A stretch of 64,000 nucleotides of DNA from Psococerastis gibbosa (taxonomy: Eukaryota > Arthropoda > Insecta > Psocodea > Psocidae). Positions within the stretch are counted from its first letter, which is position 1. The number at the start of each line of letters is the position of its first letter. The stretch is taken from positions 21,229,464-21,293,463 of the forward strand of contig OZ020490.1 of the NCBI GenBank assembly GCA_963971405.1. Direction: 5' to 3'. A program made the position numbers and the translations under genes. Below the pieces are notes generated by a model, which did not search any database, was not told the origin of the DNA, and was given only the letters and a program-made list of their open reading frames with translations. Positions 1 through 64,000 of the stretch are shown here, in pieces.

Positions 1-1029
1 AATAGCACAGAATTAATGCGGGTAATTGCCCTGATTCTGTTAATGCCTGGTAGCGCTATAGAATAAATAGTGGGGTTTACATTCAGTCCGCAATTTAAAT
101 TCAAATTACTGTTTGATGATCTGGTTATCAACCCAAATGTCAGATTAAAAGCAATGAAATTACAATTATACTCTACAATTTTATTATTTTAAAGTTTAAG
201 GCTGTTAATCTGGCAGCCAGCTCAACTAATAGGGCACGGATTCTGAAATTAAGTAAAGTATTCTTTAAAGTGATCTATATAAATACCGGTGATTCTATCT
301 GTAATTTCCAGACAAGAGGTAGACAGTTGTCGAATAATAGGGGATGGACAGATGTTTATGATATTTAATTTAAATTTTTGCTGAATAGTTACCAAAACAT
401 CCAAAAAGTAGAGAAAACTACAGAGTTACTAGTAAGGACGTATTTTCTCAAAGACTTTTCCTTTACGAAAGTTGCCAGTTGCTAAATTTCACCCTCTGCC
501 GTGTGCAAAACAGTGGAAACGTGTTGAAATGCTCAAAACAGCTCTGTAGGCTATAATATTCTAAAAACCACCATGAGAATCATAATGCTGCGTTTGCAGC
601 AATATTCGCGTCCACTAAATATTTCACAAGATTTAAAATTTCATTTTTGGTGGAAATTACAGTGTGTCACACCTACTTCTCTTTAAATTGTAACTTATGC
701 ATTGTACCTATATTACTCGACGTGAAAGGAACAATTTTCCGGAAGACCTGGGTCCACCCAACCCTATTGAGTATTTTGCCTTCATTAGTAGGGAGAAAAA
801 GGGTTTTGTTTTATTTTTGTTTATATTGGCTGCTACTCATCCCCCCCCCCCCCGAACTATCCTGGAACCGCTTTTCAGCATTATTTCAGGATCACTTCTA
901 GTGACAGTCAGAGCCAGGGTCTATGTTGCCAGCAGATCATTGTTCTGGCCCTGCATCCCCCAGGAACCGACCAAATATCGGAGAGACCGGGCTCTGTGAG
1001 CACGCCAACAACCTGCCCAAACCATCATT
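1..1029. other. No gene recognised
   Basis: AT-rich sequence with a poly(C) run near 841-853. Open frames here are short, overlap each other and show no family motif. I see no repeat ends in it. Confidence 0.5.
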
Positions 1030-1037
1030 GGTGGAGA

Positions 1038-1209
1038 CATGGCCGTGCCCAGGGGGGTGGTCCATGGGGTCCGGACCCCCCTCCCGGAAATGAATTTTTT
1101 AATGTAAACCTGTATGGTTTGAGGAATTAATACGTTAATTTATTAATAAATTACGTAAAAAAAATTTTGGACCCCCCCCCCCCCAAATTAAAACCTGGGC
1201 ACGGCCTTG
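1038..1209. mobile_element. hAT-like MITE, 172 bp
   Basis: The ends are 16-bp inverted repeats with one mismatch (CATGGCCGTGCCCAGG at the left, the complement of CAAGGCCGTGCCCAGG at the right). An exact 8-bp direct repeat GGTGGAGA flanks it at 1030-1037 and 1210-1217. Eight-base target duplications and CA..TG ends fit the hAT superfamily. The interior is non-coding, with G-rich and C-rich runs just inside the ends. The element at 34633-34794 has closely similar termini. Confidence 0.85.
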
Positions 1210-1833
1210 GGTGGAGACACCCTCCCTTTGCAATTCTACCCCCATATCTCGTCACAGCAGATCTTGAAGCGTCTCTTCTACCCCAAGTCCCCAAATATGG
1301 ATAGAGGAGTCGCAACAATACCTAACCTATGGAAATGGCCAGCAGCGCCGGTCCGAGGGCAAGGCGACCGCCTCGGGCGCCGCAAGGAAGGGGCGCCAAA
1401 TCGAATGATCTATTATTTTACCAAGACCAATAATTATCATAATATACTGTATATGACATTTTTTTTAATATATTCAAAAAATCAAACCACAATTGATTAT
1501 TTTTATTCGAATTGCTCCGGCCGCCTCGTCTCTACTGTGGGCGCCAAATTGGACAAAAAAAAATCAACATGCGTCGTATATAGGCTTACAAATATTACAG
1601 CATAAAACTACCTAATTAAACATGTAAAAATAAAAATAGCAGAACAAACTTTTAATTAGCCTATTTGGATTTCATTATGAATTGGGGGTTTTCATAGCCA
1701 GCAATAACCTGCTAGCCTGCGACAACGCTGGTTTATCAACTTTTTGTCATTTTCTCTATAGTTGCCGTATGTGAGAAGTACCTATTTCTTTGATTCAAAA
1801 TTAATTAAACAAACTATTTGTGAACCACAATCA
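1210..1833. other. No gene recognised
   Basis: An open frame of 132 codons crosses the end of the MITE and runs through low-complexity AT sequence. It has no recognisable motif and is probably chance. Confidence 0.5.
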
Positions 1834-2109
1834 TAGGTGGACGCAGCGACAGGCACTGCGGGCAATCGCCCCCCTTTGGAAGGCAGTTATATTCTTGATG
1901 AAAAAACAAAACATTTTTCACTGGGAGTAGGTGTAATGAAAGTAAGCAACTTGTAGTCTTGTAACCAGTTTTAATTCATACGTTTTTGAATTACAAAAAT
2001 TCTGCTATATGGCATGTAAAATATCTCAAAAGGGGGGGGCCCAGGGGGGCCGGAGAAACTTTCAGTGGGGCCAGGCCCCTCCGCGGGCACCCCCGTAGCG
2101 CCGCCACTG
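1834..2109. mobile_element. Worn hAT-like MITE
   Basis: The right end (poly-G tract, GGCCGGAGAAA, then CCCGTAGCGCCGCCACTG) matches the right end of the better preserved element at 33485-34298. The left end is degenerate, so the start is approximate. No clear target duplication can be read. Confidence 0.6.
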
Positions 2110-2389
2110 ATCATTAAGCCTGTGGAAAGAGACATTAATTAATTTTGTTTACGAAATATTTTGAAATCTGTCCCTTATAAAAGGAGCCCTCTGACTTGGG
2201 GGCAAGTGATATTTACATTTGTATTTCGACTTAGGAATGAAAACATTTAATTTTTGTTTTTTTGTTTTTCTTTCATTCTCATGTTTATTGTGTGTTTTAT
2301 CTCCCTTTTTAAATTCTTATAGTCAATTTTTGACGTGACAACGTTTAATAAATCGATGAACGCTGGCTGCATGCACAAAAAAGGATGAC

Positions 2390-2474
2390 TCATTGTCCCG
2401 TTACGCTCATTGTCCCGTTACGCTCATTGTCCCGTTTCGCTCATTGTCTCGTTACGCTTATTGTACGCTTGCGC
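2390..2474. repeat. 17-bp minisatellite, about 5 copies
   Basis: The unit TCATTGTCCCGTTACGC repeats five times in tandem. The first two copies are identical and the later ones carry one to several changes. A poly(G) stretch follows at about 2551-2567. Confidence 0.9.
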
Positions 2475-2729
2475 CGCATCTATCTCTCTTCCACTCGATT
2501 GTTTAATGTATCACATAGTTCTAAAATTATAAGCTGTTTTAAATTAACAGGGGGGGAGGGGGGGGGGGTCAGCACGGGTCAATCCTTTGGGGTCCTTCTA
2601 TCACCTATTAATGTAAAATTCCCTGATATAATGCTTAATTTTTTTTTATTATATTATTATTATTTATCATTATATTATCTTGATATTGATTCTTCTCTCC
2701 TCCGCAATTAGAGCCTCGTTACATTGTGG

Positions 2730-3477
2730 TAAGGGCCAACCGGAGCCGCCCATATTCCATTTTCTGTACAAACTTCAATTTCTCATGAAATATGGAACGC
2801 AGAACAATGAAAAAATACAGGGTAGCAAGTAGAATTTTTTCTCCTAATTTTGATATATTGTATGTGGCCTTAACTAACCCCAATTCGCCACAGTTGATGA
2901 ACTCCTTCAACTTGAACTCCTGAGTGACCGTTATTTTTTGCGTATCAAGTTCACTAACTATAGCCGATCGGTATTGATGATTGCAATATACTATATATCA
3001 AAATTAGGAGAAACAATTCTGAACCGAAATTAGAGGATATGAAAAAATCTGGGCTTGGCGGGATTCGAACCCACGATCTACGCCTAACCGGGGCGTCGTC
3101 TTAACCGCTGGACTACAAGCCCCGACAAGTCCAGTAAATGCCAAATCCTCTACTTATGCTCTAATTGACATGATTCGTGTTGCTAGACAGGTTAGCTCAA
3201 AACTACACAACTATCTAACCGAACAGGTCTGTCTTAATTGCATAAAGGCAATGCTTTATTCAATATATTGTAGTATTATATGGTATGTATAACACTTACC
3301 TTTTCCCATATCCTCTAATTTCGGTTATAACGAGGAGGTTACCTCTTCAACCAAAGTTAATTTATTGAAAAAAATCTTCTTGCGACTCAGCATTTTTTCA
3401 TTGTTCTACGTTCGATATGTCATGAGAAATTGAAGTTTGCACAAAAATGGAATATCGGCGACTCCGGTTTGCCCTTA
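2730..3477. mobile_element. Long-inverted-repeat DNA element, 748 bp
   Basis: Arms of about 110 bp (2730-2840 and about 3370-3477) are inverted copies of each other, starting TAAGGGC and ending GCCCTTA. A second, perfect 20-bp inverted repeat lies inside at 3022-3041 and 3307-3326 and encloses a tRNA-like sequence. The interior is non-coding. The superfamily is not settled because no clean target duplication is seen. It may be one foldback element or a small inverted-repeat element nested in a larger one. Confidence 0.75.
3051..3122 (-). repeat. tRNA-like SINE head, family A copy 1
   Basis: The 72-nt sequence folds as a cloverleaf: a 7-bp acceptor stem (GGGCTTG/CAAGCCC), a 3-bp D stem, a 5-bp anticodon stem (ACGCC/GGCGT) and a T arm with TTCGAAT. 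The anticodon position reads GGT, but the base before it is C instead of the near-universal U. Two more copies occur at 19636-19707 and 40407-40478. Repetition and the odd anticodon loop favour a SINE head over a working tRNA gene. Confidence 0.75.
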
Positions 3478-4213
3478 ATGGACAGTATAGCCGGACTGTA
3501 GCGATGCGATAATACCTAGGTAGGCTAAATACCTAGCTAAGGAAAGCTGTAACCGGAGGGACACAATGTGAAACCCCAGGTTGCAATATGTCGAAGGTCT
3601 GGTTACGTCAAAAGCTGCGGTACAGGAGGGATACCAAACCAGACACTCCCTGTATTGTGCCTTATCAAGCAGTTTCCCCACAAAAAATAAAAAAAAAAAA
3701 AAAAAATAAGTGCCCGTTGCCTTTATAAACGTCATATGAAATATATTTTGCAGAACAGAAAAACTTTTCAACTACGCTTTATCCCTTTCATTCTAAACCC
3801 CTAGCCGGATAAGATTAGCAGTCGACAAATGAGAGTTGGCAACTTTTGAGACTTTGCGCGCTGCTTGAGAAGCTGGCCTACCAAGCAACCCCCCGCCGCA
3901 TCAAACCACCCTAAAGTCGGGAAAAACAGACATAAATCTCGCCTACGGGTTTGAATTTATGAACTTCTTTTGACAATTCCTCGTACAACTGATTTATATG
4001 GAGCTTAGGTTTCATGTTCTATATCTCTGCGGCTATTGTTTATTAATAGCGTATTTTTTGTTGTTGTTTGCAGTATATGATAATGTAAATACAACGCAAG
4101 TATAAATACAGTTTCTGCTTTTTTGCTGTGACCAGCGAAACACTTCGATTTAAGCATATTTATGTATAAGCTTGATGATGATTCAGTGGTATCCGAACTG
4201 ATCAATCCGTAAG
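3478..4213. other. No gene recognised
   Basis: A poly(A) run lies near 3690-3707. Open frames are short and motif-free. Confidence 0.5.
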
Positions 4214-4366
4214 AGTACTTTTGACGTTTCATCAACATCTGCGGTCGACATCTTCAGTGGAACTGCGTAGACTTCTAAGATCGTGTCTCGGAAGTTCAGT
4301 AGCGCTCAAGTATCAACTATGCCACTGACTATGTTGACCCGCAGATGTTGACGAAACGTTTTGATG
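4214..4366. repeat. Foldback repeat (CGAAACGT type)
   Basis: Two inverted arms of about 25 bp contain the complement of CAGATGTTGACGAAACGT at the left and the sequence itself at the right (with one mismatch), enclosing about 95 bp. Related sequence is at 6571-6692 and 52423-52512, and a kindred hairpin is at 15814-15926. It is a dispersed non-coding element of unknown class. Confidence 0.65.
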
Positions 4367-5634
4367 TACTCTTTCAAATCCAAAAGGTATTCTATTAATT
4401 GTGCTCCCTTTAGGTTGAGATATTCTGTCATATTCTTAACTAATGGGTTTTTCCCATAGCCCCATTTTCCCATATTCGGATTTTTAGTAGGCCCACAGGG
4501 GTTGTAGAGCACGGCATAGGCGTAAGTAATCATGAAAAACATTCTGCTTACAGTATAAAGAATAAATAAATAAGTAATTACTATTGTTCTATGACCAAGC
4601 AGGTGAAGATTTTTTGTTATGAGATCGAACAATGGCGGGTAGAATTTTTCAATTTCTTTTTGTCAAAATGTTAATGATATTGTTTCTAGAAATTTGTATT
4701 TTTAAATTCTTTCCTTACGGAAAAATCCCGAAATTCCAAAGCTTCGTTGTCTTGCTTAAAATTAAAAATTTCTTGTAAGTCATCGACACCCTTTCCCATC
4801 CCCATGTCAAGTAATAAGCCGAGCAGAGCAAAAGCCTCTCAGGTTCAGTTGTTTCCCTAGGCAGCCTTCGGATTTGTTCCTTTTTATTATCCCGGGGGAG
4901 GAAGACTCAAAGGTTTTGACATGAAATAAATGGGTAATTGGCTTGGTGCGCTATGAGATGGGATTTCTTCACAACTTTTCCCTTCAATTTTGAAAGGATT
5001 CGGCTTCCAGCTTTTTCGTAAACTTTTCCACTTCTCAATATTTTTCCATCGTCTATGCCTTCCATTTCTTTGGATTGTTTTAATAATATGCTATTACTAC
5101 TTTCAATCATTTGTGTGTAGATATCTAGAATTCTACGGTTTTTTTCGTTTATTGAAGTTTTACGTTTTTAGATTCGTTATTTCATTTGATTGCGAATCTT
5201 GATTTTCTAATCTTGACAAACTTGAATAATACGTGCCCCATAAACAAGGCTTGCCTTGGTTTCGAGAAATTTGTCACTGACTTTTTTATTCCATTGTTCT
5301 TATTTAATGAATGACCAGATACCAGAGCACTGCATGGTTGAATAAAAGAAGAATCTGGGTCGTCTTCCAGAATATTATCTACTAATGGACTATCTCATGT
5401 ATTTTAGAGCGTCTGTTAATCATATGTATAGGTTTGACCCACCCTGTCCTCCATGCCAGTAGTGTCTACAATACTAAATTTTACAACAAAAGCGTATCTT
5501 TTGTAGATAGTGTTTTTTTCTTCATCCGAAAAGAGACCAGTTTTTTGATACAGGTATTCACATAGCATTTCAAGTTTAAGCTTATATAGTACATACAGTA
5601 CGTACACAATCCATAAAAAAATTTCCTATACCAG
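4367..5634. other. No gene recognised
   Basis: AT-rich sequence. Several open frames of 60-108 codons overlap on both strands without any family motif. Confidence 0.5.
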
Positions 5635-5797
5635 CAGCCTGATCGAGGCGTATACGGGTATTTATTTAATCCCCTGGTAATAAAAATGTAAACAAAATAA
5701 TTTTATAATGGAAGTGCTATTCAAAATTTGGTTGTTTACAGTTATAATCCTAGGGTAGTTATTTAACCCCGGTATTATAATCGCCTCGATCAGGCTG
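5635..5797. mobile_element. Short TIR MITE, 163 bp
   Basis: Perfect 16-bp terminal inverted repeats (CAGCCTGATCGAGGCG and its complement) bound it, and a CAG triplet lies directly outside each end. The core is AT-rich and related to 7197-7345. The superfamily is unknown; the 3-bp flank could be chance. Confidence 0.75.
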
Positions 5798-6570
5798 CAG
5801 GCACACCCAGTTGTCCTATTAAAATCCCTGACATTTTTCTATAGTATTGGTAATTCGTATGGGAATGACTGAAACTATTAATTTTTGGCAGAGTTTAATT
5901 TAAAAATTGTATCTTACTCTCTTGAACTCGTTTTCAAAACAGTAATATTAGTATGTATCAGTTGGATTGAAATTGAAATGAAGACATTGGAAAAATATAA
6001 GAAAGTTGAATTTCACCTGATGTTTCAACCTAAATACGCCATATTCTGAGTACGATCACCCATGCTTAGCTTATGCACTGGCTAGAGATCAGACAGACGA
6101 ACTTTTGTAATTATGTCGAGGATCGTTAACAATGTTTTTTGGCCTTATTTCAGCCTGCACGCCTTCTTTTATAAGGATAATCAGTCAGAAAAGGGTGGGG
6201 GTAATGCGTCAAAGTTTTTCTATGAGAAGTTGAATGGCTTATGGAAATGGTCCAACCTCTTTACTACCTCCAACAGCACTAAGGCTATTTCTTTTTCTGA
6301 GGGTTTCGGCACAGATCTATTGAATCCGGTCCCGAGAGATTTTTTTCGTTTTCCATGCAATTTTTCTTCTATGTTTTCATTGGGGTGGTTTTTCTGAAGT
6401 GCCCAGTCAATAAAACCGAAGGAAATATGATTATTGAATTCCGTAAAAATGTTGTGCAATATGGGTTTTTGCGTGATGTGCACTGCGTATCAATTGAAAA
6501 CTTGAAGCTGGTGTATTAACATGCAAGTTAACTGAAATAGTTGATAGACTATACAGTTACGTGACGAATC
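5798..6570. other. No gene recognised
   Basis: Overlapping 94- and 87-codon frames on opposite strands near 6113-6483 show no motif and shadow each other. Confidence 0.45.
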
Positions 6571-6692
6571 AATAGAATCCGGGATGATAGGTCGTGGTCG
6601 TTCTGAAGTCTACTCAGTTCCACTGAAGATGTCGACCACAGATGTTGACGAAACGTTTGGAAGTTCGCTTTCAGAACGACCACGGCTCGTCA
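6571..6692. repeat. Foldback repeat fragment
   Basis: The inverted arms CGTGGTCGTTCTGAA and TTCAGAACGACCACG enclose a segment with GATGTTGACGAAACGTTTGG. Both the arm and core motifs recur at 4214, 15814 and 52423. Confidence 0.6.
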
Positions 6693-8218
6693 GTTGATAT
6701 AGTGTTAGGTCGGCTACTTTGAAACTGAAATCAGAATGATAGAATGATGTTACAAATCACGGAAATGGACATTCATGTTCACAAACTTGGTTTGACAGCT
6801 GTCAAAAATCAGCGTCGAATTTTTGTCAAACATAAGATGGAGAACATGTTTGACTTAATTGATTATAATTTATTTCGAAAGTAAAATATAGTAGACTACT
6901 TTCCTGTGTCACTAAAGTTTCAGGGGAATATGTTGGTCTAATGTCATTTTATGTTCAGACGAAGCTGACGGCTGATGTTAAAATTTATTTGTAGACGACA
7001 ATGTCATTTTATTGGGCTTTTAGGGCGGTTTGCAAATAAAAGATTATTTATTTATTTTATTGTATTCTATTGAAAGTGTTTTGTTGGACTAAATAATTAT
7101 AATCCCCCTAAACTACAATGCATGGGTACATGAACGTAACCAATTCTTTTCGGGGGGGGGGGGGGGGTCCATCTGACGTCGCCAGAGGTGGGATAACCCC
7201 GTATGGTTAAAACTCCATTCTAGCCTGGTATTAACAATGTAAGCAAGATAATTTTACAATGGAAAGTGCTATTCAAAATTTGTTGCTTTATAGTTTTAAC
7301 CCCAGGAGTAAGTTAATACCAATCGCCATAATCGGCTCACCGGACCCCCCTCTGACTACGGCCATGTATGGGTAATAGATGCTTTATGCTTTAATTTTAT
7401 GGTCGTTTAAAACTTAGCTCCTTTCTCCTCCATATAAAATGGATAGTTACCTACTGCTTGTTGTACAGTACCTATGGAAAGGGAAAGAGTAGATTAAAGT
7501 GAAATTTCCAATGAACAGAACGAAACAGAGAACCTTCAGGTGGTACATTCAAGTTTAAAGCCCCTTTTATAGTTTGCCATTCAGTTTAATATTTAATTGC
7601 AGGTTAGACCATGTAAAGTCGCGGAAATGGCCGGCAATAAGAGGGAAATGAACCCTCTAACAAAGGTCAACTGCCCATATAGCCTATCCATTACACCCCT
7701 GCGGACATTTGGTTATTTCCACCTTTGGTAAAAGCAGATGGAATAGAACAGAAGGAAACCGCAGATTAAGTGAGATTGACGAGGAGGTTCTGGTTAAAAT
7801 CGTCCCTACTAAAATATTAATTGCCTTGCTAGCCCTTGTGAAGATGATTGCTCTATGACTAAGTGAATGAAATGAATATACTTTAATGTGTATTGCATTC
7901 TACCCGACCGCGCTAGCATGGCACTCGATTAGGGCTATTTCTTGTAATGCAGAAATGGTTTGTTCGTCATATTCTGGATAAGAATAATGTCGTTATAAGT
8001 AGAATTCCACACTAAATGGCATCATCTTACTATATTGTGTTACAATGTCAATGGTATAAAATTCTAAACCTAAATTATAAACCCATTAATTCTTCCATGA
8101 GTACATTATGTAATTAGGCTATGTTTATTAACTAAACTCATCATTATTCAAACATCTTACAATTTATCGAAATAATATCAAACGGATTTTTGTCAATACA
8201 ATAGAAATTGTATTAATA
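6693..8218. other. No gene recognised; old repeats
   Basis: A 16-base poly(G) run lies at 7152-7167, followed by a motif (GACGTCGCCAGAGGT) also found next to a poly(G) run at about 23430. The MITE relic at 7197-7345 lies within. A segment at about 7760-7850 resembles about 9220-9320. No coding signal. Confidence 0.5.
7197..7345. mobile_element. Decayed relative of the 5635 MITE
   Basis: The core (GTAAGCAAGATAATTTTACA, then GTGCTATTCAAAATTTG) matches the core of the element at 5635-5797. The termini are worn, so the limits are approximate. Confidence 0.6.
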
Positions 8219-8331
8219 CAGTAGTGAGAGAACCGCGTGTACTACATACAGAATGCGTATACTGTTACTTAAGATTTTATCTCAAATTATTTTTTAGGAT
8301 CGTCTGCTTTTTTTCCTTCATCCATCACTTC

Positions 8332-9060
8332 ATGATGGCGTGTTCGTAAGAGGAGTGTTGTTCACAAACTGTACAATCTGCCCGATGCTGAACAGCCTTC
8401 CGGAGAACTGTAATCGCGTTCATAAACTCTTTATTTGTCGGAGGCTTATTGTCGTCGTTATCATCGTCATCTGTTTGAGGTTGGTCGTCAACATTTGTAC
8501 GCATCAGCTCATCACAGATATCCTGTTGGGTAGGTTCACATGCAGTTTCACTTCTTGTAAAGACGAGTTTGAAGACAATTTTTTTTCAAGTAAACGATGT
8601 GTTGTTTCCATTAGCCGATTATTTTCCTGTGTATTAACATACAACGGGCCCGTTCTGAGGCATTTTGTTTCAATAAGGCGATTGTTTCAATAACCCATTT
8701 ATGATGGCGCGTCCGTAAGAGTAGTGTTGTTCACAAACTGTATAGTCTGCCCGATAGTCTGCCGGATGGCTATGCGGAGAACTGTAATCGCGTTCATAAC
8801 CTCTTTATTTGTCGGAGGCTCATTGTCCTCGTTATCATCGTCATCCTCGTCATCTATATCAGGTTGGTCATCAACATTTGTACGCATCAGCTCATCACTG
8901 ATATTCTGTTGGGTAGGTTCACATGCAGTTTCACTTCTTGCAAAGACGAGCTTGAAGACAATTTGTTTCAAGTAAACGATGTGTTGTTTCTATTAGCCGA
9001 TTATTTTCCTGTGTATTAACATACAACTGGCCCGTTCTAAGGCATTTTGTTTCAATAAAC
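8332..9060. repeat. Tandem duplication, unit about 369 bp
   Basis: Two consecutive units start ATGATGGCG at 8332 and 8701 and run in parallel through GGGTAGGTTCACATGCAGTT to TTAACATACAAC. The units differ by scattered substitutions and a few small indels, so the duplication is old. It lies wholly inside the pogo-like relic. Confidence 0.9.
8699..8971 (-). pseudogene. pogo/Tigger transposase C-terminal fragment
   Basis: The 90-residue open frame has an acidic stretch (DDEDDDDNEDNE, about residues 40-51), then PPTNKEVMNAITVLRIAI. This arrangement, an acidic linker followed by a short helix with a Thr/Glu and an xLRxxI pattern, is what I know from the C-terminus of Tigger/jerky-type DDE transposases. 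No DDE catalytic core is present. The neighbouring duplicate at 8332-8700 encodes the same region with more damage, and its 117-codon + strand frame is a shadow. It cannot act as a transposase. The family call is by pattern only. Confidence 0.55.
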
Positions 9061-9087
9061 CGTGGTTCTAATAAGCGGAGTCTACTG

Positions 9088-10130
9088 TATCTCTAAACTG
9101 ACTAAAACCAAGTTACCTTCTATTGCACTCGGACGCCGTTGAACAGCACTCGGCAGTATATTCAAAACGATACTGTCTAGTTTTACCTCTTTTAATTAAT
9201 TGCACCCTTGTATTCCCTAAGAGCTTGTTTGAAAATAGAGCATTGGAGAAAAGGTTGGGTAGAGAAGGAGATTAAAGGTGTAATTCTGCTTGAAATCGTC
9301 TCTATTGGAATATTAATTACCTTGTTACTCTGTGCGAAGTCCAATGAATAAATGGCTGCGCATTAAATTGGCTAGTGAGGAATGGGTTAATTTAAACCTG
9401 CTACAAAAATAATTGTAATGTGCTGCTGCATGCGCATGTTCCTTTTTATCGTGTATATCAACGGCATAGTTCAGTTGGTAGAGAACTGGAATAGAACGGC
9501 AGGTTTTGAGACCTTTTCGTGAAAGAAAAAAATTTCTACCGGGCTTGGGTCCAGTCAATCAACAATTCTGCAGTTGTGACCTAGCTTAAACGGGAGGTTC
9601 TCGCCATAAGCGCAATAAAGTCAAAACCAAGCTTATAAGATTGCCACCCGACACTCATGTAATCAATGATTCCCGGAGTGGAGACGCAATGGTCGAGTGC
9701 ACAGAACTTTCTTCTGATGTTATTTTTGCATGAGCAAAAATAAAATTCGAACCCATTACATTTTCTTTGACATTTATCTCTACGTTTGTCCCTTATCAGT
9801 TATACTGAACATATGGCAGGTGCGGGGTCCGGGGAACATGGTCATTTTCGCTGTTTTCGCATGAGCAGAAGCAATTTTCGAACCTGGTCACATTTTCTTT
9901 GGTATTTCCTCCTTTGCTTGCCCGCTATCGGCTATTCCGATCTTATGAACTCAGTTTTATAAAAATTTAGGCTACTGTACTAACAACCGAAGTAAAACCC
10001 TTACAGGCGCAGATAATCGAACTTCACTGGACATATCGATCGTAGAGGACTAAGTAGATGAATTTCTACGATCTAATATCCGATTTTCTATAATTATCTA
10101 ATTCTAGATTGGAATTTATTGGTTACCTAA
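9088..10130. other. No gene; two similar units
   Basis: Segments at about 9716-9806 and 9858-9947 are diverged copies (GCATGAGCA, TTCGAACC, ACATTTTCTTTG, CGGCTATTCC-like end) about 143 bp apart. A third relative is at about 24890-25015. A tRNA-like A box (TAGTTCAGTTGGTAGAG) lies near 9468. No coding signal. Confidence 0.5.
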
Positions 10131-10183
10131 AGTAAAGTTAGAAAGCATAGTAAAGTTACCTCTATAGGTAGTGCTGCTATTGC
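10131..10183. repeat. 53-bp target-site duplication, left copy
   Basis: The sequence containing GAAAGCATAGTAAAGTTACC and ending GTGCTGCTATTGC recurs at about 10867-10919 on the other side of the 683-bp element, with one difference. Confidence 0.9.
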
Positions 10184-10866
10184 AATTTGAACTCTTAACT
10201 TCCGTCATGAAATGCTTGTGCTCGGTCGAAGGGGGCAGTGAAAAAGTGTCGCTGTCAGGCTTTACATTATCAAAATGATGTAGGGAAATGTGTGTTTCGT
10301 GCGTGAGTAATGGCCATATAGAGCAAGGCGTGGTGCTCCACACGTCCGCCATGTCACCCTGATGAATTACTTACCCTCATGCACGCGTGCCAACTGATTC
10401 AATATTCTATCCAATTCTCCCTGCTGGATTACTATTATTATTATTCAAGTATAAATTAATAAGAGATAACTATTTTAAAAAAGAATACCAAATAGATGAT
10501 AAAGGGAAGCACAATACAAGAAACCCAAAAAAGCTTAAGTTTGAGATAGCATATAACAAATACGGAGAGAGATTAAACAAAGTACGTATACCAAAGATAT
10601 TTAATGAACTTCCTCCACAAATGAAAAAATTTAAACTTATGGGTGAGTTAAAAGCGGGTATAAAAAGATGGCTGGTCAATGGGAGTTAATAATAATAATA
10701 AAAACTGACATTAAAATAACAAGTTAAAATAAGATAAAAATAAAATAAAATAAACATTATAAATAAATAACAAAAATAAATGATTAAGCCTTGTTTAGCA
10801 GCACTGTATGAGTCTTTTGTCCCAAATAAGCGCTAGCTTGGGGATGCGGGATGGTATTATTATGTA
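10184..10866 (+). mobile_element. 683-bp retroelement with LINE-like tail
   Basis: Direct repeats of 53 bp with one mismatch flank it (10131-10183 and about 10867-10919), a very long target duplication. The 3' half is an open frame (to 10689) whose end includes KYGERLNKVRIPKIFNELPP and a basic tail. This is the pattern seen at the C-terminus of many LINE reverse transcriptases of the CR1/Jockey type. An ATA/AAT-rich 3' end follows. The 5' part (10184-10386) shows no coding match. A second copy starts and ends at the same bases (17581-19041), so the 5' border is a defined element end, not random truncation. Confidence 0.75.
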
Positions 10867-10919
10867 GTAAAGTAAGAAAGCATAGTAAAGTTACCTCTAT
10901 AGGTAGTGCTGCTATTGCT

Positions 10920-12559
10920 ACACAAAATTTAAAAGGCAAAAGCTATGTACAAACTGGGAATTTTCTATTGGTAGGTATTACACGCATAAAGATCTGATGT
11001 TAGAGAAGAAAATGCGTACCGTAACTTTCGAATAAAACCCAGGCTCAAGACCGAATATAACGGTTATCTTGGAACGATTATGTAAAAAAGGAAGAGTTAA
11101 AAAGCTTTGGGTATAAAGTTTGAGTTGGTAAAAGCATAAAGCCGTTAGCATATACTTATTCAATATAAAAACATCTGCTTTTTTAAGGAACCTTATAGCT
11201 TACTTTGCTTTCGTTACTAATGTGATTTAGTGCCTGTTATCATTTTTTGTTAAATAAGGTATAGGTAGAAAATATTTACCTAGTTTTTTAATCCATGCTC
11301 CTGGAGCATTTAGGAGAGTTGGCTGCAGCGAAGGATACTTTTTGAATTTCATGTGGCCACCGTCTTTTTGGAACAATCAGCGTTTCGGCATATTGACACG
11401 TTTTCTTTCAACCAATCATATCGCACCTAGCAGCTGTGACGGGATTAGTTTATGTTTGAATTACTCTAGTCGTGCTCTGATTTGTCAACAAAGACGTGGC
11501 AGGTGGCACCTGAAAGGCTAACATTCAGAGAACCGATACGAACTTTGACACGATTCTTTTGCAAAGTTAGGGATTGTTGATAGAGGGACGAATGCAGGTA
11601 CATTATTGTTGCTGGGCTCGTTCACGCTGAATTTCATAAAATTTCAGTATATATGGAAAACTTGGTACAGATAGACATGATGTTTTGGTTCTAAGGACCT
11701 CAACGTGCACATCCGTTGAAATCTTGAAATTTAAAATTTCGACCATCACAAAACTTTCCATAATATTAATGTATAAATAGAAATGCAGTAATATCCTTGA
11801 TGGGAGTGATTGTCACGTCTCTCTCCTAAATAGATTTCGAGATTCTGCCACAAACCGTTCTCCCATTTTTGATATCCTTTCAAACTGTGTTGTCATCACT
11901 CTTTTATCGCTGTATTTGTTTGCTACTGTAACTGTCAAAGAAATAGTTCTGGAGTAAAAAATTGCCTCTTACTCAGAAACCATACACAGTTGGTTATCTG
12001 TATTCAGCATAGGCTAATTCAAAATAACTAAATAACTAGCCTACAATGTTGGCTATTCAGAAAATTTAAAGTGTTTAGTGTTTAAGTTTTTGAAAAGCTA
12101 ATCAATATTGCTTTTATAAGATGCGAAACGGCAGTAGCTTGACAAGTACTAATGGCTTGTTTTTAGGCCTAGCCCTCGAGAGTAAATTTCAGTGCCTCCC
12201 ATCACTTCTTGGAGTAATAACGAACCTTTTAAGTCCTACCAGGCTTAAAGTTCGAAAGTTTTAGTCATTATTAAGCAAGACAGGGAGCCCCGAAGTAAGG
12301 AAGAAAGTTCTGTGAAGACTGATTTTCACGGTTCGAGTGGAGCTGCCGCAGTATCGCCCTTACTATTTAACACCTTTGTTCTAGTCAAATTATAGCGCTG
12401 AAATTGTTAAGTTGCTGGTCAGCAGTTAGTACTGTAGTTCTTTCAAGGCTGTCCTTGTTCACCACTTTGTTGCTAAGCAATGTCATTTATAAATGGAAAA
12501 CTCCAGCGCGGCAGGTTCCTACGAGTATACTTAGTTAAGTCGAGTACAATGTCAGTTGT
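10920..12559. other. No gene; one worn repeat
   Basis: The stretch at about 11640-11790 (CATCCGTTGAAATC, TTTCGACCATCACAAAACTT) is a diverged 3' part of the repeat family at 23293, 42225 and 47202. The rest is unassigned AT-rich sequence. Confidence 0.5.
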
Positions 12560-12900
12560 GAATGAATGAATGAATAATTATATTGGACACAGTAATACAA
12601 TACAATTATAACTAAACTAAAAACACTTAAAATCTAACATTTGACATAGATATCTAACAACAACAATATAAAAATAAAAATTTACAAAATGAAATAAAAT
12701 TGGCCCATTGTAAGAACAATCGGCCAAATTAATTCCCCAGGAAATTAATCAAGCGATTAAAACACACCCTCCACGAGGTATGTGTTAAATATTTGCCTGA
12801 ACTCCTTAGCCACCGAACGCAATTTCTTAATGTGGTTAGGTAACTGGTTGAACAGCAACCTTCCCTTTATTGGAATGAATTTGTCGGTGCCATGTCTTCG
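12560..12900 (-). mobile_element. LINE 3' end, 5'-truncated
   Basis: On the minus strand, a frame near 12760-12880 reads IKGRLLFNQLPNHIKKL, then an FRQIFNTYLVEGVF-like end. This is the usual C-terminus of a LINE reverse transcriptase. A non-coding tail and an (ATTC)n microsatellite at about 12561-12576 close the element. Only the last few hundred bases are present. Confidence 0.7.
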
Positions 12901-13121
12901 GTCTGGTGGGCATGTCTAAGCTTGGCCATTGGTACTTGAATCGGCAAGGGTGTGCGCAGTTTTCTTTCCAAAGGGGGGGGGGGCAGGCAGGGTGACGCAA
13001 AAAATATCCCCCCCCCCCATGAAAAATACCTCTTTGACCTGATCTGCACATTTTACTTAAAAGTGGTGTTACGCATTTTGATAGCTGTGAAATTTAAAAT
13101 TCTCGCATTTCGTCATACTTC

Positions 13122-13250
13122 GATGGCCAGGTGGTAGCGTGCTTGTACATGTGCGAGTCTCTACACGGCATGCGATCGGAGACGTGTTGTTACTCGACAC
13201 AAGTACCTATTAGGTAACTTAGTCAGGCGACTGAAGAGATCAATCGGATA
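13122..13250 (+). repeat. tRNA-like SINE, family C copy 1
   Basis: It begins GGCCAGGTGGTAGCGTGC, which resembles a pol III A box, followed by GTGCGAGTC (B-box-like) and GATCGGAGACGTG. An inverted copy of the same sequence is at 39840-39953. The paired segments GTGCGAG and CTCGACAC suggest a hairpin. Confidence 0.6.
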
Positions 13251-13259
13251 CATTCATTG

Positions 13260-13938
13260 AATTGTTTGTATGGGATTAACCTTTTTTTAGAATTAAAAAA
13301 AAAAAAAAAAACTTTTATGTCCTTTGAAATGGGTTCAGTTTCATTCCTTTCCTCCCATCGTACATTGAAAACTCTTTGTCAAACCGTTTGCAATTATGTA
13401 CATTGTAAGGGCAGCGAAATCATTCAATTTCCACTTGAAATGAACTTTTTCCAGCATTTTCTTCTTCAGAATGACTGTAATCTTCATTCAAAGGGACCGA
13501 GAATGACTTTTTCGTTTCTGTGATCTCCTTAACAGCCCCAATGGAGAGGCTGCTATTCAGAAGAGGTAGACTCTGATCGGTTTATGGCAGCTCAAAGGCT
13601 TTTCATCTTGCTGTCAGATTTCATTTTCCACCTGCGCTGCGGGCTGTTTATTTCTATGTAACGTACTTTCTTTGGCTCTTCACCACTCACTTGCTGTTGC
13701 GTCTTCCCTTTTTCGCAAAAGATACCAAGGTTTCAACGTGTAAAAATCTCTAGGAACGTGAAAAAATTATTGTTAATTGGGCTATTGTTGCGGGTAGTAT
13801 GGGGTATTTCGTAGTTAGTATGCACGGATAAAACGTACCTTACGGTATGATTAACATGGAAAGTTACAACAGAATAGCAACTGTACCATAAACCACGAGC
13901 TGTAGCCTACGGACAAGCCCGTATATAGTGTTTGATTA
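13260..13938. other. No gene recognised
   Basis: It has a poly(A) run near 13290-13308. The 88-codon frame at 13257-13523 has no motif. Confidence 0.45.
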
Positions 13939-14677
13939 GGCGGGGTTTCCACCGACCTCTCATTGCAGAATGCACTTAGGTTGACGTGGTAGCAGATATT
14001 CAAGACTTAGGCGGGGTTTCCATCGACCTCTCATTGCAAATTGCAAATGACATTGAATTTTTCTTTTTATAGAAATCTATTAAAATGTTTGTACTTAACA
14101 TATCCCATGACGCCATTTTTTAATTTTAGTTTGTTTGTTTGTGATTTCACTCTATGATCATTGATCAATTTTAACTGCGCCATAGAGTAAAACAAAAATT
14201 TCCGTCAATGCCATGTGCATTCTGCAATGAGAGGTCGGTGGAAACCCCGCCTAAGTCTTGAATGTCTGCTACCACGTCAACGTAAGTGCATTCTGCAATG
14301 CGAGGTCGGTGGAAACCCCGCCTAAGTTTTGAATGTCTGCTACCACGTCAACGTAAGTGCATTCTGCAATGAGAGGCCGGTGGAAACCCCGCCTAAGTCT
14401 TGAATGTCTGCTACCACGTCAACGTAAGTGCATTCTGCAATGCGAGGTCGGTGGAAACCCCGCCTAAGTCTTGAATGTCTGCTACCACGTCAACGTAAGT
14501 GCATTCTGCAATGAGAGGTCGGTGGAAACCCCGCCTAAGTCTTGAATGTCTGCTACCACGTCAACGTAAGTGCATTCTGCAATGAGAGGTCGGTGGAAAC
14601 CCCGCCTAAGTCTTGAATGTCTGCTACCACGTCAACGTAAGTGCATTCTGCAATGAGAGGTCGGTGGAAACCCCGCC
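13939..14677. mobile_element. Foldback element with 71-bp tandem arms
   Basis: The ends are GGCGGGGTTTCCACCGACC and its complement, and TTA flanks each side (13936-13938, 14678-14680). The left arm has one full 71-bp unit plus a partial unit (unit starts at 13939 and 14010). The right arm holds seven inverted unit ends, spaced exactly 71 bp, at 14229, 14300, 14371, 14442, 14513, 14584 and 14655. The centre carries a palindrome around TCTATGATCATTGATCA shared with other members. The 3-bp TTA/TAA flank suggests PIF/Harbinger mobilisation, but no transposase is present. Confidence 0.9.
14229..14677. repeat. 71-bp tandem array, about 6.3 units
   Basis: Units are nearly identical (a few substitutions such as GAGAGG/GCGAGG). 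Each contains GGTGGAAACCCCGCCTAAG, TGTCTGCTACCACGTCAACG and GTAAGTGCATTCTGCAATG. Low divergence points to recent expansion or ongoing conversion. Confidence 0.95.
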
Positions 14678-15813
14678 TTAGCAGGGTAACATAATAATAG
14701 GAGGCATAAGTTACAAGTTTTTAAGAATTTGAGCTCTACTGTTCCTATGCTTATGATTAGGCGCAATCTACAGGTATTCTATTTTATTATAATTTTATTT
14801 ATTACTCTAAGAAAATGTGGATTATTGATTGCTGAAGTTACACTTCTATTGTATAGTCACAAGCACATATCATTTTTTAAATCTTTTTTTTTTTAAATTT
14901 GATTTTGTGCAAAAAATTATTTTTTGAGAAATTATGGAAAATTCACCCTCCGATGTATTGGGAACCCTGCCACTATTACTGTGTTTGAATGTATTGGTCT
15001 GCCCGTTCTAGAATATTCAGTCCAATCAATCAATTAAGCAAATTATTTTCTATGGAATTAATAATTGATTAATAGGAAAGCATGTTCGAGTAAACTCGGA
15101 CCGGTTCTTTTTTGATACCCTATTTCGGATTGTTACGCCCTAGGCCTAACACAAGAGCATACGCTCTTCTTGGCCTAGGCTCAGGGCTGAGGACAGACGG
15201 CAAACCTCTGTTGTGTAAATGTTATATCGGTCGTCACGTATGTCCTTAGCCATAATGTATAAATCACGAACCTTGGGTTCGAAGAATGAGAGAGTTTGGA
15301 GACTATGGATAGAGTAGTTAGAGTCGATAGAGTCTAGTGAGACAGAACTGATTCACCATGTGAGTTGATAAACGGTGCAAGTAGGAGTAAGCTCCTATGG
15401 ATGTATGAGTAAGTACGTTATCATGTAGCCCTTACGTAACTAAGTTGCCCCCCCCCCCCCAATTCATTATGTTGTCCCTTGTCCCTTAAATACTTAAGTT
15501 GTCCCTAAGTTATAATGTGGTATTAATGTTTTGTGTCTTAATATAATATAAGGTATTTGGTACCATCCTATAAGCTTATATATAATTCCCCTCTCATAAG
15601 TCCACTCTGAATACTCTAATCTATAGAAGGCCCCAATTAGTGGTATTCGGAGTGTGACAAGTTTTTTTTTTTTTTTTTTTTTAGGATGAATTGGGGGGGG
15701 GGGGGGCAACTTGCGCGCAATGCCATCAAATTCATGATTAAATCTTTGGAATATTAATTAGCAATGCTATTCTTCAATGTAACAGCAAAGGCTTTCACGG
15801 CCTAAGTCGAATG
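14678..15813. other. No gene recognised
   Basis: A minus-oriented fragment of the CCGGTCCGAG repeat family lies at about 15072-15113. A poly(C) run lies at about 15449-15460, and a poly(T) run is followed by poly(G) near 15661-15706. The Gly/Pro-rich short frames come from these runs. Confidence 0.5.
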
Positions 15814-15926
15814 AAGAACCAGTAGAATCCGGGCTGATGGGCCGTGGTCGAAATGAAAGCGAACTTCCACAGTTCGCTTTCATTTCGACCACCGCCCATC
15901 AGCCCGGATTCTACTGGTTCTTTATT
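15814..15926. repeat. Near-perfect 110-bp hairpin
   Basis: Two arms of about 53 bp (AAGAACCAGTAGAATCCGGG through CGAAATGAAAGCGAACT, then its complement) are almost exact inverted copies with only a few bases between. The arm motif GTAGAATCCGGGCTGATG recurs at 52423, and a related form is at 6571. Confidence 0.9.
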
Positions 15927-15942
15927 CTTCAAAGCCTTATGC

Positions 15943-16140
15943 TTCTTCTTCTTCTTCTTCTTCAGTCAACGCCCGTCCTTGGCTGGTAGGCCATTTGACG
16001 CCGTGCCGCGTATAGTAGAGCTGGGCCAATCCCACCTGTGTCTCAGTTCGGTTTTCTAACTCAATGCCAGTGCATCGCTGAATAAGTGATCGGCATTGCC
16101 CTCCCCTTGGAAGCAGAGGGGGCATTCGGATGACTCCTGC
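15943..16140 (-). mobile_element. LINE 3' end with (GAA)n tail
   Basis: On the minus strand, frames read SSECPLCFQGEGNADHLF (a CxxC..H zinc-knuckle-like pattern of LINE C-termini) and, in another frame, LAQLYYTRHGVKWPTSQGRA. The element ends in a GAA microsatellite. The shift between frames shows it is a dead, 5'-truncated copy. Confidence 0.6.
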
Positions 16141-17580
16141 ATATTAATTAGCAATGCTATTCTTCAAAGTCTTATCAACCGATGCTGGTTGTGAAACTGG
16201 TCTTATTATAGAATCAAAACAAATAACCCCCTGCTGATAAGAAACAAGAATCATGTCTTCTGCTGCCAAGGAAGACGAACGCAGACATGTTCCGGTGCTG
16301 GGGTTGGGAGGGGGGGGAGGGGGTTGTAGCTTCCTGATTTTACGATAAACAGGGGGAAGGAGGGTATGGGGGAGTCCGTAATCCCATCAACGCCTGGAAG
16401 AACGCTGCTATGAAATTTCGTTACTCTACAACGATGTCAAGTTGCTACCACATCGTAAAAACCCGGTAAGATAACGCAAAATTCCAATCACTTCTACAGA
16501 CTTCTTTCATTTTCCTGGAGATTAAGATTGGTCCTTAGATGACATGGGTTTTGTACGATAAAGAAGTGGAGGAATGGGGTTTCTTCGGGTTTGGTGAAAA
16601 TTCTAAAGAGTAATTTAAGTTTTGGGGAAGTCCTAGAATTAAGTATGGAAGATCAGAAACTAGATGACTTGGGGGGGGGGGGTGCTTTCGACGATTGCTT
16701 GTTGTTTCTTGTTAGAATGCTCCAGTCCTGGCACACGACTAGTTTTTTTTCTTCCCCGTTAAATTAGGTATCTACCGTACCTGTTTTTTGCTCTTTTGGT
16801 TTTTTCTTCTATTTGACATGATTTTTTCACCAATTGTAATAGTTTGTTGTGTAAGAAGAAACATTTATAAATAACATTTTGGTGACTTATATCAAATACC
16901 TTTATATTCTTGGCGAATCGTTCCGTAGCGGGAAAGCTAATTTAGAGAAATTAATTAATTTCTCGTTCTCCGTCCCCTATATTGGTAAAATTGTTCTTTG
17001 AAGACCTCCTAAAACATATTAAACTTTGTAATACAGAATATATTTACGTACTGAACTATTTTTGATCTATAAAATAATGCGCATCATATTTGGAAGGCAA
17101 AAGTAGAAGACGTCCGCCAGAAATATGACTGACGCGATATAAAATTTTGCAGGGTTAATATATATTATAGTTAAGTTTCCTAAATTTATTGTACTTGTAT
17201 TATAAAATTTTATGTATTTTCGGAGGGTTTAAAAGAATGATTCTGCCAATTTAGTAGTTGAAAATAAGTAAGCATTGAGCTGGGGGCTAAAGGAAAAAAT
17301 ATAGTATAGTAGGCTGATACGTACAAAAAAGGAATACCACTTACTATGACTAAACCAAACACAACCAGAACTAAAAAATCTAGAACAAGAAGTTAATTAA
17401 TTTTGTTAAATTGGCCATGCTGTTTTTCAAAATGGGAGCTCAAATCCCGCTGTCGCATTTTGGGTCCAGGGGTCAAGAATAAATCATTATTGTGCTGCAA
17501 AGGACAATTGTCAGCATAACAAACAACATATTTTGAAATCTCTTGTTTAGGTGCACGAATGTAATAATTATTTGCCTAGG
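16141..17580. other. No gene recognised
   Basis: Poly(G) tracts lie at about 16306-16324 and 16671-16682. The rest is AT-rich with no coding signal or repeat ends that I recognise. Confidence 0.5.
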
Positions 17581-19041
17581 AATTTGAACTCTTAACTTCC
17601 GTCATGAAATGCTTGTGCTCGGTCGAAGGGGGCAGTGAAAAAGTGTCGCTGTCAGGCTTTACATTATCAAAATGATGTAGGGAAATGTGTGTTTCGTGCG
17701 TGAGTAATGGCCATATAGAGCAAGGCGTGGTGCTCCACACGTCCGCCATGTCACCCTGATGAATTACTTACCCTCATGCACGCGTGCCAACTGATTCAAT
17801 ATTCTATCCAATTCTCCCTGCTGGATTACTATCATTATTATTCAAGTATAAATTAATAAGAGATAACTATTTTAAAAAAGAATACCAAATAGATGATAAA
17901 GGGAAGTGCAATACAAGAAACCCAAAAAAAGCTTAAGTTTGAGATAACATATATATATTTTTTTTTTTTTTATAAATTGGGGTACAGGTGTTACCTGTGT
18001 GCACTTAAGCCTATTGTGCCCCCTACAACAAAGTATCCACATCACTTCTACATCACTTTCTCGAGGCCTATCTCCCTCACGAGAGCCAGGATCTTGAGGG
18101 GATTCAGAAGTGGTAGGTCTTTTACATGTAACTGCAAGCTTTCCGAGCATGCTGCTCTTCTTCGTGCGATTGCATCGCATCGTATCGCAGGTCCTCCGCA
18201 CCTTCATTGCAGAATCTGTAAGACTATAGTTGTCTCCCTAAGAGACTCCAGATATTTAACCCCAGGACCAAAGACGCCAAGGCCTGTTCTTGGTTTGGTA
18301 CTTCCTAGCCTAGAGCCATCAGTGAACCGCTTGATTGTGTGACTATTGAGAATTCCTGCTGATTCGCAGCATTCTTTCATTGTCCCTAATATAGTTTCGA
18401 ATTCCCTCCTAAAACAGTATTTTGGATGGATTCTATCGCTTGGCATATCCAGGCAGTGGTCAGACGTAGTCAGAGAGGCTGAGTCTCTCTTAATTGCCCT
18501 TCCACTCCTAGTAATGCCATATCTGCTGATGTTTCCACTGCAACATGGAGGGGTGGGAAGTCCAGTACTATCTCCATTGCTGCAGTGGGACAGGATTACA
18601 TAGCCCCTGTAAAGCATCATGTTAGAGAATACGGGCTTCTGAATGTAGCCATAATTTGGATTATTCAGAGAAAAATTCTCATGTGGTTTGATTTTGCCAT
18701 GTCCATGAAGCCATGACCAATGGTATGGTTACAGCAGGAAAAGACAGGCAGTCAGTCAACATATAACAAATACGGAGAGAGATTAAACAAAGTACTTATA
18801 CCAAAGATATTTAATGAACTTCCTCCACAAATGAAAAAATTTAAACTTATGGGTGAGTTAAAAGCGGGTATAAAAAGATGGCTGGTCAATGGGAGTTAAT
18901 AATAATAATAAAAACTGACATTAAAATAACAAGGTAAAATAAAATAAAAATAAATGATTAAGCCTTGTTTAGCAGCACTGTATGAGTCTTTTGTCCCAAA
19001 TAAGCGCTAGCTTGGGGATGCGGGATGGTATTATTATGTAT
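17581..19041 (+). mobile_element. Second copy of the 683-bp retroelement, split
   Basis: It starts and ends at the same bases as the copy at 10184-10866 and is nearly identical to it, apart from an 804-bp LINE insertion at 17954-18757 and a short deletion in the AT-rich tail. The long direct repeats seen around the first copy are not evident here. Confidence 0.8.
17954..18757 (-). mobile_element. LINE fragment (RNase H) inserted in the retroelement
   Basis: The 8-bp direct repeat AACATATA (17946-17953 and 18758-18765) flanks the insert. A poly(T) stretch at the left end marks the 3' tail of a minus-strand element. The minus frame at 18204-18620 contains IKRFTDGSRLGSTKPRTGLG, the start of the RNase H domain of I/Jockey/R1-type LINEs with its first catalytic Asp. 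The rest of the RNase H core is missing, so there is an internal deletion as well as 5' truncation. Confidence 0.75.
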
Positions 19042-19635
19042 TGTATTTTTGTAATATATGCTCGTTGTCCAGGGAATACTGGACAAGGAAAAGAAAGAAG
19101 AAAAGAAAGATTATTATTATTACCAGAAGGACGTGTGTGAAGAATATAAAAGAGAGCAAGAAACTAAGGTTGGATATTATGCTCCCTGCAGTAGTAATAG
19201 TAGTAGCAGTATATTATATAGTCTAAAATGACTTAGGCCTCATTTGAGCCCTTTTATAGCGGACCCTACACGGTCAGTAATAGAGTGACCCCGACTTGGC
19301 AAACCTACGTCAGCCCGATTTCTTTGTAAAAGTCCACGATGCGCCTGGTCTCCATCGTGATAAAATTGATGTTTCTGAGTCCTGCCCGAATTCTGCTACG
19401 ACGTGCCAGCGAGTCTCTTCGACTTCCTCGCAGTCGTTGACATCTTTGATAAGTACCTACGTGCCAACTGTTTCAATATTCTATTCAATTCTCCATGCTG
19501 GATTACTATTACTATTATTATCATTAGAAGAAGGGCCTGTGTGTTGAATAGAGAAACTATGAAACTGAGGGACAATGCTCCCTGTGATCTTACATTGAGA
19601 ATGGTGTAACGTATATTAGATGATATAGAAAAACT
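19042..19635. other. No gene; shared repeat module
   Basis: Positions about 19461-19510 (CGTGCCAACTGTTTCAATAT, then CTGGATTACTATTA) match a stretch of the 683-bp element (about 10386-10440). AT-rich triplet runs are followed by two similar tails (about 19108-19195 and 19505-19600), both containing ATGCTCCCTG. Confidence 0.5.
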
Positions 19636-19707
19636 GGGTTTGGCGGGATTTGAACCCACGATCTACGCCTAACCGGGGTGTCGTCTTAACCACTGGACTA
19701 CAAGCCC
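19636..19707 (-). repeat. tRNA-like SINE head, family A copy 2
   Basis: It has the same 72-nt cloverleaf as 3051-3122, with scattered substitutions that weaken the acceptor stem (CAAACCC at the 3' side). It is a decayed copy. Confidence 0.75.
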
Positions 19708-19854
19708 CGACAAAAACGGTTGATGGTGAAACGTTATGTGGTATGTAGGGATTGGACGTTGACCCAAGCTATGGAGAACAGAATCATTGCATTTGAGGTT
19801 TGGATATAGATATTATTGCTGCGCACGACCGAGAGAGCTGGAGCAGGATGCAGG

Positions 19855-20040
19855 GGGTTGCTGCCAACCAATCGTTGAGATTGCAACCTCAGTAAGGCCA
19901 AGGTCTTGTGGTGACTGGATACAGTTAAGAAACAACATACTTCGGCCATTGGCTTGGTTGTTGGTTCGAGTTCTACACTTCCTACATTTTCTGGCCATGC
20001 TTCGGAGGGCATGTAAAGCAGGCGGTCCCGGGCCTTCCTA
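19855..20040 (+). repeat. SINE family B relic
   Basis: The 3' part (GGTTCGAGTTCTACACTTCC, then CATGCTTCGGAGGGCATGTA and GGTCCCGGGCCTTCCTAG) matches the SINE at 38124-38305. The sequence before it does not match the tRNA-like head of the other copies, so it is a rearranged copy. Confidence 0.6.
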
Positions 20041-21251
20041 GTTATTTTATTTTTATTTATTTTTATTTTTATTTTTTGTCCTCACTGGTTACTCCACCAA
20101 GTGAGGGAAATATATTGAAAAAAGTACGTTACAAAGAGGATATCGGCGCAGGTACCTCCGGATGCAATATCCAATGAGGCCCTGGACCCAAACAAATACA
20201 TGCCATCTGTATGTTATAATCCAAGGGACAATAGAAGGACTGAAGGCTCCCCGCTGAGGAATGCAAGATTTTTCCGTTGCTTATGAAAATGATAAAAAAG
20301 GAGTTGTGGTTGGCGCCCAAAGGCATTTTGTCCAAATTACTATTTATTGTAGGTAGGCCTGTGGAAACTGAGGTCTGCTCACGTAAACAATGATCTCGTT
20401 TTCTCCTGTCTCATGTTTTGTGGGTGTTTCATTATTCAGTTTCCGCTTTACTTGTCTTGTCTTAAAATTTTGAAATGCTCTGTAATTTGAAAATGTTTGT
20501 TAAATTGTTAGCTTGAGTAGGTAAGTTACGGTTGTGCATGTTGAGGGGCGGTTTTATTTTTCTGTTACACACTTTGGGTCAATGCATATTCCGTTTTTCC
20601 GTTTATAGCCTAAAAGCCAGGCTAATTGACGACATTTACTAAAATTTCTCAACAAACCAGCAAATAATTTTACTTTCGAGAGATTGTAATTTTTCCGACT
20701 GCTCGAATTCCTATGTCTTTTGCGTTGTACGTAAATATAGCAATATTTCCATTGATGACTTCTCAAATCCGCCCTAAAAGATCAATTCGTGCATAGCATT
20801 AATGCTTTCAGCGTGGAATATGCTTGAACCCTTGAACCAGGTACGGCTGCGAGAATTACCCCTCCTCCTTCCTACCTATGTATATAACCGTGCCAACTTA
20901 TTCATTATTCAACCCACGCAGTTGGATTACTGCCGGCTCCATCGCAGCATCGCCTTTGACGTGGTCTTGCTTCCTTTGGGTAAATTTTGAAGTCTCGGCC
21001 TACACGTGTGCCTATATTGAATCATTAATCGAGTTAGAGGCTGATGGGGTAGAAACCAACACACCTCGGTCAGTCGGTCTCACACTTAAAGGGCGGTTCC
21101 CGCCAACTGTGGCCAAACATATGGTTAATTAATTGGTTACGCTATGCTGTTTTCCAAAATGTTTGGAAAGATTACCCTTGACTCCAGGTTAATCATGTAA
21201 GAAATAAATAAATCGTTTATCAAATAATGAGAATTAGTGACTGATACTTTG
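20041..21251. other. No gene recognised
   Basis: T-rich low-complexity sequence at 20041-20080, then unassigned sequence. Several 60-80 codon frames on both strands show no motif. Confidence 0.45.
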
Positions 21252-21259
21252 GTAACTAA

Positions 21260-21542
21260 TAGGGCTCTATATTAGAGAGGTATTGTCATCCGCCATTTTG
21301 AATCCATTTTAAGTCTGGTGTATCAGCAAAGCATTGGGTGTTTACCTATTTATTTTTAGAAATTTATCGTTTATTTATTATTAATTAAAAAAACGTTCTA
21401 TCAATTAGGGAAGTGTTTAATAAAAGAAATACTAAAACGTGTTTTTGTCCTTTTCAATCTTTTACTTTCTTACAATACTTACCATATAGAAATTATAGGA
21501 TTCAAAATGGCGGATGACAATACCCGAGTATATAGTGCCTTA
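21260..21542. mobile_element. hAT-like MITE, 283 bp
   Basis: An exact 8-bp duplication GTAACTAA lies at 21252-21259 and 21543-21550. The ends start TAGGGC and TAAGGC, and a subterminal inverted repeat is perfect over 25 bp (CCGCCATTTTGAATCC and its complement lie within it). The interior is non-coding. A sister copy lies at 25745-26040. Confidence 0.85.
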
Positions 21543-21569
21543 GTAACTAACTAACTAACTAACTAACTA
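21543..21569. repeat. (CTAA)n microsatellite
   Basis: A short tetranucleotide run directly right of the MITE includes its target duplication. Confidence 0.7.
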
Positions 21570-21811
21570 CTACAGTATTTCTATGGATTGAGTTAACTAG
21601 CTGCTTAATATGTGAGTGGATAAGAGCTGATTGAACTAGATATATGCCACTGGATGATACCTACTGCAAAGAAACAACAATATGAATTTTAGGTTTTTGC
21701 AAATATTTTAATGTTAAAATAAATTACAAATACGGTCTAATTTAGCCGTCTTACGAAGCAGAGTAATCTCGCGTCATTGAAATGCTGTCGCAATTCTGTA
21801 ATGAGCAGAAA

Positions 21812-22221
21812 CAGAGCATATTTTAAGGAAGCCCCATTGGGGCAAGCGTGCCCCCTGTGAAGTGATTTTGCCCCCTACTTTTGGGCATATTCACCCACAG
21901 ATATTGGGCACAAATTTCAAATTCCAAGACTAACAAAACTAGAAATTTGAAAGAAAAAAAAAAAGTTAAAAGTTACGTTGTCCGTCGTATTTTTGGCGCC
22001 AATTTTGTTTTTAACGTTTTGCTTTTTGAAATAGAAATGGTTTTGGTAATCATGAAAAAGTGTGATTATTTAGAACTAGGTATTATTAAAAATAATATAC
22101 CTTATCTGAACTTATTAATGGAAGGAGGGGGGGGGGGTTGGATATAAGCGAAATTTACAGTATATATAGAATAGGATTTCAATTTGTGCCACCCAGTGAA
22201 AATTTCTTAAAATATGCTCGG
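21812..22221. mobile_element. hAT-like MITE, 410 bp
   Basis: The ends CAGAGCATATTTTAAGG and CCGAGCATATTTTAAG are inverted repeats. An exact 8-bp duplication AGCAGAAA flanks it (21804-21811, 22222-22229). The interior is non-coding, with a poly(G) run at about 22127-22138. An inverted sister is at 24413-24783. Confidence 0.85.
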
Positions 22222-22229
22222 AGCAGAAA

Positions 22230-22945
22230 CCAAATGAATAATGTAAGTTAATTCATTTATTAGAACACACTCCAATGCCATGGACCATATTAAATTTCTG
22301 AATGACTACCCGGTACTGGTTACTGGCATGTAAGAGTAAATTAATATCTTAAATTGAACAATTTTGAGTATTCAGTATTTATTAATTAATGAATAGCATA
22401 ATACAATCACTAAATATCAAAGGGCCCCACTAAGTGCACCCTGTAAAGGGGACTTATGTCGTGGCCCATATGAATTCTGTATTGCAAAATACTCGCTAAA
22501 AAATTGTAACCATAGTTATTCCTTCCAATTATCCAAATTAAGGTAATACAATAGGTTGAATTCGAGAGGGATTCAACCATATTTAGCTTAATCAGATTCC
22601 AATGTCTATAATTTCTATGGCATTTACTGGTCGATTGGCTTATAATGAATGAATTGTTTTTGTTGATTTGCGGTGGTGATGGTGTGGTCGGTGGATGATT
22701 TAGGTAAGGGGGGGGGGATTTTTATTTGAACATGTGGGGTTCCCATCATGACTGTATTTCCGATTGGCCGCCATTCAATCAATTAAAGCTCTAGGGTTTC
22801 TAATTTTGGGAATATGCATTATCCATTATTCAAAAAATTTCAAAAAAAAAATCTAATAGTCTGCTTGCACCCTGATTCCTGATTGGTCCACCAGAGGGAA
22901 CGACAACCTCAATAAAGATGGTGATTTCCTATCAGAAACAATGAA
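22230..22945. other. No gene recognised
   Basis: AT-rich sequence with a poly(G) run at about 22708-22717. Nothing else recognised. Confidence 0.5.
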
Positions 22946-22954
22946 TAAATAAAT

Positions 22955-23162
22955 TAATATTGACTTTTTTGTTCTATTACTAAACGGAGTTAAGGCTATA
23001 CAACCCTCCCTTACACTCAAGTACTAGTAGGAAGACCCGGGACCACCTGTCTTACATACCCTCCGAGAATGGGCAAAAAATTTGGCAAGTGTCGGACTCG
23101 AACCAACAACCTTTCGGGTGAAAGTCGGAGTCTGTACCATTGCTCTACATGTCCTGACCATG
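22955..23162 (-). repeat. SINE family B copy, near complete
   Basis: On the minus strand a tRNA-like head (GTCAGGACATGTAGAGCAAT, TTCACCCGAAAGG, GGTTCGAGTCCGACAC) is followed by a body with GGTCCCGGGTCTTCC and a tail TTTAGTAATAGAAC plus A-rich sequence. The A-box- and B-box-like motifs are spaced as in pol III tRNA-derived SINEs. Confidence 0.75.
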
Positions 23163-23292
23163 TGTATGTATATTTTGTTTTTTTCAAATGTATTTTTATC
23201 TTTTTTTCTTCAAACGTCTACTATACCTAGGTATAATATATATATTTTAAATTTACTAGTAAATGTACTCTACTGGCTTTGTTAATTAATTA

Positions 23293-24130
23293 AAGAACCG
23301 GTCCGAGTTTACTCGAACATGCTTTCCAATTTATCAATTAGTAGATAGAGAAAATGAGTAATTTCATGGTAAATAATTTTCCTAATGTTAAATTTCGGAC
23401 ACCCGGGGGGGGGGGGGGTTGACCACCTGACGTCACTGGAGGTGAAGTAAATTCTAGATAGGTCAGACATTACATTACATTACCACACAGCAATAATTGC
23501 AGGGCACGCAATGCATCTGAGCGTGAATTTTCATTTTTTCAAAAACATTTTTTTTTCTTCACAAAACCAAATAGTTTTTTGGGAAAGCAACATGTCCGGT
23601 TTCGTTACTCAAGTTACACCTAAAACATGCCTGAAGGTAGATATCATCGATAGAAAGGTTTCGCAGAAAAATTATTTTTTAGTCATTTTTCATTAAAATT
23701 TAGTTATTTTTATTTTTTTACCCCCAGAAGCAAACTATCATGGGGCAAGCGACCCCCGCATTTTGTTAACATTACTAACGTCTACAATATATGCGAATTT
23801 AAAAGAAATCGTTGGAGCCGTTTTTGAGAAATAATTTTTTTATACGTTTTTTTTTAAGTTTTTTGAGAATAAAACCCCCCCAAATTGAGTTAGCCCAAAA
23901 TAAAAATAAATGGTCTTGTGAACCTACATGCCAAATGTCATCAAAATCGACCGAGTAGTTTGCCCGGAAATTGATGAGCAGACAGACAGAGCGACAGACA
24001 GACAGACATTTCGTGAAAACCACTTTTGTGGGTTCCTGGGACCTCAAAACGTGTAAATCCGTTGAAATCTCGGAATCGAAAATTTGGACCATCACAAAGC
24101 TTTCCTTATACTACGTATAAATTGGAAAGC
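23293..24130 (+). repeat. Interspersed repeat family R, copy 1
   Basis: It begins AGAACCGGTCCGAGTTTACT and ends ATAAATTGGAAAGC. The terminal block GCTTTCCAATTTAT is inverted at the end. It contains a poly(G) run (about 23405-23419), a CAGA tetranucleotide run (about 23980-24008) and CGTTGAAATCTCGGAATCGA. Full-length relatives are at 42225 and 47202. No coding capacity is seen; the class is unknown. Confidence 0.75.
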
Positions 24131-24412
24131 AAAAATTAAAAGTAAATAAAACCAACAAATTATGGGGTGCTAATTTTCTATGCAGCATGTCCTGTTAAGG
24201 GGATTGGTTAATGACATCAATTTCAGAATGGGGAGGAGGATGCGACCAAGGTGCTGAGTAAGCTTAATGCTGACAAATTTGTCTTAGTTGTGTATTAATT
24301 AATGCTAATACGCTCTTATCACGTAATGGGTTAAGAGTAAAGCCTTAATCAGGGGCAATATCGTTCATCATCTTGCTGTATTGCATATGTTGTACTTGCA
24401 TTATACATATGT

Positions 24413-24783
24413 CAGAGCATAATTTAAGAAATTTTCACTGGGTGGCAAAAATTGTAATCCTATTCTATATAGTGTAAATTTCGCTTTTATCCACCCCCCC
24501 CCCCTCGGCCCCGCATAGATAAGTTTACATTAGGTCTACTATCCTGTTTGCTGCTGCCATGGCTTCTTCGGTCACGTTAAAAACAAAATTGGCGCCATAA
24601 TATACGACGGACAACGAAACTTTTGACTATTTTCTAATTATTTCTAATTTCTAGTTTTTGTTAGTCTTGGAATTTGAAATTTGTGCCCAATTTGTGTGGG
24701 GCAATATGCCCAAAAGTAGGGGGCAAAATCACCTCACTGGAGGGCACGCTTGCCCCAATGAGGCTTCCTTAAAATATGCTCTG
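24413..24783. mobile_element. hAT-like MITE, sister of 21812
   Basis: The ends CAGAGCAT..ATGCTCTG and the body are the inverted counterpart of the element at 21812-22221. The 8-bp flanks do not match well, so the target duplication has decayed. A poly(C) run lies near 24493-24505. Confidence 0.75.
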
Positions 24784-25053
24784 ATTCATTTAGAGATATA
24801 ATAGATAGAATTCTGTTATTTTGTTCTGAGTTTGCCCATATGGAAAATAAAGACAATTTTCTTTCCATCTTTATTGTCAGCCCTGCCGGTTGAATTTTTC
24901 ATTTCCCGCTATTTTTTGTTTTGCTGTTGGAACCCTGCAAATGGGGTCACATTTCTTTTGACCACCTTTGTGATTTCTTTTGACATTTCCTCCTACGTTT
25001 CACCGCTATCGGCCTTACATAGCTTACGGTTAGGTGCTATTGATTCTATTTAA

Positions 25054-25204
25054 GGCGCCAATCTCACCGACGTCTATATAGTGATAGTAATGGTGATATT
25101 GACGTGATTGACGTGGTAGCAGACATTAAAGACAGTCTAAAAATGTCTGCTACCACGTCAATATCACCATTACTATCACTATTGACGTCGGTGTGATTGG
25201 CGCC
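25054..25204. mobile_element. Foldback element, about 151 bp
   Basis: The ends GGCGCCAATCTCACCGACGT and complement are almost a complete palindrome. The arms share TTGACGTGGTAGCAGACATT with the 13939 family but carry a different middle cassette (ATAGTGATAGTAATGG). TTA occurs outside both ends, one base off at the left. It lies about 130 bp upstream of the first gene exon. Confidence 0.8.
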
Positions 25205-25317
25205 TTATTATCTATGGTTTACACCGAGTGTGCTCTGAATTCTATTCAGATAAGTCGCCGCTCTGCTGTATTTAAACTAGACGACCATATTAAATTAGAC
25301 AGCTTCCTCAATGCATC

Positions 25318-25332
25318 TTTCTTTTCTTTCAG
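25318..25332 (+). other. Putative 3' splice site in 5' UTR
   Basis: The pyrimidine tract TCTTTCTTTTCTTTCAG ends at 25332 and is a strong acceptor. It suggests that the first coding exon starts at 25333 and that a non-coding exon lies upstream. The promoter was not identified. Confidence 0.5.
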
Positions 25333-25467
25333 ATGCAATAAGTGCCACCTACGGTCCAGCCCTAAATTAAACCCGCTCCGGGAACTATACAGGAAAACCG
25401 ATTAACTTCCAACCATGGCGCGGTGACAAAGGAAATAGGCGCGTATGGTGAGGTGGCTTCTTACACT
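25333..25467 (+). promoter_or_regulatory. 5' leader with three upstream ATGs
   Basis: Upstream ATGs lie at 25333 (two codons then stop), at 25415 in a strong start context (AACCATGG; three codons then stop) and at 25445 (31 codons, overlapping the main start and ending at 25540). The main frame is closed by an in-frame TAA at 25363-25365, which makes 25468 its first ATG. Such leaders usually lower translation of the main frame. That effect is an inference here. Confidence 0.5.
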
Positions 25468-25711
25468 ATGCTGGAAGGGCCCTCCTCCAAGTCTTCGCCG
25501 CTGCACTTGGACATCACGGTTTCCTTCCTCTGGGTCCTAACGCCCCTCTTGGCCACCACATCGGTTGCCATCGTGACGGTTGCTATGACTACAAATCAGT
25601 GGCTGCACACGCAGGAGAACATGTCGAATCCGTCCTACAACGGGACGGGGGACAATGAGTATTTGCCCAAGTCGACGGTTTCGGGGCTTTGGAAGCTTTG
25701 CACTACAAAAC
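25468..25711 (+). CDS. Stargazin-like gamma subunit, coding exon 1
   Basis: This encodes residues 1-81 plus the first base of codon 82 of a four-pass membrane protein of the claudin/PMP22/CACNG superfamily. Insect relatives (stg1) and vertebrate TARPs are thought to act as auxiliary subunits of ion channels or glutamate receptors at the plasma membrane. A short cytosolic N-terminus is followed by a first membrane segment at about residues 17-40. The first extracellular loop has W45, N-glycosylation sequons at N51 and N58, and the family signature GLW (73-75) with C78. The start is the first in-frame ATG after a stop at 25363. The donor AAAC|GTAAGT at 25712 leaves phase 1. The next exon is 20.9 kb away, and a MITE sits only 33 bp past the donor. 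Confidence 0.85.
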
Positions 25712-25744
25712 GTAAGTTTTCTGATTAGTTCGTATCGTAGAAAG

Positions 25745-26040
25745 TAGGGCTCTATATTAGACAGGTATTGTCAGCCGCCATTTTGTATCCATTTTAAGTC
25801 TGGTGTATAAGCAAAGCATTGGGTGTTTACCTATTTATTTTTAGAAAATTATCCTTGTTTATTTATTATTATTTAAAAAAAAAACGTTCTACCCATTAGG
25901 GAAGTGTTTAATAAAAAAATACTAAAACGTGTTTTCGTTATTTTCAATCTTTAAGTTTCTTACAATATACTTACCATATAGGAATTATAGGATACAAAAT
26001 GGCGAATGACAATACCCGAGTATATTAGCCTAGTGCCTTA
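25745..26040. mobile_element. hAT-like MITE, sister of 21260
   Basis: The ends and the CCGCCATTTTG block match the copy at 21260-21542. The flanking 8-mers GTAGAAAG and TTAGAAAG match at 7 of 8. It lies at the very start of intron 1, just after the splice donor. Confidence 0.8.
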
Positions 26041-26048
26041 TTAGAAAG

Positions 26049-26592
26049 AATATTGTCTCTAGTCTTTTTACTGTATAATATTTGGCCTTTTATGTGTAAA
26101 CACGGGTTTTTCGAGCCAGTCGATTTGCAAAATTGCTGGCTAAAGAAACATTGGAATATTGAAGAATATGATTAAATAAAGAAAATAAGAGGAAAATTAA
26201 TTGATATAAATTTAAAGTGTGTTGTCGCCAATGTTGCAATCGGGGTTAATTCCATTTTCGAAAATGCTAAATGACGATTTTGCTACTTACAGCCATGACT
26301 ACATTACATCAGAAAAATCAATCAAACATGTTATGTATACTCTTGGTTCCCTTGTGATACAAGTCTATCTTAAGTTTGATACAATTTCCATGAATTACCT
26401 CGTGTATTTTTGATAGCTGTAATATGGATTTTCATTGGTGCAATGTTGACTAATGATGGAATAAAATACCATAATTAATTATTACGCTATAGCCAATGAA
26501 GTTGATGTTTCCACAACTTACAAATTTAATGAAACATACACAAAGCATATATGCATTGACTATCGATCAGAATTCTCAGTTTTCCAATGCAA
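26049..26592. other. Intron 1, nothing recognised
   Basis: AT-rich intronic sequence. The 64-codon frame at 26219 has no motif. Confidence 0.5.
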
Positions 26593-26596
26593 TTAA

Positions 26597-26974
26597 CAGT
26601 GTACAGGCCGTAGGAAATTGGCAGCTCGAAATATAGTACTTTTTATTTTTTATTTAATTAATTAACTAAGCAAGTTATTAAAGATTTAGCTCATTTAAGT
26701 TGTATAAGACTACTTCATGCGTCATAAGGTATTTTTAATTTTTGAAATTGTAGTTTTTTCATATACACGATAAGTAATTTATACTCTGTAATTTATAAAT
26801 TATTATAGTGATTATGAAAAAAAAACTACCATTTCGAAAGTTAAAAATTCTTTATTATATGATGCATGAAGTTGTCTTCTCATGAGCCAATCTTTTATAA
26901 CTTGCTTAGTTAATTAAATAAAAAATAAAAAGTACTAAATTTCGGGCTGCCAATTTCCTACGGTCTGTTCACTC
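26597..26974. mobile_element. piggyBac-like MITE, 378 bp
   Basis: TTAA lies directly outside both ends (26593-26596, 26975-26978), the hallmark target of piggyBac-type elements. The ends are inverted repeats (CAGTGTACAGGCCGTAGG and GAGTGAACAGACCGTAGG), and the inner arms extend the match to about 80 bp. The interior is AT-rich and non-coding. A relative lies at 48226-48568. Confidence 0.8.
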
Positions 26975-26978
26975 TTAA

Positions 26979-27835
26979 GGAAGGCATAAAAACAGGCATA
27001 AATTACTTAATATTTTGAGTAGAGGTAGACGAAACCTCGTTTTCAATGTACCATAAAGGCTATTACTATAAAATCATCTACAGCATGAAAAAAATGAATG
27101 GATTTTACATAGCAAGAAAATGAATAATTTTCAAAAAAAATGGTTTCACAGGAACAGTAGAAATAAATCACTTTAGGATAAGCTGAAAACTGAAGCCTCT
27201 TATACATAAACTTGCATAAGAAAACGTGCCGAAGCAAAATAAGGAGGAAACGCAGTAAGTCTTAAAATGTATCTATAAAATTGCAAATCCTTTTTTTAAA
27301 AGCAGAACAGTGGTTAGTAATTCCCTGGGTTAAGGGTGGATAATCTGGCTCTAAAACATCACGGACGGGTATATATGCGCGGGATAGGGTTTGCCCCTGT
27401 ACAAGAGGGGAAATCTCTGCTCTCTATATCATCTTCGCCCCATTGCCTTCAGCGCTATGGCTTTATGACCGTGTTTCAACCAAAATTTTCGCTGGGCAAA
27501 AACCGTTTTCCCCTATTGTGTTAAAAGGGTTGGCCGTCACGAATGCGGCTCCCGCGTATATTACATATTTAAAACATGAATCTCATAATGGCTGGTAAAA
27601 ATTCGGTATGTTGCTGTCAAGCCTGGTGAGCCAGGGGGACGGGTATAAAAGGCTAGCTGGATCGAAATGATAGTATAAAAATGTTTGAATGAAAAATCTT
27701 GTACGTTTTAGAATCCCCCTGTTAGTACATTATTCATGTGGAAGAGCTCCTATAACGGAAGTGCTCCATGGCGTACGTCCCACGGCCTTTTTATTACACA
27801 GTATATTTAAATTTGTTATATTATTGTATATAGGA
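26979..27835. other. Intron 1, nothing recognised
   Basis: Short frames around 27043-27524 have no motif. No repeat ends noticed. Confidence 0.5.
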
Positions 27836-28260
27836 ATAAAATGTGACTGAAAGCCAGTGTTATTATCTACGATAATTGCAATTAACATTTATTACGACAG
27901 ATGAACGATTTCAATATGACGTCCAGCCCAAACAATGTGAAAATAATTTCATACTTAAGGACATTCATAGTCATCATTGCGGTTCGAAATTTGGAACACA
28001 AGCGTGTTTTTTTTGTTGGTGATGTAGTCGGGAATAGAATGGGGTCAATTATTTTCATTTATAAGTTTTTTTACATTTTAAATACGTAATACGTAACATT
28101 GAGGAAAAGCGGGGTGGGCGGACTCGGCGCTAGTGTGAAATATTTTCTGATATCATTTGCAAGGGAGAAAGACCACCACCCCGTGTAGCGGGGTCTGGGC
28201 TTGCATGAAATCTCCCTACAGCTGATCGGCCCTAGCCGAAAGGGATTTTTTCAAAAACAT
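27836..28260. repeat. Dispersed repeat, copy 1 of a pair
   Basis: It shares AATAAAATGTGACTGAAA, GATGAACGATTTCAA, AGCGGGGT..CGGCGCT and CATGAAATCTCCCT blocks, in the same order, with about 43968-44250. Non-coding; class unknown. Confidence 0.6.
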
Positions 28261-30130
28261 TAAAGCAATTAGCTAAAAAAATATAAAAAAATGCTCAAAA
28301 CTCACATGCTAGGTGATGAAGTAGTGGTAGCTCTCACGTGGAAGCGCCGACAGAACTGACCGAACGCATTTTGTCGGGAAATGACAGAATCGGATTCAGC
28401 ACCCCTAAAAACATAAAAAACGGAAAAAAAATCGAAGCCGAAATAACTTTCCTGGAACAGGCAAACTTTTCTTACAAATTTACCATATTAATTGTGCCAT
28501 GTTCGTCTTATATTGTATATCAGAATATTATTAACCATACTTTACGCCGAATATACTGTATTATATGGAACCTGTAACCTGTCATCTCTGTTACAATTTC
28601 TCAAAGTACAAGGAGCTTAAACCTATATGATGTTAATCGAACTTAATCCTGACGTAATGCACCTAGAAGTGGGGGCTTATGCTCGCTTCCTTAAACTAAC
28701 CTTTTGCAAAATTTAACAGAGCGAAGGTGAAAAGGCCCCTGTCACGTAAATTGATAATTGTGTCACGGAGTTTCACAACATCACAGACTTCTTCTTAAGT
28801 TTTATTTCCTCTTTTTCTACCACCGGATATTGCGAAAGGCCGTGACGTCATTAAGCTAGTCATTTGTTTCAAACAACCTCCGCTTTAGTGCGTTTCTCTT
28901 TGTTTTGCAATTTCCAAAATTTTCACCCTTTTAATTTGAGTTTGTAAGATTTAGGGATTTTACTACGAGCCCCCGCATTGTTGTATTATTTTAAAATGAA
29001 AATTAAGCCTCCCGATGTTTTGAAAATCCACTTAGAGCGGGCTCGCGATACTTTCAATAATATCCAAAAAATCCTAGTAGCTGTCTTCCCTTCGCCATTG
29101 GGAAAGACAGCGTCCCAAATTCGGCAGTAATCCGGAAGGAGGTTCTTCCACCAGCTCTCAGGGTTGTCGTGCATCGGCGTCTTTATTATAAGTGACTCCC
29201 GTAAACGTAAAACCGATCAGCCACCCCTATTTATTGGATATACAAAATTGTGTGTATTTCCCTCGGGGGCCCTATTCTAGCAAACAAACTCCAACCGAAT
29301 TCCGGCTACCTTTGATGTTGTTTGCTAATCTTTCAGCCCCCAGATAACGGAAATTGGATTATGTTGAAACACTGTCGGTTATTTCGTTTTCCCATCCAAT
29401 GCAGCAGCCATGTCAGGATGTCACTGACTATTGAAAACATAAATTACTTTATCGGTATGAAATATGCCTCCAATGCCATTGTGGAGTAATTTTGCCGCGC
29501 TAAGTTATACGTTTCCCAGTAAGTATTATTTTTTCTGAACATATTTGGTGCGATTGGCGTAGCTTGTGGAATTATTATTTATTATTATTAACATATACAT
29601 ATATATAGTATATAGCTACCCTACTCCTCTCTATGTTCAATTATTGACTGTATAATGCCGACAAGTTCAAGTTTGAATGCATAAATTATTTATTTACTTT
29701 ATTTTATCCAATACTATATAATGTTGACGAATTCAAGATTGGATTATTAGTTTTATTATTAAATATTATATTAAATAAGTATGTGTACAAGCGCCAGATA
29801 GTGTAAGTCGCACACGGGCCCTGTCTTGCGATATGGACTGAAAAAAAAAACACATTGTAACGTGGCACTGAACAACTGTTATACTATGTTATATTATAGC
29901 CCTAACTTAGGCTTAGTAATAGAACAAAAAAGCCAATATTTTATGTATACATTTTTAAATAGTCGTAGGCCCCCAACAGTGGCGTTTGTCATATTAAATA
30001 TATTCTGGCTTTATATGGTATACCTATATAATACTGACATTAAATTAACTTACTGTAGGTTAAAGAGGCAACCTCCGCGTTACTGAAAGTTCGTTCATTG
30101 TTGACATCCTCCTCAGTTTAGAACTATAGT
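28261..30130. other. Intron 1, mostly unassigned
   Basis: A fragment at about 29904-29942 (GGCTTAGTAATAGAACAAAA) is the tail of SINE family B. A 62-codon minus frame (28986-29174) has a protein-like composition but no recognised motif. AT-rich microsatellite-like sequence lies at about 29570-29620. Confidence 0.5.
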
Positions 30131-31037
30131 AATACAAATTATCGCCATTATTATTATGTTTTAAAGACGTAGGCTGAAGCCTTTTGAGCAGTCATAAGGC
30201 ACTTTACAAGTCCGTGAGTTTTGTTTTGTTGACGAACACCGCCAAGTTCTCCATGGCGATGGCCCTGACTTGCAGGAGATCTGTGAAGGCAGCCCCCTGG
30301 CACTGGAGTCTTTCCCTTCTGAGAGCAGCACACTTGCAGAGAAGGTGTTCTGCCGTTTCCTCCTCCAGTCCACAGCGGCGACATTCCCTTCCTGTAGCCA
30401 GTCCCATTCTCTCCAGGTGGAGACGAAATGGCCCGTGCCCTGTCAGGAGTGCCGTTAAAGTACGGATGGTCCTCCGCCCATGCCTAAGCAAGTGGAGGCC
30501 ATACCTATCGCTTGGATCCGGAATGACAGCTTTGGAGTGTACCAGATCTCCAGTCGTCTCCCATTCCTTCCTAAAGGCCGCGAGAAGAAGGCTCTTTAAA
30601 TGCGGCCGGAGGTATGAAGGGCCATAGGTAAAACTGGTTCAGGTGCAGAGGGTACATTGCCTGACCCTTTTCTTGCTAGTAGATCCGCCGTATATCTCAC
30701 TGTGACCTGGGACCCATACCAGTTCCAGAGAATAGTGGTGTTGCTTGACTCTGCTCCCAATCTCCTTACATTCTGCAACCAAGCCAGACCGTGCAGAACA
30801 GCTTGCTAGCGCCGCAATCGCAGTCCTGGAGTCCAAGCAGATGGATATATGAGCTGTAGGTAAGCTTAAACACTTATGCAATGCACAAAGTATGGCATAC
30901 ATTTCTGCCTGAAAAACCGAAACATATGAACCCATACCTATTGATATTTCAATCCTGGGATCTTCGCAGAAGACGCCAGCACCCGCCATGCCCTTCATCA
31001 ATGAACCATCGGTATAAATAATGGTAATTATCGCCAA
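30131..31037 (-). mobile_element. LINE 3' half: RNase H and zinc-knuckle tail
   Basis: The minus frame 31037-30639 carries an RNase H domain: YTDGS (D10), QAEMYAI (E45), LDSRTA (D69) and VWVPGHS (H112). The remaining Asp region (ADLLARKG) continues in another frame near 30690, and the C-terminus, with CRRCGLEEETAEHLLCKC and a LTALLTGHGPFRLHLERMG lead, lies in a third frame (30204-30491). So at least two frameshifts separate the pieces. A gene order of RNase H followed by a Cys/His knuckle fits I/Jockey/R1-like LINEs. The 5' part, including the reverse transcriptase, is missing. It is antisense to the host gene inside intron 1. Confidence 0.85.
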
Positions 31038-31424
31038 CAGATGATTACAATTTGCAATTTCCCGCCATTAAAATGTTTTTAATTTACACTTTACAGTAAC
31101 TTAAGTGTTAATCTACACCCAAATTATTGGCTAAAAGATTACTTCAATTATAATTCAAATGATAACCAATCAAACCAAGTAAAATGTATGAAACAAGTAA
31201 AAAAAAAAGTGATATTCCTCTTTCCATAAGTTAATTTATAGGCGCAAACTTTTTGAAATTGACAACTCAATCAGATGAGCGTATTTTGCCACATTGTTTT
31301 ATTTATTTATTTCTATATGCAAGTTGTACATTGTTGCCAAATTTTGGGTGTAATCGCGGCTTTAGTCTCCAAGAGTAAAGAAATAACCGACGGAATGAAC
31401 ATTTAAATCCAAGTACTAAACAGC

Positions 31425-31700
31425 CAACGGCCTTACCATGTTGAGTCCATTGGAGCAGAGCATGTTTCAAACTGCGGCACAGCGTTGACCGGGGAACATG
31501 GTGGAACATGATAACGCGCTCAGACTATAACAGTCAGTCTACGTGCGTGTCGAGTCCTTGTCACCTCCGATTTAATCGTGTGACTACCATGTTTCCCAAG
31601 TGGTTCAGAATCCACTATAATCAGGAGGTACACCCTGTCAGTCAACTCCCCTTTCCCCGAGGTGAAAGAGTCTGCCCTTAGGGTGCCTCAAGTTAACAAA
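31425..31700. repeat. Dispersed repeat, copy 1 of a pair
   Basis: It shares ACCATGTTGAGTCCA, GTCACCTCCGATTTAATCG and GGTTCAGAATCCACTATAAT blocks with 62905-63110. Non-coding; possibly a SINE-like unit. Confidence 0.6.
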
Positions 31701-32308
31701 CAGACTCACTCCCCCCGCCAGGCTGACAGGGTAGCTTAAAGCAGAAATGCTTAAAGTAGGCGTTAGAAACAACAAGTACTAAACAGAATCGTAATTTCTC
31801 ATTCCATTCACCGTCCGAGAGAGGAAAAATCACGAGCTGCCAGTGGAGTTAAAGGAAACCGAAGCAATTTAGCCGGTTAAACCTGGAAGATAAAGAAGTG
31901 GAAATAAGGACTTTATAGTAAATATAAACGATAAAAATCGGAGGGGGGGGGGAGAACACTTGGTGTAATGAAGGGGTAAAGAGGACGGAGGGGGGATGAA
32001 GGCGGCCCCACGATCTTGGGACTAACAATAGTGATATGAAATGAGCCGTATTATTTCTGCTCTTGTGAATTTTCCCTGAGGAATCGCATTGGAAAATATT
32101 TGTTCATGTGGAATAAGAAAAGTCGCTCGACTGCAATTTGGAAATTTCTTCTTCCATTTCTTCTCAGACACTTTACTTTAATTTCATCCTTTCTTTATTG
32201 TATTACTTATTCGGATTCAAATAAACGGTCCCTGAACTCCGACGAGGGGAAAATTATTATCATAATTTCGGAACCGTCTGTTGAAACCGTTATGTTATTC
32301 ATTGCGAA
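31701..32308. other. Intron 1, nothing recognised
   Basis: A poly(G) run lies at about 31942-31951. No coding signal. Confidence 0.5.
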
Positions 32309-32705
32309 GGCGCTTATTCCACCGACCGGCTAGGGCTAAATACAAATACGGTGACGTGGCAACAGACATTCAAGACTTAGGTGGGGTTTCCACCGACCTC
32401 GCATTGCAGAATGCAAATGACTTTGCCGGAAATGTTTGTTTTACTCTATGCCATATAGTTAAAATTGATCAATGATCATAGAGTAAAATCACAAACAAAC
32501 AAACTAAAATTAAAAAATGGCGTCATGGGATATGTTAATTACAAACATTTTAATAGATTTCTATAAAAAGAAAAACAAACATTTCCGTCAATGTCATTTG
32601 CATTCTGCAATGCGAGGTCGATGGAAAACCCGCCTAAGTCTTGAATGTCTGTTACCACGTCACCGTATTTGTATTTAGCCCTAGCCGGTCGGTGGAATAT
32701 GCGGC
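32309..32705. mobile_element. Foldback element, about 397 bp
   Basis: The left arm starts GGCGCTTATTCCACCGACC, a second homologous start (GGTGGGGTTTCCACCGACC) follows exactly 71 bp later at 32380, and the right arm mirrors both. The centre contains the shared palindrome around GATCAATGATCATAGAGTA. The middle cassette of the outer unit (CTAGGGCTAAATACAAATAC) is shared with 54037. Confidence 0.85.
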
Positions 32706-32804
32706 GTAGGTAAGCGTGCCTGAGCTGCAATGAATTTTGGCGCCAACGCCAAATCTAGAGGCCGCCATTTTGTTTTATTATGTTAACACTTATATTTTTT
32801 TCAT

Positions 32805-32923
32805 TTAAAAAATGATGAGATTTTTGTTTTAAGGAGACTTTTATGTAGATACTTAATTTATAATAGATAAGTTAAGTATCTACATAATAGTCTCCTTAAA
32901 ACAAAAATCTCATCATTTTTTAA
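32805..32923. repeat. Hairpin with about 52-bp arms
   Basis: The arm containing GATGAGATTTTTGTTTTAAG and GTAGATACTTAA is repeated in inverse with very few mismatches after a short loop. It starts 99 bp beyond the foldback element. No terminal target duplication was identified. Confidence 0.85.
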
Positions 32924-32985
32924 TGCACAAATGATGAAAATATGACAAGTGGAATAACCGCCTTAAACCATATAATGCTCTAAAC

Positions 32986-33273
32986 CAGGGGTTCCCAATA
33001 TTTTTTATCCGTGGGCCACTAGATTATTTTATGATTTTTCCTGGTCCCCCATGACTGTTATACGATAATCGTTAAATTCAAGGGCCAAGATCAAGTAGCT
33101 TGTGCCTACAATTACGTGCTAATGTTTGATTAAATATTTAGAACTCGTATCGGGTGGATTTTGTTGCTTACTGTATTTTAGATCCAATTCCCAATAACTC
33201 AGCTGTTTTATTTTCTTATTTCTTACTTGGACCACCTGATATGTGTCTGTGGACCACAGGTTGAAAACCCCTG
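32986..33273. mobile_element. hAT-like MITE, 288 bp
   Basis: It starts CAGGGGTTCCCAA and ends in the complement of CAGGGGTTTTCAA. The flanking 8-mers CTCTAAAC and CTCTATAC match at 7 of 8. The terminal sequence is of the kind known from Charlie-type hAT elements. Non-coding. Confidence 0.85.
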
Positions 33274-33484
33274 CTCTATACACGCCGTGTTAATGACGGC
33301 ACACACTGGCAAAAGTGCATAAGCAGCCGCTTTTTATTTTCAAGTTTTGTTTAGTTAATTAATTAATTAATTGGAGGGAGAGAACATTTTTTATCTGTGG
33401 TAAAACTTAGTTAATATTCAAATAGGAACTCTTAACGATCAGTCCGTTATTTTTTTAAAGAACAAAATAAGTTAGTCACTCGGT

Positions 33485-34298
33485 CAGTGGCGGCGCTAGA
33501 AATTTTAAGGCTGGGGGCCATGGGAGGGGCATGACTTCTATCTGGGGGGCCAATGAAAAAACAAAACTTTTTTCATTGGCGTAAATTCCCAAAATTTCTG
33601 GGGGGGCTTTAGGACCCAAGACTTTGATTCATTACTCATTCACTTCTCTAGTCTCCCTAGCAAATTATATGACTTTATTATTATTAATTTTTTTGTTATT
33701 AAATATGTATATGAAATAGGTACATTATGCACTGAACTATTCAAGTTCAGTAAAACAAGAAAATTATTTTTTGTTTGTTTTTTCGACATTTTAAAAATTA
33801 AAAAAAGAAATTGTTTTTAATCACCTGAAATTTTTTTACAAGTCACACGCTCAGCGATCTAGTCTCATTCTCTATAATGCATGACGGCCAAATTGCTGAA
33901 CCTATTCTGAATTGTGTTACCAGGCGCAGAGAAAGGTGAGAGGTTTCCTCCGGAGACAAAATTAAGAAATAGGCCTAAATTAGTGAGGTTTTACAGATTT
34001 TGAAAGCAGTACAGATGAGATTTTACCGAAGAATAAACCTGCCACTCAGGGGGGGGGGGGGTCTCCCCCGGAGTAAAGCTTGAAAAAGTAGGTCTGAAGT
34101 ATTGGGGTTTTAAGGATTTTGAGTAATTTATTTTTGTGAAAGTAATTAGTCAATTTGTTGATTTTTTTTTTCATGATGTCTTTCATGTGAAATGATAATT
34201 TTTTAATTTAATAAAATATCAAATATCTCAAAAGTGGGGGGCCCGAAGGGGCCGGAGAAAGTCTTGGGGGTCCAGGCACCCCCGTAGCGCCACCACTG
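33485..34298. mobile_element. hAT-like non-autonomous element, 814 bp
   Basis: The termini are CAGTGGCGGCGCT and AGCGCCACCACTG. The flanking 8-mers CACTCGGT and CACACGGT match at 7 of 8. The interior has poly(G) runs (for example about 34050-34061) and no transposase. Worn relatives are at 1834-2109 and, as a fragment, near 43773. Confidence 0.85.
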
Positions 34299-34632
34299 CA
34301 CACGGTGACCAGGTTACCTAGCAACAAAGTCTCTGTTGCTAGGTAATCTGGGCTGTGACGTCATCCGCTGGCAAACGATAAACATAATGTTGGTGCCCCA
34401 ACTTTGTCATGCAGTGCATTTAGAATGCCGTGTCTAAGGTATTATATGGTCTAAGCTCCACCATACGATGGGAATGGTGAAATGTAAACGAATTTATGTT
34501 TTTCCAAAAGTTATTCAATTTTCTCTGAAGTACGGACATTCTGAATATACGAGTATCTTCAAAGTCCGCGTTACCAACTGAATACTAAACTTACAATGTG
34601 TTGTGCGTGAAACTGGTGTTTTTATGGACCTA

Positions 34633-34794
34633 CAAGGCCGTAGCCAGGAATTTTTTCGGGGGGGGGGGTTCAGAAATTTCATTGGATATTACATAGTGGT
34701 TTTTATATTTCCTCTCAAAATCCGATTATATCTAGTATCTAGCTATTTCAGTTCGGGGGGGGGGGGGTTGAACCCCCCCTTGGCTAGAGCCTTG
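34633..34794. mobile_element. hAT-like MITE, 162 bp
   Basis: The ends CAAGGCCGTAGCCA and TGGCTAGAGCCTTG are inverted repeats, with 8-bp flanks TGGACCTA and TGAACCTA (7 of 8). Two poly(G) runs lie inside. It belongs to the same family as 1038-1209. Confidence 0.85.
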
Positions 34795-34936
34795 TGAACC
34801 TATGATCGTTTACCCCATGCCAACGATCCCATGGAATTTCGGGTGTTTTTGATATGGTTTCTGCAAGTCTCATCGTCAGCTAAACATCCAATTTTTAATA
34901 TTGTAGATTTCCTCTTTATACCCGTAAGTTAGTTAG

Positions 34937-35240
34937 TACGATTAAACTCGTATAAGGAAAGTTTCGTTGTGGTCGAAAGTTTCGATTTCGACTTTTCATC
35001 GGAATTAAGCGATTTCAGGTCCCAGGAACCCAAAAAAGTGTTCTTTATGAAATGGCAGTCTGTCTGTTCGTCGATTTCTGGACCAACTATTTGATGATTA
35101 AATGTGGTAGATAAAAAAAACATATCTCGACACCATTGCTTCTTTACTAGGCTATCTCAATTTTTGAGTGGCTTACCCCAAAAAAACTAAAATAAAAACT
35201 GGTAAAAAAAATTATTTCTCAAAAATGGCTACAACGATTT
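34937..35240 (-). repeat. Repeat family R, diverged copy
   Basis: In inverse orientation it keeps the block order of the R family 3' half: TATAAGGAAAG, CAGGTCCCAGGAACCCA, the CTGTCTGT run and AATTATTTCTCAAAAA. It is clearly older than the copies at 23293, 42225 and 47202. Confidence 0.6.
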
Positions 35241-38123
35241 TTAATTTATCATTGGTTATTGAGGCCAAGACGGAGAGTTTTGACCTTGAACGTTGAGTGT
35301 TGAATACATAAAAATATAATACAACTGGAGCGGCGGGAGCCATAATATGCCTTACGAGGCTCCCGTTAACCATAAGATAAGTATCAACGCAAAAAAATAT
35401 CGAAGTCTTACACATTGCAGCATAGCAAAGCGGATACCTGGCCCGGTCAAAAACTCTGTACTTAGCTTGTGCAGGCTACACTAGCAGCCATATTGATAGC
35501 GGTCTCCAGCCACGAGATGGTTGAATATCCATTTTATAAACAATGCCCCGCGTCATGTACCTGTTCCGTATTTAACTTGTATTATTTCAAATAATTGCAG
35601 TTGTACCTATTTCTGGCGCTTTACTGTCAAATTAAGTGTTGAGCTTCTGGCTAAAGTGCATTTCATTAAAAAAGTTGGAGGTTTTTCTTCCCTGTGGGGC
35701 ACGTAAAAATGTTCTAAAAGGTATGTTTTTAATTGCTTCATGCACAAATTTTAGACCAAACGTAATTGTAATTTTTGGTTTAGTCAATAGTGTAAGCATG
35801 TCTACGCGTATACTATACCCTTCTATCGATTTTTATTATACCCCTGCGGTTTAAAACAAAAATTACGAACCCTCTGCAAAGACATTTCCAGGCCAGTCAC
35901 GTGACCCCCTCCGGTTTGGCCTTAACGTAAAAACCGGCTAGGTCGCTTCCTTTCCCTTGATAGTTTGCTTCAGAGGACCAAATAATAATTTTAACAAAAA
36001 ATTTCAAAAACTAATGTTTACGTGGAACCTATTAATCGATTATTCTTTATGTTATCGATTTTTATTTATATGATGTGTTAGGTGCTAATCTAGTCTACCA
36101 ATAGGCTAGTAGTTGGTGCTTCTTTAATCTAATCAAGCCAAAATAATGCAAATCGTCTATTTCGTTTTTGCCTCGCTCAATTTTACTCAATGAACAAATC
36201 ACTGGAAATAATATCCAGACATGGAGCCTAACTTTTACTACTAGTATATCTCATTATTAAACGATACATTTCGAGCCTTCTCTGGCCGGCACAATTTGTC
36301 GCCCCGTTTCAAATATAAGTAATTACAGCCGGGAGCGGCTTATCATCAGACCAATGATCAGTAGCCTCCTGGTGTGCTCCTGGGAACTGTCACATCTCAG
36401 CAATTTATTGCTTGCGAGGAAGGGTAAAATTGCTACAGTGCCTTCATACCGCTCTCCCTGGAGTCCAGCAAACCACTGGGTTCCAGCTATGTTGAGGATG
36501 AGTCTTCTAAGTTATTAGGTCATTCTTTGGGGCAATTTCTTAGGTGAAAACGTTTATTCTTGAGCTACGAGAGTGGTTTCTTTATGACTACCCACGGTTT
36601 TACTGGCTTCTTATTCCTTAGCCGTTTCATGGAGAGAAGCCTTCTCATTTACCAGGACATAGAAAAGAATATAATATAATTTTTTTTTTTTATTATGACA
36701 CGTGGCCATTCACCTTAACGTCTTTGTGTCTTTATGATACGATGCATAACTTCGGCAACCGTATTAGGAAAATGTTCAGAATCTTTCATGATAACGTTTA
36801 AAAAATCAAAAGTGTCTGATTTTGTGGTGAACAAGATTTGACGTCTTAATATCTTATTTCTATCAATTAATGTTTTTGCCATTTCCCTTTGAAAACACCA
36901 AAGTCTCCACCAAGAAATAGACATTGATAAAAAGTGAGCGTGGCACTAGAAAAGGAGTTAAGAGCTTTTAGGAACCGGAAATAGCCAATGTGCACGTCTC
37001 GTCAACGGCCCGGAAACGTTCTGAAAATCCGGTCTGGAGCCACGTCTCTCCGATTTTCCATCTTAATTCAAAATCCGTGTTTTCTTTCGGTCATGTCGTC
37101 TTCAGTATCTAAAAATAAATCTTCCACAGTCTGACTCTTATTTAATTACCCGTTTCATAAAGGTTCATGATGCTATTTTCGCTATCAGTCTTTGCACAAG
37201 AAAGGAAATCATCGGGGTTTTCCTTTTATGTCGTTTCTTCTTTTGTGATCAGAAAACAAAAGCATTCAAGGTTCATTTCGTTTTTGTTAATAAAACGTTG
37301 ACTTAATAAGTGTTATTATTATATATTATAGTATAAGAAAAGTAAGTTTCATAAATAATTTTGTGGTTAATTTTTTTATATTTATTCATACTTTCCTCAT
37401 TAAAAAAGTAAATAAATTATTACGAAACAAAACGGTAATTCTATGGACTTTTATTTAAATATAAAAGACAGAAAAATGTTTAGACCTAGTACTAACAAAA
37501 ATTACACAATTATATTCCGACTTACCGAGAATTACGCAACGTTAATAAGTGAAACACAAAAGAAAATGAAAAGGGGGGCTGAGAAATTAAAATTATAAAA
37601 AGAGAAAGAAAATTGCTTTAAATTTCTGTTGAAAGTAAGAAAGGGACAACGAGAGGTTTAATTTTCTTTCTGTAAAATTAAATTAGCTAATTAATTTAGC
37701 ACTGAATTCAGGTTGCATCAGCAACTTCTTTTTAGTTTCAAATTTTCCCGCCATTTTTCTCAATTATTGCGCCTCCACTTCCGACTTCTTGCAGCGTAAA
37801 AGGTTGAATACGGCCCATAAACAACGTTTGTAGCGGGCAATTTACTTTTATATTTAGTGCCATGAGGTGTTTGTCAAAAGGAGCAGAATGAAAAAGTCAG
37901 CGGCGTTTCTTTGTTTACTCTTGTGCCTTCACCTTCATGTTTCTTTAACTTGTCCAATTCTTTGGTTGTTTAGCCGAAGTTTACTGCCTTCTAGTTTCTT
38001 CTCATATTTACTGAATTGCCTTTGGGTGGGACCCAGGATCATTTGTTAAGTTACTGTAAGGAATCATACACGGCACAGCCATTGCGGAGCCGTCATAAAT
38101 GTGTGAACCTATACTCGTAAATT
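35241..38123. other. Intron 1, nothing recognised
   Basis: Nearly 2.9 kb of AT-rich intron. Many short frames, none with a motif, and no repeat ends that I could pair. Confidence 0.5.
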
Positions 38124-38305
38124 TGTCAGGACATGTAGAGTAGTAGTACAGACTCCGACTTTCACCCGAAAGGTTCTTTGTTCGAGTTCCACACTTGCTA
38201 CATTTTCTGGCCTCGCTTCAGAGGGCAGGCAGTCCCGGGCCTTTCTAGTTGCGTGTCACTCCGCTAGGTTGGCTTAGTAATAGAAAAAAAAGTCAATACT
38301 TAAAT
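38124..38305 (+). repeat. SINE family B copy
   Basis: tRNA-like head GTCAGGACATGTAGAGTAGT with TTCACCCGAAAGG and GTTCGAGTTCC, then body GGCAGTCCCGGGCCTTTC and tail TTAGTAATAGAAAAAAAAG. Collinear with the minus copy at 22955-23162. Confidence 0.75.
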
Positions 38306-38485
38306 TTCTCAATAAACCAGCAAAAAAATTATACTTCTGAGAAATTGAAAATTGAATTACTATTGATATACTGTATGTATGAATTAAGTACTGAATTTTT
38401 AGCATGGCTGTAATTAACAGTAGCCCTATTATGGCGATTTGGGATTTACAAAATACCGGGGTTTATTAAATTAAAATAACAAATG

Positions 38486-38800
38486 AGTGCAAAATGCGCG
38501 GGAAATTCAAATTATAAATTAATCCTCGGCTATATTTTTGGTGTCGCTACGGGTCAGCGCGTCACCAAAATTAATGGAAGACATGCCAAGGGTGGGCGTT
38601 GGCAATTAAGTAAGTATATTTTTGGTGAGTTTTCAATTTTTTCTCCCTTAGATGTAGACACTTTAATTAAAATTCTTATTATATTTCAAAATTCTATCTG
38701 TATACCTTTTAATACTTATTAGTGTTTACTTTAATTATAAAACAATGCAACTTGTATTCCAATAATTCATTAACTTGAATTTCCCGCGCATATTTTAACA
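38486..38800. mobile_element. TIR element, about 315 bp
   Basis: ATGCGCGGGAAATTCAA at 38494 is repeated as an exact complement ending at 38791. Sequence to the left (AAATACCGGGGTTTATT) is also shared with the relative at 46742-46990, so the true element may be larger. The 79-codon frame inside has no motif. Confidence 0.65.
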
Positions 38801-38846
38801 CCGTCACATGACATCTTGCTAATACTTACTGTGGCAGATTAATACA

Positions 38847-38985
38847 TTAATCTTTTTCTTTTGTCGCAATGTATCGACTCTGTTGCAACAAATCTTCCCA
38901 TCTTCTCCTCCATTCATCTCTGTCCTGAGCCGTTCTCTTGAGTTCCAATTCCACATAATGGGTGTAAATGCTGATTGAATGACAA
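38847..38985 (-). mobile_element. LINE reverse transcriptase C-terminal fragment
   Basis: The minus frame reads YVELELKRTAQDRDEWRRRW followed by EDLLQQS. This KxxAQDRxxWR pattern with a short downstream tail is the usual C-terminus of many LINE reverse transcriptases. Only about 45 codons remain. Confidence 0.65.
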
Positions 38986-39479
38986 TTCACAATGTATTTT
39001 CTTTCGTAGCTGTGAAAGCATACAGTACTTGTTATATTCCAAAGCCCTAAATATGCATAATACATAGGCTCCTACATTAATAAAGCTCAACGCTTCCAAT
39101 TTTATTTACTGTACGATACAATGATTTTGTATGCTGTATTCCGCGCTAAATTACTCTTGTATTGTTGACTTAATTGCATTACTTAATCAAAGTTGGTGCA
39201 ATTTACATTTGGAATAGCTTTTTACAATTACAATGAGTTCTCAAGTTTCCCTCTGTTAAATTAGTTACTGTAGGTATTCTCCTTTGTACACGATTTCCCC
39301 TCTAATTTCTTGGAATCCTCAATCCAGCAGTACACAGTGTCTTGTTGGCAGCATTGTTGGAATGCACACTAGGACTCTGGAACGTAGGCTATAAATTTGA
39401 AGTAGTTCTATTACATACATTCTTGTTATAGACGTACTGTAGGCGTAAGAATGTAATATACGATACATATCTTCTTCTT

Positions 39480-39782
39480 CAAGTTACAGCCGGATGGCTG
39501 GTTGGCAGCAACATGTGACTTCGATGCCTCCACTCCCCTCGATCCTGGCACGCCCTCTTCAGCTCCACGTATGTCTTGGCCCCTACATCCTCCACAACTT
39601 GATGGATACTCGTATCTTGGGTGCCCCGGTCTGTTGACGCGTTCTATGGTTCCCTCTATGATGCAGCTTACGAAGTTTTCGTGTCTAAGCAGATGTCCAA
39701 TCCAGTGAGCTCTTCTTTTCCTTATCGATGCAACGAGAGTTTGTATTTCGCTTACTCTGGTTAGAACGTCCTCATTTGTCAA
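39480..39782 (-). mobile_element. LINE reverse transcriptase C-terminal fragment
   Basis: The minus frame has IRKRRAHWIGHLLRHENF and EGTIERVNRPGHPR, the standard xRxxWxGHxLRH...EGxxxxxRxxGRPR motif. The next part (AKTYVELKRACQDRGEWRHR) lies in another frame, so there is one frameshift near 39600. It ends in a GAAGAAGA tail. 5'-truncated. Confidence 0.85.
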
Positions 39783-39839
39783 GGTACATATACTGTATAT
39801 ACAAATAATTTAATGAATATATCCTATTAACCTCTTCAA

Positions 39840-39953
39840 TCGCCTCGCCTAATAGGTACTTGTGTCGAGTAACGACACGTCTCCGATCGCCGCAAGGTGT
39901 GTTGAGACTCGCACAAGTACAAGCACGCTACCACCTTGCCACCGATATGTCAG
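39840..39953 (-). repeat. tRNA-like SINE, family C copy 2
   Basis: On the minus strand it starts GGCAAGGTGGTAGCGTGC and matches 13122-13215 over about 90 bp, including ACTCGACACAAGTACCTATT. Confidence 0.65.
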
Positions 39954-40230
39954 TTGCCCCCGGCTGAAATCACTGTCCCAACATGCGCCGCATTATTAGT
40001 TGACACGTCTTGGCTTCTCACTTCTAGCAGCGGTTTACAGTCTTACAGTCTTTTTCTTAGAACTGTAGAAGATAGATACACGGGGGGGGGGGGGGGCTGG
40101 TGGTCAGGGTGACACAAGGGCATTCTAGTTTCATTGAATGAACGCAGAATTGATAAACGCACTATATTGATATATCCGTTCCTCAAGACCTATCTCCTCA
40201 TTGGAGGGCCAACACATTGCGAGAATACTC

Positions 40231-40865
40231 CAGGGATTCTCAAATGGTGGGCATTGCCCTCCCCCGAGAGCCATGGGTCTAATTTAGGGGGCGAGAAATA
40301 AATATTGACTTTGAAGTCCCATTACTAAATTATTTAATTTTTTTTATAAGTTAGGTACGAAAACCTTAGCATTTTTTTTTTAACTTAGAAGAGAAGAATA
40401 AAAACTGGACTTAGCGGGATTCGAACCCACGATCTACGCCTAACCGGGGCGTCGTCTTAACCGCTCGACCACAAGCCCGCACAAGAGCAGCTAATGAATA
40501 TTCACTGCTTATATACTCGTTTTTTGACATGATTGCCTCTTCATCCAAAAGTTACTTTAAAAGTCAGTGTTATATACTCCATATAATACTGCAATAATGT
40601 GTAGAAGGGAAGAGTTTTGGTTTTTCTCAAGTTGACGACAGTGAGATATAACATCATTACCTTTTTTATTTCATTTTATTTTAAGTTGCATTAACAAAGC
40701 CAGCGTTTTCACTATTTTTAATACCTATCGGATTTGAGTTGGCAGGGTGCTGCAACTTCCCACAGATATTGGGGGTGGGGGAGAGGGGGGGGGGGAGAAA
40801 TAGGCAGGGAGCTCGTTACACATTTTTCCTAGGGGCCACGGATTTTTTTTTCTTGAGAACCCCTG
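40231..40865. mobile_element. hAT-like element containing a SINE head
   Basis: It begins CAGGGATTCTCAAA and ends in the complement of CAGGGGTTCTCAAG. The flanking 8-mers do not match well. Poly(G) lies at about 40781-40796. The tRNA-like sequence at 40407-40478 is inside it. Confidence 0.65.
40407..40478 (-). repeat. tRNA-like SINE head, family A copy 3
   Basis: It has the same 72-nt cloverleaf and GGT anticodon position as 3051-3122, with a few changes. Downstream blocks near 40560-40600 are shared with the first copy but in the opposite orientation. Confidence 0.75.
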
Positions 40866-41429
40866 TGCTACACCTTTCACAGCTCAGGGAGTTAAACTTT
40901 GATACGTCCCATTACTGCTTCACTCACAACTCATAAATGGACACACGGGGGGGGGGGGGGGTTCATATGGAGGCCTAGTGCTTTTCAACTTTTCCTACCC
41001 CAAACCCAAACAAAAATGCCGCGATCACGCTCAAACCTTTAAATGGATTCGTGCCGAATAGAAGTAAATAAAAATACAATTGTAGAGAAGTTAAGTTTTA
41101 ACCCTTGTCGAACCCTTTGGGCCCTCGACACGTGTACGCACACATCAGTAATTCAGCTATCTCCAACCACAAATAAATACAAGTTAGAGTGCCTCAAGAG
41201 ATCCTCCTCAAATACAATGAACTGGCTTTTCGGTTTGATTGCTCTTGTTCTTTTTGTTGTCGAAGAATTATTTCTTTATATTCAGCTTCTTTTGCCCTTT
41301 CCACCATTTCAATGCCTTTTTATTTTTATTTAATTTCAATGAGTGAGGCCTATTATTACAGTACAATTGAGCTTTTATTTCAATAGGCTACTATACTTAT
41401 AAACAACTATTTGTAACGGAAGCTATCGC

Positions 41430-41645
41430 CGAAATTACTTACTTACTTTACTTTACTTTTCTTTAATGGCGCCTTATTCCTCCCACGGGGTCGGCGACAC
41501 GGATCTTCATCTTCCAGGAGTTTCGGTCTTGGGTGTCATCCGGCGAGTGACCGAGGGTCCTGAGGTCCTCCCTTACTTTCGTTTCAAGGGACATCCTCGG
41601 TCGTCCTATAGGTCCTATAGGTCTTGTGCCCTCTACCGAAATTTA
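41430..41645 (-). mobile_element. LINE 3' end with (TAAAG)n tail
   Basis: A minus frame reads SLETKVREDLRTLGHSPDDT, then QDRNSWKMKIRVADP and a stop. The LxxLG....AxxRxxW layout is typical for the reverse transcriptase C-terminus of many LINEs. A TAAG/TAAAG repeat follows the stop. 5'-truncated. Confidence 0.75.
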
Positions 41646-42224
41646 AAAAAAAAAATACTTTTCACGGAAATCACTCACCAATACAACAGTAGATTCATAA
41701 CTACACAACCATTACTACTGATACGCCCACGAACGGACGATTCGCGGGTCTTCCAACTATAAGAAATAACCCAGAGATAAAAACAATGAATAAAATCAAC
41801 CTTTTTAATAAAAAAAAACTCAACCAATGGCTATAAATACTCGCAGTTTAATTTTTATTACTATTTAATTTCCCGCCGATATAAGTCCTTGTCTGCGTTT
41901 TTTTAGTCCCCACATGATGATTTCATATTAAATGAATTGTTTTTGACGGTTTTAACGTCAATATTTTGATATTGAATGCTTTTACATGTATATATTGTAC
42001 AATATACAGTAGGACACCAACGTTAAACAGCACACGGGCCAATCCCTTCCGGTATGTTAATTAATTGTCATAATTATTGTTATTTTGTTGTAATTGGTAT
42101 TAATAACATTGAATTGAATTGACTAGTGTTTGCATGAGTAAAACCCGAAATGTGACGTCATTTTCATGTCACCCATTTTTGCCGACGTTTTGGCTCTTGT
42201 AATCCAGAGCTAAAAACATTAAAA

Positions 42225-42962
42225 AAGAACCGGTCCGAGTTTACTCGAACATGCTTTCCAATTTATCAATTAGTAGAAAGAGATAATGAGTTATTTCATA
42301 GTAAATAATTTAATTATAATGGCACGGTACGCAATGTTTTGGAGCGTGAATTTTCCATAATTTCTCAAAAAATAATTTTTTGCACAGAAGCAAATATTTT
42401 TTTGGGAAAGCAACCTAAAACATACCTGAAGGTAGATCGATAGAAAGATTCCGCAGAAAAATTATTTTTTAGTTATTTTTCATGAAAATTGACTTATTTT
42501 TATTTTTTTACCCCCAGCAGCAAACTATCAAGGAGCAAGCGACCCACCGCATTTGGTTAACATTAATAACGAACACAATATACAGTATGTGAATACTGTA
42601 TGTGAATTAAAAAGAAATCGTTGTAGCCTTATTTGAGAAATAATTTTTTTGACGTTTTTTTGAAGTTTTTTGAGAATAAAACCCCCCAAAATTGAGTTAG
42701 CCCAAAATAAAAATAATAATAAAAATCGTCCCGAGTTATGATTTTTGTCATCCTACATGCGAAGTTTCATCAAAATCGACTGAGTAGTTTGCCCTGAAAT
42801 CGATGAACAGACAGAGCGACGGGCAGACATTTCGTAAAAAACTTTTTTTTTGAGTTCCTGGGACTTCAAAACGTGTAAATCCGTTGAAATTTCGGAAACG
42901 AAAATTTTGACCATAACAAAGCTTTCCTTATACTAGTACATAGGCCTATAAATTGGAAAGCA
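42225..42962 (+). repeat. Interspersed repeat family R, copy 2
   Basis: Collinear with 23293-24130 from AAGAACCGGTCCGAG to AAATTGGAAAGC, with a gap in the poly(G) region. Confidence 0.75.
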
Positions 42963-43967
42963 AAAATTAAAATATGTATACTTTTTTCATGCATGAAACT
43001 TATACACCGCCTACTAGCAATAATTGACAAGATAAGACAAGCTTACCATTGACACAATGTAACCGGTGTAAGCGTGACTTTGCCAAGTTTGGGTACGAGT
43101 TTAATAAACAGAACTGTAACTTTACTTCTGTATTTTTTTGCGGTGCGCAAATATAAAACATAAAAATACTACAAGATATCCAATTATACAACGTACTGTT
43201 TAATTTTCCCACGGAAGTGTTGTATATCTTTTTAAAGCGTGTTTGTTCCTTTATTAAAGAAGTCCGCTCAAGGGGTGGCAAGACTGCGGGTAGAGGGAAG
43301 GGGAGGGTTACTCCGGCAGTATTCTCACGTTTCTGTTGGTTCTCACAGGAAAATGTAACTGATAAACTTATTTTTCTATTGAGAAAGTGGCGGATAACAT
43401 TTTCCTGATGTTCATTGGATTTTCAAGTATTTTCCCGTATTTTTCCGCAGCTTTGACGAAGCGCAGATGATTGGTTTTTGTACTGTCAGCGCGATTTCCC
43501 CACTGTTGTCGAAAGTATGAAGTTTATTGTTTTTATTGAAACTTACTTCGACATGAGCAAGGTCCCCAGTCGCACAAGCTTCAATTATTGGTGAAGGATA
43601 TTAGAGGCTGGCTAGAGGAATTAGCCGAAGATGTGCTCAAAGTCCGAGCCCGGGCAATGAAGAGGCTGATAGATAGGCTGTATTAATTCAGACGGCCCGA
43701 CTGTATTGATGTCAGTGACTGTCATAGGGGTGTCAAAGGCCGATACTGTGATTGGTGGCAGTAGATGTGGGCAGTGGCGCAGCCAGAATGTTTTCTTGGG
43801 GGTCCTGATTGAACAGATAGCCCACTTACGAGTACCATGGACCGGTGGCGTAACGATAGGTTTTAGAAGGGGGGCGGTGTTTAATTTCGCCTAATTTAAT
43901 TTTAAGATGGCAGCCAATCAATAATTTTAAAAAATTCATATCTCAGTAAACATTAGTCGGAGATAGG
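42963..43967. other. Intron 1, fragments only
   Basis: A short piece at about 43773-43810 (GTGGCGCAGCCAGAATGTTT) resembles an end of the CAGTGGCG hAT family. The rest is unassigned. Confidence 0.5.
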
Positions 43968-44250
43968 TGGAATAAAATGTGACGGAAATAACTGTTCACG
44001 GCAGATAAACGATTTCAAGATGGCAGCCAGTCAAAGTAAAGTCAATGAGATACTTGCACAATAGTTCATAGTCGTCTTCAACATCGCATTTTTAATGAGG
44101 GTAAGCGGGATCGAAGCTTGTGCGAAATGTGTTCTCTGGTGCTACAATAGTGCATTATGATATCATTGACAATTAAGGAGAAGCGAAGCGGGGTCGGCGC
44201 TTTCATGAAATCTCCCATCACCTGATTGGCCAGAGCCAAAAGGATTTTTA
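43968..44250. repeat. Dispersed repeat, copy 2 of a pair
   Basis: Shares ordered blocks with 27836-28260, including AAGCGGGGTCGGCGCT and CATGAAATCTCCCATCA. Confidence 0.6.
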
Positions 44251-44659
44251 TACGTATATATTTACGTATATTATTGGAGGAATTAATTACTTTAGTAATT
44301 ATTGTTCAAAGTTATTTAAGTTAAATATTAGATTTTTTGTTTCGTTATAATTGTATTGTATTGGGTTCAATATAATTATTCATTCATTCATACTTTGCTT
44401 ATAAACTCCCTTAATTCCACGATCTCCGTTAAAACAATAGTTAAAAATCAAGAAAATAATCTTATTTTTAGAATATTTCAAATATTCCAAAAATATGATT
44501 ATTTTCTTACAAATATTATATTTGTTGGAAATTACTAACAACAACAGGCCTAGGTACAAACTATATTTTCCCCCTATTTTTGGTTTTAAAAAATTTGCTT
44601 CATAATATTTTTAATGAATCCTATGCCTGCCCATTATTGATTGCATCATATCGTACGTG

Positions 44660-44945
44660 CATTCCTTATTAGAATGGAGAACAAGCTGCGGCAATGGTTC
44701 GGCCACGTGAAAGGATCGACGAGAAGGACCACCCAGAGGTTGGCGGAGGCAAGGTAGAAGGTAGAAGACCCATCGGCAGCCGAGGACAAGGAAAGGATTG
44801 AACAACTCACCGCAGCAAGAGGAAAAACCATGACTGAGCTCAAGGCGTTAGCGTCCGACCGGGGTGAGGTCAAGAAATTGGTACGGGGCGACCCCCTCAC
44901 GCTGCGCACGCGGCACTACGAGGGAAGAAGAAGAAGGAAAAGATC
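44660..44945 (+). mobile_element. LINE 3' end with (GAA)n tail
   Basis: The plus-strand frame reads MENKLRQWFGHVKGSTRRTT and later TELKALASDRGEVKKLV, with RGDPL near the end. These are the WxGHV and ALAxDRxxWR-type blocks of LINE reverse transcriptase tails. A stop interrupts it near 44757. It ends in GAAGAAGAAG. Confidence 0.75.
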
Positions 44946-46074
44946 CTTCTCAATGCCGCCTCAAATATTGCAGCACAATGAACTGGTTCTATTCGACTTT
45001 ATTTAGTTTCTTTCCCCCATTGCTTCTTCTGCAAGCGTATCGCTGAGATATATTAAAGTGATCCCATTCTGCATCATATATTCTCACAGAAAGCTCGCGG
45101 GCCTATTATATTACGTACTACTCAAAGAAGAAAATCTAACGTACCGTAAGTGCGTACAACTTTCTTAAAAAAAAAAAAAAAAAAAAAAAATGGAAACGAA
45201 AGCGACCTTTGGCTGAAGAGGTATCCCTTTCTTCCCAAAATTTTCGGAAGCATTAGATCCCATTTTTTGGCGAGAGTTTTACTTTCCCTGGAATTCTAAC
45301 TCCTTTCTGGCAACTTTCCAGGAAATCATCCGTCAAAAGTGAAAGGTCCATGTCGCTTTCCTTTGTTGTTGTTTCTTGGGTTGTCATTAAAATAAAAGAT
45401 GTGTACAACTTATTTCTTACCCTGAGTGCTAAGAGAGGGGGGGGGGTGTATATTTAAGGAGTCATTTATCATGAGAGGTTTCCCTTGTTTCATATATTTT
45501 TCTGAGGCAAATCGACTTTTAAGTGCAGTGAACAATGGTAAAGTTTATTTTTACCCCAATCAATGTCGAGTGGAGAGCTACAGTAGTTTGTGGGAGGGAT
45601 GCAAAATGAAAAAAAATCTCCGAACTTTGTAGATTAAGAGCCCATGACTACCAAATTTGCCTCATTTTGTAAAAGCTGAAAATTTCTTACATTTTGTTTG
45701 AAATATTATGACAAATCACCACCGTCCAATGCCAAACACTGGTCGGGAACCCTAAAATTATTTTATTCTTTAACCATAACCCCATACCTTAACCCCATAG
45801 AGAGGTTTGGGGGTTGCAAAGAATGTGTTTGACAATTGGTGAAATGGCTTTTGTTATTTACCCAAATAACATACCTATAAATTTAAGCTTTGGTATTATC
45901 ATATTAAATTTTTTAGGGGTGTCTGGCCACGGGTTGCTACCAAAGAAAGTGTCTGGCAATGGATGGGGATGATTTCTTACATTATTTCAAAGAAAATATG
46001 AAAACATTACGGTTTACCTGATAAGGTAGTCGACCTCCTATTTTAGGCACATTAAATAATAATAATAATCTTGA
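44946..46074. other. Intron 1, nothing recognised
   Basis: A poly(A) run lies at about 45167-45190 and a poly(G) run at about 45437-45446. No coding signal. Confidence 0.5.
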
Positions 46075-46175
46075 CATTTTGTTGTTCCATTACTAAGCCA
46101 ACCTAGTTAGGGCTATAAAGCCCTCTCTTACACTCAACCAGTATGACCCGGGACAGCCTGCTTTACATGCCCTCC
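46075..46175 (-). repeat. SINE family B, 3' part
   Basis: The minus strand shows GGCATGTAAAGCAGGCTGTC, CCGGGTCATACTGG and a tail GGCTTAGTAATGGAAC, matching the bodies at 22955 and 38124. The tRNA-like head is missing. Confidence 0.65.
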
Positions 46176-46593
46176 GATAACTACCTGATATGATTCGTGC
46201 CCCAGCTCAGGGACTGATCCAGCCCATTTGTTGGGTTGACTCAAAATAAAATAAACTCATTTTGTATCGATTAAATTGTAACGGGATTAAATTACTCACA
46301 AGACTTACTCAATTCGGGGGAGGGGGCAGCTACCCCCCTTTGTATTCGTTCTTGCCCAAGCCACGATAGACGGAACTTCATAGTATCCATTTCCTTGTTA
46401 ACATTGTTATACCTGTAGACATGAACTGACAAATTTTCAGCTTATACAAAATTAGGTAAGTTTCGCAGTCATAGGCAATTTATATAGTCAACTTACGTAA
46501 GCTAATAATTGTAAAGATTTTTACAATTAAATTTTTTTAAGCGTACGTTCTCAATCATTACTTACGTTCTATTTTTTTTTTTTTTTTTTGCAG

Positions 46594-46686
46594 CTGGTGA
46601 GGACACGGTGATGTGCTTCAATATTGACTACTTTCCAAGGGAAGAATACACTCCTGACCCTAATGACAGTACTATGGCAATACCTT
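46594..46686 (+). CDS. Stargazin-like gamma subunit, coding exon 2
   Basis: This encodes residues 82-112 and the first base of codon 113, completing the first extracellular loop. It holds the second conserved cysteine, C89, which in this superfamily pairs with the one in GLW..C (C78 in exon 1). A sequon N-D-S lies at N105. The acceptor follows a poly(T) tract of about 20 bases and TTGCAG; the donor is TT|GTAAGT. Both junctions are phase 1 and keep the frame through AIP-Y into exon 3. At 93 bp it is easily missed by frame scans; it has no start of its own. Low similarity elsewhere makes the splice logic the main evidence. Confidence 0.8.
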
Positions 46687-46741
46687 GTAAGTACCTACTG
46701 ACATATTGCGTATTTTATTATTCATATAGCAGCAGCCGAAC

Positions 46742-46990
46742 ATGGTGATTTGGGATTATTAAAATACCGGGGTTTATTCAATTGTTTTAAACAAATGAGT
46801 ACAGAATGCGCGGGAAATTCAAATTGATACATTAATATTTTTGGTGAGTATTTAATTTATTCTCTCTAAGATGTAGACACAATAGTTAAAATTCTTATTA
46901 TATTTCAAAATTCTACCTGTACATTTTAATGTAAATTAGCGTTTCCTTCAATTATTAAGCAATGCAACCATTCTCTTGTATTCTAATAAT
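46742..46990. repeat. Relative of the 38486 TIR element
   Basis: Blocks AAATACCGGGGTTTATTCAA, ATGCGCGGGAAATTCAAATT and CTTATTATATTTCAAAATTC match 38447-38750. The right inverted end is not preserved. It lies 55 bp past the exon 2 donor. Confidence 0.65.
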
Positions 46991-47201
46991 AGAATTTTTC
47001 ATCTGACCATTTTCACGACTGCAGAGCCAGGAATTAATTAATTTCGTCAAAATAAAAAATACAAAATATTTTGAAACTCTGCCTTAAACCTCAATTTTAC
47101 TAAATGAAATTCATAACTCATAGCGCTTTTGGCAGCGGTTTTCCTTTTCATCCCCAAGTCAAACCCCCTCTTCAGAACACTAGGGAGGGTCTGCAGACGA
47201 C

Positions 47202-48063
47202 AAGAAACGGCCCGAGTTTACTCGAACATGCTTTCCAATTTATAAATTAGCAGATATAGACATGTGTAATTTCATAGGAAATAATTTCCCTGTGGTTAAA
47301 TTTCAGATCCCTCGAGGGGGGGGGGGTCCACCTCAATATATTAAAAACCCCTTAAAACTTAATGGCATATTCTGGAACGAACAGACCAATACATTGTAGC
47401 CGTAGTAACAATGACACATGGCACGTAATGTATTGGAGCGTGAATTTGTGAATTTTCCATAATTTCTCAAAAAATAATTTTTTGCACAGAAGCAAATATT
47501 TTCTTGGGAATGCAACCTGTCCGTTTTGTTACCCTATTGAACACCTAAAACATACCTGAAGGTAGAAATCACCGATAGAAAGGTTCCACAGAAAAATTAT
47601 TTTTTAGTCATTTTTCATGAAAATTGAGTTATTTTTATTTTTTTTCCCTCGAAGCAAACTATCAAGGGGCAAGCGACCCCCCCCCCCCCCCATTTTGTTA
47701 ACATTAATAACGATTACAATATATGTGAATTTAAAAGAAATCGTTGGAGCCGTTTTTGAGGAATAATGTTTTAGATGTTTTTTTGGATTTTTTTGAGAAT
47801 AAACCACCCCAAATTGAGTTAGCCCAAAATATAAAAAAATCTTCTCGAGGTATGATGTTTGTGAACCTACATGCAAAATTTCATCAAAATCGGCCGGGTA
47901 GTTTGCCCGGAAATCGATGAACAGACAGACATACAGACAGCCATTTCGTAAAAACCACTTTTTTAGGTTCCTGGGACCTGTAAATACGTTGAAATCTCGG
48001 AATCGAAAATTTCGACCATTACAAAGCTTTTCTTATACTAGGCTACGTATAAATTGGAAAGCA
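47202..48063 (+). repeat. Interspersed repeat family R, copy 3
   Basis: Collinear with 23293-24130, from AAGAAACGGCCCGAG to ATAAATTGGAAAGC, with poly(G) near 47317 and poly(C) near 47680. Confidence 0.75.
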
Positions 48064-48225
48064 ATAACAGGAACATGGAAGACCAGAATGGCGAAGTTTC
48101 CTCTTGATAAGATATAGAATACTATGGTTATTCGACAGGCCAAAGAATTTTCCTATCATGCCATTATTTGTATTTTAGCCAATTACGCTTATACTAAAAA
48201 TCTACCAAAATTTTTAAAGGCTTAA

Positions 48226-48568
48226 GAGGACTTGCAACGTAGATAATGAGCACCCCAAAATTTGTTGTTTCTATTGACTTTTTAATTTTTATTTAATTAA
48301 CAAAGCAAGTTATTAATGATTTGGCTCATGTAAGTTGTAGAAGACTACTTCATGCATCATATAATAGGAAATATTAAATTGTTGGTACCTTAGTTTCTTT
48401 ATGTTAATTTCGCGTAGAATAGAATTTTTGGAAAAACTACAATACTGAAAAGTCCCGATTACATTATGCACGACGTATACGTAGTCTTCTACAACTTCCA
48501 AACTATTTATAACTTGCGCAGTTAACCAAAAAAAAATTGAAAAGTATTTAATTTTCCAACATATCCTC
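48226..48568. mobile_element. piggyBac-like MITE, 343 bp
   Basis: TTAA lies at both borders (48222-48225, 48569-48572). The ends GAGGACTTG and GAGGATATG are inverted repeats, and subterminal arms (GCAAGTTATTAATGATTTGG; GTAGAAGACTAC) fold back. The interior resembles 26597-26974. Confidence 0.75.
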
Positions 48569-48572
48569 TTAA

Positions 48573-50360
48573 AAATAAAAGAACAAAATAATGAAATTCA
48601 CGCAGGCTACTATTCCAATTTCCTCTTCCCCTTAAATTTTGAACCCACAGATCTGATCATCTCTTGATGTAGGTTGTCAAATTTAAAGTCAGCTCTTTAT
48701 GCCGCTGGGAGTATGCTACGAACATTATGACAATTCAAAATTTATTTTACAGCAGAGTTGTCAGTCAAGGAAAGCCCTGGTGGCGCAAAAAAAAAAAAAA
48801 AAAAAAAAAAAAAACTGAATGAGGCGAGAACGGCGGGAAAAATTCTAGTCACGTAGTTGACCCCTTACTGCAGAAACATCGATATTACCACTTTTAATTT
48901 ATTGCTGTCCATACAGTGTAAATACACTATACACACCTTTTATTTATTCTATAGTGTATAAATTAGTCATTAGCCTTCTCCAGATTTCCTGTGTTTTGTC
49001 CAATGACTTTGTTTGAATATTCGCGGGAAAGCCAATGTTGGTACCAAGTTATAAATTATTCCTTGTTAAAAAAAAGAGTTTTTGTCGCAGCTTGTCAGTT
49101 GATCAATGATGCCGATTTATATTTTACCATTTTCTTTTAATATTCTAATATTTATTTTAAAAAGATTCATTACCAGAGTAAAGTGGACCAATACTACCCC
49201 TGCTTCCTCCCTCAACTTTGACCTCTATTATGCGTGGTTCCATGGTATATAAAAATAAGGATAAAGTAGTTGAAGTAGGTACGCACAGACTTAGAATACA
49301 ATAGAAAAACCCTGAAATTGATCATCCAATACTTTATTAATTTATGAGTTGCTTTCTTTAAAACGGAGACTTGGGGCTCGCCATAAAAGGAAAAATTATC
49401 CGCCTGAATCCTGAAACCTAATGCTGGGCACCTTATCTTCATCGGTACGGGAATCGGCGGCGGCGAGCATGAAAACCCCTAGCAGTCCTCAGAACTAGAC
49501 CCTCATTGCTTTTTTGTTTTTTAATTTAATTAATCAATATAATTTCCTTCTGTTCATCTTTTTTTAAACCCTGCAAGGTTGGTATTGGGGCGGCAGTCCG
49601 ACATTCGGAATTGAGTTGCTCGGTTTACAGACAAATTATGGAGTGAGCACTAAATATACGTTTGAAACAGACTCCTCTTAAATTGATCGGTGGGAAAGTT
49701 TGAAACTCAGCAGCTGCTTCAAAAAGGGAGCGAATAAAATACGTGGGTTAAAGTTTATTGGACTTCATTTCGGAATTTCTGATCACAAAATTATTTCTTT
49801 TTAATGGTATTTTCCTTCCATTCTCTTCCATCAACATACTCTAGTGACTGGACATGGATATCGGTGGTCCTGTTCCTAGAAAAGACGGTTATTCGCTAGT
49901 TAGGCAGACTGTTTTTTTAGACGGTCCCCGGGCAACCTCATTGCCCAGTGCGCTCCGTACGCACCTGATAACAATTTGAAGTACATGGAGTAGACAGGGT
50001 AAAGTCATTTTCAGTGTGTTTTAAAATGTAATAGAAAATATGAGGAGGAAAATTAGTGTAAACATTAGATATCACAGGAAATATCAATGAAATAATATGT
50101 ATTATAATGTATGTCTACAGTATATACTAATATCGTTGAGTTGTCAAGAATATCAGGACAAACAGAATTTTTTTCTGGGTATTTTGATACATGGTATGTA
50201 CCTCATTCTAACACAGATTAGACAATTAGTGAATTTGATATGTACGAAAAACGATAGGTGTGGCAGTCCGCAGGAAAGAGTTCAAGAACTGTCGCCAATT
50301 GGCGTTAGTGAAAGCCATCACATGCCATGTGTCGAAATGTTGCATTTGGAGCATTTCTGG
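48573..50360. other. Intron 2, nothing recognised
   Basis: Contains a 28-base poly(A) run (48787-48814). Otherwise AT-rich with no coding or repeat signal that I can pair. Confidence 0.5.
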
Positions 50361-50363
50361 TAA

Positions 50364-50795
50364 GGCGCTTATTCCAAATACGTCAATAGTCAATAGTAAA
50401 TGTAGTATTGACGGACATTTTACTCTATGCCATAGTTAAAATCGATCAATGGTCATAGAGTAAAATCACGCGCTGCAAACAATAACAAACAAAAATGGCG
50501 TCATGGAATATGTTAAGTACAAACATTTTAATAGATTGTTTATAAAACAGTTTTCATCCATTAAACAGATCGGTGAAGGTCGATCTTACTTCGGATCTCT
50601 TACTATTATTAGGTTTTATTAAAAATAATAAGTGTACGTAGAAAACAAATACAAACAAAATTACAAAAATAAATACGTGTCAATAGAAGAAAAGTGATCA
50701 ATAGTTGAAAAAACAAGTGAAATGTAGTGTATCAATAAAAAATTGAAATGTCCGTCAATACCACATTGACTATTGACGTAGGTGGAATAGGCGCC
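50364..50795. mobile_element. Foldback element, 432 bp
   Basis: GGCGCTTATTCC and GGAATAGGCGCC ends are flanked on both sides by TAA (50361-50363, 50796-50798). The arms carry a different cassette (GTCAATAGTAAATGTAGTAT). The centre holds the shared palindrome (TCGATCAATGGTCATAGAGT). Confidence 0.85.
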
Positions 50796-51395
50796 TAATT
50801 TAATGGATATTTTTGACGGCGATATTTCGTGTGAAAGTTGACTTTGATTGCTCCGGTTTTTTTTTTATTTGAAAATAATACTATGTATAGTAAAATACAG
50901 AACGTTCATCAAACTATATATGAACATTGCTTCTAAGGGATTTTTTTAACTCTACAATCGATATATTCGATTAAATTAAATTTTTTACACTTGTAAGGTT
51001 TCTTTCCCAGAGAAACCCTCTTTTTCGGCATTAACTAATTTTTATAAAAGTAGGCTACAATGGTGGATCATAATCACAAGACCCTATGCAATGTGTTAAA
51101 TACGATTATAAGAATGCAGCATCAAGTAAGCCTACGGCATGGCCCTTATTTCGAACTTACCCTCTATCATGTGTTTTACGTAAATCCTGCATTATTTGGG
51201 ATTGACATTTTTTGGCGCCACATTTTTCAAAAATTTTGAAAATATAAAAAAAATTACAAACCCAACACTTGTTCTTAATCATTTTTCCAATTTTTCATTC
51301 ATGTTTGATTGATTTCTAACGCAAAAAGAGTTGGCTACTTAAGCCCCCACTATTAATCATTGGATTATTGTAATAATTTCTTTCTGTTCTTGTAG

Positions 51396-51785
51396 ACACC
51401 GTAACGAAAGCGTCAGGTTTCTTCGTAATCGCGACGCTTCTTCTGCTAGCTGGAGAACTCTGCTGCGTGTGCGGCCATATTTCCCGTCAACGTCGCCTCC
51501 TCACCTTTATATCCGGTCTCATCTTCATCATTTCCGGTTTGTTCATGCTTATCGGCCTAGTTATGTACATCTCCGTGCTGAAAGCTGAAATTGGCGGGAA
51601 GCTTCGACCGAGGTCGCAACTGCAGCCACCACTGTTTACATTTCGCTACGGATATTCGTTTATTCTCTATGTTTCCGGTTTTATTGCCACGGAAGTGTCA
51701 GGGACATGTGCTGTGTTTTTGTATATTTATTGGCACCAACGTGAGTGGCTTCATAAGAAGACGAATTTGCGGAGAAAATTGTCGG
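51396..51785 (+). CDS. Stargazin-like gamma subunit, coding exon 3
   Basis: This encodes residues 113-243 (both end codons split), the main body of the protein. Membrane segments are visible at about residues 120-141, 148-172 and 198-224. Between segments three and four is KAEIGGKLRPRSQLQPPLFT followed by RYGYSF, a stretch I know to be strongly conserved in arthropod stargazin-like proteins. After segment four comes IYWHQREW and a lysine/arginine-rich cytosolic start. The acceptor is TTCTGTTCTTGTAG and the donor TCGG|GTAAGC, both phase 1. The open frame continues 29 bases into the intron (to 51814) before a stop, which marks the exon end. This exon gives the strongest family evidence in the window. 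Confidence 0.92.
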
Positions 51786-52422
51786 GTAAGCTAACTGTGC
51801 AATCTCTTTCGTAAGTTTTTAGTCGTGTGTTTTGTTAGTTTTGGAGACATGTGTCACTTGCATATACTGTACTGTAGCTAACTGCATGAGAATTAAGAAT
51901 TGGCATCATCGTAATTGACGTAAGGTATGGCATTAACCTCTCAGTATACAAGTAGTCAGCGATGTTTATTAGTAGGCATAGATTATTGAAGATATTGAAA
52001 AATTGTTTATCAACTGTGATTAATAGTTGTTCATTGTTGCATTACGCTAGACGTAAGTGGAACCTTTTTTTTGCCCTTCACATGATAAACCCTTTGAAAC
52101 TCTGTAAACCTCTATTTTTTTAACATCGTTTTAAAATGGTTTAAATAATCCCCCGAGTAAGTTATTCTTTTGCGTTGTTGCTAGTCCTGTTGATAAGCAA
52201 TATTTCAACTTGACCAGGCAACAGAATTCTGTTAACTGCCTTAATCGCTCGCAACAACTGTTTGCTGACAGTGATTTAAGTAAACAAACTTTGTGTCGGC
52301 CCTTCCCTTCCCTGCTTGTGTATTTCGACCGCATCTCTGCCCTGTGTTGTCCTACACGACAATCCAGTTCTGGCTCCATGTATTGCACATTAATGACAAA
52401 GCTACCAGCAAGATTATGTTAC
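51786..52422. other. Intron 3, nothing recognised
   Basis: Overlapping frames on opposite strands near 52131-52458 have no motif. Confidence 0.5.
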
Positions 52423-52512
52423 GGTAGAATCCGGGCTGATGTCCCGTGGTCGTTCTGAAAACGTGCATCCAAACATTTCGTCGACATCATCACTACGTAG
52501 ACTTCTAAGATT
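52423..52512. repeat. Foldback repeat fragment
   Basis: Contains GTAGAATCCGGGCTGATG and CGTGGTCGTTCTGAAA, as at 15814 and 6571, and GTAGACTTCTAAGAT, as near 4268. Confidence 0.6.
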
Positions 52513-52554
52513 GTAGACTCTTACCGGAACTTGGGTTAAGTCATGCTTACACCT

Positions 52555-52810
52555 ACATTCGTCACCCTAAAGACAGAAGGGCGTACCATCAAGAACGAAA
52601 TTTCGGCATAACTTAATTGCGTGTAAAGATGCTTCTGCGCATAACAGTTAGATACGCCCTCCTAATCGAACATTTTGGCCTTTTTGTCACGCATGATGTT
52701 TTTTAGGCACATGCAAAGGTAGAACTTACGACAAGGTCTCTAAATCTGGTCAAAACTCAACTTCCCCAAAAATATTCGTTACGCCCTTCTGACTGTAGGG
52801 TGTCGAATGT
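52555..52810. mobile_element. TIR MITE, 256 bp
   Basis: The ends ACATTCGTCACCCTAAAG and ACATTCGACACCCTACAG are inverted repeats that continue through CAGAAGGGCGTA (about 30 bp, few mismatches). The target duplication is not clear, so the superfamily is open. Confidence 0.75.
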
Positions 52811-53337
52811 CAATGGTCAGTTCATACAGTAGTTCAGTTCAATTCAGACCATAAAATAATATATTTAAACTGGGCGACATTTCTGTAATCAAATTTGAAG
52901 TAAGTTTTGAAGTTATTGAGCGCAGTAAGGAGGCAGAGTTCATGGCGGTGTTTTTGGGATACATGCCAAATAGTATTTTTTTCTTTTTTTTTTAACTTGG
53001 AGCCCGGCTTCTGCTGTTTGTTGTAGCTACGCCTCTGATTAGGGCTTGGTATTATGAAAGTTAGGACTGTCGCCCTGTGAAAAATCTTTAAAATATGCTG
53101 TGGGTCAGTTTGTCAGCATTGTCCCATGTATGCGGTGTGGGTTGACGTGTGCCAGTTTGGCAAGAGCTAAAATTCATACAGAAACAATACCTATAATGTT
53201 AAAAAATCTATAAGGTCATTGGCAAGGCAAGGTTCAATCAATCAATCAATTTTAATATCCCAGTACAGTAATACAGTTTTACAAATTCAACATTTTCCTA
53301 TGGACCACAAACCTTCCTTTAAATAATAATAATCTTA

Positions 53338-53472
53338 GGCGCATATTCCACCTGCGTCAATAGTAAATGTGGTATTGATGTGGTAGCAGACATTTTTAGA
53401 CTGTCTTTAATGTCTGCTTCCACGTCAATACCACATTTACTATTGACTATTGACGTAGGTGGAATAAGCGCC
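53338..53472. mobile_element. Foldback element, 135 bp
   Basis: Almost entirely palindromic, GGCGCATATTCCACC to GGTGGAATAAGCGCC, with TTA and TAA outside. The arms keep TGTGGTAGCAGACATT and carry the cassette GTCAATAGTAAATGTGGTAT. It is the smallest member of the 13939 family. Confidence 0.85.
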
Positions 53473-54033
53473 TAAGATTGTAACTCAGTAGTAGTGGCTT
53501 TTCTTTATGCTATAGCTGTTCAACTATGGGTACGGCCCCTGTTAGCAAAGCTAATCTGGCACCTGTACTCTGTATTCGAGTCAAACCCTAATCTCTTCCT
53601 GGCTCATTGGAATCCATAAATCAAAAGGAATGCTGAAAAGCATTGTAAGAAGATATGGACCTCATACGTAGAGGTTCCACAATAGAGTTAACACAGCAGC
53701 ACCTTGTGCAGTCATAACGGCCCTTTGTTGCATTATGTAGGTTAATTACCCTCTATGTATCCTGTCTTGAGTTTCAAGCACAAGCACAAGGATTTCAAAC
53801 GACTGTGTGAATAATAAATTTCTGTTTATTCCACATTACAATGACACTGATGGATTAAAGTATGAATAGACATCTACATAATGAAACGGGTTATACCAAT
53901 CAGAAGTTTTCGAACATATGATTGTCAAAGGCCCGGTACACACGGACAATATGTCAAGGGAATAAATGGATTTGTGGTTGGTTGGTGCAAAAAATAGTCA
54001 AATTCTGAACACACTTCCGAAGATTTTTGGCGC
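53473..54033. other. Intron 3, nothing recognised
   Basis: Unassigned intron sequence between two foldback elements. Confidence 0.5.
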
Positions 54034-54036
54034 TAA

Positions 54037-54410
54037 GGCGCCCATTCCACCGACGGGCTAGGGCTATTTACAAAAACAGTGACGTGGTAGCAGACATTCA
54101 AGACTTAGGCGGGGTTTCCGCCGACCTCGCATTGCCGAATTGACGGAAATGTTTGTTTTCCTCTATGCCATAGTTAAAATTGATCAATGATCATACAGTA
54201 AAATCACAAACAAACAAACTAAAATTAAAAAATGGCGTCATGGGATATGTTAAGTACAAACATTTTAATAGATTTCTATAAAAAGAAAAATTCTAATTTC
54301 CGTCAATGTCATTCTGCAATGCGAGGTGGAAACGCCACCTAAGTCTTGAATGTCTGCTACCACGTCACCGTTTTTGTAAATAGCCCTAGCCGGTCGGTGG
54401 AATGGGCGCC
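54037..54410. mobile_element. Foldback element, 374 bp
   Basis: The ends GGCGCCCATTCCACCGAC and complement are flanked by TAA on both sides (54034-54036, 54411-54413). The second module start is 71 bp inside the left end (GGCGGGGTTTCC at 54108). The centre and cassette match 32309-32705. Confidence 0.88.
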
Positions 54411-54413
54411 TAA

Positions 54414-55346
54414 GGGAAACGGTGCACAGAAATCTTCTGAAGTTAACTCTGTGATTTTCCTACTACCCTTTTGCTTCAATGACAAATTTCCGTCACGTGC
54501 CACCGGCGTCTAGATCATCCGCGTGCACCGGGCCTTTGCTATTGTATTAAATTTGTATAGGTTCCCTGTTGGCTGCAAAGGTAATCACGGGGGCGTATTA
54601 CAATTTAGACCAGTTGGTCTAAACTCATTGGTGACGAAAATGGATTGACATCATAAATAAATTGTCTATTGTTAGTTTTTTTACTCGTATCTGTTTTTGG
54701 CTAAGTCATGCTTTCGCGTGTTCCATTGCGTTATTGGTAAGTTTGTCTCAGCTTGTCCATTATCGCTTGTAGCCGGTGTAGCTAGTTTGACATCGAGGAC
54801 GTATACCAGTTTGCCAATGGTCAAAAATGCATACGGAAACAATACAAATAATGTCTTTGCCATTGGACAAGGGACCAATGGGCCACTATAAGTAGCACTA
54901 GGTTCATAAATAATGAGTCCTTCAGGACATTATTAGTTTGACTTGCAGTATGTGTCCATGCTGGAGGAAAATTTAATTTTCGAAACTTTTCTTACCATAA
55001 TATTTTAACTGCCGTAACTAAAGATTCCTTTAGGACGGCTGACTAACTGTAGAGTAACTTACCCTCGTGTAAAAGCTAACATGAACTTATTAAATTCCAA
55101 ATGAAAAAGTTCAATATGCAAAAATGTCACTGATAAATTCTGTAGAGAAAAAAATTGCAACTATATAATGTATGATTCTTTAAATTGACTGCGTCCCGTA
55201 CCCAAAGGAATTCCTTTTGAAACTCTGTTATTTCTCATTTTTGTAGATAGGTAGCTATTGCGAGCTTATTATTACCTACGTTTGTAGGCGCATGCGTCAG
55301 CTCAGTTACACAAAAAATGGGTAGGGGTCATGTAGATTTATGTTGG
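54414..55346. other. Intron 3, nothing recognised
   Basis: The two overlapping 64-65 codon frames near 54681-54891 are on opposite strands and have no motif. Confidence 0.5.
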
Positions 55347-55354
55347 CTGTGGAT

Positions 55355-55833
55355 TAGAGGTGGGGCGTGACAGATATTTCCAGGGGCAACAGTGACCGGT
55401 GACAGTGACTCGACAGACACTGATACAAATACTGGTGATTTCTGTCACTGGAGTGACTGCTTTTGATCCTGCTATCTAAGTAATCTTGGTACATCTTGGT
55501 ATGAGTAATCAAAAGTCACTGTCACTTCTCTTACTTGACAGTGATTTATACAAGTTACATAGACTTATTCGTTTCGCTTAACAATTAAATTCGGTTATTC
55601 TTTTGTTTAGTTATGCTAAGAAATGTAAGAAGTAGTAATATAGATAATATATACATATATATATGTATATAAACTAAAAGCTAGCCAGTTATGGAGCAGT
55701 CACGGTGACAGCCTCGGGCATACCTTATGTTTAGCTTACGTGAGACGATCGAAAAGAATTTCGCTTAAGACCATCATAGTGACCATCGTAGACACGGTGA
55801 TAAATCACAGTGACAAGTAACTCCCCACCTCTA
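55355..55833. mobile_element. hAT-like MITE, 479 bp
   Basis: An exact 8-bp duplication CTGTGGAT (55347-55354, 55834-55841) flanks 11-bp inverted ends TAGAGGTGGGG. Inside are many short GTCACTG/CAGTGAC motifs on both strands near the ends, like subterminal transposase-binding repeats. No coding capacity. Confidence 0.88.
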
Positions 55834-56138
55834 CTGTGGATTGTTTTGTCCTATAAACTGGATGAGTATGAATTCGCTTGAAGTAGCCTAGACTAAATAA
55901 TCATTTATTTTCTATTTCACGCAAACTGAAGATTTTTCAAGTAGGCCTACATTCTTTACCTACAATATTTAGTGTGAGTACGCTTGCAACTCAAGCTGCC
56001 AATTTTAAATCACTAATAATAATAATAATATTATCAATAATATTGTTTTTACCATTTCTTTTTGAAGTAAAGTCTTGTGTCCGATTTTTCAAACCACCAT
56101 ACTAAAAGTTGGTAGGCTGCCGTCAATGGTGAGTAAAT

Positions 56139-57720
56139 TGTAAGGTGAAACTGGAGAGATAGACCAATTACCAGATGGTAACCACAAAACTGGAGATAAC
56201 TCCTCCTTCTATCAAATCCGACTCATCTTAACAAGGGTGGCCTCAGCCGGTGCGTCGGTAGCTCAGGGACGGCAGAAAGTAAAGGGCGTGGATCATGGGG
56301 CTAAATATTCGCAAAAGAGAGAGAGAGAGAGTCTCAACCTAGAGAGATGCGGAGGAAGCACAGAGAACACCAGATTGTCCAAGATCAGCAAATATATTTG
56401 GTCACTTCTTCCTCGACCGGAAAAATTTGGCCGCTGCCAAACATCATTATAACACCACGACAAACAATAGAAATTGGCATATCGCCGGAGATCCGACATT
56501 GGTTCGGTGAGGAACGGGGAGAGTGTGTCCGATTCCATCCGGAGACCGGATACAGAATTGAATCTGGACCACTCCCTCCGTTCGTCATCGAACCCACGAT
56601 CATCCTAGTTAACATTGCGCACAATTAGACGGAGAATTTTCTGAGCACTGGACTTTTGTAAAGAGAGAAATATCATGGTGCCAGTCTCAGAAATCTACAC
56701 ATTACAAAATATTATCCAGAGGACTGACCGACCATCTGCCCTGGGAGGGGATCATGGCCCCGGATGAGGAAGAGGAGCGACCCGCTCCCTTCTCCAACCG
56801 AATCCATCCTCCACTTCCAGATCAGCGACGTCGTCCCGCGCACAATCTAGATAACACAGCATAAAGTACATTTTCCTTTCAGTTACAAAACAATAATGGA
56901 GACTTACAGGTGCAGAGAATTCTTACTACTAATAAGACGAATGAAGTGAAGTGAAGTTGTAATTGCTGAGGACCCTCGTCCTACCCATTCTTTTAGCCCT
57001 GGTGCATCTTTCCCTCGGTATGGCCTTTACGGGCCGATGATGGTCTCGGTCCGGTCTTCCCGTCCTCCAAGAAGTTCCCCTCCACGTAGTTCCCCATCAG
57101 GGGATTTACGTCGAGAACGCCTCCTCGGAACTCTTGTAACACCGGTTCTCGCCTTACACCATAGGTTAGCCCAGGTTAGGGTTGGATGGATTTAATTGCT
57201 ATTCACTTTACATTAGACAAGGGTTTTTACTTTTATTTAAATTCTGATCTTATCAGTTGTAAGTCGTCCTTCACTCTGGCTTCAAGAAGTGATTTTATCA
57301 TCCACGTAAACTTTCTTCTGCTATGGTTATGAAAGGAAAAGGCGCGTAAAAGTTTGTGAGTTGGCGCAAACGGTAAATTTCTATATTTCTTCTGTTTTTC
57401 AAGGAACTGAATGTTCTTGTAATTTATTTTTACGAGAGGTAGTTATATTCCGAGCAGAGGGTTAGGAATCTGCTTTTCTCTAAGTGTTTTATTAAATTTG
57501 TATTTTCTCAGATTACGGTTTATTACTTATCGCAAATTTTGCCTTAATCATTCGAGTGTCGAAGCTTTGTTATTGTTTATAAACAAATATGGCTACGGAG
57601 GGCCTTGTCAGGAATCGGATTATTGTAAGTTTTATTAATTTCCTTGTATTGTATCAAGCCCTGCATTTCGACCCCACGGTCGGAATGATTTTGACACGGT
57701 AACGGAAATAACCCGTTACA
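56139..57720 (-). repeat. LTR (3' LTR of the minus-strand element)
   Basis: 1582 bp, starting TGTAAGGTGAAACTGG and ending ACCCGTTACA on the + strand. Includes an AG microsatellite near 56318. Open frames inside recur identically in the other LTR and are not separate genes. Next to its inner border lies the motif ATGACGTCCTA (57723), a candidate polypurine-tract region on the minus strand. Confidence 0.93.
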
Positions 57721-58290
57721 CAATGACGTCCTATCCTTTTGGATCACTCGAAGTCGCCGACTGAGGGATCCGTTGTACCTTGGACAGTCAACTCTAAACA
57801 ATGAAATTGCACTTCAAAACTCTAAACCAACGTAGTCCACTGGAACTAAACCGACGAAGTTCACTAGAAATCAACGATTGAACGATAGATGGATCTCGAA
57901 CGCGCCATAAGCCACACTCTACTCATCGATTGACAACTAAGGACACAATGATCACACCTGGATGACGTCCTAAATTTTTTAATACATAGTTAATATGACG
58001 ATGTTTATAAATTAAGCAAGGAATCATTTCAAATTCAGAGATATGCCACTGGCGACTGTAAGACAACTTACCCATCAGGGATGACGTCCTAATTTTTCAG
58101 TTATATATGATAATACGGTAATAAAATTGAAAATTGGTGAAAAAAGTTTATGAAGGTTGTTGTACGAATTACGGGTATTCTAGGAATCCTTTAAAATCAG
58201 GGATAGGCTACTCATAGGTTTTATTAATGAATGTTCTGGTACAGGTTTCCACACTATGAAGATCTCTCAATTCCCGTAGTAGTGGGACTA

Positions 58291-59370
58291 TCACTCCTGC
58301 ATTCTAAGCATATTCCGGAGAATGCTTCGGATCCTGATGTCTTCCCCTCCTGGATTGAATGGCTCCTCTCGTACTCTGGCTTGGAAGTGGTGGACATGCG
58401 ATCTCTTTCCTTGTTTTAGGACCTTCCCTTCTCTGACGGACTTCTCTTTCTTCTCACCGATGGTATGGAGGCGTATCGGTCTCGGAGGCGGTTTGATGAC
58501 TGTAGCTCGAAGTTGGAGGCACTTCCTGCAGGCTTGGACTCTCACTCTTACATCTCGGCTGATTCCGGGCCAGTAGTAGTTCTGTGTGATTTTCTTGAGC
58601 GTTCCTGAAGTCCCTGGGTGATCCTCGGTCTTCATCACGTGCTCCTTCGTCCACACCTGTTTTCGGAAGTCTTTAGGGACTACCATAACTTCTTTAAAAA
58701 GTTGGTCACCTTTTGGTTGAATGACCTTATATATAATCAACCCTCTCACGGAGAATAGGGGGTAGGACTCGGGGTCGTGCTGGATCCGGTTTCTTAGTTG
58801 TATATACCATTCGTCTTGCAGATGGTGGAAATCCCAGTCGGGGACCGGTTCGGTGGGCGCTAGAGCTGCACTTCCCGCCTGATAACTTCCTCCCTTCGTT
58901 CGTGTCTCTTCGGATCTTCTGCCTCTGCTTTCTCCTCTGCCTTCTTGCCGATGTTCTTCTGGGTCATCTACTTCCGTCTTCATCTGCCGCTCTCCTTCCT
59001 TCGTACTCGTCCTTCCTTCTCGCGACACCTTGGAGCTCACCATTTCTTGAAGGTCTTGTAACTCTCGAAGCAGCTGGTCGATCTCGGCCTTCACTCGTCT
59101 CTGCTCCACTTCCTTCTGCTCTTCTTCTTCCGATGAGTCCTTTTCCCGCGATTCCTTCCACCTTCCTCTCTCGATGTTAGTGAGTCTGCGGTCTTCCTCC
59201 CTTAAGGCTCGTATACGTTGATCCGCTTCTTCCTTGGTGAAAGTCCTCCAGGGCTCGCAGTGTTTCCACTCCTCGGCGCAGTCATCGTCGGAAAAATACT
59301 CCTGGACTCTTCTCTCTTCTCTCCTCGGGATGTATGACATCTTCAGTTGATTAAAATTCCACTCGTTCAC
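58291..59370 (-). pseudogene. Integrase-type open frame inside the LTR element
   Basis: The 359-codon frame has two parts. Residues about 1-165 are highly charged and rich in Glu, Arg and Lys, probably coiled coil, with no family I can name. Residues about 240-290 form the HHCC zinc-binding domain of retroviral-type integrases: H244, H251, C281 and C284, with YYWPGI between them. This is typical of Ty3/Gypsy pol. I do not see an integrase catalytic core in this frame. Treated here as part of a fossil element. Confidence 0.75.
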
Positions 59371-60677
59371 TTCGAGTATATCACTTAATATACTCCACTT
59401 ATCTAACTTCTTTTATAAATTATATTTCATGATTTATTTATTAATATAAAATTTTCTTATGAGTCTTTTCTCACTGCACTTTACATAAGGCTAGGTTGGG
59501 GCACAGGACTACTGGGTTCTTTCGTCAATTATGTCATTGAAAAGGTTAGTTGCATTTATATTTACCTTCGGTACTATACTCAGATGGACAATCAATGACG
59601 TCCTAATTTTTAAAATTAGGCAATAGGGAACATGGGATAACATAATATAACCTTTCAGTTAAACGGTACATTAGAATACAAAACACTCCTGGAAAGAAAA
59701 CCATCACCCACCAAACACCGCAGGATAGATTCCTCTGTTCCAGACGAGTTCAGACGGCGCCACCTAAAGTAACAAAACCCTACTTCGGCTTAACCTCTCC
59801 GATCCTCGTATAAAATTTAACCTTGGCTCCACCTGGAGTGATCAAAACCCTCACTCAGGCTTCACCAATCAGACACTGCTTACCCCGGGGAATCGGTTAC
59901 ACCTAGAGCGAACAAAAACCTCCCTCAGGCTTACCAGACTTCCCTGGGTCGCACAAAATAATAATAATAATCTATGTACCTTTATGTTAAAGTTAAGAAA
60001 ATTCCTTCCCCGGGACCTTAAAACCCTTGATCAAAACTCTCAAGACGTTTCATCCCCGGTTCTACGTTTGTAGTGGATCCTTCGGAGTTGGTTACCCCAG
60101 ACCGTCAGAACTCGATCGGAGCTTCCCTCCTATGGACAACCCACTAACGGCAGACTCACTAAGAGCTCTCCCCCCCACCTATCGGTACAGAGAGTGGCAA
60201 ACAACCCACTACTCCCACCCGTGGAATTTAAAATTGAATTTCCTAACTTCTCGTTTCCCTTCTTCCTCTTTTCTTCATGACTTCACTTCACTGAAAAGTC
60301 TGTGTGAATTGATTAAATCTGGAGAGTTTTCTTTTATAACATTACATACTTGTTATTAATTATTTATTCGTTTGGGACGCCACTAAATGATCACTGCACT
60401 TAGACAGGGTTGAGACACTGGTCTATGTTCAAACAACAACATTAACCTTGCACAACCATTATGAACTACTAAACTCCCTATTTACTTCCTTTAATCAATT
60501 CAACAGGTTCATCGTTTACTTAATCTATACTCCTGGACAATCTCCTGCTCTCCATCTTCCTCTCTCTCTCAAGGCAACGAGCTCTCTCTATTGTTGGCGA
60601 GTAAAGTTGGTAATTAATTATTGACTTTGTAATACTGCAATTTTGAATTTTCAAGCCCCACGCCTTGGGCGTCAGTT

Positions 60678-62259
60678 TGTAAGGTGAAACTGGAGAGATA
60701 GACCAATTACCAGATGGTAACCACAAAACTGGAGATAACTCCTCCTTCTATCAAATCCGACTCATCTTAACAAGGGTGGCCTCAGCCGGTGCGTCGGTAG
60801 CTCAGGGACGGCAGAAAGTAAAGGGCGTGGATCATGGGGCTAAATATTCGCAAAAGAGAGAGAGAGAGAGTCTCAACCTAGAGAGATGCGGAGGAAGCAC
60901 AGAGAACACCAGATTGTCCAAGATCAGCAAATATATTTGGTCACTTCTTCCTCGACCGGAAAAATTTGGCCGCTGCCAAACATCATTATAACACCACGAC
61001 AAACAATAGAAATTGGCATATCGCCGGAGATCCGACATTGGTTCGGTGAGGAACGGGGAGAGTGTGTCCGATTCCATCCGGAGACCGGATACAGAATTGA
61101 ATCTGGACCACTCCCTCCGTTCGTCATCGAACCCACGATCATCCTAGTTAACATTGCGCACAATTAGACGGAGAATTTTCTGAGCACTGGACTTTTGTAA
61201 AGAGAGAAATATCATGGTGCCAGTCTCAGAAATCTACACATTACAAAATATTATCCAGAGGACTGACCGACCATCTGCCCTGGGAGGGGATCATGGCCCC
61301 GGATGAGGAAGAGGAGCGACCCGCTCCCTTCTCCAACCGAATCCATCCTCCACTTCCAGATCAGCGACGTCGTCCCGCGCACAATCTAGATAACACAGCA
61401 TAAAGTACATTTTCCTTTCAGTTACAAAACAATAATGGAGACTTACAGGTGCAGAGAATTCTTACTACTAATAAGACGAACGAAGTGAAGTGAAGTTGTA
61501 ATTGCTGAGGACCCTCGTCCTACCCATTCTTTTAGCCCTGGTGCATCTTTCCCTCGGTATGGCCTTTACGGGCCGATGATGGTCTCGGTCCGGTCTTCCC
61601 GTCCTCCAAGAAGTTCCCCTCCACGTAGTTCCCCATCAGGGGATTTACGTCGAGAACGCCTCCTCGGAACTCTTGTAACACCGGTTCTCGCCTTACACCA
61701 TAGGTTAGCCCAGGTTAGGGTTGGATGGATTTAATTGCTATTCACTTTACATTAGACAAGGGTTTTTACTTTTATTTAAATTCTGATCTTATCAGTTGTA
61801 AGTCGTCCTTCACTCTGGCTTCAAGAAGTGATTTTATCATCCACGTAAACTTTCTTCTGCTATGGTTATGAAAGGAAAAGGCGCGTAAAAGTTTGTGAGT
61901 TGGCGCAAACGGTAAATTTCTATATTTCTTCTGTTTTTCAAGGAACTGAATGTTCTTGTAATTTATTTTTACGAGAGGTAGTTATATTCCGAGCAGAGGG
62001 TTAGGAATCTGCTTTTCTCTAAGTGTTTTATTAAATTTGTATTTTCTCAGATTACGGTTTATTACTTATCGCAAATTTTGCCTTAATCATTCGAGTGTCG
62101 AAGCTTTGTTATTGTTTATAAACAAATATGGCTACGGAGGGCCTTGTCAGGAATCGGATTATTGTAAGTTTTATTAATTTCCTTGTATTGTATCAAGCCC
62201 TGCATTTCGACCCCACGGTCGGAATGATTTTGACACGGTAACGGAAATAACCCGTTACA
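60678..62259 (-). repeat. LTR (5' LTR of the minus-strand element)
   Basis: 1582 bp, the near-identical partner of 56139-57720. The sequence directly inside it (left of 60678) would hold the primer-binding site. I could not match it to a tRNA end with confidence. Confidence 0.93.
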
Positions 62260-62650
62260 AAATTCATGTAAATGTAATACAGCACTGGAAAGGCGGAGTT
62301 ATGTGGTTGCATGTGTATGCCCAAGTTTCACAATTTTTCTTTAGATATCTACAAAGATGTTCTGCAAGAAATTTCTAATTCTTTAAGGGGACGGAGGGTG
62401 ACAATCTTGCTTAAATATACGCCGTAGCTCTACATTTCATGAAGGTACAAGGGCGGATCCAGAGAGGGTGGGGGGTGAGGACCCCCTCCCCCAAAATTAA
62501 ATGCGTTTACACTGTAATATAGTTAGAAATGAACTCGACGATAAATCAATACTATATTCCAGTTCTAACACTGAAGTATATGATGGTAAATTATTAGGTT
62601 TTAGTTATTTGAAAGAAAGACATTTAAAAGAACCTTGATATTTATTGCAG

Positions 62651-62850
62651 GCTCGCTGTACCTGGAGGCAAACATGTTGCCCCTCTGTCGTCGACACCCG
62701 CAGCTTTACATCTCCTCCAACAATATGAGGATGACACCACCACTGCCTTGTAGATTTTCGCCCATCCACCAAAGAAGGTTCTACCTCGACAAAGACCCAG
62801 GCATCAGTTCGGATAACGACGGGTCTCCGACATGTCAGAAACATGGCAAG
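62651..62850 (+). CDS. Stargazin-like gamma subunit, coding exon 4
   Basis: This encodes residues 243-309 of the cytosolic tail. It is rich in Arg, Pro and Ser (LCRRHPQLY, MTPPLPCRF, HQRRFYLDKD) and ends ...CQKHGK. The acceptor is TTTATTGCAG (62641-62650), joining G|GC to finish codon 243 in phase with exon 3. The donor is AAG|GTAGGT at 62851, phase 0. The preceding 45 bp are in frame but intronic. Basic, proline-rich tails after the fourth membrane segment are usual for this family and carry trafficking and scaffold signals; I see no PDZ-binding end because the C-terminus is not in the window. The exon follows the LTR element by 391 bp. Confidence 0.8.
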
Positions 62851-62904
62851 GTAGGTAACCTTTTCTTATTTTCTAGCAAGCTATTGGCTTAGCTTGTCGA
62901 AGCC

Positions 62905-63110
62905 GGCCGCCTTACCAAGTTGAATCCAGTGGACCAGAGCAGGTTCAAAGCTGCAGATAACATGGTCGTGTGCTCAGTGCCGGTAGGGAAACATGGTAGG
63001 ACTTGTCCTGGTCACCTCTGAATTAATCGTGTGACTTCACTGTATTTCTCAAGTGGTTCGGAATCCACTATAATCAGGAGGTCCACTGTCCTATGGGCTG
63101 GCATAGGACA
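62905..63110. repeat. Dispersed repeat, copy 2 of a pair
   Basis: Matches 31425-31700 in ordered blocks (ACCAAGTTGAATCCAGTGGA; GTCACCTCTGAATTAATCG; GGTTCGGAATCCACTATAAT). It starts just after the exon 4 donor. Confidence 0.6.
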
Positions 63111-63539
63111 GTCAAGTCGGGGTCGCTCTATGGGCCCAAATATGAGGCCTAAGTCGTTATTAACCCGACGAACGCTACTACTACTACTAGCTTGTGGAAA
63201 CACAGTTCAGTGGAATCTCTTACTTATACCTACTCCTTGGCGCCACGGCCCGTGAAGGGCTTAGGCCTGCTCTGCCACATCGCGCCAGCCTGCGCGGCCC
63301 TGATGCATGGAATGGTCCTCATATTGGAATCTCTGTAACTTGTTAAACTGAGGCATTTGAAGACTGTGCTGCTGCCACGCTCGATGACCTCAATGACCGT
63401 GTATCGTGACTACCGAAAAACCTGTCAGAATGTGCAAAACACATGCACGACTGATAGGTGTTAACGGTTGTTGAGTGGCAAAGCTACTAGGACAAATGAT
63501 ACCCGTACTACCTGTATAGTGAAGTAATAGCAGGACTTG
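63111..63539. other. Start of intron 4, nothing recognised
   Basis: No further exon of the gamma subunit gene could be identified to the window end. Confidence 0.5.
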
Positions 63540-64000
63540 GTCCTACAACTACAACAGATTAAACATAAATTTAAAAGCAATCGAAAACATGACAGTATTC
63601 AAAAAAACAATTAAAAATATGGGTAAAACAAGAAATAGATGCATAAGATAGACAAAAAAATAAATAACACACAGAATATCTCCAACCTTTTACGCACACA
63701 ATACTAACATATTACTAATTACTAATACACTAACATGAGGAGACGGAGGAGTACGAGCGGATCGACCACGGCCTATTAGCTCGCATCCCTTTGTCTCCTC
63801 ACCAGACTCCGGCCAGGGAAGCCTACGCGATTATACTAATATACTAACACAACAACAAAACTAGCATAATTCAACTTTGGTTTCCATACAGTTATTTGTA
63901 GTTATTTAGTTATTTGTATAAAAGCCTAAACCGCACACGGACTAGTCCTGCGGTAAGTCACCCCTATAATTGTAAAAAAAAACTTGTAAAAATATACAGC
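63540..64000 (+). mobile_element. Possible LINE 3' end
   Basis: The frame near 63555-63650 reads INLKAIENMTVFKKTIKNMG, resembling the IxxxxxFKKxLK end of LINE reverse transcriptases. The A-rich end contains GCACACGGACTAGTCCTGCG. Similar GCACACGGG..CC..TC motifs at about 29810 and 42031 suggest related 3' tails. Weak. Confidence 0.35.

What the first reader, a model, noticed from the sequence alone, without database searches (positions are those of the whole stretch)
13939..54410. Foldback family whose arms are built from 71-bp modules with swappable cassettes
At least six elements (13939-14677, 25054-25204, 32309-32705, 50364-50795, 53338-53472, 54037-54410) share termini GGCGnnnnTTCCACC and an inner constant block GACGTGGTAGCAGACATT, or close forms. 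Between these constant ends lies a cassette that differs between members: CTAGGGCTAAATAC type in 32309 and 54037, CTCATTGCAGAATGC in 13939, GTCAATAGTAAATG in 50364 and 53338, ATAGTGATAGTAATGG in 25054. In 13939, 32309 and 54037 the module measures exactly 71 bp, and in the last two a second module start follows the first after 71 bp. This looks like termini that iterate and exchange their middles. TTA/TAA flanks suggest PIF/Harbinger mobilisation. The family may be undescribed.
Basis: partly seen in the sequence, partly recalled or inferred. Interest (0 to 1): 0.75.

Follow-up and report, generated by a model that had tools for sequence, protein, structure and literature searches.

The report
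Stacked-terminus Harbinger MITE family, 71-bp modules
A small parasitic DNA element, abundant in this genome, often carries a second full set of ends stacked 71 bases outside its own, and one copy in the window has repeated that end six times; the kind of element is known, the stacked ends are the unusual part.

Summary
All six elements exist at the stated places. The 71-bp step holds in 20 of 21 close same-strand pairs among 100 listed termini.

Best reading: non-autonomous PIF/Harbinger elements (MITEs). The long ones are two-storey: a core unit carrying the leader and first codons of a Harbinger-type MADF gene, flanked on each side by a 71-bp outer arm with its own terminus. Related MADF frames lie in the same genome, one behind a GGCGGATATTCCACT terminus. 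Flanks are identical 3-mers in 15 of 25 scored elements, 11 of them TTA or TAA.

Wholesale cassette swapping is not supported: 99 of 100 listed cassettes join one graded series and both arms match in 24 of 25 pairs. Limited reassortment of the 4-base tip remains possible. Arrays of three or more modules gave only 36 exact matches, about 30 loci; 13939, with six outer modules in one arm, is among the longest. No transposase bracketed by these ends was found.

The parts
13939..14677 (.). Composite element with expanded right arm: 1 outer module left, 6 right; flanks TTA/TTA
13939..14009 (+). Left outer 71-bp module (terminus, cassette C, block, CAAGACTTA)
14010..14251 (-). Inner core unit with GGGT-tip termini and remnant of MADF gene start (ATGGCGTCATGG.. 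on - strand at 14116)
14252..14677 (-). Six tandem 71-bp outer modules (6 x 71 = 426 bp)
25054..25204 (.). Short hairpin MITE, terminus GGCGCCAATCnCACC, flanks TAA/TTA
32309..32705 (.). Composite element: outer modules 32309-32379 and 32635-32705 (left tip CTTA, right tip CATA, cassette A2), inner unit 32380-32634; flanks GAA/GTA
32805..32962 (.).
50364..50795 (.). Single-storey element: TACGTCAATAG-type TIR joined directly to the MADF core, no block; flanks TAA/TAA
53338..53472 (.). Short hairpin MITE, tips CATA/CTTA, flanks TTA/TAA (inverted)
54037..54410 (.). Composite element: outer modules 54037-54107 and 54340-54410 (tip CCCA, cassette A), inner unit 54108-54339; flanks TAA/TAA

Best explanation
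These are non-autonomous members (MITEs) of a PIF/Harbinger family. They move by cut-and-paste when a Harbinger transposase and its MADF partner act on GGCGnnnnTTCCACC ends and insert at TTA/TAA (inferred from family knowledge). Three forms share related ends: short hairpins (TIR, cassette, block, short loop); single-storey core elements; and two-storey composites, in which a core unit with its own termini sits between two 71-bp outer arms. The core unit is an internally deleted Harbinger-type element that keeps the leader and first codons of the MADF gene. The composite most likely began when a core element inserted at a TTA in another member; copying one arm onto the other then made both sides mirror images, and the whole moved as a unit from its outer ends (inferred). 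The outer arm then diverged by ordinary mutation under constraint at its ends (inferred). Rare further copies of the 71-bp module, six in the 13939 right arm, arose by unequal exchange or slipped gap repair between the stacked modules (inferred).
For: Termini, block and arms are far above control. Identical 3-bp flanks occur in 15 of 25 scored elements, 11 of them TWA (with 25054 and L018:140); base composition alone would give about 2%. The core encodes MASWDMLSTNILIDFYKK; L028 and L029 carry open MADF frames starting MASWDMLSTTILIDFYK; for L028 Pfam MADF E is 8.2e-10. L030 has a related MADF frame behind terminus GGCGGATATTCCACT, with an alignable leader: score 36.4 against mean 8.4, sd 2.8, maximum 25.6 of 300 single-base shuffles. 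The 71-bp step is 20 of 21; in those pairs the inner tip is GGGT in 19 of 20 while the outer tip varies. Inner junctions mirror each other: TTA on the left in 12 of 13, TAA on the right in 14 of 14 matched (five of those 14 from 13939). 99 of 100 cassettes are linked by steps of 10 edits or fewer of about 29; in 200 scrambled sets the ten largest links were all 13 or more. C/A3 intermediates exist, e.g. C15:7738206. Arms match: mean distance 1.28 against 9.02 permuted, 25 pairs.
Against: No transposase bracketed by these ends was seen. Ten loci chosen for a DDE match, plus the DDE frame in L030, were scanned for the terminus, but these stretches were cut by place and do not cover every element to both ends. 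The predicted empty hairpin centre CAAGAC-TTAA-GTCTTG was not found with up to 2 mismatches, and none of the 50 symmetric hairpins listed of 62 has the length a TTA or TTAA centre would give. Of 25 scored elements, 4 have inverted TTA/TAA flanks and 6 have neither, which simple TSDs do not explain. L022's right inner junction lacks the TAA.
Confidence: 0.72

Rival explanations
1. The second storey arose by tandem duplication of one TIR within an element (slippage or gap repair), not by nested insertion.
For: Outer module C and the inner TIR are alike over about 49 bp up to TTGACG. Arrays of 3 or more modules exist (36 matches). The predicted empty hairpin was not found.
Against: Inner units lack the block and CAAGACTTA tail of the module, so a plain duplication does not give the module. 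Module boundaries carry TTA before GGCG, the mark of an insertion site.
Confidence: 0.3
2. One reading: termini stay constant and whole cassettes are exchanged between elements.
For: A2-type cassettes occur with tips GGGT, GGGA, CGGT, CATA and CTTA. TACGTCAATAG-type and GACCTC-type TIRs each occur with the block and with the core. One cassette of 100 (C1:2640586) is unrelated to the rest.
Against: 99 of 100 cassettes form one graded series, with intermediates; 78 of 100 have exactly 29 nt between the anchors. Cassette A goes with tip CCCA in 15 of 17 joined arms and 18 of 19 arms. Both arms match in 24 of 25 pairs.
Confidence: 0.15
3. A Galileo/Foldback-like element of another superfamily that only resembles Harbinger.
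For: Long arms with internal tandem repeats, as in Galileo and Tetris (PMC3573991, PMC4079207).
Against: Mostly TWA 3-bp flanks, GG-starting ends and a MADF-gene core.
Confidence: 0.04

Closest known systems
PIF/Harbinger transposons and their Tourist-like MITEs (PMC9710019: passages; PMC2836001: start of abstract in a search listing)
   Same: Short TIR, 3-bp duplication, second gene with Myb/SANT/MADF domain, abundant non-autonomous derivatives
   Different: Two full termini stacked 71 bp apart on each side; matching transposase not identified here
MtPH-A6-4 of Medicago truncatula (PMC2213677: passages and section 7)
   Different: There the repeat is described as subterminal, with the TIR a separate feature; here the 71-bp unit contains the whole terminus and a TTA
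CMITE-IN of Acropora corals (PMC2872659: abstract and sections 13 and 15)
   Same: A MITE inserted into a proto-element at its target motif, and the composite appears mobile; CMITE TIRs are less conserved than the interior
   Different: piggyBac-like, TTAA target, about 70 copies estimated in one species; here Harbinger-type with 46,633 block matches
Galileo (PMC3573991: abstract and section 7) and Tetris (PMC4079207: abstract and section 19)
   Same: Foldback-like arms with internal tandem repeats; Galileo arms also grow by recruiting inner sequence
   Different: Galileo is of the P superfamily; repeat units about 210-220 bp; not Harbinger

Membership tests
PIF/Harbinger | 3-bp target duplication, typically TWA | tested here: met
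   15 of 25 scored elements with identical 3-bp flanks (TAA 6, TTA 5, TTT 2, AAA 1, TAT 1); 4 inverted, 6 neither (one inner unit dropped, elements with one broken end not scored; the pairing script slightly favoured identical flanks)
PIF/Harbinger | TIRs beginning with GG | tested here: met
   GGCGnnnnTTCCACC, 32,704 exact copies
PIF/Harbinger | Second gene with Myb/SANT/MADF domain | tested here: met
   Core encodes the N-terminus of a MADF protein; open MADF frames in L028, L029, L030 (Pfam for the L028 and L030 frames). The core's own 20 residues match no Pfam family
PIF/Harbinger | DDE transposase in an element with the same ends | tested here: inconclusive
   150 DDE_Tnp_4 matches scored of 220 candidates; ten such loci and L030 read, none seen bracketed by these ends, but not all read to both ends
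MITE | Short, no complete gene, high copy number, TIRs and TSD | tested here: met
   133-739 bp among the pairs (118 bp for L018:140); 46,633 block matches
Foldback-like arms (FB, Galileo, Tetris) | Long inverted arms built of internal tandem repeats | tested here: met
   13939 arm; about 30 loci with 3 or more modules. A minority form: 36 exact matches against 15,881 arms
Galileo membership | P-superfamily transposase | not tested
   No P-type transposase was searched for; the MADF core and 3-bp flanks speak against it

The most novel reading that the evidence does not exclude
A Harbinger MITE lineage with stacked, alternative termini. The transposase can use the outer or the inner pair, and the 71-bp homology between storeys lets ends be added, lost or rewritten, so the element renews its termini by exchange (tip changes on one cassette, the six-module arm). 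Terminus stacking would then be an evolved route to escape titration or repression of one end type.
Probability: 0.15. Interest if true: 0.55.

Novelty: new variant of a known kind. Interest (0 to 1): 0.36.

Why it matters
It shows a Harbinger MITE that became very abundant in a two-storey form, with a complete second terminus outside the first. That gives a natural series, from one to six stacked ends, for asking how end number and end sequence affect transposition and how foldback arms and tandem repeats begin. It also ties a very large MITE family to a MADF-gene relic of its parent.

Tried and rejected
Finding the autonomous partner: 150 DDE_Tnp_4 matches scored, 113 MADF matches, ten transposase loci read and L030. 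None was seen bracketed by these ends; several of these stretches do contain MITEs of the family (L018, L019, L022, L026). A pattern for the core frame continued by a P-x-L/F-W stretch gave 0; the real frame reads KKNEFLY, so that pattern was wrong.

Nested-insertion empty site: 0 of the exact centre with up to 2 mismatches. 62 symmetric hairpins were found, 50 listed: 49 have a one-base centre by length and one a six-base centre.

Block in viral contigs: 0.

Literature: four answered searches, 15 or 20 papers listed each. I did not see a described Harbinger family with whole termini stacked at 71 bp, but most listed papers were not opened, the library lacks most subscription papers and the species is unknown.

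Rows dropped or limits: one search lists 100 of 15,881 arms, all from the first 5 Mb of C1, and its pattern demands exact anchors; one search lists 100 of 32,704 and demands GGCG, while many inner termini read GGTG. Of the 30 readable middle modules, 27 were typed into (three C12 rows left out by oversight). In one search, 24 pairs were listed; one is the inner unit of a composite (L010:5224) and was dropped; 25054 and L018:140 (TAT/TAT) were added; L002 (right end gone) and two L010 elements with a degenerate left end were not scored as separate elements. The arms overlap in part.

Full report
What is there. They fall into three forms. Short hairpins (25054, 53338) are 151 and 135 bp: a terminus, a variable stretch, the block GACGTGGTAGCAGACATT (or a close form) and a 14-nt loop. 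A single-storey element (50364) has a TIR joined straight to a core and no block. Two-storey composites (13939, 32309, 54037) have an outer 71-bp module, then a second terminus (GGCG or GGTG), then the core, and the mirror of this on the other side. In 13939 the right arm has six outer modules, 426 bp in all, and the left has one.

Scale. The genome is 409 Mb in 68 contigs and unnamed. The block has 46,633 matches with up to two mismatches against 13 for the reversed control. The terminus has 32,704 exact matches against 29. Terminus and block in one arm: 15,881 against 0. If each element has two blocks, this is of the order of 20,000 elements (estimate).

71-bp step. Among the 100 termini listed, 21 close same-strand neighbours occur: 20 are exactly 71 bp apart and one is 64. 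In those 20 pairs the inner tip is GGGT 19 times and GCGT once, while the outer tip is CCCA 11, CGGT 5 and four others once each. The pattern demands GGCG, so inner termini that read GGTG, common, are not counted. Three or more modules in a row gave 36 exact matches, which group into about 30 loci; the window's element gives three of them, a number shared only with one locus on C14. Of the 30 matches whose text was shown, 22 contain GCAGAATG, the type of the inner terminus (counted by eye).

Cassettes. One search lists 100 arms. The stretch between TTCCACC and GACGTGGTAGC is 29 nt in 78, 30 in 10, 31 in 5, 28 in 5, 36 in one and 23 in one. Linked by fewest edits, 99 of 100 join with no step above 10, and one lies 15 away. 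When clusters were scrambled, the ten largest links were all 13 or more in 200 trials; observed, only the outlier's link (15) and one link of 10 exceed 8. This is a diverging series, not a set of unrelated inserts. Both arms carry the same type in 24 of 25 pairs, mean distance 1.28 against 9.02 when right arms are permuted. Against this reading: A2-type cassettes occur with tips GGGT, GGGA, CGGT, CATA and CTTA, while cassette A is with CCCA in 15 of 17 joined arms (my grouping of its rows) and 18 of 19 arms. Exchange at the tip, for instance from the inner GGGT terminus, is possible. The two sets overlap in part.

Parent. The core contains ATGGCGTCATGGGATATGTTAAGTACAAACATTTTAATAGATTTCTATAAAAAG, which reads MASWDMLSTNILIDFYKK (translated by me and found as a protein). 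A chimeric query found MADF frames with a like start. L028 and L029 begin MASWDMLSTTILIDFYK and run on as MADF domains (Pfam PF10545 E 8.2e-10 for L028). L030 holds a related gene with two MADF frames, the first behind the terminus GGCGGATATTCCACT, with a leader that aligns to the core's leader (score 36.4; single-base shuffles mean 8.4, sd 2.8, maximum 25.6 of 300). So the core is most likely a deletion derivative of a Harbinger-type element. PIF/Harbinger elements carry a transposase and a Myb/SANT/MADF gene, short TIRs and typically 3-bp duplications (PMC9710019, passages). A transposase with these ends was not found; this is the main gap.

Flanks. One search lists 24 pairs; one is the inner unit of a composite and is dropped, and 25054 and L018:140 are added. 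Of these 25, 15 have identical 3-bp flanks (TAA 6, TTA 5, TTT 2, AAA 1, TAT 1), 4 are TTA/TAA inverted and 6 are neither; about 2% identical would follow from base composition. The sample mixes loci chosen by block, by place and by transposase, and the pairing script gave a small bonus to identical flanks. The inverted flanks recur at the inner junction of composites, TTA on the left in 12 of 13 and TAA on the right in 14 of 14 that matched the search, five of them from 13939; L022's right junction lacks the TAA.

Origin of the second storey. A nested insertion at a TTA, followed by copying one arm onto the other, explains the TTA before the inner terminus and the mirrored junctions. The simple form of the model predicts an empty palindromic centre; it was not found, although 2,068 short hairpins and 62 symmetric ones exist. 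A few hairpin loops do contain GACTTA (L011:8171 and, on the other strand, L011:8345; C1:4294184; L011:8345's reads GACTTATTAAT). I give this origin about 0.6 and tandem duplication about 0.3. A composite made by insertion into a proto-element has a precedent in coral CMITE-IN, and tandem repeats in Harbinger elements have one in MtPH-A6-4.

Verdict. The finding is a genuine, very abundant Harbinger-type MITE family with stacked termini, a variant of a known kind. The cassette-exchange idea is largely not supported.

Noticed in passing
window 3050-3122, 19635-19707, 40406-40478 (minus): Three tRNA-Thr(GGT)-like sequences; pairwise 92% alike over 100 bp, 88% over 85 bp, and 81% over 154 bp that reaches past the tRNA on both sides: possibly a tRNA-derived repeat.
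   Followed up: partly
window 58291-59412 (minus): 373-aa open frame with a retroelement integrase-like H..H..C..C stretch (motif recalled, not searched).
   Followed up: no
window 32805-32962: Near-perfect hairpin of a sister terminus family (GGCGGTTATTCCACT).
   Followed up: partly
25054, 53338, L005:1423, L010:3642 and inner junctions of composites: TTA on one side and TAA on the other, i.e. inverted rather than direct flanks, in 4 of 25 scored elements and at the inner junctions; unexplained.
   Followed up: partly
G000:C1:2640586-2640632: One arm with proper ends but a cassette unrelated to the other 99 listed: the one candidate for a true cassette replacement.
   Followed up: no
window 2389-2464: 17-bp tandem array, 4.5 copies.
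   Followed up: no
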